Below, one piece after another: positions 1 through 64,000 of a DNA stretch of 64,000 bases; the stretch's first letter is position 1; the number at the start of each line of letters is the position of its first letter. The notes under the pieces are model-generated. The model did not search any database, was not told where the DNA came from, and saw only the letters and a list, made by a program, of their open reading frames with translations. The position numbers and the translations under genes were made by a program. This DNA is from Amphibalanus amphitrite. Taxonomy: Eukaryota; Arthropoda; Thecostraca; Balanomorpha; Balanidae. Location: the NCBI RefSeq assembly GCF_019059575.1, contig NW_024882027.1, positions 1 through 64,000 of the forward strand. The letters are read 5' to 3'.

Positions 1-432
1 GGGCTGGTCAGGCAGCCTGACCGCGGCAAGGCTGACCCGCCGCCAGAGGCCTGACCCGCCGCCAGAGGCCCGATCTGCATCCGCCGGACAGGACAGACGT
101 CGGTCCGGCTTATGATACCGGCTCGGGAACCTAGATCGGTGGGGCGCTGCTCGGCCGCCGGACAGCGGCGTGTGACACCGCATAAATCCGTAATATTGGC
201 GGTGCTGAGGACGCGACAGAGACCCGGGCCGTATCGCTTCTCGATATGTGAGCCGTGGCCTGGCCTCGAATGGGCGGTGAAATCCGACAGTATTCGCAGC
301 CAATCAACCGTCATGAACGATAGACAGACACGCGATTAACACTACCGAATGTAGAGAAACCGCGACTAGTTCTAACCGATGAAATATCACCCTGCTTGCA
401 GCGCGCTCTAACTCCGTTTTTCGTTTGTGCAG

Positions 433-1820
433 GTCTGAGCTGCTCCACCTCGCCGTTGCTTCCCGTGACCGTGAAATCACGGCGCACCTCATCATTCACG
501 GATGCAACGTGAACATCACGGTAAGCACTGAAACCGTGCGACGTTCACTCGCCGCGTAGCGTAGCCGGGTTGTTTGTTTGGGGACGGCAGCATCTCGACG
601 ATGGCGGGGGGGGCACAGCGTCCTAAATGATCCTCGGCCCACTGCGCATCTAGCTGCATCGTTTGCAGTATGGGGACCTAAATCGGCCTCTGGCACTCTA
701 GGTCGACATTCTAAACCCCGATGACCGTACCCCTCGCCCTCGCCCATCTGACCACCATTTTTCTCCTACAGGAGGGTAAGAGCGGCCGCACCCGCTCGCC
801 TCGCCATTGAAATGGGCGACATCGAGATGCTGCGCTTCCTGTCGAGGCGGGCAAGGCCGAGGTGAAACATCCCACGTACGGCGGTCTCAGCGGCTACAGC
901 TGGCGCTGCTCAACGGCAGGAGAGACGTGGCCGAGCTGCTGCTCCACCTGGGCGCGCAAGTGTCGCCACTGCCGATCCGAGAGGGACCCTCTCATCGTCC
1001 GACTCAGAGTCTGAGGTAAGAATTAGAGTCGCTCGGGGGAAAAGTTGATAGAGCCATGTCGCAAGTGTTGATTAGGGACGTGCGTACGGGAATGGCCGTC
1101 GCGGTAATGAGGTGTGGAGATTTTTATTGTTCTTGAAGGAAGAGGGTGGGGTAGATGGTGGGTCGCGACGGGGACCGGACTCAGACTCGAGTCGTCTCTG
1201 GGAGTCCCGGGGCGGCGGGCCAGTCCCGTCGCCCCGCCGCGCTCTCATTAGTCGCCTTTTTGTCGCTGCCGCTCGCGGCTCTCAGGGACGGGCTGTCTGA
1301 GTCGGGGAACCCGCCTAATAAGCACGCGGCGACGGTCCGGCGGGCGCCGTTATTGGAGTGGCTGCGTCGGTCGGCTGTAGCGGCGGCGGGGGGAACTGTC
1401 CCAACTCGCCGACTGGCGTCACGCGCTACCTCTGAATCGAGTCGTCACGAGCGTCACAGTCCCATCGTTTGGCTATAAATAGCTGAGGACTGTGGCCGTG
1501 ACGCCTCGGTGCGGTGAAGTGGCAAACCGCCGCCCGAACCGGCCGGCTTCTGGATCAATCGCTCACGGGTATGGGTGGCCACCTGGCGGGTGGATTAGGA
1601 AGCTTTGCCGCTTATTGCTACAGCTAGGGGCGCTCGTTTTGTTACCTGGCCTAGTGTGAAAATTTTGGAATGGTTTAGCGTGTATTCAACACAATAGTGG
1701 CAGGTTTTTGGTGTGACGTGTCTGACGTCTTATTTCTCTGTTGTTACAGAGCCTGATGAAGGGCGACGATGTCTACAGCGAGCTGCGACTACGTGGCCAG
1801 CCCCTGGTGGCAGCCAATGA
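433..1820 (+). pseudogene. mirror copy of cactus exons 4-6, frameshifted
   Basis: Reverse-complement copy of the last three IkB/cactus exons in the left arm: 433-520, 772-1015 and 1750-1820. Splice sites are kept, but the exons are 1, 5 and 1 bases shorter than their right-arm partners. Exon 4 lost a C in the ankyrin core, exon 5 has several small indels, and exon 6 lost a C just before the stop so the TGA is out of frame. Exons 1-3 have no left-arm copy in the window. This fits a poorly polished fold-back copy better than a decayed paralogue, because the introns match just as closely. Confidence 0.85.
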
Positions 1821-2535
1821 ACTAGTGGATCGTTCTGAAACCGGGGGGTCGGGGACGCGACGGGGTCAATTCGGGAGGGACGGGGAGGGTATGTCGTTTG
1901 GGCGCCACCAGTCGATTTTGACTGGTGTATTTAAAGAAGACTAGAATGTGCGCTGGCGCTGGACGCATTGTGAACGATATTGTCATTGTCTCATTGTAAT
2001 AGTCATCATCACTTGTAAATAATTCATGTTTGATGTCAAACTTGTAGTGGGCTCTGTTACTTGTGGACATGTCCCATGGTTATACATGTTGTATGTTATT
2101 GGCTGTTTCTTGGAGGCCGAACTGAGGAATCACACCACATAAATCTGGGCCAGAAACATGCCGAAAACTAGTGAATCAGGACTCATGAGCGTGGTAGATT
2201 GGTGCTTCTAGTAGAAGCCAAAACATTCACGATGCCGATGGTCACATCCTATTTCTATTTATCAACTGCGTGGGTAGGTACTAGGTAGGTATCTTCCCAC
2301 TTACAATGCACATCACGGTATAAATTGGCAAGATCAAAATGAGGGAAAATCTGCCAACCAATTGACGTGTAAAACCGTTTCTTTGGTGGCCAATAAATAT
2401 TGCAATCTATCATAAGTCTAGAGCCCTGCACACACCCAGGCATACCAACGCAGACTCGAATTCACTCTCTTCGACACGTCCTGTCCCTTGGCCAGCAGAC
2501 CACGCGGTGGCTAGCGGAGCTCGGCCGGCGCCGGG

Positions 2536-2904
2536 TCAGTCGGAGGCCGAGTCCGGTGGCCGCGACGGGTTCTGGGTCTCCTGGAACAGTTCATACAGCT
2601 GCACCAGCTGCTCGGCCGCAGATGGTCCAGCTGCTCCTCGGAGATGTGCGTGCCGATCGGCCGCGCCCCCTTCACACCGCGCACGCCCAGCTGGCGCGCC
2701 AGGTTGAGCGCGTAGCCGGCCCATCCTGGAGGAACAGACCGGCCTCGCGCGCAGGCGCGTCCGATGTCGCCGAAACTCATCGCGCACGTATTGGTCGCCA
2801 AGGGCCTTCAGTTCGGCGGGCAGACCGCGGTGCAGTCGCAGCACTGATTTGTACAACATGCGACCACCACGAAGGCCTGCAGTGTCAGGTCTGGGGCACC
2901 CCAT
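2536..2904 (-). pseudogene. mirror copy of SDHAF3, frameshifted
   Basis: Left-arm reverse-complement copy of the SDHAF3 coding exon. Start and stop are at the same spacing, but compensating small indels throw the frame off just after the ATG (one C missing from a C run) and again from about residue 48 to 98. Only the LYK...RRHR segment and the last 25 or so residues read correctly. Flanking non-coding DNA is equally similar to the right arm, so the damage looks like sequence error in a fold-back copy rather than relaxed selection on a paralogue. Confidence 0.85.
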
Positions 2905-3540
2905 GATGTGGCCAGCACGACCACTGCGGCAGGACCCTGCAAATTATACAATTTAAACCTCAGCAATCAGCATCTCAGTGACAATGTAGGTCGTTAACAC
3001 AAATTGAAATCATACAAAGTTGAAGGTTCAATGTTGAGATGCAAGATATTTAGGTCAATTGAGGTTATGGGAAAACATGATCAAGTGTAAGTTGATAGGA
3101 AGGTACCTATCCCCTTGTCTATTCCTAAATGTATAAATGTGATTATGGTGATGAAGATCATCAAGTATGAGATGGCCATAGTAATACAACTTTCTTGCAG
3201 TGGTGTAAAAATCACCGAACTCTAAGCATAGGTACTAGGTAGGTATTGCATTTGATGAGGGCCCCAGCAAAATACAAGGAAATAGCAAACATGCACAAAT
3301 CAAACATTACATGATACATGTAATGTATGATGTATACATGTATGATGCAATGCTATTGCAATCCAACAAAACTCAATCCTCACGCATGCATAACTTTGAT
3401 AATTAGCAACAAATCAAAATCAATCAGCCTCAATCTTGATGTAATGAACAAACACTTGCCTTGAAATTTGAATCACTGGCTACGTTTCCATGGCACAAGT
3501 TAAGCCGATTTTGAAAAATAAATTTGTTCCATCATAGCAA

Positions 3541-3872
3541 TTTTTTTTTATAAATTTAGCTTGAATGTTTGAATGGACGGATTGACAGAGCCGGAGTCCA
3601 CGCTAAGCAGAGCTTGTTGCGTAGACCCCGACCCCTACCGTCCGATCGCGCAATTCCGGGTAACGGGAGAATTTAGATGCCAAAGTTTAACGTGCCCTTC
3701 AAAGCCGGACACGGCCTGTCCCACTCAACTGACTTCAACTGGCTGCGGCTGCTCCCACCAACCGCAGACCATCCCCGTCAGGAGTCTCATATATCGAGCG
3801 CCGGAGCGTCTCGAACCCGGGCTCTCACTACCGGGAGTCCGATGCTCTACCAACTGAGCTACGGGACAGGCA
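3541..3872 (-). mobile_element. tRNA-derived SINE, mirror of copy 2
   Basis: Left-arm mirror of 42711-43042, with A and B boxes readable on the minus strand at about 3800-3866. Confidence 0.85.
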
Positions 3873-4541
3873 AAATGTAAAAATGTAAATATAGGATTAG
3901 GTGCTAGCTAAAAGTTAAAACCATATATACGCTCATTTTTTGCATAAGGTACCTACCTAAATAGTTTCCGAGTAAAACGCACGTGAAATTTCGCTAAATC
4001 GATTTGAGTGTGTCATGGAAACGTAGTGACTGAGCTTTGCAACAATGGAATTAATTTGTACGCGACAAGGCCTTACCTTGGCCTCATTCACGGCCCAAAT
4101 CACAATAGACCCAAATCCACCCTCTTCTCAATAGCCACAGTGCTAATTCGACATCTGTGGATTTATGTTCTTTTATCAGTATTCGGAGGCACTTATGTAA
4201 TCAATGACCAACGAAAGCATAGAAAGAGCCTTCTGCAATCAGCAGCAGCATGTTTTAGCGTTCTAAGATGCTAGAAATGAACACAAAGTTATGAAAGAAG
4301 AGCGCAATAACCGCATTTATCTGTGCTTCCAGTAAAGACTACCAGATGAAGGAAAGTTGGCCTTCACCTAAAGAAACCTTCACCAGATGAAGTTGACATT
4401 TTACCGGACGCCACTTCATTTCAGTATAGGTAAATACGGAATCTTGGGTAAATAGGCATGATCAAAGGTAAGACCAACTTGTCCAAATCACGTCCAAATG
4501 TTGTATCCAGCCCAGTGCTAATCGTCACCCACCCCATACAC

Positions 4542-6924
4542 CAGTGGTCGGCAGGTCACTCGGGGTTGTGCCCCCTTTTTTAGGCGCCAGGCAGGGCCAT
4601 TACCCCCACCTACCAGACCCCATTGCTGTCACAACCAAGTTTACTGAAATTCCATACCTTTCTGGAACTCTTTGGGTATTTCTGCATTTCCAATGCATCA
4701 AATTTAAAACATGACACTTCCTCTACAAAGCATTTAGTATATCCCATTTAACCCTCGTACATATAGAGGCGGCGGGTGGTTTTTTCGTTAAACGCTCACG
4801 TAAAAGCCGTTGGATCACGACCAAATTGTACCCCCGGCCAATCATTTACCCGGGAATTCCTGAGGCCAGTTTTACCAACAGAAAAATAGCCGCCTGCCGG
4901 AGTTTTTGCCTAAAAACCGCTTCACATACGTAAGCGCGATGAGCATGTAAGTGGATAGGGTTTTACCGTTTACGTTTACGTTTACGTAATCATTGGCTTC
5001 GGAGCGTAAGCGCGATGAGCATGTAAGTGGATAGGGCTTTACCGTTTACGCTCCGTATGTGAAGCGGTCTTAACCGGCACCGCCTGGGCTATTTCCGTAC
5101 CCACGACAGCCTGGGGGGGGGGGGGGGGGGTCGGATCCGACCCCCCCCCTGTTATCTCGAGAACCAATGGTCGTATCGAGCCCCGCGAGGCGGCGTTCGA
5201 AAGGTCTCTACGAGGCCTTCCCAAAGCACTCTTAAGATTTTAAGATTGAGGTCAAATTTCGGGTCAAGGTCAGGTCAAAGGTCAAATTCAGGGGTTTTGC
5301 ATGAATCGGCTTACGGACAGCGGAATCGATAGCTGCTGCTCGAAACTCACCAAAAATGACCTCAAAGGCCTAGTGAAGGTACCATGTGCGTAAAGGGGTC
5401 ATACTAGGTACAGGTCAAGGTCAGGTCAGGTCACGAAAGGTCACGGTTTTCACTTTCTGCTACATGGGCGTGCGGCACATGTTTTATGGCTTATTTTTCA
5501 CGCCGAATCCGATGGTAATGGTTATATGTGACCCCAAGTCACTGTGCTGGTGATAAGTGTGCATTGAAAGCATAAAAAATCGTTTATACTATACATAACT
5601 AAACTAAAGCTAAGAAAAAAGGTCAATTTTTCAACTTTTTAATTTTGACATAAAAATGCACTTTTCTAGACGAGCTTTGTCCCAGGAATCTAGTGGTGCC
5701 ATTTGTTTTCACATGCGATGTTCAGAAGTGCCTCTAATTCACGAAAATGCTTATGACGTCACCATGCCCTATGCATGTTGGAGCTATTTTTTTTTACAAT
5801 TTGGGGGTCAAAAATCAAGATAGAAAGTTGAAATTTGGGGGATCTAATGTTCTAATAGAGCTCTACAACATATATTCCGGTTTTTTGGAAATTCCAAAAA
5901 TTTTGGATTTTATTAGCTGTTTTCTAAAAAATATAGTTTTTGAATTTTTAGGGGTAAAAAAACGCATTTTATGGAAAATCCGAGATAGCCATTTTAAAGA
6001 ACTCGTTGAGCTGCGTCTTTTGATGTCCTTAATTTACAATTTGCTTCAAACCCTGATTTTTGGCGATTTTTTAAACATTTACCACTTTTTGACTAAAAAC
6101 GCCATGTAGTTACATCACTAAAATCGATATATCTAAAAAAAAAAATTGGAATTTTTTTCTTAAAAATCGCACAGGAGACGTCAAATTGATGGGGGAGAAG
6201 GTATGCCAAGTTTCAAGTAGATAGCGAAAGTGGTTCATGAGTTATTCAAGAAAAACGGAGGGGGGGGGGTCGGATCCGACCCCCCCCCCCAGGCGGTCGC
6301 GGGTTAAGGCGAAAAATTCCGGCAGGCAGCTATTTTTCTGTCGGTTAAACTGGCCTCTGGACCCATAATGATCATTGGCTTATGAGCTTTTTCTGGAGGT
6401 CATCTTGAGCCATAAAATCTCACTTCAAGAAGTTATAGCGGGTCCCGATTTTCTCGACACTCGTCTTTGACCTCCGGAATGAGACGAAATGACCAAGGAC
6501 CTTAAAAATGGGCAGCAGCGGCTTCCTATAGTCACGGGTAATACGCTCGTTTTTTTATGCACAGCTCCATCTCAGAGTCCGAGAGGCCGCGGGGGTCCGA
6601 TCGACTCCTCCCCCTTACGTTAGCGGCTGTTGAAACGCCAACAGACGGGCGACGGTTAAAAATTGCAGCTGCTTTTGTACGACTGTACGGAACCGCGGTG
6701 GGATGGTGAGGCGAGCAGCTACGTGAAAATTGGTATCTTATCAATGTGTGCTGTGCCTTTGACCTGGGCTAATCTTTGAACCCTGGGATGCAACAGTCAC
6801 GATGGTTCCATCAATGGAGCCCCTAACTCTAAAAAGATAGGTTTTCTCAGAATCCCTCATTACCCCCACCGAAAGGGTTCCATTACCCCCAAAGGGGGCA
6901 TGCCCCACCATTTGCCGACCCCTG
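4542..6924 (+). mobile_element. hAT-type element, mirror of the GTGTATGG copy
   Basis: Left-arm mirror of 39657-42040, flanked by CCATACAC at 4534-4541 and 6925-6932. Holds the nested piggyBac-like element at 5074-6303. Confidence 0.88.
5074..6303 (+). mobile_element. nested piggyBac-like element, left-arm mirror
   Basis: Mirror of 40278-41510, bracketed by TTAA. The first terminus is one C short (CCGGCACC), one of many single-base arm differences. Confidence 0.8.
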
Positions 6925-7206
6925 CCATACACCGTCACCAGCCCACCACATATCTTCTCCTCCCTCCCTCTGCCCTCCCCATAAGTATCCCAGCTCAGCG
7001 GTCAGATGCATCGGCTGCCGAGTGCCGAGTCTGATCGCGTAGCAGCACTCGCAGCGCTCATGCTGCCGCGGTCCCGCCCACGGTGGTCCCGCCAAGAGTA
7101 CCTATACATATGTCCAGCCGTCCAGCCGGTTTATAGCCTTGGTCCAGCTCCAGCCCCAAGATACCTATAAGAAACTCCGGGCCCGTCCCGGGGTGGGACT
7201 AAATGC

Positions 7207-7537
7207 TTTTTTTTATAAATTTAGCTCGAATGTTTGAATGGACGGATTGACAGAGCCGGCGCCCACGCTAAGCAGAGCTTGTTGCGTAGGCCCCGACCCC
7301 TACCGTCCGATCGCGCAATTCCGGGTAACGGGAGAATTTAGATGCCAAAGTTTAACGTGCCCTTCAAAGCCGGACACGGCCTGTCCCACTCAACTGACTT
7401 CAACTGGCTGCGGCTGCTCCCACCAACCGCAGACCATCCCCGTCAGGAGTCTCAAATGTCGAGCGCCGGAGCGTCTCGAACCCGGGCTCTCACTACCGGG
7501 AGTCCAATGCTCTACCAACTGAGCTACGGGACAGGCA
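7207..7537 (-). mobile_element. tRNA-derived SINE, mirror of copy 1
   Basis: Left-arm mirror of 39045-39374. Confidence 0.85.
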
Positions 7538-7552
7538 AAATGCTTACTAACT

Positions 7553-9037
7553 ACTAAATGCTTACTTCGAAATCTAACCTGCGTTGCGGCATTGGCGGTT
7601 ATGTGCGGCGTGTATGCCGCATGATTAGTAAGCGGCGACCACTAAATTAAAGACTCAAACGCTCCGACCAGTTCTCAATGAATAACACTGCATACCAAAA
7701 ATGTCAACCGCTCTCGTCATAAGATATTTAGCTAATATCTACATCATCATTTTGAACCAAATTAATACTTTCAACTTAACTCACTCATTCCTTCCTTTGT
7801 TGGCTCCAAACAGTCTTTCGATTGTCTGGAAATCGTATGCTAAATCCCGTACCTGTATGCGACTGGTGCATATAAAGGCCGATAAAAGAATTTGAATAGG
7901 CTCTGGCATGCGATTTCCTGGCTACCCAAAAAAGTCTGTTTCAGTCTTGCTATCAAAACATGACCTCGCCCGCACAGGGGGGGGGGGGGTTGATGCAACC
8001 CCCCTACGGTTTTTCGCAAATAACTCGCTTAAAAAGCGGCTGATCGCGACGAAACTTTCAGTACCCTCGCATTGATCAATTTAACACCCACTCTGAAAAT
8101 TTCATGACCCTGACCCAAATGACCTTTGACCTGTGACCTACTTTTCGAGACCATGTTTGGCCGGAACCGCGATTCAGCGTATGTCGGCTCGCATTAGCAG
8201 CGCGTTTGCAGTCTTTTCGTGGTTTCAAGCGTTCAAACATGTGATATGATGTTGCCCCCATGCATTAGGGTGGGTGTCAAGGTCACCTGAAGGTCAGGTC
8301 AGGTCATTGACCTTTGGTGACCTCGGTTCACTTTTTCGAGTTTGACATGTTTCTAGGCCAGCTTTTTCGAGCTGAATTCGAATTAAGCAACCACATGAAC
8401 GTTTACAAAGTAGTTTTGGTGCCTTCGTAACATGTTACGAGGCTGTCAGAGGCGGTTGACACCTACTACAAATACCTGGCAGGACCTCTACTGGTTGACC
8501 TGACCTGACCTAACCCGACCTGGCCTAAATGAATGAAGACATCATCTGTGATCAAAACTAGCATGATATTCGTGATCAGCACCCCGAAAAACCCCAAAGC
8601 AGCCACACTACGACGTTCTAACAGGTCCCAATTTTCCCGCCTTTTGGGTCATTGACCTGACCTGGAAGGTCAACCGATGACCTAGGACCTTAAAATTGGG
8701 TATCATCGGCTTTCTCTCGTCACGGGCAACACGCCCGTTTTTTCCGCGAAGCTCTAGCTTGATCAGGAGCGAAACGGCAAGGGCTTATACCTTATACGTT
8801 CGCGGCTGAGTATTAATTTGGTTCAAAACAATGATGTAGATAAGTTAGTTATTTAAATCTAAATATCCTATGACGAGAGCGATGGACATTTTTGGTATGC
8901 AGTGTTATCCATTGAAAACAGGTCAAAGCTATTGAGTTTTTAATTTAGTGGTCGCCGCTTACTAATCATGCGGCATACACGCCGCACATAACCGCCAATG
9001 CCGCAACGCAGCTAAGATTTCGAAGTAAGCATTTAGT
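7553..9037. mobile_element. long-inverted-repeat element, left-arm mirror
   Basis: Mirror of 37544-39028: inverted repeats at about 7553-7765 and 8811-9037 around the TGACCT-rich core. Confidence 0.6.
7968..8810 (+). mobile_element. TGACCT-rich C-tract element, mirror of copy B
   Basis: Left-arm mirror of 37773-38618. Confidence 0.65.
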
Positions 9038-9038
9038 C

Positions 9039-11411
9039 CAGGGGTCGGCAAATGGTGGGGCATGCCCCCTTTGGGGGTAATGGAACCCTTTCGGTGGGGG
9101 TAATGAGGGATTCTGAGAAAACCTATCTTTTTAGAGTTAGGGGCTCCATTGATGGAACCATCGTGACTGTTGCATCCCAGGGTTCAAAGATTAGCCCAGG
9201 TCAAAGGCACAGCACACATTGATAAGATACCAATTTTCACGTAGCTGCTCGCCTCACCATCCCACCGCGGTTCCGTACAGTCGTACAAAAGCAGCTGCAA
9301 TTTTTAACCGTCGCCCGTCTGTTGGCGTTTCAACAGCCGCTAACGTAAGGGGGAGGAGTCGATCGGACCCCCGCGGCCTCTCGGACTCTGAGATGGAGCT
9401 GTGCATAAAAAAACGAGCGTATTACCCGTGACTATAGGAAGCCGCTGCTGCCCATTTTTAAGGTCCTTGGTCATTTCGTCTCATTCCGGAGGTCAAAGAC
9501 GAGTGTCGAGAAAATCGGGACCCGCTATAACTTCTTGAAGTGAGATTTTATGGCTCAAGATGACCTCCAGAAAAAGCTCATAAGCCAATGATCATTATGG
9601 GTCCAGAGGCCAGTTTAACCGACAGAAAAATAGCTGCCTGCCGGAATTTTTCGCCTTAACCCGCGACCGCCTGGGGGGGGGGGTCGGATCCGACCCCCCC
9701 CCCCCTCCGTTTTTCTTGAATAACTCATGAACCACTTTCGCTATCTACTTGAAACTTGGCATACCTTCTCCCCCATCAATTTGACGTCTCCTGTGCGATT
9801 TTTAAGAAAAAAATTCCAATTTTTTTTTAGATATATCGATTTTAGTGATGTAACTACATGGCGTTTTTAGTCAAAAAGTGGTAAATGTTTAAAAAATCGC
9901 CAAAAATCAGGGTTTGAAGCAAATTGTAAATTAAGGACATCAAAAGATGCAGCTCAACGAGTTCTTTAAAATGGCTATCTCGGATTTTCCATAAAATGCG
10001 TTTTTTACCCCTAAAAATTCAAAAAACTATATTTTTTAGAAAACAGCTAATAAAATCCAAAATTTTTGGAATTTCCAAAAAACCGGAATATATGTTGTAG
10101 AGCTCTATTAGAACATTAGATCCCCCAAATTTCAACTTTCTATCTTGATTTTTGACCCCCAAATTGTAAAAAAATAGCTCCAACATGCATAGGGCATGGT
10201 GACGTCATAAGCATTTTCGTGAATTAGAGGCACTTCTGAACATCGCATGTGAAAACAAATGGCACCACTAGATTCCTGGGACAAAGCTCGTCTAGAAAAT
10301 GCATTTTTATGTCAAAATTAAAAAGTTGAAAAATTGACCTTTTTTCTTAGCTTTAGTTTAGTTATGTATAGTATAAACGATTTTTTATGCTTTCAATGCA
10401 CACTTATCACCAGCACAGTGACTTGGGGTCACATATAACCATTACCATCGGATTCGGCGTGAAAAATAAGCCATAAAACATGTGCCGCACGCCCATGTAG
10501 CAGAAAGTGAAAACCGTGACCTTTCGTGACCTGACCTGACCTTGACCTGTACCTAGTATGACCCCTTTACGCACATGGTACCTTCACTAGGCCTTTGAGG
10601 TCATTTTTGGTGAGTTTCGAGCAGCAGCTATCGATTCCGCTGTCCGTAAGCCGATTCATGCAAAACCCCTGAATTTGACCTTTGACCTGACCTTGACCCG
10701 AAATTTGACCTCAATCTTAAAATCTTAAGAGTGCTTTGGGAAGGCCTCGTAGAGACCTTTCGAACGCCGCCTCGCGGGGCTCGATACGACCATTGGTTCT
10801 CGAGATAACAGGGGGGGGGGTCGGATCCGACCCCCCCCCCCAGGCTGTCGTGGGTACGGAAATAGCCCAGGCGGTGCCGGGTTAAGACCGCTTCACATAC
10901 GGAGCGTAAACGGTAAAGCCCTATCCACTTACATGCTCATCGCGCTTACGCTCCGAAGCCAATGATTACGTAAACGTAAACGTAAACGGTAAAACCCTAT
11001 CCACTTACATGCTCATCGCGCTTACGTATGTGAAGCGGTTTTTAGGCAAAAACTCCGGCAGGCGGCTATTTTTCTGTTGGTAAAACTGGCCTCAGGAATT
11101 CCCGGGCAAATGATTGGCCGGGGGTACAATTTGGTCGTGATCCAACGGCTTTTACGTGAGCGTTTAACGAAAAACCACCCGCCGCCTCTATATGTACGAG
11201 GGTTAAATGGGATATACTAAATGCTTTGTAGAGGAAGTGTCATGTTTTAAATTTGATGCATTGGAAATGCAGAAATACCCAAAGAGTTCCAGAAAGGTAT
11301 GGAATTTCAGTAAACTTGGTTGTGACAGCAATGGGGTCTGGTAGGTGGGGGTAATGGCCCTGCCTGGCGCCTAAAAAGGGGGCACAACCCCGAGTGACCT
11401 GCCGACCACTG
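9039..11411 (-). mobile_element. hAT-type element, mirror of the GACTAAAT copy
   Basis: Left-arm mirror of 35171-37542, flanked by ATTTAGTC at 9031-9038 and 11412-11419. Holds the nested piggyBac-like element at 9660-10881. Confidence 0.88.
9660..10881 (-). mobile_element. nested piggyBac-like element, left-arm mirror
   Basis: Mirror of 35701-36921, bracketed by TTAA at 9656-9659 and 10882-10885. Confidence 0.8.
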
Positions 11412-11426
11412 ATTTAGTCTCACCCC

Positions 11427-12030
11427 CCGTCCCGCCCGCCGGTACAGGGGGGGAGGGGGGGGGGCCGGGGAGGGGTGATGCAACCCCCCTAAGGTTTTTC
11501 GCGAATAACTCGCGTAAAAAGCGGCTGATCACGACGAAACTTTCAGGACCCTAGCATTGATCAATTTTACACCTACCCTAAAAATTTCATGACCCTGACC
11601 CAAATGACCTTTGACCTGTGACCTCTTTTCCGAGACCATGTTTGGCCGGAATCGCGATTCGGCGTATGTCGGCTCGCATTAGCCGCGCGTTTGCAAGCTT
11701 TTCGTGGTTTCAAACATTTAAAAATGTTACTTGATGTTGCTCCCTTGCATTAGGGTGGGTGTCAAGGTCACCTGAAGGTCAGGTCAGGTCATTGACCTTT
11801 GGTGACCTCGGTTCACTTTTTCGAGTTTTACATGTTTCATAGGCTAGTTTTTGGAGCTGAATTCGAATTTAGCAACCATTTGAACATTTACGAAGTAGTT
11901 TTGGTGCCTTCGTAACATGTTACGAAGCTGTCAGAGGCGGATGACAGGTACTACGAATACCCGTCACGACCCCTACCGGTTGACCTGACATGGCCTGACC
12001 CGACCTGGTGACCTAAACTTTTACCCGACA
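11427..12030 (+). mobile_element. TGACCT-rich C-tract element, mirror of copy A
   Basis: Left-arm mirror of 34556-35150, with the same half-site triplet on the opposite strand. Confidence 0.65.
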
Positions 12031-12392
12031 AATAATGACGGACTTCCTTTGCAGTAGCGGCAGAACACCTTCAGGGGGGCACTGCCAACTTTTGGTCCCA
12101 TTCTTTCCATGCAACGCCCATAGGGCTAATGTTAAAATGCCAAAATCAAAGAGGGGCACGGTGCCCCGGTGCCCTCCCCGTTCTGCCGCCTATGTTCCTT
12201 TGCTGATTTTTTTTTTTACGAAGTCGCTTACCGCGTGATACTACGTTACCCAGGGCTCAATTTAGACGGCGCAGGGGGGGGGGGGGGGGGGATCAGTCAG
12301 CCCCAACCGCGGCCCGGCACGGGTGGCGCCGAGTCCTAACCGGGCCCGGGGAATAGGAAAGTATACCAGTTTCATTCAACATGGACTTTTAA

Positions 12393-13302
12393 CCCTCGCC
12401 CATGTAGGGGGAGGGGGGGGGGGTGCACCCCCCCCTAAGGTTGTTCTTCGCTACACGCCGAACCGTTTCAGATAGCCTGCTCAAATTTTCAGTACCCTGT
12501 GGGGCATCCTTTGCGCAACTTTTGGTATTTTTTTTGTCAAGGTCATGTCAGGTCACGGAGTTATGACGTCATAAAGGGAACAACCTCCGGCCAGATTTAC
12601 GCTAAATTGGAGATTGCTTCACATTGGTATAAATGCCGACTGACCTGACACACTGATGGATTGCTTTAGAATCACAACTGGCTGAGTTGACATTGGCACA
12701 ATGTCCGTTGACATTTTGAAGGTTACTAAAGGTCAAGGTAAGGTCAGTGGCCTCGGTTGACCTGTAATGACTTCTTGCACTTGTATGCCTTTTCGGGGTA
12801 TTTTGATGCCATGAATTCGAATTTGCTATCCATTTCAGGCATCGTCGGTTGTTTCTTGTAGTTCATTTTGGGTCAGGGTCAGGTCAGTGACGTCACACGC
12901 CTGACGTGACCCAATGCCCAAATGACCTTGGAGACTTCCGATGCTCCCAACGCATCATTTTTAGAGTTATGACATCGAAATACACACCAAACGATAGAGA
13001 ATTGATCACGGATCACGATAGTGAAGGTTTCAAGTCGATATCTCTTACCGTTTTGCCGCAATCGGCGCGGAAATCTGAAAAAGTTAGATTTTTCCGAAAA
13101 TTTGACCTTTGACCGGTCATAAGTAGGTCAAATGTTGACCTAGGACCAAAAAACATACCACCAATCGCGAGAGCTCGTTGAGAGCAATCCGTTGGTCTTT
13201 TCCGCTAAGCTATACGACGCTCCGTTTTCAAACGCCAGGGGGGGGGGTCGCCCATGCCCCCTGCATGGGCGAAGGTGGCAAAACACCGTTTACGGGCGAG
13301 GG
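12393..13302. mobile_element. TTAA-flanked CCCTCGCCC element, left-arm mirror copy
   Basis: Mirror of 33279-34189, with TTAA at 12389-12392 and 13303-13306. Confidence 0.75.
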
Positions 13303-14052
13303 TTAAACTAGAATAGCAGATTTGTAGCTTGAGATGAGACCAGCACAAATCAGGAGTTTTTATGGCCCTACGATCACCCAATGCAACGATATTCCATTTC
13401 TCGTTCCGAGATCAGTAGGCCTACCTACCTACCTGCCTTACGCATCAATGAGGTGCCTTATGGAAGAAAGCCGAGAATGCCAAGAGAATGCAGCTAGCCG
13501 GCAGAGACCGACGTCAGCTAATCAGCATGCAATAGGTTTTGAGCTACGCAATATGATTCGTGGTCAACGCGTACTAAGCTTTCGCTGCAAACACTGTTTA
13601 GCCTGTGCCAAAGATGGAAAACAGTTCTTCCCAAATGAAAATATTTTACAATTTCCTTTCGTTTATATAATTTATTTTCCTTTTTCATCATTCTGTGTTT
13701 AAATGTCATAAAAACATGACAAAAAAGATATTTGAGGAAAGTGGTAGGCATAGGTATTGAATATTCCCCTTAATTAGGTCAGTTATCGTGGCCTGGTGAC
13801 CTGACGGTGAAGGATCTAGATCTGACATTTTCGAATCATGTGCACAAATTGTGCATTATAAGGCCTGTGCAAAAACGCAACCTTTTTTAAATATTTGCGA
13901 TAAATCTCATGGGAAGCCGGTAACAACGACCCCTCCGCAACAGCGCTGGTTAATTAACCGAACAGTTCGGTACCCTCGACATTCGACAATAAGTGACCAA
14001 TTGTATTGATAATATACAATCTGAGGACCTGAGAAGCAACGCAACTTAACTA

Positions 14053-14948
14053 TAGGGGAAGTTGGGGGAACGCCGAAGACTTTTTTTCTGACGCCCGTAG
14101 CACGCAAGGTAGACAACATAAGCTATTCTTGTTGGCGTCATTCGAGAGGCCAGTCTTTTGCCTTTCAAACATACCAGGCGCATTTGATGAATTCGCATAC
14201 CGTTAAGCGCACAAACTAAAAATACCAAAGAAGTGACTTTTTCGGCGTTGCCCCGGACTGCGGGGAAAGCCGAAAATGGGAGAAATAATCTACGGGGAAT
14301 GCCGACATTGATATTTTGCCATTTTATCTCAAACTTTATCCAGAATTCATCAAAGCTGACACGCGTTTTAAGAGCTTGAGGACGCGGTGCACACTGGAAG
14401 TTATAATTGTGTGATATAATAAGAAAATGCCAGGTAAATCATTCCTTATAGGTAACAGGCCGTTGTGTCGGTTGAAAGTGTAATTTGTGCGACTAAAAAT
14501 ACGCGTTGCTATTCTACAGCAGTAAAGTCCACGTAGCGTGCTTTTAACACGTGCGTAATCGCACGTTTTCGGCATTACCCCAGCCTGCCATACTTTCATT
14601 TGCAGGCCCATAACTTTTCAACGTGCTGTATAAATTTCAAATAGGCAGCACACTTATGCAAAGACATGCTAAAGATTACTTGACCGAATTGGCTAGACAA
14701 ACGGTAGCACAATGAGTAAGAAATGCAGCTTCAAAGGCGCATGTAGTACAAGGGAAACGTACCTTGAAAACGCTCTTGGCGCCCTCACAGTCGAAGTATT
14801 CCGAATGACGACTCGTAACAAACATGCGATAATTGTAGTCACTTAAGCTTCAGAGCATCACTGACAGGTGGCATCCATGTGTTACGGTTTTCGAAATATC
14901 TCGAATTTCGGCTTTGCCCCAACTCCGGCATTGCCCCAACTTCCCCTA
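14053..14948. mobile_element. TAGGGGAAGTTGGG MITE, left-arm mirror copy
   Basis: Mirror of 31638-32530 with the same TA-bounded inverted termini; here the second terminus reads GGGGCAAAGCC-like with an extra C-run difference. Confidence 0.7.
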
Positions 14949-15066
14949 ATACATAATACTCAGCAATATAACTACGACTAGACGTAACACACAGCATACC
15001 ATTACCTACGTTAGCACACATCGTGATGCATTCCATATTCACAAATACCTACACATGGTATAATAA

Positions 15067-15543
15067 TTAAAGGGACCCTCCCACCTTCAAAAAAGTTAAT
15101 GAATTGGCATGACTGTGATGTCGCTCGGTTCAGAGAGAGTGAAAACGAATATCTACCAAATTTCACCGAAAATATATTCACCGGTTTTCAAGATATTAGA
15201 TTTTTACTTTTGTTTACTTTTTGGGATCTCCGCTGTTCCTAGCGACTTTATTTGAAAGTGAGGCATTTGTTGCGCGCAAAGCAGCATATACCACCGCGTG
15301 CTACCAAACGTTTAAGTAAAAGATTAAAAAATCGTTAGATCTCCGCTGACGTCACAAATTCTAAGGGGACATTCCAATGCATTAGCCCCTTAGAATCCGA
15401 GAACTGTAAGTTTGAAATTCCATATCTCCAAATTAAAGTATTTTTCGATCTTGTGAGTGCCCAAACCGGTATTTTCAGGCCATGGCCACCAATTTGGCTA
15501 TCTCAACTCAAAACTAATGGTTAAGGTGGGATGGTCACTTTAA
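15067..15543. mobile_element. TTAAAGGGAC MITE, left-arm mirror copy 2
   Basis: Mirror of 31045-31520. Confidence 0.8.
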
Positions 15544-15781
15544 CAGTACAGATAATATAATTTTTAAATCAACTCAGGCACATACAATATTCACGATTAA
15601 TGACGCAGACATTTTGAGCTACGAAATAGTTTCATAGCCTTTAACAATTGGTAAATAACACTGAAGAAACACCAGCACCGTTTTAACCATCCAATAGACA
15701 CATACTTTTTTGAGCGTAATGAGTCACCTTTAAATCACACAAAAACAAATATCACCATAATTTAGCACGGCTCGTTTTGAT

Positions 15782-18700
15782 TCATTCCGCGGAGAGCAGA
15801 TGCCACCGACAGATTTGTACACCCTGGGCGTCGCGGGCGTCCGCCCAGTGGCGGCGCTCTTCACTGCTGGTGCTGCTGTGGCCCAGTCCGAACCATCCGA
15901 TCAGGTCCCGCTTGCGCATTGTCCGCTTGTTGTAGACACTTACTATGAGCGAGACATCCGAAAACTGAAACAGCGGCAGCTGCAAGAAAGGCGCTTCTGT
16001 TGTCACTCTGACATCTTATAGACATAATTATTTTAGCAAAATGTTGCAGCTTTCTACTCTTTCTAGCAACTCTTTCCACTCTTTCTAGTGACGTCACTGG
16101 CTCACCTGGAACATCAGAGTCTCTCTGAAGAGCGGGTTGATCTGTGCCCTGCGAACGGAGGTTTTCCCACTGGCCAGTTCGCTGCCGCTGCTGCTCACCA
16201 GAAGTAAGCGAACATAGGTGTCCGGCGCACGGCTGCCAGAGTTTGACCTGCGAGCGGTCAACGGGTCAACGGCAGAGGTTATTACAGGTCATGCTAGTTG
16301 ATGTTCATAAACAAAGGCTACAAGTATGTCGACTTTCTTAGGGCTAAATTAGGCGGAGCTAAAAAGAAGAAGAAAAGAAAAGAAAACAGACAAACACAGT
16401 CGCAAACAGATCACATAGTTCTTTAGTGGGCTTTATGATTTAGGTAATGCCAATTCCCAGGTCAGCAATACAGTGTCATCCTAAATAGCCCGCGACCGCC
16501 TGGGGGGTCGGATCCGACCCCCCCTCCGTTTTTCTTGAATAACTCATGAACCGCTTGCGCTATCAACTTGAAACTTCGCATACCTTCTCCCCCATCAATT
16601 TGACGTCTCCTGTGCAATTTTTAAGAAAATTTTCAAAAATTTCTGAGATATATCGATTTTAGTGATGTAACTACAAGGCGTTTTCAGTCAAAAAATGGTA
16701 AATGTTTAAAAAATCGCCAAAAATCGAGGTTTTAAGCAAATTGCAAATTAAGGACATCAAAAGACGCAGCTCAACGAGTTCTTTAAAATGGCTATCTCGG
16801 ATTTTCCATAAAATACGTTTTTCACCCCTAAAATTCAAAAAACTATATTTTTTGGAAAACAGCTAATAAAATCCAAAATTTTGAGAATTTCCAAAAAACC
16901 GGAATATATGTTATAGAGCTCTATTAGAACATTAGATGTCTAAAATTTCAACTTTCTATCTTGATTTTTGACCCCCAAATTGTAAAAAATAGCTCCAATA
17001 TGCATAGGGCATGGTGACGTCATAAGCATTTTCGCGAATTAGAGGCACTTCTGAACATCGCATGTGAAAACAAATGGCACCACTAGATTCCTGGGACAAA
17101 GCTCGTCTAGAAAAGTGTATTTTTATGTCAAAAATAAAAAGTTTAAAAATTGACTTTTTTTCTTAGCCCTCGTTTAGTTATGTATGGTATAAACGATTTT
17201 TTATGCTTTCAATGCACACTTATCACCAGCACAGTGACGTGGGGTCACATATAACCATTACCATCGGATTTGGCGTGAAAAATAAGCCATAAAACATGTG
17301 TCGCACGCCCATGTAGCAGAAAGTGAAAACCGTGACCTTTCGTGACCTGACCTGACCTTGACCCGTACTTAGTATGACCCCTATACGCACATGGTACCTT
17401 CACTATGTCTTTGAGGTCATTTGTGGTGAGTTTCGAGCAGCAGCTATCGATTCCGCTGTCCGTAAGCCTAATCATGCAAAACCCCTGAATTTGACCTTTG
17501 ACCTGACCTTGACCCGAAAGTTGACCTCAATCTTAAAATCTTGAAGGTGCTTTGGGAAGGTCTCGTAGAGACCTTTCGAACGCCGCCTCGCGGGGCTCGA
17601 TACGACCATTGGTTCTCGAGATAACAGGGGGGGGGGTCGGATCCGACCCCCCCCCCCCAGGCTGATGTGGGTACGGAAATAGCCCAGGCGGTGCCGGGAT
17701 AGCCTGTCAAAGATAATAAGATAAAAACGAAAAAGAAGACAAGCAACACGGGTGGCATCGGTACGGGACCGCCTCGTGAGACCTCCCACCTGAAGTGTGA
17801 TCCTTTGACGACCTCTGCGGCGAGTCGGCCCGTGGTGCGGCTGTACTGCAGACCCAGCAGCAGACCGGGAGCGCCCCAGCGCGGCAGGGTGCGAGCGCTG
17901 CCGGCACTGGTCACCACTGGACTGGAGGCGCCGCTGCCGCGCCCCACCGCCCGCTGGAAACACCAGAGAATGGGCTCAGTGCACACTGTCAGCCGACGGT
18001 TCACCGGTGAAAGAGACCGACTGACTTCAGCCGAAAGCTCCTATTCTACTAACTTTTCACGAAAGCGGACAGTCCTACTCGCAATACAGATGCAGGCTTG
18101 TGGCCCGGCTGTTACATTTAAGGCGGTACGGGAGCAATAACAATACGAGTATATCATTGTTTCATGAGAATAAGACATAGATACACTGGTGGCACAGGAG
18201 CCAGAGCATGTCCTTTTATAACCCTATCTTGGATGTGAAAGGCAGCTCATCTGGAGATAAATGAAACATTTTCGTAAGCTATCACGGACACTATTCACCC
18301 CACTCACACCTGTATGACTTTGCACGTTCCATGTTCATTATAATTCAGATTACATGCATAAAATAGTGCAGTGCCACACACCCCACACACCCAGACTCAA
18401 ACGTAAGCCGCGTTTGGTGCGGCCGTTTTAACTCCGTTTTAACTCTGATCACTGATCAGCTCAGAGAGGCTTGCAGCCCGAGTCAGCTCCATTCTTCTTA
18501 CCCCGCTGTTGACGTGCGGCCTCAGAGAGAGCCAGATCGAGGTATGGCGCTGCAATCTCTCCGGAGTGCAGGGCAGAACGGCCTCGCCCAGAGTCTGGTG
18601 CCGCCGCAGACGGTCACTGGCCAGGAGTCGTAGCCGCACCGCCGACTCCCGCAGGGCCTCTGTCGGGACGGGTAGTTGCATGGGTAACTAATAACTATGC

Positions 18701-20606
18701 TGAATATATTATGTGGAAAACTGATATGGAAAACAACATTAATCTAGGTTGGATGCAAATGAATGCACTGCATAAATGAAAGTCATGGTTAAAATCACGA
18801 ACATAGTTTTGTGATGAACTAAGCTGTTCAATAAAATTTAAATGCATGACTCGTAGATAATAATTTATATAAAATATAGAGAGGAACCTACGCAATAAAA
18901 GTGCAAATAGAGTAGTGGTTTACCTGGCTGTATGTTGTCAAACACGAAGGTCTGGTTGAAGCGAGGGTTATCGCCATACTGCAGTTCGCTCAGGAATCTC
19001 TGTTTCTTCTCTGGTAGCAGGGCTAGCTCCACTGAGGGCGTTCAAACGGCCGTGAGGCGAGGGTCTTTCCCTCTCGCAACGCATCCAAACATGGTAACTT
19101 CTAGGTACTCGCTGAAGGATGTGCGTTTTTTTTTTTTTAATGGTAAGCAAAGAACAAATTAAATAATAAAGTGTAGCATGGAGTTTACATGCATAGGAAA
19201 AGTTTGCAAAAAAGATGACATTCATATCCAGTGTTGTTTTTAAAAAGCATCTGAAATCAATCGGATTAAAATCTTAGAAGTATGCCCTAAAGACAATTAA
19301 AAATGACCCTAACCTCCTAGTGATTCGCCGTACCTACCTGTGTGTAGCTTTGGCTCTCCCGACTGCTCAGCACGCCTCTGGCCTGGACCACCCTGACAGT
19401 GAGCTTCTTGTTGAGCCGGTCGTACGCCCCGGAGACCTCCAACTGACCACTGCTCCAGCGTTCATCGTTACCGACCGAATCCACGTGCAGCAGATGACCC
19501 TGTCACAGCGTGATGTGGGGAGCGATTGGTGAAATATCGCGGTGAATGGATCCGATTGCGTGTAGATGGCTCGATTACATATACCGCTTTTTTAGCTTTG
19601 TGGTTTGGTTGTAAGCGTATTTTTCATACAATATTGCACGTTTGATGCCTATAGGTGAATGCGTATGACAATTATTGAAAGTTTCAGACCCAATTCAAAT
19701 ATGCCTGCTACATGAAAATGAAATAAACATTTATAGTAACAACGCAGGACAGTTTCCCAATGCATGGCCATGCATTTTTTTTTTTTTAGTGTGGGAATTT
19801 GGCGAACGAAAAATTGCCATCCGAAGGGCGCGGTCGGTCGGAAGCCAGCGGAGACGGCTGCGGCGATATACCGACGCTCACGTGCAGCTCACCGACACTC
19901 ACATGCAGCTCACCGACACTCACGTTGGTGGAGAGGGACGGCGCCGAGCTGGAGCTACCCAGTGACGTCACGTCGATACCAGAACGCCACGCCCGCAGCG
20001 GCGGCTGGAACGCCCGCCTCTCCAGCGCCTGTGTCAGAAGCGAGCGGCTGTTACAGAGATGAGCCAGTCACAATGAACCGCGAGGAGCGTCAACGAGTCA
20101 AACATTCTAACCTTTCGGTGATCATAGCTTGGTCAGCGGCCACCAGAGCTGAAATCGAGCACCTCCGATATCGGCGCTAGCTGCCCAATAGTAGCCATTT
20201 GCGCTGTTTGATAACAAGTATTTTTGGACGGGAGAGTAGCGCTTGCACACTACTTGGTGACAGAATTAGCCCATTATTTTCCTTATATTCTATAAACCCA
20301 CGTCGCTGAAGTAGTCTCATTAGGCAGTTCCTTCAAGGAGGCCTTAGATGCAACCTCCATTACATAACTGGATTATATGCGTGCTTATTCAAACGCGGTG
20401 TAGTTTCTCACCTTCAGTAGTTTCCACTCCAAGTTGAAGAGTGACCTGGATCGGGTTCTATGCTTGTGTACGGGCGGAGACCGGGGCCGTTTGCGCCGTA
20501 CGGGTCGGTACGGGTCGTACGGGTCGTAACCGCAGAGACTGGGACGAGCCTGACGGGTCGCCGCCGGCGCTGGCGAATTCGTATCGACACTGGCGGCTTT
20601 ACTTGA
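15782..20606 (-). pseudogene. mirror copy of the Syt14/16-like gene, one exon frameshifted
   Basis: Left-arm copy on -: 20606-20412, 20028-19924, 19499-19338, 19031-18924, 18659-18502, 17953-17790, 16247-16106, 15979-15782. Seven of the eight exons have the same length as in the right arm. The fourth is one base short at its acceptor (CCCTCAG|T against CCTCAG|GT), which would shift the frame. The MITE insertion in intron 6 and the short tandem donor repeats are shared. The near-identity, including introns, points to a fold-back copy rather than an independent gene. It also lacks the 5' exons. Confidence 0.85.
16489..17698 (-). mobile_element. piggyBac-like element in the Syt14 mirror copy
   Basis: Left-arm mirror of 28894-30099, flanked by ATAG on both sides (the reverse complement of CTAT). 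Confidence 0.8.
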
Positions 20607-21256
20607 CTGTAGTACAGAAACATACATGTGTCGATACAATGCGTAAAGGTAAATGCATATAAACTACACCTTTTGTCAGTTCCTTTCGGTACGTAACTCG
20701 TCCGTTTTAGAACTAGCGGATTCTTCGGATACCGCAAAGCGATGCATCAGTAGGTAAAGCATTGCATGGCGGCCGCGGTGATCGGCATTAGCCGTTTTCA
20801 CGACGGGCTATCTCATCTGGGGAATGCACCTAATTCTTACCAAATCTGCACCTAATCTCTTTGATGACAAATATCTTCATATAAAAATTTATTTCACGGT
20901 TTAATCCATGACAATGTCTGATGATATGACAAAGTAAGTATATCAGCAATTAGTGCAACCCTAGCTGATAGAACCTGATTTGAACCAAATCCTCACCAAA
21001 TGTGCACCTAATCTACACGAAATGAGTACCAAATTACAGGAAATATATCGCTTTTAACATGTCTTATTGTCTCAACTTCTGCAATGTGCACATTGCAGAA
21101 AGAATGCATGCATGTCTCAGCCCTATCCGTTATGGCCGAATATTCCATTGGCATTCGCCAGTGGCTAGCATGGTTTCGTGTTCATGCTTTCTGTGGGTTA
21201 AACAAAACGTCACAATGTATTAACTTTGATCAAATAGGTACTGCAGATGTAGCTAC

Positions 21257-21725
21257 TTAAAGGGACCCTCCCACCTTCAAAAAGTTAATGAATTGGCACG
21301 AAAGTGATGTCGCTCGGTTCAGAAAGAGCGAAAACGAATATCTACCAAATTTCATCGAAAATATTCACCGGTTTTCAAGATATTAGACTTTTACTTTTGT
21401 TTACTTTTTGGGATCTCCGCTGTTCCTAGCGACTTTATTTGAAAGTGCGGCATTTGTTGCGCGCAAAGCAGCATATACCACCGCGTGCTACCAAACGTTT
21501 TAGTAAAAGATTAAAAATCGTTAGATCTCCGCTGACGTCACAAATTCTAAGGGGCCATACCAATGCACTAGCCCCTTAGAATCCGAAAACTGCAAGTTTG
21601 AAATTCAATATCTCCGAATTAAAGCATTTGTCGATTGTGAGTGCCAAACCGGTATTTGCAGGCCATGGCCACCAATTTGGCTATCTCAACTCAAAACTAA
21701 TGTTAAGGTGGGAGTGTCCCTTTAA
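21257..21725. mobile_element. TTAAAGGGAC MITE, left-arm mirror copy 1
   Basis: Mirror of 24861-25335 with the same terminal inverted repeats and small indels. Confidence 0.8.
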
Positions 21726-22149
21726 AACCAAGACGGCGGAGAACAAAATCAGACCGACAGGGTACATACGTGACTATTGAACTTCGACCTCGCCAGTGCG
21801 TTAGATACGCCCGGCGTCGTCGCGTGGTTGTTCAAAGGATGCGCCGAGCACCGGATGGACAGTCGGAGCCTGTTTGATGTGTGTGTGTGTGGGGGGGGGG
21901 GACGGGGGGAGGCAAGAAAGATAGACATGCCGCCTAGATGACACATCCGCTGCAACTACGAGCCTTATCGTTTATGGACGGGCTAGAATGTCGGCGCTAG
22001 GTCTTATGACGGTGTTACTGTTTGTTGGGATGCGTGGGACTGAGAGGTGTGGTGATACGACACGGATGGCATGCTGAATTCATTCCCATGTCCCCTTGCA
22101 CATAGAACGAGGGGATCTTTCACGCTGGCAGTCGGGAAGTGCAACAATA

Positions 22150-22541
22150 ATCGTGTCGAGTGGGACAGCGGAGGGGGGGGGGACTCATTCTGGTATGATT
22201 GTGATAGAACTGTATCAGGTTGATTGACGACGATGACACCCCGGCCATTCGCACTGAGTCGGGACGGCGGCGTTTCATGTATTCTGTCGTGAAGGAATTC
22301 AATGAACTGCCCCATGATATGCGTGAGCTAGGCCTGCCCCGCTTCAAGTCGGAGCTGCGCCGGTACCTGCTGAGCGCTCAGGTCACATAGTGCATCGTGT
22401 AGTGAACGGAGCATGGTTTGTCACCGAATGTGTAAGTGTGCTACTCCCTGTGTAACCTTGTGTACTGCTGACGAACTACCCGGAATAGCCACGGTGTCCG
22501 TGGATGGGTAGCGAACTGTGAAATAAATAGATGATGACTTG
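22150..22541 (+). mobile_element. mirror copy of the LINE 3' end, frame broken
   Basis: Left-arm copy of the LINE tail at 24041-24428. It lacks two bases (CT) in the segment near 22218 and has a different G-run, so the 79-codon frame of the right arm is interrupted. The AATAAATAGATGATGA tail is present near 22525. Confidence 0.65.
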
Positions 22542-22761
22542 CTTTCAAGGTGTAGTAAAATATCACTTTTGGTGAAATAATTAATGTTTGGGCAAAAATC
22601 AGCAAATAGTGACAACAGCACAGACGTGCTTCATTGAAAGAAATTGGGTTTGCCTCGAGTCGATGAACACAATGGAATTTATTTGACGATCGTCGTCCGC
22701 TATACGGTCGTCAACTTAGATGTAAGTGAATCCTAATCTATAATCTAAGATTCGGAATCAG

Positions 22762-23285
22762 GTGAGCCCCTACGATTTGGACCAAACTTGGTCAGTGGAT
22801 AGTAGTAACGTCCTGATTACGATGCACCCAAAATCTAAGCTCGGCCCGCCATATTTACGAAGTCTACGGATGTTTGAATTTCAAGGTCATTCGGGAGAGC
22901 CCTACGATTTCCGTCAAAATTTGTGTACGGACACTCTAGATGCTCCTCATTATGAATATCACAAAATTTAAGCTCGGCCCGCCATATTTACGAGTTACGG
23001 AGGTTTGAATTTCAAGGTCATTTGGGTGAGCCCCTGCGATTTCCGTCAAAATTGGTATACGGACATATTACATCCTCCTCATTACAAATATAATAAAAGT
23101 TAAGCTCGGCCCGCCATATTTTCAAGTTACGTAGTCACAAAGTTACGGAATTTCAAGGTCATTCGGAGAGCCCCTCCGATTTTCGTCAAAATTTGTATGC
23201 GGACACATTACATGCTCCTCATTACGAATATCGTAAAAGCTAAGCTCGGCCCGCACTATTTCAAAAGTTAGATGTTTGAATTTCA
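22762..23285. repeat. tandem repeat at the palindrome axis, left side (about 131-142-base unit, four copies)
   Basis: Units begin at about 22762, 22893, 23024 and 23166. Each starts GAG(A)GCCC..CGATTT, then AAAATTGGTATACGGAC-like sequence, CTCCTCATTA, and CTCGGCCCGCCATATTT. The last copy runs into the fold-back turn. No coding potential is seen. Confidence 0.85.
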
Positions 23286-23286
23286 G

Positions 23287-23815
23287 TGAGTTTCAAACGT
23301 CAGTAACTTTTGAAATAGTGCGGGCCGAGCTTAGCTTTTACGATATTCGTAATGAGGAGCATGTAATGTGTCCGCATACAAATTTTGACGAAAATCGGAG
23401 GGGCTCTCCGAATGACCTTGAAATTCCGTAACTTTGTGACTACGTAACTTGAAAAGTATGGCGGGCCGAGCTTAACTTTATCATATTTGTAATGAGGAGG
23501 ATGGAATATGTCCGTATACCAATTTTGACGGAAATCGCAGGGGCTCACCCAAATGACCTTGAAATTCAAACCTCCGTAACTTCGTAAATATGGCGGGCCG
23601 AGCTTAAATTTTGTGATATTCTTAATGAGGAGCATCTAGAGTGTCCGTACACAAATTTTGACGGAAATCGTAGGGGCTCTCCCGAATGACCTTGAAATTC
23701 AAACATCCGTAACTTCGTAAATATGGCGGGCCGAGCTTAGATTTTGGGTGCATCGTAATCAGGACGTTACGTACTATCCACTGACCAAGTTTGGTCCAAA
23801 TCGTAGGGGCTCACC
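23287..23815. repeat. tandem repeat at the palindrome axis, right side
   Basis: Reverse-complement partner of the four-copy tandem array at 22762-23285. Together they put the turn of the palindrome inside a satellite-like array whose true length cannot be judged here. Confidence 0.85.
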
Positions 23816-24040
23816 TGATTCCGAATCTTAGATTATAGATTAGGATTCACTTACATCTAAGTTGACGACCGTATAGCGGACGACGATCGTCAAAATAAAT
23901 TCCATTGTGTTCATCGACTCGAGGCAAACCCAATTTCTTTCAATGAAGCACGTCTGTGCTGTTGTCACTATTTGCTGATATTTGCCCAAAACATTAATTA
24001 TTTCACCAAAAGGTGATATTTACTACACCTTGAAAGCAAG

Positions 24041-24428
24041 TCATCATCTATTTATTTCACAGTTCGCTACCCATCCACGGACACCGTGGCTATTCCGGGT
24101 AGTTCGTCAGCAGTACACAAGGTTACACAGGGAGTAGCACACTTACCACATTCGGTGACAAACCATGCTCCGTTCACTACACGATGCACTATGTGACCTG
24201 AGCGCTCAGCAGGTACCGGCGCAGCTCCGACTTGAAGCGGGGCAGGCCTAGCTCACGCATATCATGGGGCAGTTCATTGAATTCCTTCACGACAGAATAC
24301 ATGAAACGCCGCCGTCCCGACTCAGTGCGAATGGCCGGGGTGTCATCGTCGTCAATCAGACCTGATACAGTTCTATCACAATCATACCAGAATGAGTCCC
24401 CCCCCCCTTCCGCTGTCCCACTCGACAC
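24041..24428 (-). mobile_element. 3' end of a non-LTR (LINE-type) retrotransposon with reverse transcriptase tail
   Basis: An open frame at 24428-24189 (no true start) ends in SGRRRFMYSVVKEFNEL, then LPRFKSELRRYLLS, the usual extreme C-terminus of LINE open reading frames (RRF...FN.LP..R....FKS.LR.YLL). About 150 bases of 3' sequence follow, ending in an AATAAATAGATGATGA-type tail near 24041. The 5' part, with the catalytic reverse transcriptase motifs, is absent, so it is a 5'-truncated copy. Confidence 0.65.
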
Positions 24429-24860
24429 GATTATTGTTGCACTTCCCGGACTGCCAGCGTGAAAGATCCCCTCGTTCTATGTGCAAGGGGACATGGGAAT
24501 GAATTCAGCATGCCATCCGTGTCGTATCACCACACCTCTCAGTCCTCACGCATCCCAACAAACAGTAACACCGTCATAAGACCTAGCGCCGACATTCTAG
24601 CCCGTCCATAAACGATAAGGCTCGTAGTTGCAGCGGATGTGTCATCTAGGCGGCATGTCTATCTTTCTTGCCTCCCCCCGTCCCCCCCCCCCCACACACA
24701 CACACACATCAAACAGGCTCCGACTGTCCATCCGGTGCTCGGCGCATCCTTTGAACAACCACGCGACGACGCCGGGCGTATCTAACGCACTGGCGAGGTC
24801 GAAGTTCAATAGTCACGTATGTACCCTGTCGGTCTGATTTTGTTCTCCGCCGTCTTGGTT

Positions 24861-25335
24861 TTAAAGGGACACTCCCACCTTAACATTAGTTTTGAGTTGA
24901 GATAGCCAAATTGGTGGCCATGGCCTGCAAATACCGGTTTGGGCACTCACAACATCGACAAATGCTTTAATTCGGAGATATTGAATTTCAAACTTGCAGT
25001 TTTCGGATTCTAAGGGGCTAGTGCATTGGTATGCCCCCTTAGAATTTGTGACGTCAGCGGAGATCTAACGATTTTTAAATCTTTTACTAAAACGTTTGGT
25101 AGCACGCGGTGGTATATGCTGCTTTGCGCGCAACAAATGCCGCACTTTCAAATAAAGTCGCTAGGAACAGCGGAGATCCCAAAAAGTAAACAAAAGTAAA
25201 AGTCTAATATCTTGAAAACCGGTGAATATTTTTCGATGAAATTTGGTAGATATTCGTTTTCGCTCTTTCTGAACCGAGCGACATCACTTTCGTGCCAATT
25301 CATTAACTTTTTTGAAGGTGGGAGGGTCCCTTTAA
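24861..25335. mobile_element. 475-bp MITE with TTAAAGGGAC terminal inverted repeats
   Basis: Begins TTAAAGGGACACTCCCACC and ends GGTGGGAGGGTCCCTTTAA, giving inverted termini of about 20 bases around non-coding DNA. The outer TTAA may be a piggyBac-type target duplication. A second copy is at 31045-31520; mirrors at 21257-21725 and 15067-15543. Confidence 0.8.
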
Positions 25336-25986
25336 GTAGCTACATCTGCAGTACCTATTTGATCAAAGTTAATACATTGTGACGTTTTGTTTAACCCACA
25401 GAAAGCATGAACACGAAACCATGCTAGCCACTGGCGAATGCCAATGGAATATTCGGCCATAACGGATAGGGCTGAGACATGCATGCATTCTTTCTGCAAT
25501 GTGCACATTGCAGAAGTTGAGACAATAAGACATGTTAAAAGCGATATATTTCCTGTAATTTGGTACTCATTTCGTGTAGATTAGGTGCACATTTGGTGAG
25601 GATTTGGTTCAAATCAGGTTCTATCAGCTAGGGTTGCACTAATTGCTGATATACTTACTTTGTCATATCATCAGACATTGTCATGGATTAAAACCGTGAA
25701 ATAAATTTTTATATGAAGATATTTGTCATCAAAGAGATTAGGTGCAGATTTGGTAAGAATTAGGTGCATTCCCCAGATGAGATAGCCCGTCGTGAAAACG
25801 GCTAATGCCGATCACCGCGGCCGCCATGCAATGCTTTACCTACTGATGCATCGCTTTGCGGTATCCGAAGAATCCGCTAGTTCTAAAACGGACGAGTTAC
25901 GTACCGAAAGGAACTGACAAAAGGTGTAGTTTATATGCATTTACCTTTACGCATTGTATCGACACATGTATGTTTCTGTACTACAG
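25336..25986. other. non-coding DNA upstream of the first visible Syt14 exon
   Basis: No transmembrane-coding or start exon could be found here. Contains a near-palindrome GCATGCATTC/GAATGCATGC-like region around 25480-25515, including TGCAATGTGCACATTGCA. Mirrored at about 20607-21256. Confidence 0.5.
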
Positions 25987-28900
25987 TCAAGTAAAGCCGC
26001 CAGTGTCGATACGAATTCGCCAGCGCCGGCGGCGACCCGTCAGGCTCGTCCCAGTCTCTGCGGTTACGACCCGTACGACCCGTACCGACCCGTACGGCGC
26101 AAACGGCCCCGGTCTCCGCCCGTACACAAGCATAGAACCCGATCCAGGTCACTCTTCAACTTGGAGTGGAAACTACTGAAGGTGAGAAACTACACCGCGT
26201 TTGAATAAGCACGCATATAATCCAGTTATGTAATGGAGGTTGCATCTAAGGCCTCCTTGAAGGAACTGCCTAATGAGACTACTTCAGCGACGTGGGTTTA
26301 TAGAATATAAGGAAAATAATGGGCTAATTCTGTCACCAAGTAGTGTGCAAGCGCTACTCTCCCGTCCAAAAATACTTGTTATCAAACAGCGCAAATGGCT
26401 ACTATTGGGCAGCTAGCGCCGATATCGGAGGTGCTCGATTTCAGCTCTGGTGGCCGCTGACCAAGCTATGATCACCGAAAGGTTAGAATGTTTGACTCGT
26501 TGACGCTCCTCGCGGTTCATTGTGACTGGCTCATCTCTGTAACAGCCGCTCGCTTCTGACACAGGCGCTGGAGAGGCGGGCGTTCCAGCCGCCGCTGCGG
26601 GCGTGGCGTTCTGGTATCGACGTGACGTCACTGGGTAGCTCCAGCTCGGCGCCGTCCCTCTCCACCAACGTGAGTGTCGGTGAGCTGCATGTGAGTGTCG
26701 GTGAGCTGCACGTGAGCGTCGGTATATCGCCGCAGCCGTCTCCGCTGGCTTCCGACCGACCGCGCCCTTCGGATGGCAATTTTTCGTTCGCCAAATTCCC
26801 ACACTAAAAAAAAAAAAATGCATGGCCATGCATTGGGAAACTGTCCTGCGTTGTTACTATAAATGTTTATTTCATTTTCATGTAGCAGGCATATTTGAAT
26901 TGGGTCTGAAACTTTCAATAATTGTCATACGCATTCACCTATAGGCATCAAACGTGCAATATTGTATGAAAAATACGCTTACAACCAAACCACAAAGCTA
27001 AAAAAGCGGTATATGTAATCGAGCCATCTACACGCAATCGGATCCATTCACCGCGATATTTCACCAATCGCTCCCCACATCACGCTGTGACAGGGTCATC
27101 TGCTGCACGTGGATTCGGTCGGTAACGATGAACGCTGGAGCAGTGGTCAGTTGGAGGTCTCCGGGGCGTACGACCGGCTCAACAAGAAGCTCACTGTCAG
27201 GGTGGTCCAGGCCAGAGGCGTGCTGAGCAGTCGGGAGAGCCAAAGCTACACACAGGTAGGTACGGCGAATCACTAGGAGGTTAGGGTCATTTTTAATTGT
27301 CTTTAGGGCATACTTCTAAGATTTTAATCCGATTGATTTCAGATGCTTTTTAAAAACAACACTGGATATGAATGTCATCTTTTTTGCAAACTTTTCCTAT
27401 GCATGTAAACTCCATGCTACACTTTATTATTTAATTTGTTCTTTGCTTACCATTAAAAAAAAAAAAACGCACATCCTTCAGCGAGTACCTAGAAGTTACC
27501 ATGTTTGGATGCGTTGCGAGAGGGAAAGACCCTCGCCTCACGGCCGTTTGAACGCCTCAGGTGGAGCTAGCCCTGCTACCAGAGAAGAAACAGAGATTCC
27601 TGAGCGAACTGCAGTATGGCGATAACCCTCGCTTCAACCAGACCTTCGTGTTTGACAACATACAGCCAGGTAAACCACTACTCTATTTGCACTTTTATTG
27701 CGTAGGTTCCTCTCTATATTTTATATAAATTATTATCTACGAGTCATGCATTTAAATTTTATTGAACAGCTTAGTTCATCACAAAACTATGTTCGTGATT
27801 TTAACCATGACTTTCATTTATGCAGTGCATTCATTTGCATCCAACCTAGATTAATGTTGTTTTCCATATCAGTTTTCCACATAATATATTCAGCATAGTT
27901 ATTAGTTACCCATGCAACTACCCGTCCCGACAGAGGCCCTGCGGGAGTCGGCGGTGCGGCTACGACTCCTGGCCAGTGACCGTCTGCGGCGGCACCAGAC
28001 TCTGGGCGAGGCCGTTCTGCCCTGCACTCCGGAGAGATTGCAGCGCCATACCTCGATCTGGCTCTCTCTGAGGCCGCACGTCAACAGCGGGGTAAGAAGA
28101 ATGGAGCTGACTCGGGCTGCAAGCCTCTCTGAGCTGATCAGTGATCAGAGTTAAAACGGAGTTAAAACGGCCGCACCAAACGCGGCTTACGTTTGAGTCT
28201 GGGTGTGTGGGGTGTGTGGCACTGCACTATTTTATGCATGTAATCTGAATTATAATGAACATGGAACGTGCAAAGTCTACAGGTGTGAGTGGGGTGAATA
28301 GTGTCCGTGATAGCTTACGAAAATGTTTCATTTATCTCCAGATGAGCTGCCTTTCACATCCAAGATAGGGTTATAAAAGGACATGCTCTGGCTCCTGTGC
28401 CACCAGTGTATCTATGTCTTATTCTCATGAAACAATGATATACTCGTATTGTTATTGCTCCCGTACCGCCTTAAATGTAACAGCCGGGCCACAAGCCTGC
28501 ATCTGTATTGCGAGTAGGACTGTCCGCTTTCGTGAAAAGTTAGTAGAATAGGAGCTTTCGGCTGAAGTCAGTCGGTCTCTTTCACCGGTGAACCGTCGGC
28601 TGACAGTGTGCACTGAGCCCATTCTCTGGTGTTTCCAGCGGGCGGTGGGGCGCGGCAGCGGCGCCTCCAGTCCAGTGGTGACCAGTGCCGGCAGCGCTCG
28701 CACCCTGCCGCGCTGGGGCGCTCCCGGTCTGCTGCTGGGTCTGCAGTACAGCCGCACCACGGGCCGACTCGCCGCAGAGGTCGTCAAAGGATCACACTTC
28801 AGGTGGGAGGTCTCACGAGGCGGTCCCGTACCGATGCCACCCGTGTTGCTTGTCTTCTTTTTCGTTTTTATCTTATTATCTTTGACAGGCTATCCCGGCA

Positions 28901-30806
28901 CCGCCTGGGCTATTTCCGTACCCACATCAGCCTGGGGGGGGGGGGTCGGATCCGACCCCCCCCCCTGTTATCTCGAGAACCAATGGTCGTATCGAGCCCC
29001 GCGAGGCGGCGTTCGAAAGGTCTCTACGAGACCTTCCCAAAGCACCTTCAAGATTTTAAGATTGAGGTCAACTTTCGGGTCAAGGTCAGGTCAAGGTCAA
29101 ATTCAGGGGTTTTGCATGATTAGGCTTACGGACAGCGGAATCGATAGCTGCTGCTCGAAACTCACCACAAATGACCTCAAAGACATAGTGAAGGTACCAT
29201 GTGCGTATAGGGGTCATACTAAGTACGGGTCAAGGTCAGGTCAGGTCACGAAAGGTCACGGTTTTCACTTTCTGCTACATGGGCGTGCGACACATGTTTT
29301 ATGGCTTATTTTTCACGCCAAATCGATGGTAATGGTTATATGTGACCCCACGTCACTGTGCTGGTGATAAGTGTGCATTGAAAGCATAAAAAATCGTTTA
29401 TACCATACATAACTAAACGAGGGCTAAGAAAAAAAGTCAATTTTTAAACTTTTTATTTTTGACATAAAAATACACTTTTCTAGACGAGCTTTGTCCCAGG
29501 AATCTAGTGGTGCCATTTGTTTTCACATGCGATGTTCAGAAGTGCCTCTAATTCGCGAAAATGCTTATGACGTCACCATGCCCTATGCATATTGGAGCTA
29601 TTTTTTACAATTTGGGGGTCAAAAATCAAGATAGAAAGTTGAAATTTTAGACATCTAATGTTCTAATAGAGCTCTATACATATATTCCGGTTTTTTGGAA
29701 ATTCTCAAAATTTTGGATTTTATTAGCTGTTTTCCAAAAAATATAGTTTTTTGAATTTTTAGGGGTGAAAAACGTATTTTATGGAAAATCCGAGATAGCC
29801 ATTTTAAAGAACTCGTTGAGCTGCGTCTTTTGATGTCCTTAATTTGCAATTTGCTTAAAACCTCGATTTTTGGCGATTTTTTAAACATTTACCATTTTTT
29901 GACTGAAAACGCCTTGTAGTTACATCACAAATCGATATATCTCAGAAATTTTTGAAAATTTTCTTAAAAATTGCACAGGAGACGTCAAATTGATGGGGGA
30001 GAAGGTATGCGAAGTTTCAAGTTGATAGCGCAAGCGGTTCATGAGTTATTCAAGAAAAACGGAGGGGGGGTCGGATCCGACCCCCCAGGCGGTCGCGGGC
30101 TATTTAGGATGACACTGTATTGCTGACCTGGGAATTGGCATTACCTAAATCATAAAGCCCACTAAAGAACTATGTGATCTGTTTGCGACTGTGTTTGTCT
30201 GTTTTCTTTTCTTTTCTTCTTCTTTTTAGCTCCGCCTAATTTAGCCCTAAGAAAGTCGACATACTTGTAGCCTTTGTTTATGAACATCAACTAGCATGAC
30301 CTGTAATAACCTCTGCCGTTGACCCGTTGACCGCTCGCAGGTCAAACTCTGGCAGCCGTGCGCCGGACACCTATGTTCGCTTACTTCTGGTGAGCAGCAG
30401 CGGCAGCGAACTGGCCAGTGGGAAAACCTCCGTTCGCAGGGCACAGATCAACCCGCTCTTCAGAGAGACTCTGATGTTCCAGGTGAGCCAGTGACGTCAC
30501 TAGAAAGAGTGGAAAGAGTTGCTAGAAAGAGTAGAAAGCTGCAACATTTTGCTAAAATAATTATGTCTATAAGATGTCAGAGTGACAACAGAAGCGCCTT
30601 TCTTGCAGCTGCCGCTGTTTCAGTTTTCGGATGTCTCGCTCATAGTAAGTGTCTACAACAAGCGGACAATGCGCAAGCGGGACCTGATCGGATGGTTCGG
30701 ACTGGGCCACAGCAGCACCAGCAGTGAAGAGCGCCGCCACTGGGCGGACGCCCGCGACGCCCAGGGTGTACAAATCTGTCGGTGGCATCTGCTCTCCGCG
30801 GAATGA
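25987..30806 (+). CDS. Syt14: synaptotagmin 14/16-like tandem-C2 protein, last eight coding exons, 5' end missing
   Basis: Exons: 25987-26181, 26565-26669, 27094-27255, 27561-27669, 27934-28091, 28639-28802, 30341-30482, 30609-30806. All borders are AG/GT and phases join into 410 residues ending in TGA. Residues 1-116 are a basic, Ser/Pro-rich linker. C2A (about 117-235) includes LALLPEKKQRF and NPRFNQTFVF. C2B (about 276-405) includes LGLQYSRTTGRLAAEVVKGS, KTSVRRAQINPLFRETLMF, VYNKRTMRKRDLIGWFGLG and the C-terminal WHLL of the synaptotagmin WHXL motif. The GWFGLG-to-RHWAD stretch is typical of Syt14/16. The usual cluster of calcium-binding aspartates is not evident, as expected for these calcium-independent members. 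No transmembrane or start exon lies between the axis at 23286 and 25987, so the N-terminus is lost at the palindrome centre. Intron 6 holds a 1.2-kb MITE. Confidence 0.9.
26670..26722 (+). repeat. 21-base tandem repeat of splice-donor motifs after Syt14 exon 2
   Basis: Directly after exon 26565-26669, GTGAG(T/C) occurs five times, at 26670, 26680, 26691, 26701 and 26712. This is a 21-base repeat of which about two and a half copies are present. The first site gives the donor used in the model. Use of the sites at 26691 or 26712 would add the heptad VSVGELH once or twice in frame. Mirror copy at about 19871-19923. Confidence 0.8.
28894..30099 (+). mobile_element. 1.2-kb piggyBac-like non-autonomous element in Syt14 intron 6
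   Basis: Imperfect terminal inverted repeats CCCGGCACCGCCTGGG and (reverse strand of the 3' end) CCCGCGACCGCCTGGG, flanked by CTAT on both sides (28890-28893, 30100-30103). The same element sits between TTAA duplications inside the hAT elements, so it targets four-base sites and prefers TTAA, as piggyBac elements do. Each end carries a G-run/TCGGATCCGA/C-run palindrome. No transposase frame is present. Confidence 0.8.
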
Positions 30807-31044
30807 ATCAAAACGAGCCGTGCTAAATTATGGTGATATTTGTTTTTGTGTGATTTAAAGGTGACTCATTACGCTCAAAAAAGTATGTGTCTATTGGATG
30901 GTTAAAACGGTGCTGGTGTTTCTTCAGTGTTATTTACCAATTGTTAAAGGCTATGAAACTATTTCGTAGCTCAAAATGTCTGCGTCATTAATCGTGAATA
31001 TTGTATGTGCCTGAGTTGATTTAAAAATTATATTATCTGTACTG

Positions 31045-31520
31045 TTAAAGTGACCATCCCACCTTAACCATTAGTTTTGAGTTGAGATAGCCAAATTGGT
31101 GGCCATGGCCTGAAAATACCGGTTTGGGCACTCACAAGATCGAAAAATACTTTAATTTGGAGATATGGAATTTCAAACTTACAGTTCTCGGATTCTAAGG
31201 GGCTAATGCATTGGAATGTCCCCTTAGAATTTGTGACGTCAGCGGAGATCTAACGATTTTTTAATCTTTTACTTAAACGTTTGGTAGCACGCGGTGGTAT
31301 ATGCTGCTTTGCGCGCAACAAATGCCTCACTTTCAAATAAAGTCGCTAGGAACAGCGGAGATCCCAAAAAGTAAACAAAAGTAAAAATCTAATATCTTGA
31401 AAACCGGTGAATATATTTTCGGTGAAATTTGGTAGATATTCGTTTTCACTCTCTCTGAACCGAGCGACATCACAGTCATGCCAATTCATTAACTTTTTGA
31501 AGGTGGGAGGGTCCCTTTAA
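31045..31520. mobile_element. second copy of the TTAAAGGGAC MITE
   Basis: Same element as 24861-25335 in the same orientation, with a few substitutions in the 5' terminus (TTAAAGTGACCATCCCACC). It lies just downstream of the Syt14-like stop codon, so it may overlap that gene's 3' UTR. Confidence 0.8.
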
Positions 31521-31637
31521 TTATTATACCATGTGTAGGTATTTGTGAATATGGAATGCATCACGATGTGGCTAACGTAGGTAATGGTATGCTGTGTGTT
31601 ACGTCTAGTCGTAGTTATATTGCTGAGTATTATGTAT

Positions 31638-32530
31638 TAGGGGAAGTTGGGCAATGCCGGAGTTGGGGCAAAGCCGAAATTCGAGATATTTCGAAAACCG
31701 TAACACATGGATGCCACCTGTCAGTGATGCTCTGAAGCTTAAGTGACTACAATTATCGCATGTTTGTTACGAGTCGTCATTCGGAATACTTCGACTGTGA
31801 GGGCGCCAAGAGCGTTTTCAAGGTACGTTTCCCTTGTACTACATGCGCCTTTGAAGCTGCATTTCTTACTCATTGTGCTACCGTTTGTCTAGCCAATTCG
31901 GTCAAGTAATCTTTAGCATGTCTTTGCATAAGTGTGCTGCCTATTTGAAATTTATACAGCACGTTGAAAAGTTATGGGCCTGCAAATGAAAGTATGGCAG
32001 GCTGGGTAATGCCGAAAACGTGCGATTACGCACGTGTTAAAAGCACGCTACGTGGACTTTACTGCTGTAGAATAGCAACGCGTATTTTTAGTCGCACAAA
32101 TTACACTTTCAACCGACACAACGGCCTGTTACCTATAAGGAATGATTTACCTGGCATTTTCTTATTATATCACACAATTATAACTTCCAGTGTGCACCGC
32201 GTCCTCAAGCTCTTAAAACGCGTGTCAGCTTTGATGAATTCTGGATAAAGTTTGAGATAAAATGGCAAAATATCAATGTCGGCATTCCCCGTAGATTATT
32301 TCTCCCATTTTCGGCTTCCCCGCAGTCCGGGGCAACGCCGAAAAAGTCACTTCTTTGGTATTTTTAGTTTGTGCGCTTAACGGTATGCGAATTCATCAAA
32401 TGCGCCTGGTATGTTTGAAAGGCAAAAGACTGGCCTCTCGAATGACGCCAACAAGAATAGCTTATGTTGTCTACCTTGCGTGCTACGGGCGTCAGAAAAA
32501 AAGTCTTCGGCGTTCCCCCAACTTCCCCTA
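31638..32530. mobile_element. 0.9-kb MITE with TAGGGGAAGTTGGG termini (Tc1/mariner-like by TA target)
   Basis: Starts TAGGGGAAGTTGGGCAATGC and ends GCGTTCCCCCAACTTCCCCTA, inverted termini of about 20 bases bounded by TA. GCCGAA/TTCGGC motifs recur near both ends. It has no credible transposase frame. The class is inferred only from the TA border. Confidence 0.7.
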
Positions 32531-33278
32531 TAGTTAAGTTGCGTTGCTTCTCAGGTCCTCAGATTGTATATTATCAATACAATTGGTCACTTATTGTCGA
32601 ATGTCGAGGGTACCGAACTGTTCGGTTAATTAACCAGCGCTGTTGCGGAGGGGTCGTTGTTACCGGCTTCCCATGAGATTTATCGCAAATATTTAAAAAA
32701 GGTTGCGTTTTTGCACAGGCCTTATAATGCACAATTTGTGCACATGATTCGAAATGTCAGATCTAGATCCTTCACCGTCAGGTCACCAGGCCACGATAAC
32801 TGACCTAATTAAGGGGAATATTCAATACCTATGCCTACCACTTTCCTCAAATATCTTTTTTGTCATGTTTTTATGACATTTAAACACAGAATGATGAAAA
32901 AGGAAAATAAATTATATAAACGAAAGGAAATTGTAAAATATTTTCATTTGGGAAGAACTGTTTTCCATCTTGGCACAGGCTAAACAGTGTTTGCAGCGAA
33001 AGCTTAGTACGCGTTGACCACGAATCATATTGCGTAGCTCAAAACCTATTGCATGCTGATTAGCTGACGTCGGTCTCTGCCGGCTAGCTGCATTCTCTTG
33101 GCATTCTCGGCTTTCTTCCATAAGGCACCTCATTGATGCGTAAGGCAGGTAGGTAGGTAGGCCTACTGATCTCGGAACGAGAAATGGAATATCGTTGCAT
33201 TGGGTGATCGTAGGGCCATAAAAACTCCTGATTTGTGCTGGTCTCATCTCAAGCTACAAATCTGCTATTCTAGTTTAA
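32531..33278. other. non-coding stretch between two MITEs
   Basis: No gene, RNA or clear repeat boundary was recognised. Open frames here are short and lack splice or family signals. It contains a short GTAGGTAGGTAGG run near 33145. Mirrored at about 13303-14052. Confidence 0.5.
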
Positions 33279-34189
33279 CCCTCGCCCGTAAACGGTGTTT
33301 TGCCACCTTCGCCCATGCAGGGGGCATGGGCGACCCCCCCCCCTGGCGTTTGAAAACGGAGCGTCGTATAGCTTAGCGGAAAAGACCAACGGATTGCTCT
33401 CAACGAGCTCTCGCGATTGGTGGTATGTTTTTTGGTCCTAGGTCAACATTTGACCTACTTATGACCGGTCAAAGGTCAAATTTTCGGAAAAATCTAACTT
33501 TTTCAGATTTCCGCGCCGATTGCGGCAAAACGGTAAGAGATATCGACTTGAAACCTTCACTATCGTGATCCGTGATCAATTCTCTATCGTTTGGTGTGTA
33601 TTTCGATGTCATAACTCTAAAAATGATGCGTTGGGAGCATCGGAAGTCTCCAAGGTCATTTGGGCATTGGGTCACGTCAGGCGTGTGACGTCACTGACCT
33701 GACCCTGACCCAAAATGAACTACAAGAAACAACCGACGATGCCTGAAATGGATAGCAAATTCGAATTCATGGCATCAAAATACCCCGAAAAGGCATACAA
33801 GTGCAAGAAGTCATTACAGGTCAACCGAGGCCACTGACCTTACCTTGACCTTTAGTAACCTTCAAAATGTCAACGGACATTGTGCCAATGTCAACTCAGC
33901 CAGTTGTGATTCTAAAGCAATCCATCAGTGTGTCAGGTCAGTCGGCATTTATACCAATGTGAAGCAATCTCCAATTTAGCGTAAATCTGGCCGGAGGTTG
34001 TTCCCTTTATGACGTCATAACTCCGTGACCTGACATGACCTTGACAAAAAAAATACCAAAAGTTGCGCAAAGGATGCCCCACAGGGTACTGAAAATTTGA
34101 GCAGGCTATCTGAAACGGTTCGGCGTGTAGCGAAGAACAACCTTAGGGGGGGGTGCACCCCCCCCCCCCTCCCCCTACATGGGCGAGGG
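33279..34189. mobile_element. 0.9-kb TTAA-flanked element with CCCTCGCCC termini, TGACCT-rich
   Basis: TTAA (33275-33278) is followed by CCCTCGCCCGTAAACGG, and the other end is CATGGGCGAGGG then TTAA (34190-34193). Terminal CCC and TTAA target duplications fit a piggyBac-like MITE. Long C-runs flank GGGCATGGGCG and GGGTGCACCC palindromes near each end. The interior carries many TGACCT/AGGTCA half-sites. Mirror at 12393-13302. Confidence 0.75.
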
Positions 34190-34555
34190 TTAAAAGTCCA
34201 TGTTGAATGAAACTGGTATACTTTCCTATTCCCCGGGCCCGGTTAGGACTCGGCGCCACCCGTGCCGGGCCGCGGTTGGGGCTGACTGATCCCCCCCCCC
34301 CCCCCCCCTGCGCCGTCTAAATTGAGCCCTGGGTAACGTAGTATCACGCGGTAAGCGACTTCGTAAAAAAAAAAAATCAGCAAAGGAACATAGGCGGCAG
34401 AACGGGGAGGGCACCGGGGCACCGTGCCCCTCTTTGATTTTGGCATTTTAACATTAGCCCTATGGGCGTTGCATGGAAAGAATGGGACCAAAAGTTGGCA
34501 GTGCCCCCCTGAAGGTGTTCTGCCGCTACTGCAAAGGAAGTCCGTCATTATTTGT

Positions 34556-35150
34556 CGGGTAAAAGTTTAGGTCACCAGGTCGGGTCAGGCCATGTCAGGT
34601 CAACCGGTAGGGGTCGTGACGGGTATTCGTAGTACCTGTCATCCGCCTCTGACAGCTTCGTAACATGTTACGAAGGCACCAAAACTACTTCGTAAATGTT
34701 CAAATGGTTGCTAAATTCGAATTCAGCTCCAAAAACTAGCCTATGAAACATGTAAAACTCGAAAAAGTGAACCGAGGTCACCAAAGGTCAATGACCTGAC
34801 CTGACCTTCAGGTGACCTTGACACCCACCCTAATGCAAGGGAGCAACATCAAGTAACATTTTTAAATGTTTGAAACCACGAAAGCTTGCAAACGCGCGGC
34901 TAATGCGAGCCGACATACGCCGAATCGCGATTCCGGCCAAACATGGTCTCGGAAAAGAGGTCACAGGTCAAAGGTCATTTGGGTCAGGGTCATGAAATTT
35001 TTAGGGTAGGTGTAAAATTGATCAATGCTAGGGTCCTGAAAGTTTCGTCGTGATCAGCCGCTTTTTACGCGAGTTATTCGCGAAAAACCTTAGGGGGGTT
35101 GCATCACCCCTCCCCGGCCCCCCCCCCTCCCCCCCTGTACCGGCGGGCGG
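34556..35150 (-). mobile_element. TGACCT-rich C-tract element, copy A
   Basis: Shares with 37773-38618 and 63483-63815 a block reading, on the other strand, G-run, TGCAACCCCCC, TTTTTCGC(A/G)AATAACTCGC, AAAAAGCGGCTGATC, then TGACCCAAATGACCTTTGACC and GAGACCATGTTTGGCCGGAA. It contains three AGGTCA half-sites each spaced by one base (34958-34977). Outer borders are uncertain; an adjacent GC-rich segment with C-runs is at about 35100-35160. Mirror at 11427-12030. Confidence 0.65.
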
Positions 35151-35543
35151 GACGGGGGGTGAGACTAAATCAGTGGTCGGCAGGTCACTCGGGGTTGTGC
35201 CCCCTTTTTAGGCGCCAGGCAGGGCCATTACCCCCACCTACCAGACCCCATTGCTGTCACAACCAAGTTTACTGAAATTCCATACCTTTCTGGAACTCTT
35301 TGGGTATTTCTGCATTTCCAATGCATCAAATTTAAAACATGACACTTCCTCTACAAAGCATTTAGTATATCCCATTTAACCCTCGTACATATAGAGGCGG
35401 CGGGTGGTTTTTCGTTAAACGCTCACGTAAAAGCCGTTGGATCACGACCAAATTGTACCCCCGGCCAATCATTTGCCCGGGAATTCCTGAGGCCAGTTTT
35501 ACCAACAGAAAAATAGCCGCCTGCCGGAGTTTTTGCCTAAAAA

Positions 35544-35694
35544 CCGCTTCACATACGTAAGCGCGATGAGCATGTAAGTGGATAGGGTTTTACCGTTTAC
35601 GTTTACGTTTACGTAATCATTGGCTTCGGAGCGTAAGCGCGATGAGCATGTAAGTGGATAGGGCTTTACCGTTTACGCTCCGTATGTGAAGCGG
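35544..35694. repeat. 151-base inverted repeat with an internal direct duplication
   Basis: Bounded by CCGCTTCACATACG and CGTATGTGAAGCGG. Inside, a segment beginning GTAAGCGCGATGAGCATGTA and ending in TTTACCGTTTACG is present twice, separated by a (GTTTAC) hexamer run. Other copies, in the other hAT elements, at about 4916-5067, 10888-11038 and 41517-41667. Confidence 0.75.
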
Positions 35695-35700
35695 TCTTAA

Positions 35701-36921
35701 CCCGGCACCGCCTGGGCTATTTCCGTACCCACGACAGCCTGGGGGGGGGGGTCGGATCCGACCCCCCCCCCTGTTATCTCGAGAACCAATGGTCGTATCG
35801 AGCCCCGCGAGGCGGCGTTCGAAAGGTCTCTACGAGGCCTTCCCAAAGCACTCTTAAGATTTTAAGATTGAGGTCAAATTTCGGGTCAAGGTCAGGTCAA
35901 AGGTCAAATTCAGGGGTTTTGCATGAATCGGCTTACGGACAGCGGAATCGATAGCTGCTGCTCGAAACTCACCAAAAATGACCTCAAAGGCCTAGTGAAG
36001 GTACCATGTGCGTAAAGGGGTCATACTAGGTACAGGTCAAGGTCAGGTCAGGTCACGAAAGGTCACGGTTTTCACTTTCTGCTACATGGGCGTGCGGCAC
36101 ATGTTTTATGGCTTATTTTTCACGCCGAATCCGATGGTAATGGTTATATGTGACCCCAAGTCACTGTGCTGGTGATAAGTGTGCATTGAAAGCATAAAAA
36201 ATCGTTTATACTATACATAACTAAACTAAAGCTAAGAAAAAAGGTCAATTTTTCAACTTTTTAATTTTGACATAAAAATGCATTTTCTAGACGAGCTTTG
36301 TCCCAGGAATCTAGTGGTGCCATTTGTTTTCACATGCGATGTTCAGAAGTGCCTCTAATTCACGAAAATGCTTATGACGTCACCATGCCCTATGCATGTT
36401 GGAGCTATTTTTTTACAATTTGGGGGTCAAAAATCAAGATAGAAAGTTGAAATTTGGGGGATCTAATGTTCTAATAGAGCTCTACAACATATATTCCGGT
36501 TTTTTGGAAATTCCAAAAATTTTGGATTTTATTAGCTGTTTTCTAAAAAATATAGTTTTTTGAATTTTTAGGGGTAAAAAACGCATTTTATGGAAAATCC
36601 GAGATAGCCATTTTAAAGAACTCGTTGAGCTGCATCTTTTGATGTCCTTAATTTACAATTTGCTTCAAACCCTGATTTTTGGCGATTTTTTAAACATTTA
36701 CCACTTTTTGACTAAAAACGCCATGTAGTTACATCACTAAAATCGATATATCTAAAAAAAAATTGGAATTTTTTTCTTAAAAATCGCACAGGAGACGTCA
36801 AATTGATGGGGGAGAAGGTATGCCAAGTTTCAAGTAGATAGCGAAAGTGGTTCATGAGTTATTCAAGAAAAACGGAGGGGGGGGGGGTCGGATCCGACCC
36901 CCCCCCCCAGGCGGTCGCGGG
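35701..36921 (+). mobile_element. piggyBac-like element nested in the first hAT
   Basis: TTAA at 35697-35700 and 36922-36925 brackets termini CCCGGCACCGCCTGGG and CCCAGGCGGTCGCGGG. The body is the same as the Syt14 intron insertion. G-run/TCGGATCCGA/C-run palindromes lie near both ends (about 35741-35771 and 36876-36908). Confidence 0.82.
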
Positions 36922-37543
36922 TTAAGGCGAAAAATTCCGGCAGGCAGCTATTTTTCTGTCGGTTAAACTGGCCTCTGGACCCATAATGATCATTGGCTTA
37001 TGAGCTTTTTCTGGAGGTCATCTTGAGCCATAAAATCTCACTTCAAGAAGTTATAGCGGGTCCCGATTTTCTCGACACTCGTCTTTGACCTCCGGAATGA
37101 GACGAAATGACCAAGGACCTTAAAAATGGGCAGCAGCGGCTTCCTATAGTCACGGGTAATACGCTCGTTTTTTTATGCACAGCTCCATCTCAGAGTCCGA
37201 GAGGCCGCGGGGGTCCGATCGACTCCTCCCCCTTACGTTAGCGGCTGTTGAAACGCCAACAGACGGGCGACGGTTAAAAATTGCAGCTGCTTTTGTACGA
37301 CTGTACGGAACCGCGGTGGGATGGTGAGGCGAGCAGCTACGTGAAAATTGGTATCTTATCAATGTGTGCTGTGCCTTTGACCTGGGCTAATCTTTGAACC
37401 CTGGGATGCAACAGTCACGATGGTTCCATCAATGGAGCCCCTAACTCTAAAAAGATAGGTTTTCTCAGAATCCCTCATTACCCCCACCGAAAGGGTTCCA
37501 TTACCCCCAAAGGGGGCATGCCCCACCATTTGCCGACCCCTGG

Positions 37544-39028
37544 ACTAAATGCTTACTTCGAAATCTTAGCTGCGTTGCGGCATTGGCGGTTATGTGCGGC
37601 GTGTATGCCGCATGATTAGTAAGCGGCGACCACTAAATTAAAAACTCAATAGCTTTGACCTGTTTTCAATGGATAACACTGCATACCAAAAATGTCCATC
37701 GCTCTCGTCATAGGATATTTAGATTTAAATAACTAACTTATCTACATCATTGTTTTGAACCAAATTAATACTCAGCCGCGAACGTATAAGGTATAAGCCC
37801 TTGCCGTTTCGCTCCTGATCAAGCTAGAGCTTCGCGGAAAAAACGGGCGTGTTGCCCGTGACGAGAGAAAGCCGATGATACCCAATTTTAAGGTCCTAGG
37901 TCATCGGTTGACCTTCCAGGTCAGGTCAATGACCCAAAAGGCGGGAAAATTGGGACCTGTTAGAACGTCGTAGTGTGGCTGCTTTGGGGTTTTTCGGGGT
38001 GCTGATCACGAATATCATGCTAGTTTTGATCACAGATGATGTCTTCATTCATTTAGGCCAGGTCGGGTTAGGTCAGGTCAGGTCAACCAGTAGAGGTCCT
38101 GCCAGGTATTTGTAGTAGGTGTCAACCGCCTCTGACAGCCTCGTAACATGTTACGAAGGCACCAAAACTACTTTGTAAACGTTCATGTGGTTGCTTAATT
38201 CGAATTCAGCTCGAAAAAGCTGGCCTAGAAACATGTCAAACTCGAAAAAGTGAACCGAGGTCACCAAAGGTCAATGACCTGACCTGACCTTCAGGTGACC
38301 TTGACACCCACCCTAATGCATGGGGGCAACATCATATCACATGTTTGAACGCTTGAAACCACGAAAAGACTGCAAACGCGCTGCTAATGCGAGCCGACAT
38401 ACGCTGAATCGCGGTTCCGGCCAAACATGGTCTCGAAAAGTAGGTCACAGGTCAAAGGTCATTTGGGTCAGGGTCATGAAATTTTCAGAGTGGGTGTTAA
38501 ATTGATCAATGCGAGGGTACTGAAAGTTTCGTCGCGATCAGCCGCTTTTTAAGCGAGTTATTTGCGAAAAACCGTAGGGGGGTTGCATCAACCCCCCCCC
38601 CCCCTGTGCGGGCGAGGTCATGTTTTGATAGCAAGACTGAAACAGACTTTTTTGGGTAGCCAGGAAATCGCATGCCAGAGCCTATTCAAATTCTTTTATC
38701 GGCCTTTATATGCACCAGTCGCATACAGGTACGGGATTTAGCATACGATTTCCAGACAATCGAAAGACTGTTTGGAGCCAACAAAGGAAGGAATGAGTGA
38801 GTTAAGTTGAAAGTATTAATTTGGTTCAAAATGATGATGTAGATATTAGCTAAATATCTTATGACGAGAGCGGTTGACATTTTTGGTATGCAGTGTTATT
38901 CATTGAGAACTGGTCGGAGCGTTTGAGTCTTTAATTTAGTGGTCGCCGCTTACTAATCATGCGGCATACACGCCGCACATAACCGCCAATGCCGCAACGC
39001 AGGTTAGATTTCGAAGTAAGCATTTAGT
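37544..39028. mobile_element. element with about 220-base terminal inverted repeats
   Basis: 37544-37772 (ACTAAATGCTTACTTCGAAA...AATTAATACT) is the imperfect reverse complement of 38812-39028. The core between them holds TGACCT-rich copy B. Similar GC-rich sequence outside both ends (GACGGGGGGTGAGACTAAAT before the hAT, GCATTTAGTCCCACCCCGGG after the SINE) suggests the inverted repeats once reached further and were split by the hAT and the SINE. Mirror at 7553-9037. Confidence 0.6.
37773..38618 (-). mobile_element. TGACCT-rich C-tract element, copy B
   Basis: Related to copy A (34556-35150), with the same order of blocks and a C-run/GTTGCATCAACC palindromic end near 38580-38605. Contains AGGTCA half-sites in series with one-base spacing (38442-38461). 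Borders are approximate. Mirror at about 7968-8810. Confidence 0.65.
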
Positions 39029-39044
39029 AGTTAGTAAGCATTTT

Positions 39045-39374
39045 GCCTGTCCCGTAGCTCAGTTGGTAGAGCATTGGACTCCCGGTAGTGAGAGCCCGGG
39101 TTCGAGACGCTCCGGCGCTCGACATTTGAGACTCCTGACGGGGATGGTCTGCGGTTGGTGGGAGCAGCCGCAGCCAGTTGAAGTCAGTTGAGTGGGACAG
39201 GCCGTGTCCGGCTTTGAAGGGCACGTTAAACTTTGGCATCTAAATTCTCCCGTTACCCGGAATTGCGCGATCGGACGGTAGGGGTCGGGGCCTACGCAAC
39301 AAGCTCTGCTTAGCGTGGGCGCCGGCTCTGTCAATCCGTCCATTCAAACATTCGAGCTAAATTTATAAAAAAAA
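39045..39374 (+). mobile_element. tRNA-derived SINE, copy 1
   Basis: The head (about 39049-39120) is tRNA-like, with an A box (TAGCTCAGTTGGTAGAGC) and B box (GGTTCGAGAC) for RNA polymerase III. The T-arm does not pair well, so it is not a functional tRNA. A body of about 250 bases containing GGCACGTTAAACTTTGG follows, and it ends in TTTATAAAAAAAA. AAGCATTT on both sides may be the target duplication. Confidence 0.85.
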
Positions 39375-39656
39375 GCATTTAGTCCCACCCCGGGACGGGC
39401 CCGGAGTTTCTTATAGGTATCTTGGGGCTGGAGCTGGACCAAGGCTATAAACCGGCTGGACGGCTGGACATATGTATAGGTACTCTTGGCGGGACCACCG
39501 TGGGCGGGACCGCGGCAGCATGAGCGCTGCGAGTGCTGCTACGCGATCAGACTCGGCACTCGGCAGCCGATGCATCTGACCGCTGAGCTGGGATACTTAT
39601 GGGGAGGGCAGAGGGAGGGAGGAGAAGATATGTGGTGGGCTGGTGACGGTGTATGG

Positions 39657-42040
39657 CAGGGGTCGGCAAATGGTGGGGCATGCCCCCTTTGGGGGTAATG
39701 GAACCCTTTCGGTGGGGGTAATGAGGGATTCTGAGAAAACCTATCTTTTTAGAGTTAGGGGCTCCATTGATGGAACCATCGTGACTGTTGCATCCCAGGG
39801 TTCAAAGATTAGCCCAGGTCAAAGGCACAGCACACATTGATAAGATACCAATTTTCACGTAGCTGCTCGCCTCACCATCCCACCGCGGTTCCGTACAGTC
39901 GTACAAAAGCAGCTGCAATTTTTAACCGTCGCCCGTCTGTTGGCGTTTCAACAGCCGCTAACGTAAGGGGGAGGAGTCGATCGGACCCCCGCGGCCTCTC
40001 GGACTCTGAGATGGAGCTGTGCATAAAAAAACGAGCGTATTACCCGTGACTATAGGAAGCCGCTGCTGCCCATTTTTAAGGTCCTTGGTCATTTCGTCTC
40101 ATTCCGGAGGTCAAAGACGAGTGTCGAGAAAATCGGGACCCGCTATAACTTCTTGAAGTGAGATTTTATGGCTCAAGATGACCTCCAGAAAAAGCTCATA
40201 AGCCAATGATCATTATGGGTCCAGAGGCCAGTTTAACCGACAGAAAAATAGCTGCCTGCCGGAATTTTTCGCCTTAACCCGCGACCGCCTGGGGGGGGGG
40301 GTCGGATCCGACCCCCCCCCCTCCGTTTTTCTTGAATAACTCATGAACCACTTTCGCTATCTACTTGAAACTTGGCATACCTTCTCCCCCATCAATTTGA
40401 CGTCTCCTGTGCGATTTTTAAGAAAAAAATTCCAATTTTTTTTTTTAGATATATCGATTTTAGTGATGTAACTACATGGCGTTTTTAGTCAAAAAGTGGT
40501 AAATGTTTAAAAAATCGCCAAAAATCAGGGTTTGAAGCAAATTGTAAATTAAGGACATCAAAAGACGCAGCTCAACGAGTTCTTTAAAATGGCTATCTCG
40601 GATTTTCCATAAAATGCGTTTTTTTACCCCTAAAAATTCAAAAAACTATATTTTTTAGAAAACAGCTAATAAAATCCAAAATTTTTGGAATTTCCAAAAA
40701 ACCGGAATATATGTTGTAGAGCTCTATTAGAACATTAGATCCCCCAAATTTCAACTTTCTATCTTGATTTTTGACCCCCAAATTGTAAAAAAAAATAGCT
40801 CCAACATGCATAGGGCATGGTGACGTCATAAGCATTTTCGTGAATTAGAGGCACTTCTGAACATCGCATGTGAAAACAAATGGCACCACTAGATTCCTGG
40901 GACAAAGCTCGTCTAGAAAAGTGCATTTTTATGTCAAAATTAAAAAGTTGAAAAATTGACCTTTTTTCTTAGCTTTAGTTTAGTTATGTATAGTATAAAC
41001 GATTTTTTATGCTTTCAATGCACACTTATCACCAGCACAGTGACTTGGGGTCACATATAACCATTACCATCGGATTCGGCGTGAAAAATAAGCCATAAAA
41101 CATGTGCCGCACGCCCATGTAGCAGAAAGTGAAAACCGTGACCTTTCGTGACCTGACCTGACCTTGACCTGTACCTAGTATGACCCCTTTACGCACATGG
41201 TACCTTCACTAGGCCTTTGAGGTCATTTTTGGTGAGTTTCGAGCAGCAGCTATCGATTCCGCTGTCCGTAAGCCGATTCATGCAAAACCCCTGAATTTGA
41301 CCTTTGACCTGACCTTGACCCGAAATTTGACCTCAATCTTAAAATCTTAAGAGTGCTTTGGGAAGGCCTCGTAGAGACCTTTCGAACGCCGCCTCGCGGG
41401 GCTCGATACGACCATTGGTTCTCGAGATAACAGGGGGGGGGTCGGATCCGACCCCCCCCCCCCCCCCCCCAGGCTGTCGTGGGTACGGAAATAGCCCAGG
41501 CGGTGCCGGGTTAAGACCGCTTCACATACGGAGCGTAAACGGTAAAGCCCTATCCACTTACATGCTCATCGCGCTTACGCTCCGAAGCCAATGATTACGT
41601 AAACGTAAACGTAAACGGTAAAACCCTATCCACTTACATGCTCATCGCGCTTACGTATGTGAAGCGGTTTTTAGGCAAAAACTCCGGCAGGCGGCTATTT
41701 TTCTGTTGGTAAAACTGGCCTCAGGAATTCCCGGGTAAATGATTGGCCGGGGGTACAATTTGGTCGTGATCCAACGGCTTTTACGTGAGCGTTTAACGAA
41801 AAACCACCCGCCGCCTCTATATGTACGAGGGTTAAATGGGATATACTAAATGCTTTGTAGAGGAAGTGTCATGTTTTAAATTTGATGCATTGGAAATGCA
41901 GAAATACCCAAAGAGTTCCAGAAAGGTATGGAATTTCAGTAAACTTGGTTGTGACAGCAATGGGGTCTGGTAGGTGGGGGTAATGGCCCTGCCTGGCGCC
42001 TAAAAAGGGGGCACAACCCCGAGTGACCTGCCGACCACTG
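39657..42040 (-). mobile_element. second hAT-type element, opposite orientation, 8-base duplication GTGTATGG
   Basis: Same element as 35171-37542, inserted in the reverse orientation, with its own 8-base target duplication GTGTATGG at 39649-39656 and 42041-42048. It carries the same nested insertion (40278-41510), so both copies derive from an already composite element. One C-run near 41455 is about twice as long as in the first copy. Mirror at 4542-6924. Confidence 0.88.
40278..41510 (-). mobile_element. piggyBac-like element nested in the second hAT
   Basis: TTAA at 40274-40277 and 41511-41514; same termini and palindromes as 35701-36921, in reverse orientation. Confidence 0.82.
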
Positions 42041-42710
42041 GTGTATGGGGTGGGTGACGATTAGCACTGGGCTGGATACAACATTTGGACGTGATTTGGA
42101 CAAGTTGGTCTTACCTTTGATCATGCCTATTTACCCAAGATTCCGTATTTACCTATACTGAAATGAAGTGGCGTCCGGTAAAATGTCAACTTCATCTGGT
42201 GAAGGTTTCTTTAGGTGAAGGCCAACTTTCCTTCATCTGGTAGTCTTTACTGGAAGCACAGATAAATGCGGTTATTGCGCTCTTCTTTCATAACTTTGTG
42301 TTCATTTCTAGCATCTTAGAACGCTAAAACATGCTGCTGCTGATTGCAGAAGGCTCTTTCTATGCTTTCGTTGGTCATTGATTACATAAGTGCCTCCGAA
42401 TACTGATAAAAGAACATAAATCCACAGATGTCGAATTAGCACTGTGGCTATTGAGAAGAGGGTGGATTTGGGTCTATTGTGATTTTGGGCCGTGAATGAG
42501 GCCAAGGTAAGGCCTTGTCGCGTACAAATTAATTCCATTGTTGCAAAGCTCAGTCACTACGTTTCCATGACACACTCAAATCGATTTAGCGAAATTTCAC
42601 GTGCGTTTTACTCGGAAACTATTTAGGTAGGTACCTTATGCAAAAAATGAGCGTATATATGGTTTTAACTTTTAGCTAGCACCTAATCCTATATTTACAT
42701 TTTTACATTT

Positions 42711-43042
42711 TGCCTGTCCCGTAGCTCAGTTGGTAGAGCATCGGACTCCCGGTAGTGAGAGCCCGGGTTCGAGACGCTCCGGCGCTCGATATATGAGACT
42801 CCTGACGGGGATGGTCTGCGGTTGGTGGGAGCAGCCGCAGCCAGTTGAAGTCAGTTGAGTGGGACAGGCCGTGTCCGGCTTTGAAGGGCACGTTAAACTT
42901 TGGCATCTAAATTCTCCCGTTACCCGGAATTGCGCGATCGGACGGTAGGGGTCGGGGTCTACGCAACAAGCTCTGCTTAGCGTGGACTCCGGCTCTGTCA
43001 ATCCGTCCATTCAAACATTCAAGCTAAATTTATAAAAAAAAA
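42711..43042 (+). mobile_element. tRNA-derived SINE, copy 2
   Basis: Same family and orientation as 39045-39374, with a few substitutions (GCATCGGACT for GCATTGGACT) and an A-rich end at 43034-43042. Lies about 640 bases upstream of the SDHAF3 start. Confidence 0.85.
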
Positions 43043-43679
43043 TTGCTATGATGGAACAAATTTATTTTTCAAAATCGGCTTAACTTGTGCCATGGAAACG
43101 TAGCCAGTGATTCAAATTTCAAGGCAAGTGTTTGTTCATTACATCAAGATTGAGGCTGATTGATTTTGATTTGTTGCTAATTATCAAAGTTATGCATGCG
43201 TGAGGATTGAGTTTTGTTGGATTGCAATAGCATTGCATCATACATGTATACATCATACATTACATGTATCATGTAATGTTTGATTTGTGCATGTTTGCTA
43301 TTTCCTTGTATTTTGCTGGGGCCCTCATCAAATGCAATACCTACCTAGTACCTATGCTTAGAGTTCGGTGATTTTTACACCACTGCAAGAAAGTTGTATT
43401 ACTATGGCCATCTCATACTTGATGATCTTCATCACCATAATCACATTTATACATTTAGGAATAGACAAGGGGATAGGTACCTTCCTATCAACTTACACTT
43501 GATCATGTTTTCCCATAACCTCAATTGACCTAAATATCTTGCATCTCAACATTGAACCTTCAACTTTGTATGATTTCAATTTGTGTTAACGACCTACATT
43601 GTCACTGAGATGCTGATTGCTGAGGTTTAAATTGTATAATTTGCAGGGTCCTGCCGCAGTGGTCGGTGCTGGCCACATC
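43043..43679. other. AT-rich upstream region of SDHAF3
   Basis: No gene is seen. It probably holds the SDHAF3 promoter or a 5' UTR intron, since an acceptor-like TTTGCAG ends at 43646. A CATACATGTATA/TACATGTATCATG cluster at about 43240-43275 forms short inverted repeats. Confidence 0.4.
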
Positions 43680-44048
43680 ATGGGGGTGCCCCAGACGCTG
43701 ACCCACGTGCAGTCGGTGCGCATGTTGTACAAATCAGTGCTGCGACTGCACCGCGGTCTGCCCGCCGAACTGAAGGCCCTTGGCGACCAATACGTGCGCG
43801 ATGAGTTTCGGCGACATCGGGACGCGCCTGCGCGCGAGGCCGGTCTGTTCCTCCAGGAGTGGGCCGGCTACGCGCTCAACCTGGCGCGCCAGCTGGGCGT
43901 GCGCGGTGTGAAGGGGGCGCGGCCGATCGGCACGCACATCTCCGAGGAGCAGCTGGACCATCTGCGGCCCGAGCAGCTGGTGCAGCTGTATGAACTGTTC
44001 CAGGAGACCCAGAACCCGTCGCGGCCACCGGACTCGGCCTCCGACTGA
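43680..44048 (+). CDS. Sdhaf3: succinate dehydrogenase assembly factor 3 (ACN9/LYRM10 family), 122 aa
   Basis: Small mitochondrial matrix protein of the LYR family that helps mature the iron-sulfur subunit of complex II. The 122-residue frame is close to the human length of about 125. It shows the family's N-terminal signature: degenerate LYR motif LYK at 16-18, then LRLHRGLP (21-28), [14 protein letters not shown] (34-47) and FLQEW (57-61). The C-terminal part (ISEEQLDHL, then [12 protein letters not shown]) also fits. The ATG has A at -3 and G at +4. A good splice acceptor (TTTGCAG) ends at 43646, so an upstream 5' UTR exon is likely. The gene converges with cactus: the two stops are 723 bases apart. 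No LINE or MITE interrupts it. Recognition rests on the motif series and length. Confidence 0.93.
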   Translation: MGVPQTLTHVQSVRMLYKSVLRLHRGLPAELKALGDQYVRDEFRRHRDAPAREAGLFLQEWAGYALNLARQLGVRGVKGARPIGTHISEEQLDHLRPEQLVQLYELFQETQNPSRPPDSASD

Positions 44049-44567
44049 CCCGGCGCCGGCCGAGCTCCGCTAGCCACCGCGTGGTCTGCTGGCCAAGGGA
44101 CAGGACGTGTCGAAGAGCAGTGAATTCGAGTCTGCGTTGGTATGCCTGGGTGTGTGCAGGGCTCTAGACTTATGATAGATTGCAATATTTATTGGCCACC
44201 AAAGAAACGGTTTACACGTCAATTGGTTGGCAGATTTTCCCTCATTTTGAGTCTTGCCAATTTATACCGTGATGTGCATTGTAAGTGGGAAGATACCTAC
44301 CTAGTACCTACCCACGCAGTTGATAAATAGAAATAGGATGTGACCATCGGCATCGTGAATGTTTTGGCTTCTACTAGAAGCACCAATCTACCACGCTCAT
44401 GAGTCCTGATTCACTAGTTTTCGGCATGTTTCTGGCCCAAGATTTATGTGGTGGTGTGATTCCTCAGTTCGGCCTCCAAGAAACAGCCAATAACATACAA
44501 CATGTATTAACATGGGACATGTCCACAAGTAACAGAGCCCACTACAAGTTTGACATCAAACATGAAT

Positions 44568-44595
44568 TATTTACAAGTGATGATGACTATTTACA
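44568..44595 (-). promoter_or_regulatory. two Pumilio-type motifs (UGUAAAUA) in the cactus 3' UTR
   Basis: On the cactus strand, TGTAAATA occurs at 44595-44588 and again at 44575-44568, about 180-205 bases after the TGA. Both match the Pumilio consensus UGUANAUA exactly. The left-arm copy has lost an A from the first motif. The 3' UTR extent is inferred. Confidence 0.45.
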
Positions 44596-44771
44596 ATGAG
44601 ACAATGACAATATCGTTCAACAATGCGGTCCAGCGCCAGCGCACATTCTAGTCTTCTTTAAATACACCAGTCAAAATCGACTGGTGGCGCCCAAACGACA
44701 TACCCTCCCCGTCCCTCCCGAATTGACCCCGTCGCGTCCCCGACCCCCCGGTTTCAGAACGATCCACTAGT

Positions 44772-47700
44772 TCATTGGGCTGCCACCAGGGGCTGGCCAC
44801 GTAGTCGCAGCTCGCTGTAGACATCGTCGCCCTTCATCAGGCTCTGTAACAACAGAGAAATAAGACGTCAGACACGGTCACACCAAAAACCTGCCACTAT
44901 TGTGTTGAATACACGCTAAACCATTCCAAAATTTCACACTAGGCCAGGTAACAAAACGAGCGCCCCTAGCTGTAGCAATAAGCGGCAAAGCTTCCTAATC
45001 CACCCGCCAGGTGGCCACCCATACCCGTGAGCGATTGATCCAGAAAGCCGGCCGGTTCGGGCGGCGGTTTGCCACTTCACCGCACCGAGGCGTCACGGCC
45101 ACAGTCACTCAGCTATTTATAGCCAAACGATGGGACTGTGACGCTCGTGACGACTCGATTCAGAGGTAGCGCGTGACGCCAGTCGGCGAGTTGGGACAGT
45201 TCCCCGCCGCCGCCGCTACAGGCCGACCGACGCAGCCACTCCAATAACGGCGCCCGCCGGACCGTCGCCGGCGGTGCTTATTAGGCGGGGTTCCCCGACT
45301 CAGACAGCCCGTCCCTGAGAGCCGCGAGCGGCAGCGACAAAAAGGCGACTAATGAGGAGCGCGGCGGGGCGACGGGACTGGCCCGCACGCCCCGGGACTC
45401 CCAGAGACGACTCGAGTCTGAGTCCGGAGTCCCCGTCGCGACCCACCATCTACCCGCACCCTCTTCCTTCAAAGAACAATAAAAATCTCCACACCTCATT
45501 ACCGCGACGGCCATTCCCCGTACGCACGTCCCTAATCAACACCTTGCGACATGGCTCTATCAACTTTTCCCGCCGAGCGACTCTAATTCTTACCTCAGAC
45601 TCTGAGTCGGACGATGAGAGGTCCATCTCGGAGTCAGGCAGTGGCGACACTTGCGCGCCCAGGTGGAGCAGCAGCTCGGCCACGTCTCTCCTGCCGTTGA
45701 GCAGCGCCAGCTGGTAGCCGCTGAGACCGCCGTACGTGGGGATGTTCACCTCGGCCTTGCCCGCCTCGACCAGGAAGCGCAGCATCTCGATGTCGCCCAT
45801 TTCAATGGCGAGGACGAGCGGGGTGCGGCCGCTCTTACCCTCCTGTAGGCGGAGAAAAATGGTGGTCAGATGGGGCGAGGGCGAGGGGTACGGTCATCGG
45901 GGTTTAGAATGTCGACCTAGAGTGCCAGAGGCCGATTTAGGTCCCCATACTGCAAACGATGCAGCTAGATGCGCAGTGGGCCGAGGGATCATTTAGGACT
46001 CTGTGCCCCCTCCGCCATCGTCGAGATGCATGCCGTCCCCAAACAAACAACCCGGCTACGCTACGCGGCGAGTGAACGTCGCACGGGTTTCAGTGCTTAC
46101 CGTGATGTTCACGTTGCATCCGTGAATGATGAGGTGCGCCGTGATTTCACGGTCACGGGAAGCAACGGCGAGGTGGAGGCAGCTCAGACCTGCAACAAAC
46201 GAAAAACGGAGTTAGAGCGCGCTGCAAGCAGGGTGATATTTCATCGGTTAGAACTAGTCGCGGTTTCTCTACATTCGTGTAGTGTTAATCGCGTGTCTGT
46301 CTATCGTTCATGACGGTTGATTGGCTGCGAATACTGTCGGAGTTCACCGCCCATTCGAGGCCAGGCCACGGCTCACATATCGAGAAGCGATACGGGCCCG
46401 GGTCTCTGTCGCGTCCTCAGCACCGGCCAATATTACGGATTTATGCGGTGTCACACGCCGCTGTCCGGCGGCCGAGCAGCGCCCCACCGATCTAGGTTCC
46501 CGAGCCGGTATCATAAGCCGGACCGACCGGTCCTGTCCTGTCCGGCGGAGGCAGATCGGGCCTCTGGCGGCGGGTCAGGCCTCTGGCGGCGGGTCAGGCC
46601 TTGGCCGCGGGTCAGGCGGCCTGACCAGCCCCTGGCTGTCCCCGCCGGGTTCGCTGCCAGCGCCAGTCACGAGTGGAGAACGGGCGCTGGCTCCCAGTCG
46701 CCACATTCCTCAGCCAGCTGGAAATCCCGGCCGGAGCACGACAGCCTGTCTCCACGGCCCGTCTCGGGCCCGCCCCCTGGCCGTTTTCCGGGCGAGGGGA
46801 GGGGGAAGGGTGCAGCTGCACCGGCCGGGGCAGGTGGTCACCCGGCCGCCGCCGCCACCGCTGCCGCCCGACAGGCTCGTTTTTACGTGTTGAAGGAAAT
46901 CCCTGGCCGAGACCGACTCGTGATAGGTTTTCACTGACAGTGAGGACATGCCGTGATAGCCGAACGTGCCGGGCGCTGGCGTTCGTAGCGTGACCATCGT
47001 CCAACACGCTTCCGGAGCTGTCCCGAAGACGCCCAGCGTACGCGCACGAACCAGACTGCCGTGGAGGGGATATGATTTAAGCACATTCCAGGGGGCCCGC
47101 GGCAGTGCAATGGTCAGATTAGGGTCCGCCCGACACGCTGCTACGCCATAACATGCAATGGTATACAGGAACAAAATTGGTCAGAACCGGCGGATTCCGG
47201 CCCGTCACGGTTCAGTTTTCGGCTCGGAGCTGACGTTGGGGGAACTACCGACCGCTGTCCGATGACCTTATCACGGCCACACGACAGGCCAGGGGCGACC
47301 CCTGACCTCAGGCAGCGCCACAGGCTTCCGCCGCGGCTTTGTGTGTCGTCAAACGGTGGGGTCGGGTCGGTCCCGCCGACACCGACCTAGTCCCTCTGAG
47401 AACCACAATGACGCACGGCGGCGACCGCCTGGGACAGAACGTGACTGACTAACTGAGGAGGCCGGCCGGCCCTGACCGCCGGAGCTGGTGACTGGGCGCG
47501 CGTGCAGACTGATTCAGCCGCCGCCGTCGGTGGGCCGGCCGCGTATTTCGGGCACGCCCGCCGGCCGGCCGCTCCGATTTAGCGCAGCTGGCAACCGACG
47601 ACTGGGAAAACCAGTTCAAAAATACGCGCCGCCGCCGACGCTGCGCGCGCGCCGACTACCAAATAAGGTCATGCGGCGGGCCCAGGCGCGTGCCAGCCGC

Positions 47701-50700
47701 GCGAGAGGGTAGCCCACGCGGCGCGGACCGCGCGGACTTCCCAGCGAGGCCGGCCACCCCGTCCGCCACCGCGCTGCCGCGTCACTGCGCGGCCCAACAA
47801 AGAGCAGTTCCGCCGCGGCGAACTGCGCACGGCGCGAAGTGCGGCGGCGGCCCATCCTCTCTCCTCAATCCTCCTCCCTCTGCCGGCTGTGCAGCCGCCA
47901 CGGCCGCGGAGGGGAAGCCCCAGGCCGGGCTGTTCTCCGCCGCTCTCTCTGAAGGCACGCGTGGCCGCTCGCGCAATCCGGCGAGAGCCGGTAGCGTGGC
48001 CGGCCTCGTGACGGCCGTCCCGGCTGGCATCACGCTCCGCTGGTCGGCCGGCGGCGACGGCGAGGCCGGGGAACTCCCTCTGCCGCCGGCCGCGGAGCAG
48101 ACCGATCAATAGTGGAGCCGCATCACAGCAGAGACCCGGCGCACAGCGTCCCGTAGGCCGCACAAAGGCAGCGGGCTATTCAGTCCCGTTCCAGCCAGAC
48201 AGAGTCGCTCACCGCCTCACGGAAACCACAGACGGCCGCGTACTGGACTGGATGAGTCCGGATGAGCCTCTCGCGGGTCGTCGTGTTCGACCATTGGGTA
48301 TTCTGGTGGGTGTCGCCGGTCGGTCGGGGCGCAGACGAGGCCGGTGTCGTCTGGATCGCACCGGGGCGGACCCGGCGACCGCCGGTTACCGCCCGGGCGG
48401 TCGGTATCGACCGCTAGCACACCAGACACCGTGTCGGCAGCCGCCTACTCGTCAACATGCCGTACCAGGAATCGGCTAAGTCCCTTTAACACAGCCGCGG
48501 GCGCTCGATACTGCGACCGACCGCCCCCGCCGGCCGCCCCACGGACCGCCGAGCCACCGGCACCAGTCGGTCTGTACAGAGCGGCTCTATTTTCGGCACG
48601 GCCGCCCTTCACTTCCGCCGAGTAGCACTGCTAACACAGCGGGGAATTTATGAGCCCCCTGTAACGCCTCTATTGTTAATGGATGTTTCACGTTCCACCA
48701 GCTGCAGCTGCAGTGTGTGGGGTCGGTACCACTGCCTACCGTCGCTTTACGTTGTGCACCGATCCCAACTATTCAAACATTCCACCCAGTGCAGTAGCTA
48801 ACTCCCAATCCTCCCCGACTGCCCCGTTCGGCCCACCCACCTTGGTAGTTCCATTCGTCGAGCTGAGCGCAGGCCAGCGGCCTCGGCTGGCAGGTGTAGC
48901 GGCACGCCGCCTGGCGCATCTCGTTGGCCGTCACCGGCTCGGTCAGGTTGAGCACGCAGCCGCGGTCGCCGCGCTCGCAGGCCACATGAAGAGGCGTGTT
49001 GCCGTGCCGGTCGCGCAGAGTCGGGTCAGCACCGGCCACCAGCAGGTGTCGCACCAGCTCCGAGTCACCGGTCAGTGCCGCCAGGTGGAGCGGCGTCTGC
49101 GGACAGGTCAGGTCAGGTCAGAGGTCAGGTCACCGCGTGATCCCACTCGCTATCAGGCACGACGCCGGGGAATCCCCAGACGCCCATGTCGATAGGCAGA
49201 CTTGTATCGGTAAGTAAGCAAGCTGTAATCGCAATATTCGACAGCTCAAGGTCTGTGGAACCTCCCTGTTCGATCCCTCCTGAGTGGGTGCTCACTGTTC
49301 AGCGCCCACCGTGTTTTCGATTCAGGATGAGTAGCCAGATTATGTGGCCGGGTTTATGTACTCGAGATTGTGTGATCAGGGCGGCCCGTTGTCCCCAGCC
49401 CGGGCGTTATCGTCAGGTAAATCGGACAGGGACCGTCCGGGTTTCGGGCGGGAACTCCCCGCGCCGCGCTCGGCCGCGGAGGTAACATCGGTAGGAAGGG
49501 GCCGGCGACCCGGCGACCAACGACCCATTCACCGGCGCGCAGCGCGCACCCGGATAAAGGGAGATTCTCATTATAAACGCTACAGTTTAATGATGTTCTG
49601 TCGTTGTTGATGCAGCTGATGACTTGATGAGCAGCTGGGGTGGGCATGAATAATGCACAAATCGGGCTCAGGGTCGCCCTGATAAGTAACACGTGTAGGC
49701 CAGACATCAGTCTTGCCCAGTGGTACGTGTAGGTACACAGGCCTGAGCTATCAGTATTCTTCGTTCGACTCACCTGTTGGTAGCTGTTCTTCAGGTTGAG
49801 GAAGCTCGGGTGGGGCACAAGCCGTATTAGCCAGATGGCCACCTTCCGGAGGCCGTAGATGATCGCCAGGTGAAGATGTCTGCGGAAGGAGAGGTCACAG
49901 GTCAGCTGGGGCTCGGAGCCGGTCAGCTGACGGGCGGCTCGTCACGTCCAGCCTGTTGTCAGGCGGGTTCAGACCCATTACGGGGGCCCAGCGGGGGTTA
50001 AACGAGCCATCAGCCGCCTGATGTTCACGGCGTGAGATCACCGGCCCGCCTGCAGACGGCGGCTGTGGCCGGGACATCACGACTGCACCGGACCGAGCCG
50101 GACCTGCAGCCGGGCCGCGCCGGAGCTGGGAGAGCGACCGGCCAGGACCGACCCGACCCGACTCTGAACGGACCGACAGGATCCGGAGCTCCGGCTGCGG
50201 ACTGCCCGGCGCCGTGCCGCGTCACTCGCCGTGACCGCCGACCGGCCCAGCACGGCGTGCGCCGCTGGGTTTTCCCAGGCCGCCTCTCAACGTGCGAGCG
50301 ACCACTTTCACGGCGGTCGGAATTTCCACCGCTGCTCTGCCCGGCCCTCCCGTTGCTCTGCCAGTCCACTCGGTCCTATCAACACTGGCCCGACGTGGGC
50401 CACGACCGACCGATATCGTTTATGGCATACGCCCACCGATCGCATGGTAACGCGCGAACGGCGGCCGTCTGATGATATGTAACTGTGTTTACTGTCTATC
50501 AATAAAGCCGCGTATGGGTATGATGACTCTGAGCGATGAGAGTTCTCGCTCCACAGTGCGGCGCGCCGGGCTTTTCCAGGGGAGCGGTCGCCTCAGCACC
50601 CCGGTCGGCGGATTCCGCGGTCGTCACGTATTTCCCGCGGATGAGCCGGCCCTCGGGGCCGACCGGACGGCGGCCATGACGACCCCGACCCGGCCACCAG

Positions 50701-52254
50701 CCGCTCGGAAATCCCCGTCGCCCGCTGACGAAACGCCCGTCAAGTGCAGCCGCCGTGCCGGCCCGCTCCACAGCGACGCACGGTGGGCCAGCGGGTAGGA
50801 ATTTTGGCCAAACAGCGGGGCGCACGGTGGGTTGCCCACCGGCGCAGCTGGCCGCGGGCGCTCAGGGCCGCCCGGCCGCGCCCGGGCCGACCGGCAGCGG
50901 CGCGGCGGTGAGGCACGGTGCGCGGGTTTTCCGGTCCGCGCACGGCGTTTTTGCGGAGCGCGCCGGCCGGCCGCGCTGGGGCTGGCCCACTCGGCCGTTC
51001 CACACAGCGGGCGAGCCACGCCGTTCGCGGAGCGGCACACTCAGAGGCCAGGTGCTGGGGAGCGCCGGCCGTCGGCTGTTCTCAGTATGTACAGCACCAG
51101 TCACACCACAGCCGGGCGACGGCCGCAGTACGCACAGATGGCCCCGGCACACACAGCGCAATCGGCGCCCCGGGCGGCGTACGAATCGACCTTGGCACGC
51201 CCACACAAATCGATAACCGTCCCGCACTCGTATCGAGTGGCACCAATTCTTGGACACGAACTAACGGCGGTGAATAAATCATGCATGTCGGAATTCCGAA
51301 TGTCAAGACGACGGTTGAATTGACTTGCACGCTAGCGCGAGCTCTTCTATAAATTACATTTGTTATCTGGCGATAATCGAAGTTTTTGAATTACACGAAC
51401 AGTATAACTCGTGAATAACAGCATGATTGGAGATCGATTATCTCAATATTTTCTAGTGATTTAGGTAGGTACACCACGCCAGGTTTATCAGTAGGTAAAC
51501 AAAACCAGCATAATAAATAGACAATAAGCGACACACAAGCAACAAGTAGAATGTAGATAGTCATGTAAGTTTGAAAGCTACAAATACCTAACATTTCTGA
51601 CTCGAATCGATAAACATTCGCCAGACTACGAGCTGATGCCGATCCGTAAACACATACTGGAAATGTTTATAACCAGATCGGTACTTGGCATTAAATTATC
51701 TACAAATAACAAATTTATATCCCTGACTTTGGTGACCTTTCCCGCAGCCGCCCCGGAGTGCCCGACACCCCGAGTGCCCCCGGTGGGACTCACGTGTCGC
51801 CGTCGTCGTCTCCCTGGAAGGCCTCTCGCAGGGTGGTTACATAACGCTCCTGCCACAGCTCGCGCTCGCTCTCGCTCAGCTCCGACTTTTCGGCGAGCTC
51901 CAACTGACTGAGCTCTCCCGTCAGCCGGTCGGCCAGGTCGAGGCCGCTGTCGAGCCGCGACTCGCCGGCGGTGGCGGCCGCCTCCTTGGGACAGCGCGGG
52001 GCGGCCGGCTCCAGCGGGCCGCTGCTCAGGGAGCGCTGTGACAGACCCTCCTCCGAGAGGCAGCCCTGCGACAGGAAGCCAGAGTCGAGACCGCTGTCCA
52101 GCAGCGACTTGTTGTGATCCGACGGCTGCTGCTTGGCGCTCGCGAAGAAGCGGCTCGGCCTCGCGGCCGTGCCGCGGGTCACTGGGGCGCAGTCACTAAC
52201 GGCTGAGGGGAGCGGCCCCTCGCCGCTGTCCACCATCCGACCTCTGTGCGACAT
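44772..52254 (-). CDS. cact: IkB / cactus-type inhibitor of NF-kB, six coding exons, 410 aa
   Basis: Ankyrin-repeat inhibitor that retains Rel/NF-kB proteins in the cytoplasm in Toll/NF-kB signalling. Coding exons on -: 52254-51794, 49879-49774, 49096-48841, 46189-46101, 45842-45594, 44843-44772. All have AG/GT borders and phases that join into one 410-residue frame ending in TGA. The ATG at 52254 has A at -3; an in-frame GTG nine bases upstream was not used. Residues 53-58 are DSGLDS, the IKK/beta-TrCP phosphodegron of IkB proteins. Six ankyrin repeats follow at about 151-189, 190-222, 223-274 (long insert), 275-308, 309-342 and 343-371, with TPLHLA-type cores. The tail at about 370-395 is acidic and serine-rich, like the IkB PEST region. 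Length lies between vertebrate IkBalpha and Drosophila Cactus. Exons 4-6 are in the palindrome arm, exons 1-3 outside it. Exon boundaries are inferred without transcripts. Confidence 0.93.
46190..48840 (-). other. cactus intron 3, GC- and CpG-rich
   Basis: Intron between exons 3 and 4. The open frames here are long only because the DNA is GC-rich and stop-poor; none has a recognisable domain. The palindrome's outer edge (46631) lies inside this intron. A 19-base tandem duplication (CTCTGGCGGCGGGTCAGGC type) is at about 46562-46600. Confidence 0.7.
49880..51793 (-). other. cactus intron 1, GC- and CpG-rich
   Basis: Intron between exons 1 and 2; no other gene is recognised. Its GC-rich core (about 50030-51150) gives many overlapping spurious frames. 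The part nearest exon 1 (51330-51720) is AT-rich. Confidence 0.7.
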
Positions 52255-52439
52255 GGTATCCACTCGCTAGTCACCACTGTTCTGCTCAGATCGCGTCCAG
52301 CAGCCCTCTCACACTGCAACTGCTGCCCGCCGACTGTCGCTGGCCGCCGGCCGGCCACCGTAGTGGTTCGCTGCCGCGCCGACCGCAGCGCCGCTGGCGG
52401 CCGGGGACGGAACCACCGTCCGGACAGAGTTGGAGAGGT

Positions 52440-52449
52440 GGAACGCCCC
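52440..52449 (-). promoter_or_regulatory. kB-like site upstream of cactus
   Basis: On the cactus strand the sequence GGGGCGTTCC fits the NF-kB consensus GGGRNNYYCC about 186 bases upstream of the ATG. Cactus/IkB genes in flies and mammals are feedback targets of NF-kB. One match in GC-rich DNA is weak evidence; no TATA box is evident. Confidence 0.3.
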
Positions 52450-52904
52450 AGGGTATGGTCCGCCGAATCGCGGCAGGCTGCGGCGGCGCGGCGACCTCCG
52501 CGGGAAGTTGGGGGAAGTTTGTTGATTGCTGGCAGTGTGTCGCAGAAACAAGTACCTACCTCTGGGCTGCACTGCGTGACTAACACATTTTCTGCCCCCA
52601 CTTATAAATCCCCATGCCACGTATATCGTTCGAAATAATGAAGTGTGGGATGTTTTGTGAAAAGGCCAGTGAATTTGCAATACTTTGAACTACGTCGGTC
52701 TACTTGGGAAATTAGGGGTGGGGAAGGGGTTTGGGTTCCGGGTTATATCCAAAATAATATGCAGCGTAATATGCTATACGTCACTTTATGGATAGGCAGT
52801 CGTCTTGAGCTGCAGCCTGCAAGCTTTGTTGAACATCGACGCCTCCCTTACAATCGTTTGCGTTAGCAAATATACCTACCTATCAAACGAAAAATAATAT
52901 GAAA

Positions 52905-53515
52905 GCGAAAAGGTCGAGGGGGGTCCACCATAGGGATTTTTCGCGATAGCTCAGAGCACTCTGGCGATAGAGCAGAATATTTGGCATACCTATTACCACC
53001 TAAACTTTGATTCAAGCTAGATCTTCTGACACCTACCGATTTTCAGGTCAGATCACTAAACTAAGATATCATAACATATACGTGAGCCTCTGCACGATTA
53101 TATTTTATAATGTCGCAACTCCGCAATCTCGTGATTGAAAATCTAAGACAGCAGTTTAATGACCCTTCATAGTTCATGTATCCTCCGTTATCTCATGTGC
53201 AAAGACATTAGTCATAGGTAGGTCAAAAATTAGGCTATCAACGGCAATTGCCGTTACTGTCCGTGTTTTTGCATCAAAATTGGCCGAGCATGACTTTACT
53301 CTGACGTCATTTCCATCCCGACCTATGGAAGCTACGAAAGTTTCTTTTTAGCACAATTATATGTCATTGATACCTATACGTACCTGAGGATTCATACTGC
53401 AAATTTCGTGTCGATACGTTCAGCGGTTTTGAAGATATCACAGGTAAACGGGAGGGGGTGGGTTTATCCGCCCTCTGTAGAGCCCCCCCCCCCTCGTCAT
53501 GCGCGGGCTAGGATA
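52905..53515. mobile_element. possible degenerate relative of the C-tract elements
   Basis: Starts with a G-run (GGTCGAGGGGGGTCCACC) followed by GGGATTTTTCGCGATAGCTC, resembling TTTTTCGCGAATAACTCGC of the C-tract family, and ends with a C-run (about 53487-53498) before CTCGTCATGCGCGGGC. Termini and target duplication were not identified. Confidence 0.35.
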
Positions 53516-56500
53516 TGGGCTCTTTGGAAGGGGGCGGGTTTATCCTCGTGCCCCTTGCCCTACTCTGACAGTGAATGGCACTGCCAAACATTATTCCGTC
53601 ATGTATTTCGAGGCTGCCTCCCGGAGCAGGTCAAAGCCAAAAAGTTGAACGGGGTGTCCCGAGAACAGCGCCTATAGCTGTGAAACACTTTCATCTGTGT
53701 TCCCACCTGGGTAAGCGGCCAGGAAAACCCGCAATATCCCGCACTTGATTGCGGGCTCTCACGTGTCTCAACAACACTAAGCGGCTTTAAAAACCGTATA
53801 AGCAGCTTACTGCGCAGAGGGAAAAACGCAATGTCATCCCCAGCTGGATTTTACTTTATAAATGAAATAGAATAAGATGCGAAAGTTTGCAGCATATAGG
53901 TAAAGGTAGGTACTATAACTTCCAAGCTGCAGGACTAACAGTGATCAATGAAGCTACTATGCAGATTAGCTGTTCAATAACGATGGAACAAAGGTCTTTC
54001 AACGTTTAGAGGCTTCTGAAAAAACACATTTAAGAAGTCACAATTTTTTCGAAGTAGGTTTTTCGAAGTCTCAATTTGACTACCCGTTGGAATAAAGAGC
54101 AAATGCCTGGTGTATGAATTAATAACATTATATTATCAAACCATGAGGCGCCTTCCGTGCGGACAAATAAACATTGCAAACGAATAGGCGACGAACTTGT
54201 GATAACTTTCTGGGACGCCAAATCAGGTTATGCATGTACGGATTGCGTACTTGGCACGCTGAAACATTATAACGCACAGCTTTTGTATTTACCTAAATGC
54301 AACACTATGGGGTATTCAAATGCGACTAGCATTGTCTCTGAAAATAAATATCAGCCATGAAGCGTGAGTTGCAATGAGAGCGTTTCAAGTGCAGATGTAA
54401 TCAACCGGATGGTGAACTCAGCGGTAATGGCCCGGGAGCGGCGCTCGATCTCAGTATGTACACCTCACGCTCCTAGCGATAGCACGGCCCCGCGCGGCCC
54501 GCACTTGGAAACCCCAAAAGCCGTCTGGGCCGCTGGGCCCAAGCCGCCTCTGACGGAACACGTTTGAGATCTATCGTGGTGTCGTGACAGGTGATTTAAC
54601 AGATCTGGCTGTCTGTGAGATCCATGGCGGCGCCGCCGCAGTTTGGGTTTTCCTCTTGAAACGCGCTTTCGAGACACGGACTCTCCAAACGGGAAGAGAT
54701 GTCCCTTCGGAACGTCCAGCACGAGATAAAACTGACATCTGCCACTCCGGAATGTCCTCCCAGCGCGAGACAGCAAAACTTCTTGCGAAATGTGTTTCGT
54801 GTAATCCTTCAACGCGCTTTTGTCTGCAAGAAAAATTAATCGGACCACACAGTTTCTTAGGTCACATAGATACCAGTGTCAGGTTCGTAAGTCAACAGCT
54901 TCTTCACCCTCAGATCGGTAATCAGTTCCATATAGACCAGTTCGATATCAGTAGGTATCAAGCAGTCTCAGGTCACGGCTGAGCACCCTCCCATAGAGGA
55001 CTGCTGCACAGGACACCACACCTACAAACCAGTCGGTCTGTACCTACAAACTCTCAGAGAAAATGGACTTGGGAGCCTGCAGTGTGGCCTTCGTACCATG
55101 ATCCTCCGGGGGCAGACGATGGGGCTCAGCTGCAGGGGAGTCACCCAGACCAATCGCCGGAACCGCGAGCCTACCGATCCACCTGAGTGAGGCAGGGGAG
55201 TGGACGGGAGCGCCTTCCACCCACTCGCACCGTCCGCTGATCCCTTCCCAGGGAAGCACCGACGGTGATTGTCGCTGGTCAGTTGTGGTAAAAATAACCG
55301 GAGCTTTTATCGGAAACACCCTTATTGCTGGCCAGAATAACTCCGAAGCCCCTGCCGTCGGCTGTGAATAGCGCCAGTTCAGGTGACTGAGGGCAAATGC
55401 GCTTACTTGAGATAAAATCACAGTCACCTGATCCAATCAGGTGGCTGCGATCCAATTACATCACTATTGCGGCACATCCGGCGCCGTTCCGGGCTCGGGG
55501 ATGGACAGTGCACGCAGACTATGATGTAAAATATCTAATTCAGCAGAAGCTATTATCATCTTCTCTTTTCTACTCTCACTAACAGAATCGTTTGAAATCG
55601 GTGCCTTATCTCTTCGCGCGGCCAGCGACATGTTTTATTGCGGTCGCGGGACGAAAGGACGGAGGTCAGAAAAGTGAAAAGACAACTGGCGAGGGTTAAA
55701 CCCAGACTAGCCAGAGAGTTGCCAACAAGATATGCTGCTGATCGCAGGACGCAGATCTCACGAAGTTCCAGGCCGACAGAAACACCGCTTTAGTCGCCGG
55801 CGAGAATATCAGATGAAAGCCCGCAAGGTGACCCCTCGTTTCGAAAATTCGATTTGGTGAGCTGAGCTGACCAGCAACAACCTTTGCTTGTATAGCTTTG
55901 GATGGTTAACTGCCAGCCAGTGTTGCGCAAGTCCCAGGAAGCCACTGGTTTTAAAGAGAGTTCAGAGCTCAGGGTTCAGAGTTCAAAATTGGAGTTCTGG
56001 AGTGCATCAGACACGTGAAAGCGCAATACAACTCTGCGCCCATTCCATCCATCATTTTGACATTCACGCACACCGGCGCACGAATTTTGGACAGGGGAGT
56101 CCCCGTGCGCGGCGCGTGCAGCGAGCCGCCAGGAAAGGAGGCCACTGGAGCGGGGACGGGGCCGGGGTGCGGCCCGGCCGGCCGACCGCTGTCGCTGCTC
56201 TGCACGACGGTACCACGGCCGAGGCCGGCTGCTGATGAGCCAACCCAAACGGGATATACGAGTATAGGGCTGGTAGAGTAGAAGGATGAGTCAGCGAGCA
56301 CGGACAGACTGAGAAACAGATACAGACATATAAACACATAAACAGGCAACGCAAACAGTACGGCGACAAAAGGCAGACAGTCTTAAAGACAGGTAGTGTT
56401 TATTACTACAAACGTTTCACACAATAATAAAGCCAGGGCGGATTTGCTGGCGTCAGCCTGCATATTACAGCCCGCAACCCGTAGTACTCTTGGATAGCGC

Positions 56501-56665
56501 TGCGCACCCCGTGCAGTGCCGTGCTGCACCGGGTCGAGGCGGGCCGGCTGTCGAGGTGTGCGGGGCGGCCCCGGAGGCCGGTTTGGCCGGATTAGCGCCG
56601 GTCACTCGGTCGGCAGGCAGGTGGCCAGAGCGCGCCCCAGAAGTGGCCGGGGTGGACTGCAGCTG

Positions 56666-56700
<35 letters not shown>

Positions 56701-58870
56701 GCCGCAGACCGCGGCTCCGCGCCAGCTGCCAGGCAGGCGCTGGATACCAGGGACATCTCCTCCAACTGACACGGGTTTGCAGGGATGCGAAGTTTTACAG
56801 AAGTGACAACTCACAAGCCGGATGGGTAATGGCACAGTTCAGCCGACCAGTAATTATGCTGTTCAGTGTTCATGGTAACGTTGAGCGTCATAATGCATTG
56901 GTGTTCATCGCCGATATACCAAAGGATGGACCTTCCAATACTTGAGGACGTGAGTCGTGGAAACAATTCGAACGAAGCCGGAATACCTGTTAGACTCGGA
57001 GAACTATGAACGCATCTTCACGGCAACCTTCGAGAGCCTGCAATCTTTCACTACGTCAAAGGGCGCGAGGGGCCAACGTTCCGCAGGGTCAGAGGGACCA
57101 GATCAAACACGCGATGTTGGCCTCTGGAAATCCTGCGAATTTTACATGTGCATGCAATAGCAAAGGGTACGTCCGTACGTACGTATCCTGGGCATGTGAG
57201 GTCAGCTAAGCATGAGCATGTAGGGATAATATAGGCAGGTAACCTGCATCAGTGAAGTGCGCCTTCATGTGTGGAAAACGTCTACAATTATATCAGCTCT
57301 TCCGCAAGGTCTAATGCAATATATCTGTGATGACCTTGTGGGACACCCTGCAGCCCTCAACTCTCGATCAGATTATGCTTCCTTCCCACACACAATCATT
57401 CAGACCTTTCGTCAAAGTTTTCAGCTGCAGATCCCTGCTGTTCTGTCCCTTATTCTCGTCATCTTGATAACTCTGTCGTTGTATTCACTCTCCACACAAC
57501 TTTGTAGTCCCCCGGGCTGATAATGTGGGGTTACCGCAGCGGTGATCACAATTCACCCTATGACATAATGGCATCTATCTAGCCAACACACATGTGAGAT
57601 TGCCCTGGGCAGGTAATGGCGTTGTCCCCGGGTCTTCCCGCTGACCGTATGACGTTGTCAGTCAGCCAAGGTTGGACACTGGACACCCCTTAGCCACCTC
57701 CGTGAAACCCGGTCTTTGTGCGAAGTGGAGCTAAAGGGCTGGTCAGCGACGTCATATAATCGTGGCATTTCCCGTGCGGGGAAGAATGCTAAGCTTCCCG
57801 AGCATAGGGAACAGTCTGCAAGGGGGCAGTGAAACCAAAACCACAGTGTGGTTGGACAAGCACCACATTAATTATCAAGACGAACCATCAAAGCAAGCCA
57901 TGGGCTTCAGTGGTCGGTGGCCAATGCATAGGATGGACGTTGTGGTCAGGATATGGACGGTTCCTGAAAGCATGTGGTCTCGACCTGCGACTTCAATCCA
58001 GGTGTGAGGGCGAGGTCTTAGTGCACAGTGGGACATACCGCATGGGGTTTCGTTCGAAAGCATATCGTGAATGGAAGCGAATGGACAACCAAGAACGCCA
58101 GCCACAACAATCGGGGATCTCCAAAAGTTAATCTTTCCGGGCGCAATAAACTACGAATTCGAACTGCCAATGATGCGATGCTTCAAGGAAATATGACAAT
58201 GAAGGGCCACCTGATGATTTTACAAGCCGTAACTCCCTGGTCTCGTAAAAGACCATGGGATACGACATGAGAAGATAAGTCGTAAGGATTCAGGCTCAGA
58301 TCGAAAGTCATGCTCGCTGACAACCGACAGTCACAGGAAGTTGACAGCCTTGCCATCATCTCCCGTCGCTACTCGTGGCCCGAGAAGCAGCAGTAGCCCG
58401 ACTGCAGTAGCCCGACGATCATATGTTATGACCACCCAGCCATATCCTCTTCATGTCTTCCTCCGCAGTTGAGCCGCTCCATGCCGTGAGAGCAGGACAT
58501 TCCTCCTCCTGGCCACCGTCCGCTAGCGCACACCTGCGCGCACAAAGAGCTCCACAAAACTGTCCGGGGAGGCACAGGGTTTTCCAGGCGGCTGGAGCCG
58601 CGCCGGGCGCCGCCGGAGCCACGCCGGGCCGTCGCTCGGCTGGGCCGTGAGTAGAGCGTTTCCGGCGCCCGTGGAGTCGGCCGATATACCGAGGAAAACC
58701 CACAACTGTGGCGCCGCCGCATACCTGGACGACAGGAAATTTCCTGACGCATCTGACTGAACGCCCGTGGACGCAGGCTCGATTGTCCAAACGCTGGTCC
58801 TTTGCTGCAGGCGCCTTGGCTGCAGGCTGCATGTTGATGGTAGTACTTCATTGCAGGCACCTTGTGTGCA
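53516..58870. other. single-copy intergenic DNA, no gene recognised
   Basis: Both strands were read. The short open frames lack family motifs, paired splice sites or consistent codon use. The only structures noted are a GACA microsatellite at 56667 and scattered TACCTACC motifs. Confidence 0.45.
56667..56698. repeat. (GACA)8 microsatellite
   Basis: Eight perfect GACA units. Confidence 0.95.
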
Positions 58871-59130
58871 CATGGCGCGGGAGCCGGGGGGGGGGCAGTG
58901 GGGGCAGCTTGCCCCCCCCCCAACTCTGGGGCCGTGGGGGCGATGCCCCCACAGCTTTGAGACGGAATACCACACTTTTTTGCAAATGTTTTCCTTTTTG
59001 TTGAAAAAGCCAAGGGATGAAAAATAAGTGGCCTAAAACCGGCGAGAAAACTAGATTTGGGGGCACCCTAGGTTGATCTCTATTATGGTGTGCCCCCCCC
59101 CCCAGTCTGAACGCAGTTCCCGCACCCCTG
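58871..59130. mobile_element. 260-bp hAT-type MITE with 8-base duplication TGTGTGCA
   Basis: Flanked by TGTGTGCA at 58863-58870 and 59131-59138. Termini CATGGCGCGGGAGCCG and (reverse strand of the other end) CAGGGGTGCGGGAACT match at most positions. C-runs and a GTGGGGGC/GCCCCCAC pair lie inside. Outside the palindrome, single copy in this window. Confidence 0.8.
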
Positions 59131-60053
59131 TGTGTGCAGAATGCGGCGCCGAGACTGGCTATATGATATTCATTCATGCCCCGCACCGTTAGAACAGCGC
59201 TGCGTTGCAAAAATAAAAAATAAAATCGCATCAAAAAGGCATTACCGCACTAGCTGCTGTAGTTAACGAGATGTCCCATAAAGAAGCACGGCTCTGGGTG
59301 GAACAGATTCTTAGTAGTTAAGTGGATTCACAAGTGATGTGCTTCGGATTACAGCGTCCGGGTTCTTAGTGCAGAGTTTAGCAGACAGCGGGAACGTCCA
59401 TGGACTAGAAACGGTACCGATTATATTCATAGGTACAGTCCACAGCAGAAGTAATGTGGGGTTTCAGTCATGGGTATGTTCTGCTTCTGAAGCTTAGGAA
59501 CGATTAGCCAGACTACAATGAAACTTTGAATGTAGCTTATATGTATCGTCACCCTTGCAGCTGCAACTTTAGCTATTGACATCTTCTTTTCGATCACTCC
59601 GCATTAAACAGTCGCCAGTCAAAGCCAACCGTTGAGATTGGTAAATCCCTACATTACTTTAGCGGTGGGCTGCACATACATATGTAAAATACGATAGATA
59701 ATCTACGTAATATGTCGGGCGCTGACATTAAAGGAAAATATGTCATGCCCTGCTGGTACAGCCTCCGCCCTTCCAGTTGTGGATCACACTGGAATGCCTC
59801 GGTCCTTGAGCACTGAGGGGCGGTTTGCTCCGTCGAAGCTAGATGAAGTCAAATTATGCATGGTCAGCTCTTTCCGTAACCGCGAATCCCCGCACCTTCT
59901 CCGAGGTAGGAACTCAGAACTCAGAAGACAGTCGTCGACTTGTTAAATAAGAGCAGTGAGTTGTGCATGTCCAAGATTTAGAAACAGAGCTGTTGAGGCG
60001 GTTTCAAGTCGCCTCCTTAGAGCCCACTCGGTTACAGTTCTGCGAACTCAATA

Positions 60054-60077
60054 ATCACACCATTATAATGGTGTGAT
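60054..60077. other. perfect 24-base palindrome
   Basis: ATCACACCATTA is followed directly by its exact reverse complement, with no loop. It could be a homodimer binding site or chance. Confidence 0.9.
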
Positions 60078-60204
60078 AGACGGAGGCCGATCATCCAGCG
60101 CTCATTTATATCTAATGAATCCGCCGTTCGTTTGAGGGGCGGCATCGCTATCGTCCTGCAGGGAGAATCGAGGGAATACCCGCTCCCAGCTACGGCTCAG
60201 TTCA

Positions 60205-60285
60205 GACTCCGGCTCCGGCTCTGGCTCCGGCCGCAGCTCCGGCTCTGACTTCGGCTCCGGGTCCGGCTCCGGCCGCAGCCGCCCG
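60205..60285. repeat. imperfect GGCTCC/GGCTCT hexamer repeat
   Basis: Runs of (GGCTC[CT]) with GGCCGCAGC interruptions. On the minus strand this reads as a Glu-Pro repeat inside a 113-codon frame with no ATG, which I do not call as a gene. Confidence 0.7.
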
Positions 60286-61564
60286 TCGCGCTCGCACAGA
60301 GCGGCAATAAAATAGTGTCCGTGCACGCGTGCACCGCAGGGCCGTACCTGCTCGGCCGCATTCCTATGGACCAATCGGTATGCAGGAGAGGCAATGGCCG
60401 TTGCAGCCGCTGCAGCGTTGCTAGACGGTAGAGCACTGCTCAATGTTCAGACAGACAGTGTCCGCCGGCCTCGGGAAGTCGGCTGGGCGGCGACCGTCGA
60501 AAGTGAAGGCGAGATGGGCTATAACCCTCGAACAGAGTCGACCTCGACCTACGTCCATTTCCGAGTTATTGATATTGCGTTCTCAGCAGTGTTTAGAAAT
60601 TAAGCACTGTGCTGACGGGCACCATCACTCCGTTTTTTAATTCAATTCCTGATAAGTACGTGTTTTTAGCATAATGTATTCCAATGAGCAGCATGGCAAG
60701 TGCAACACAAGTCACAAAAACGATTGCATTGTGGGGATATGTGATAATCTTGTAGATATATTCTCGTCTTTGGTGTTCCCAAATGCATCCACTATTGCAC
60801 TGTTTTGCAGTTGAACTGTGCAGGCCTGCAGCGTCGAGCTCGGTCACTGCACAGTGCTGCGCTGTGGTGCGCCAGAATAGCGGTACCGGTTCCGCACCGG
60901 GCACTCCCAGCAGAATGTTCAGCTAACACTAAACCATTGCCGATGCTGAGGCGCATCTGCAGTCTCAGGATTCAGGACACCACAGCCGCCTTTTTTCGAG
61001 GAGCGGCCGGCCTGACCGCAGTGCGGGGTGGATGAAGTGCCGATCGCTCCCACCACAACCTGTCGGACCGTTACACGGCCCCGACCGTGACGGGACGTGT
61101 GCCGTAACGCAGCGTGACGTTGCTGAACAGCGTCACTATGACACTGCTGGACGGCACGGTTTCAAAGTTTCGATCATAAGGTCAATGTGGTGTCCGTTCT
61201 GTCCACAAAAGGCGTACACCTGGATACTGGTGCTGACCGGCATAGTCCCTGATCCTATCTTCACCTCGTCAGAGGTACAGTTGATGATGACGGCACGAAC
61301 TGCATGGAGTGAGCGGGGTTCAACACGTCACGGTTCGCTTCCCTATCGCACTATCCTGGCCCGGTGCCGATTTACGTAAGCTCCTCTGCGGGGTTTCCAC
61401 CTATAGCGTCCATATTGCACGCTTCCTGGAAGGTGTGCTCATATCTCTATTCATAACGAACAATCGCCGCACTTTTCCATCTGGTTTCGAGCTAGTCTGC
61501 GGCCACGCCACCAGCCTTGGCAACACCGGACCGAAGCGGTCGCGCTGGATTGGGAAGTGACGGC

Positions 61565-61765
61565 CGTTCCCCCATTTCCCCGGGCCGTTCATCCATGTCT
61601 CAGTCATCACTCACAGCCGTGGGCCGTTCCCATATATCCCCAGGCCATTGACTCATATTCCCGGTCTGTAACAATATCCCCAGTCTATTCACTCACATGT
61701 GCCCAGTCTGTTTCCTTATACCCACGGTCCGTTCCCCTAAATACCCAGTCCGCTCTTCGGTCCGC
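61565..61765. repeat. degenerate minisatellite (about 28-35-base unit)
   Basis: Repeated blocks of (A/T)TA(T/C)CCCCAGTC(T/C)GTTC type, for example ATATCCCCAGGCC, AATATCCCCAGTC, GTGCCCAGTCTG, TACCCACGGTCCG and AATACCCAGTCCG. Unit length varies. Confidence 0.6.
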
Positions 61766-63482
61766 TTCTCTGAACTCGTGGCTCGTAAGCTGGAGCCTGA
61801 TTCGATGTGGTCAATAGTCACCCGATGAAGCGAATATCCGATGTCAGGCTCATCTGGTGCTCTCGGAAGCCCATTAATGCGTAACCAATAGATTGTATCC
61901 AACAGGCAACAGACAATAGATGTCAAAACCGTGGATAGCCTGACGACCCTCAGAGGGCCACCGGTGTAAGTACATATACCGGCCATGTGTACATATACCT
62001 GTACAATACCGGCCGTACCAAAGAGGTCCGGCGATGTATGTACCCCGCCGTACCAAAGAGGCACCAAGGCCTGTCCACCGGCGCGCCGTAGGGATATTCC
62101 CGATCTAGCCTGTCTTAAGTCCCAGAACCGACTTCTCTCTTAAATCATTCTTTTGGGCTCATCTTGCGTAAAATTGTCTGAATTTTTACGTTACATGTCT
62201 CATTTTACCCTTAAGAATAATTTGAGTAGAAAAAATGAGCTCAAAGTCAGGCATCGCTTACTTTTCACACCGGGTAGAAATGGATGCTGAAAACAAGCAC
62301 GCGATTCTGTGGCTTATAACTGGAAAGCAATGATATCCAGCATGACAAGTGGCATATGGTCTAATGGCCACATCATTGTGGAGTATGTGGATGCATTACA
62401 ATAATATATTTGTCAAATTTTGGGGTTCTAAACGCCAAATAAAAGATATATTGTAAACGGTGTTTTAGTTATCAGTACGGTTTTGAAAAACATAGAAAAT
62501 CAACAACTTTCGACAAAAGTTGACACTACAAATTTGACACCATTCGATTCTTTGAACAATTCTAGGTTAGAATTACATTGTAACTTTTGCTACTTTTTGC
62601 TCCTCTCGGAATTCGGCCGCCTCATAACATAGACGGTAGTAGGGCGGCACACGGTTGAAGCTGCTGAGACTAACCAAAATGCAGTTATATCGCTCACATC
62701 TAAAATTTGCCCATTCCTTACATCATAAATCGCTGATGGTTGAATGGTCAACTTATTTTTGACCACAAGGCACAGTGGTGATTTTTCCGATCTAGCGCGT
62801 CTTAATTCCAAAAATCTTTTTTGGATTTTTTTTTTTTTGTGTCAGTGGGGCTAAGAGATGTCTGAATGTTTCATATAGCATGGCATTGTTTTATCTGTAT
62901 GTCCACAGCAAGACTAGGAAAATGCGCCAAAAGTTCACACTCATGCGTGATTACTCAATGGGCTCAGTAAGGCCCGAAAGTATAGCTCAATGTCATTGTC
63001 CTGTCCTGTTGGTTTTATTCTTGCGAGGTCTTAAAGTTGTATATCGTCTGAAAGGCACCTTTATTAGGAATGGAATGGCAAACAGAAAGCATGCCCAACC
63101 TTACTAAGGTCACAAAAATGCCATTTACAAAAACAACAGACACCATATTGAAGGAATGGTATTCTAAATAAATGTACATAGGAAATCAACAATGTTTTCC
63201 ACACTTTTCCACTCCAAAAACATATCCTATCGAATTCGCCACTTTCTCCTGCACAAGACAACGCCTAGTTTGGCTGCCGGAACTTGCCTGAACACGGAAT
63301 ATTCACATTTGAGTATCTTAATTAATACCCCACTCTAGGAGCGTTAGGGCAAACAGCACGATATAGGTATGCTCCGGACATAGGCGAATAATTTTACTTC
63401 GTGATTTATATGATGCATATTTTCTGAGACACATTCATTAGGAATAGGATGGCAAGCGTAAATTATACATACCGTAACCTTA

Positions 63483-63815
63483 TTAACCCTCGCTGTGGGG
63501 AGGGGGAGGGGGAAGTGGTTGGATAAAACCCCATGGTTTTCCGCAAATTGCTCGCGCAAAAAGCGGCCGATAGCGACAAAACTTTCGGTGCCCTCGAGAT
63601 CATCAATTGTACATCTAACCTAAAAATTTCATGACTCTGACCCAACTGACCTTTGACCTGTGGCATATTCCTCGAGACCATGTTTGGCCGGAATCGCGAT
63701 TCGGCGTATGCCAGCTCACATTATCGGCGGTTTCCAGTCTTTTTGTGGTTTTAAACGTTAAAATATGTGAGATGATGTTGGTGCCATGCATTATGGTGGG
63801 TGTCAAGGTCACGTT
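63483..63815 (+). mobile_element. TGACCT-rich C-tract element outside the palindrome, partial
   Basis: TTAACCCTCGC followed by a G-run, then the family blocks TTTTCCGCAAATTGCTCGCG, AAAAAGCGGCCGAT, a TGACCTTTGACCT direct repeat (63647-63659) and GAGACCATGTTTGGCCGGAA. Homology stops near 63815 after GTGTCAAGGTCACG, so the 3' half is missing. This shows the family has a TTAACCC terminus and is dispersed in the genome. Confidence 0.75.
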
Positions 63816-64000
63816 AGGCGGCACGGGCGGACATCGATAGCAGCGCCTCTATCGGTCACTAACTAGGGAAAGCTGGGCTGTAGGCGACGAAATACCGGCT
63901 GAGTTGTCACACGCTGAAGAGGTTTATAGCCATCCGTCTTGTGAAAAAGTTGAACTTTTGCCTTTAATATTTCTACAGGCAATTTTAGAAGTGTCTTCAC

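Follow-up and report, generated by a model that had tools for sequence, protein, structure and literature searches.

A 46.6-kb palindrome at the start of an Amphibalanus amphitrite contig is almost certainly an assembly artefact

The locus and its genes

The DNA described here is a window of 64,000 nucleotides from Amphibalanus amphitrite, by which we mean the whole stretch that was analysed. A search of the source assembly (807.6 Mb, 2,644 contigs) places it at positions 1–64000 of contig C530, which is 477,738 bases long and begins with window base 1. Two inverted arms occupy the first 46.6 kb. The right arm (23292–46631, plus strand) we regard as the authentic locus, since its inner part (23873–30946) and its outer part (43190–46631) keep the order and orientation that they have on a related contig, C502. 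The left arm (1–23280, minus strand), at the very start of the contig, is very probably a spurious inverted copy of it, a reading that draws on the self-match, the alignment of the arms and the position on the contig. Beyond 46631 lies unduplicated flank.

Position 46631 falls within an ‘IkB-like’ minus-strand gene, which has two pieces in the flank and two exons in the right arm. Its probable 5' part is an open frame at 51793–52236 (minus strand) that encodes a degron-like motif, DSGLDSGFLS, and that we presume to be linked to exon 3. Exon 3, an ankyrin exon also in the flank (48841–49117, minus strand; the 5' edge is approximate), is defined by its reading frame and a GT–AG join. Exon 4 (46101–46189, minus strand; exon numbers are ours) is in frame with exons 3 and 5 across GT–AG introns, and exon 5 (45594–45842, minus strand), again joined in frame, encodes ankyrin repeats and an acidic tail. 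In the left arm the copy of exon 4 is 88 nt long rather than 89, the copy of exon 5 is 244 nt rather than 249, and the frame breaks. The second gene is represented by an ‘SDHAF3-like’ LYR-protein exon (43617–44045, plus strand) whose reading frame is open in the right arm but shifted in the left-arm copy (approximately 2539–2862).

Six predicted proteins were searched against Pfam. Among the four gene frames, ankyrin repeats were found in both of the IkB-like exons tested and Complex1_LYR_2 in the LYR exon (E 1.2e-15); the N-terminal IkB-like frame at 51793–52236 had no match, and neither had two frames from repeat regions. The ankyrin exon, searched against the PDB, matched 379 distinct sequences, and the best 60 of these 379 were natural and designed ankyrin-repeat proteins, none of them named IkB. 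The name IkB is our assumption, from the order of the domains, the DSGxxS-like motif and the acidic tail; SDHAF3 is likewise the name that we presume for the LYR exon. Searches of the window found no tRNA, and no Rfam family matched at its gathering score.

The palindrome and its turn

Self-comparison of the window yields one inverted match, 1–46631 against 46631–1, at 99.39% identity. When the arms are aligned with each other, 1–23280 pairs with 46631–23292 at 99.4% identity, giving arms of 23.3 kb and a turn, or axis, of 11 bases at 23281–23291. An edit-distance scan agrees, the best-fitting loop being 9–12 bases long (5 edits in 25); a blunt fold of zero bases fits slightly less well (7 edits in 25). 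The near-perfect palindrome of 46.6 kb with a turn of about 11 bases, which the original prediction had recognised from the sequence, is thus borne out, and a match of such length excludes a chance origin. The turn sits inside a short array of 133-bp satellite units (22829–23745), approximately 3.4 copies of which flank the axis in each arm. The match is unbroken across exons, introns and repeats, as had also been claimed; of the target duplications said to accompany every transposon, matching 8-bp flanks were seen at two hAT-like copies of the left arm, 4542–6924 and 9039–11411.

The outer border is another matter. The left arm has no unique DNA beyond it, and its outer edge is simply the end of the contig. 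The size of the palindrome, 46.6 kb, is set by the contig start, because 46631 mirrors base 1. The match does end at 46631, as the original prediction had it, but this position is no biological border, merely the mirror of the first base of the contig. A real inverted duplication should have unique sequence on both sides, and here the left arm stops at the contig end, although this is no disproof of a real duplication, since the assembly may simply stop at base 1. When the assembly was searched with the sequence spanning the border (46000–47500), three matches were returned: the right arm itself, positions 1–618 of the left arm, and C502:251307–252781 (95%). A search for a further contig leading on beyond the axis met with repetitive sequence.

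The related contig

Two stretches of C502 (190001–270000 and 150001–190000) were compared with the window. C502 matches 43190–53232 in a single piece, running straight across 46631 (10,200 aligned, 94.0%). The inner arm, 24343–30946, is found at C502:219185–224307 as four blocks in the same order and orientation; a fifth short collinear block covers 25331–25640, and an additional short match extends to window position 23873, opposite C502:219011 and about 580 bases from the axis. An insertion of 1.2 kb (approximately 28886–30103) is present in both arms and absent at the corresponding place in C502. Among matches of at least 400 bases, C502 has no clear collinear block for 30947–42039 (some 11 kb of right-arm sequence), and the roughly 22 kb of C502 opposite this part are matched mainly by repeats; this lack counts against an artefact.

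Below 219 kb, C502 continues for 69 kb as other DNA, with no inverted arm. Matches of at least 300 bases between C502:150001–219000 and the window are confined to pieces of one repeat family, near 189–190 and 217 kb. Within C502:190001–270000, the only inverted self-matches longer than 400 bases are a 1.5-kb group at 263.5–265.0 kb, and the 133-bp satellite has no match. Over five collinear blocks, C530 and C502 differ by 472 substitutions in 14,597 aligned columns, or 3.2%. Judged from this sequence comparison C502 is probably the other haplotype; it is possibly a paralogous segment instead. Whichever it is, both the inner and the outer part of the arm occur a single time in C502, in one orientation and with no palindrome. 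An independent sequence, if a diverged one with no clear counterpart of 30947–42039, thus presents the locus unfolded.

Differences between the arms

The arms differ at 123 places: 17 substitutions and 106 indels, the latter comprising 80 sites at which bases are missing in the left arm and 26 at which they are missing in the right. These differences are distributed very unevenly. The outermost 3 kb of the left arm (1–3000) hold 69 (23 per kb), at 52 of which the left arm is the one lacking bases, and the last 2.28 kb before the axis (21001–23280) hold 28 (12 per kb). The 18 kb between them (3001–21000) hold 26 (1.4 per kb), and not one of these is a substitution. The two end zones, whose limits were set after viewing the difference counts in 1-kb steps, together account for 97 of the 123 (binomial p ~1e-39). 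In the middle it is the right arm that lacks bases at 17 of the 26 differences, and both arms carry errors there.

In the noisy ends, sites at which the left arm misses bases outnumber those at which it has extra bases by 71 to 9. The single bases missing from the left arm in these two zones are C at 35 sites, G at 7, T at 13 and A at 7. Given the base composition, the excess of missing C over missing G has p ~3e-6; it amounts to 28 to 6 in the outer zone alone and 7 to 1 in the axis zone. Natural mutation is expected to produce more substitutions than indels, and without a strand bias of this kind. Errors in reads from one strand could produce one, and a strand bias such as this excess of missing C is to be expected of single-strand reads.

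Of the 123 differences, 75 could be scored against C502. Within the outer 3 kb, C502 agrees with the right arm at 63 of 68, with the left at 2, and is tied at 3; there, the left arm is clearly the bad copy. It agrees with the right arm at two of the three differences scored in the middle. Repeats within the window scored 29 differences, with votes that are not independent, being drawn from copies in both arms: those for the middle (n = 13) favour the right arm at 6 and the left at 5, and are mixed at 2; those for the axis zone (n = 16) favour the right at 8 and the left at 4, and are tied or mixed at 4. The axis zone is noisy, and neither arm is clearly the correct one. Its mixed polarity, with C502 siding with the left arm at three of the four differences that it could score, counts against an artefact. 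Noise near the axis can also arise in a true palindrome, according to the excerpted text of PMC7229812.

Origin of the palindrome

The left arm is very probably an assembly artefact, to judge by the sequence: a second, partly garbled copy placed at the contig start by a read, or an assembly, that doubled back on itself. In the course of events that we envisage, the true sequence of C530 would lead through the flank and then the right arm to the 133-bp satellite, in which the assembly would have stalled. A fold-back long read, one in which the reading of a strand passes directly into its complement as if both were a single molecule, would then have extended the stalled contig, adding the same 23.3 kb a second time in inverted orientation, and the contig would end where this read ends, at base 1. 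Ordinary reads would have polished the middle of the added arm. The outer end of that arm would have escaped polishing, since true reads from there run on into the flank and find a better match in the right arm; so would the axis, where true reads exit into other DNA. Such a read, together with the stall in the satellite, would account for the absence of a left flank, the short turn, the lack of substitutions, the noise at the end and the axis, the strand bias and the broken exons.

A fold-back joins a place to its own opposite strand across a minimal spacer or none, and arms of 23.3 kb around a turn of 11 bases are what is found. As excerpted, one survey puts such reads at about 0.55–0.6% of ONT genomic reads (PMC12870357); it displays one that has no sequence between its segments, and notes that they can tangle assembly graphs. 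Inverted copies in nanopore reads are described in the relevant part of PMC7229812 as missing bases from the junction onward, and tandem repeats stand at almost all contig ends in one long-read assembly of the honey bee (PMC11212449). The gap at 30947–42039 in C502 leaves unchanged the high probability that we give to an artefact, as that judgement is built on the outer part of the arm, the axis side and the error profile.

The original prediction had also allowed for two haplotypes of the locus joined tail to tail, which would here have happened at the satellite. In favour of this, the locus exists in the assembly in two or more diverged versions (those of C530 and C502), and a satellite common to them could produce a false join. 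But the 3.2% divergence between these two, which are likely haplotypes, predicts about 580 substitutions in the middle 18 kb, and none is found; and C502 lacks, at the corresponding place, the 1.2-kb insertion common to both arms. Between haplotypes with the divergence of C530 and C502 the join is refuted, and a near-homozygous stretch would be required to save it. We consider it the least probable of all the explanations, and among the artefacts favour a fold-back over it. A different kind of alternative, which the original prediction called the rarer account, is a real and very recent inverted duplication: a 23-kb event specific to C530's haplotype and absent from that of C502, with its 11-base turn inside the satellite and carrying a truncated copy of the IkB-like gene. 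The lack of substitutions over 18 kb fits a very young event, and C502, being probably the other haplotype, is compatible with a duplication found on C530's alone. Set against this, the left arm is tied to no unique DNA, base 1 being the first base of the contig; the differences are mostly indels, cluster at the contig end and the axis, and show a strand bias in these noisy zones; and frameshifts crowd the outer 3 kb, yet the adjoining 18 kb are without a substitution. The contig end, the pattern of noise and the broken exons would all have to coincide, and a duplication of this sort is highly improbable. The contig end at base 1, the unfolded locus on C502, the error profile with its end-loaded indels and the frameshifted left-arm exons, each observed directly, lead us to prefer an artefact, as the original prediction did.

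Within that preferred reading, the source of the palindrome could have been, in place of a nanopore fold-back, a chimera of whole-genome amplification or a PacBio read in which an adapter was missed. We think this possible though rather unlikely. The 71 to 9 excess of missing over extra bases in the noisy ends speaks against it, for such an excess is more typical of nanopore reads. Amplification, and missed or missing SMRTbell adapters, do both yield palindromic reads, as PMC6218980 describes; against this, no systematic fold-backs are reported for the three PacBio samples in the excerpted text of PMC12870357.

Consequences and comparison with known palindromes

The giant palindrome is present in the assembly file and is almost certainly not a real feature of the animal. 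It serves as a warning of quality, in that C530 would carry a false 23-kb duplicate, and the broken copies of the IkB-like and SDHAF3-like exons could be annotated as pseudogenes or as recent paralogues. A contig end, end-loaded and strand-biased indels, and an unfolded related contig are signs that can be used on other palindromes without raw reads.

The closest likeness is to the fold-back artefact reads of the Breakinator paper (PMC12870357), which are inverted copies of the same place, near-symmetric and with little or no sequence at the turn; the present case differs in being known from an assembled contig and not from a read. The palindromes of whole-genome amplification in the Pacasus paper (PMC6218980, as excerpted) are likewise inverted repeats of the same stretch, but C530 gives no sign of how its library was prepared. 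That paper also reports that the earlier gorilla Y sequences in its comparison contained numerous inverted duplications. The human Y palindromes P1–P8, given there with arms of 8.7–1450 kb, share with C530 long and highly identical inverted arms; unlike them, C530 lacks an outer flank on one side, turns within 11 bases, and has a related contig in which the locus is unfolded.

Differences between the two contigs

The right arm of the palindrome differs in places from C502, a related contig of the same assembly that is probably the other haplotype. On comparison of the contigs, nothing in C502 is clearly collinear with approximately 11 kb of the arm (30947–42039); at the corresponding place C502 carries ∼22 kb of mostly other DNA, and the region represents a large insertion/deletion difference. 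The same comparison revealed a 1.2-kb element of C530 at 28886–30103 that is absent from C502 between 223447 and 223456, and this, too, is an insertion difference. At the axis lies a 133-bp satellite (22829–23745), for which no match was found within C502:190001–270000, and it is here that the true sequence of C530 was probably lost.

Repeated sequences

Two transposon copies of ∼2.4 kb (4542–6924 and 9039–11411), presumably hAT-like, lie in opposite orientations, are ∼99.1% identical by self-comparison of the window, and are each mirrored in the other arm. Both have CAGTGGTCGGCA-like ends, and each is surrounded by matching 8-bp flanks (CCATACAC; GACTAAAT). In C502, 215064–216500 (5064–6500 of slice L005) is a high-copy sequence found in many contigs upon searching the assembly, in stretches of ∼361 bases that are mostly 98–99% identical, with at least 40 matches (40 scored of 1437 candidates). 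C502:263475–264998 (3475–4998 of slice L010) comprises a small inverted-repeat group of ∼0.6-kb units, 96% identical.
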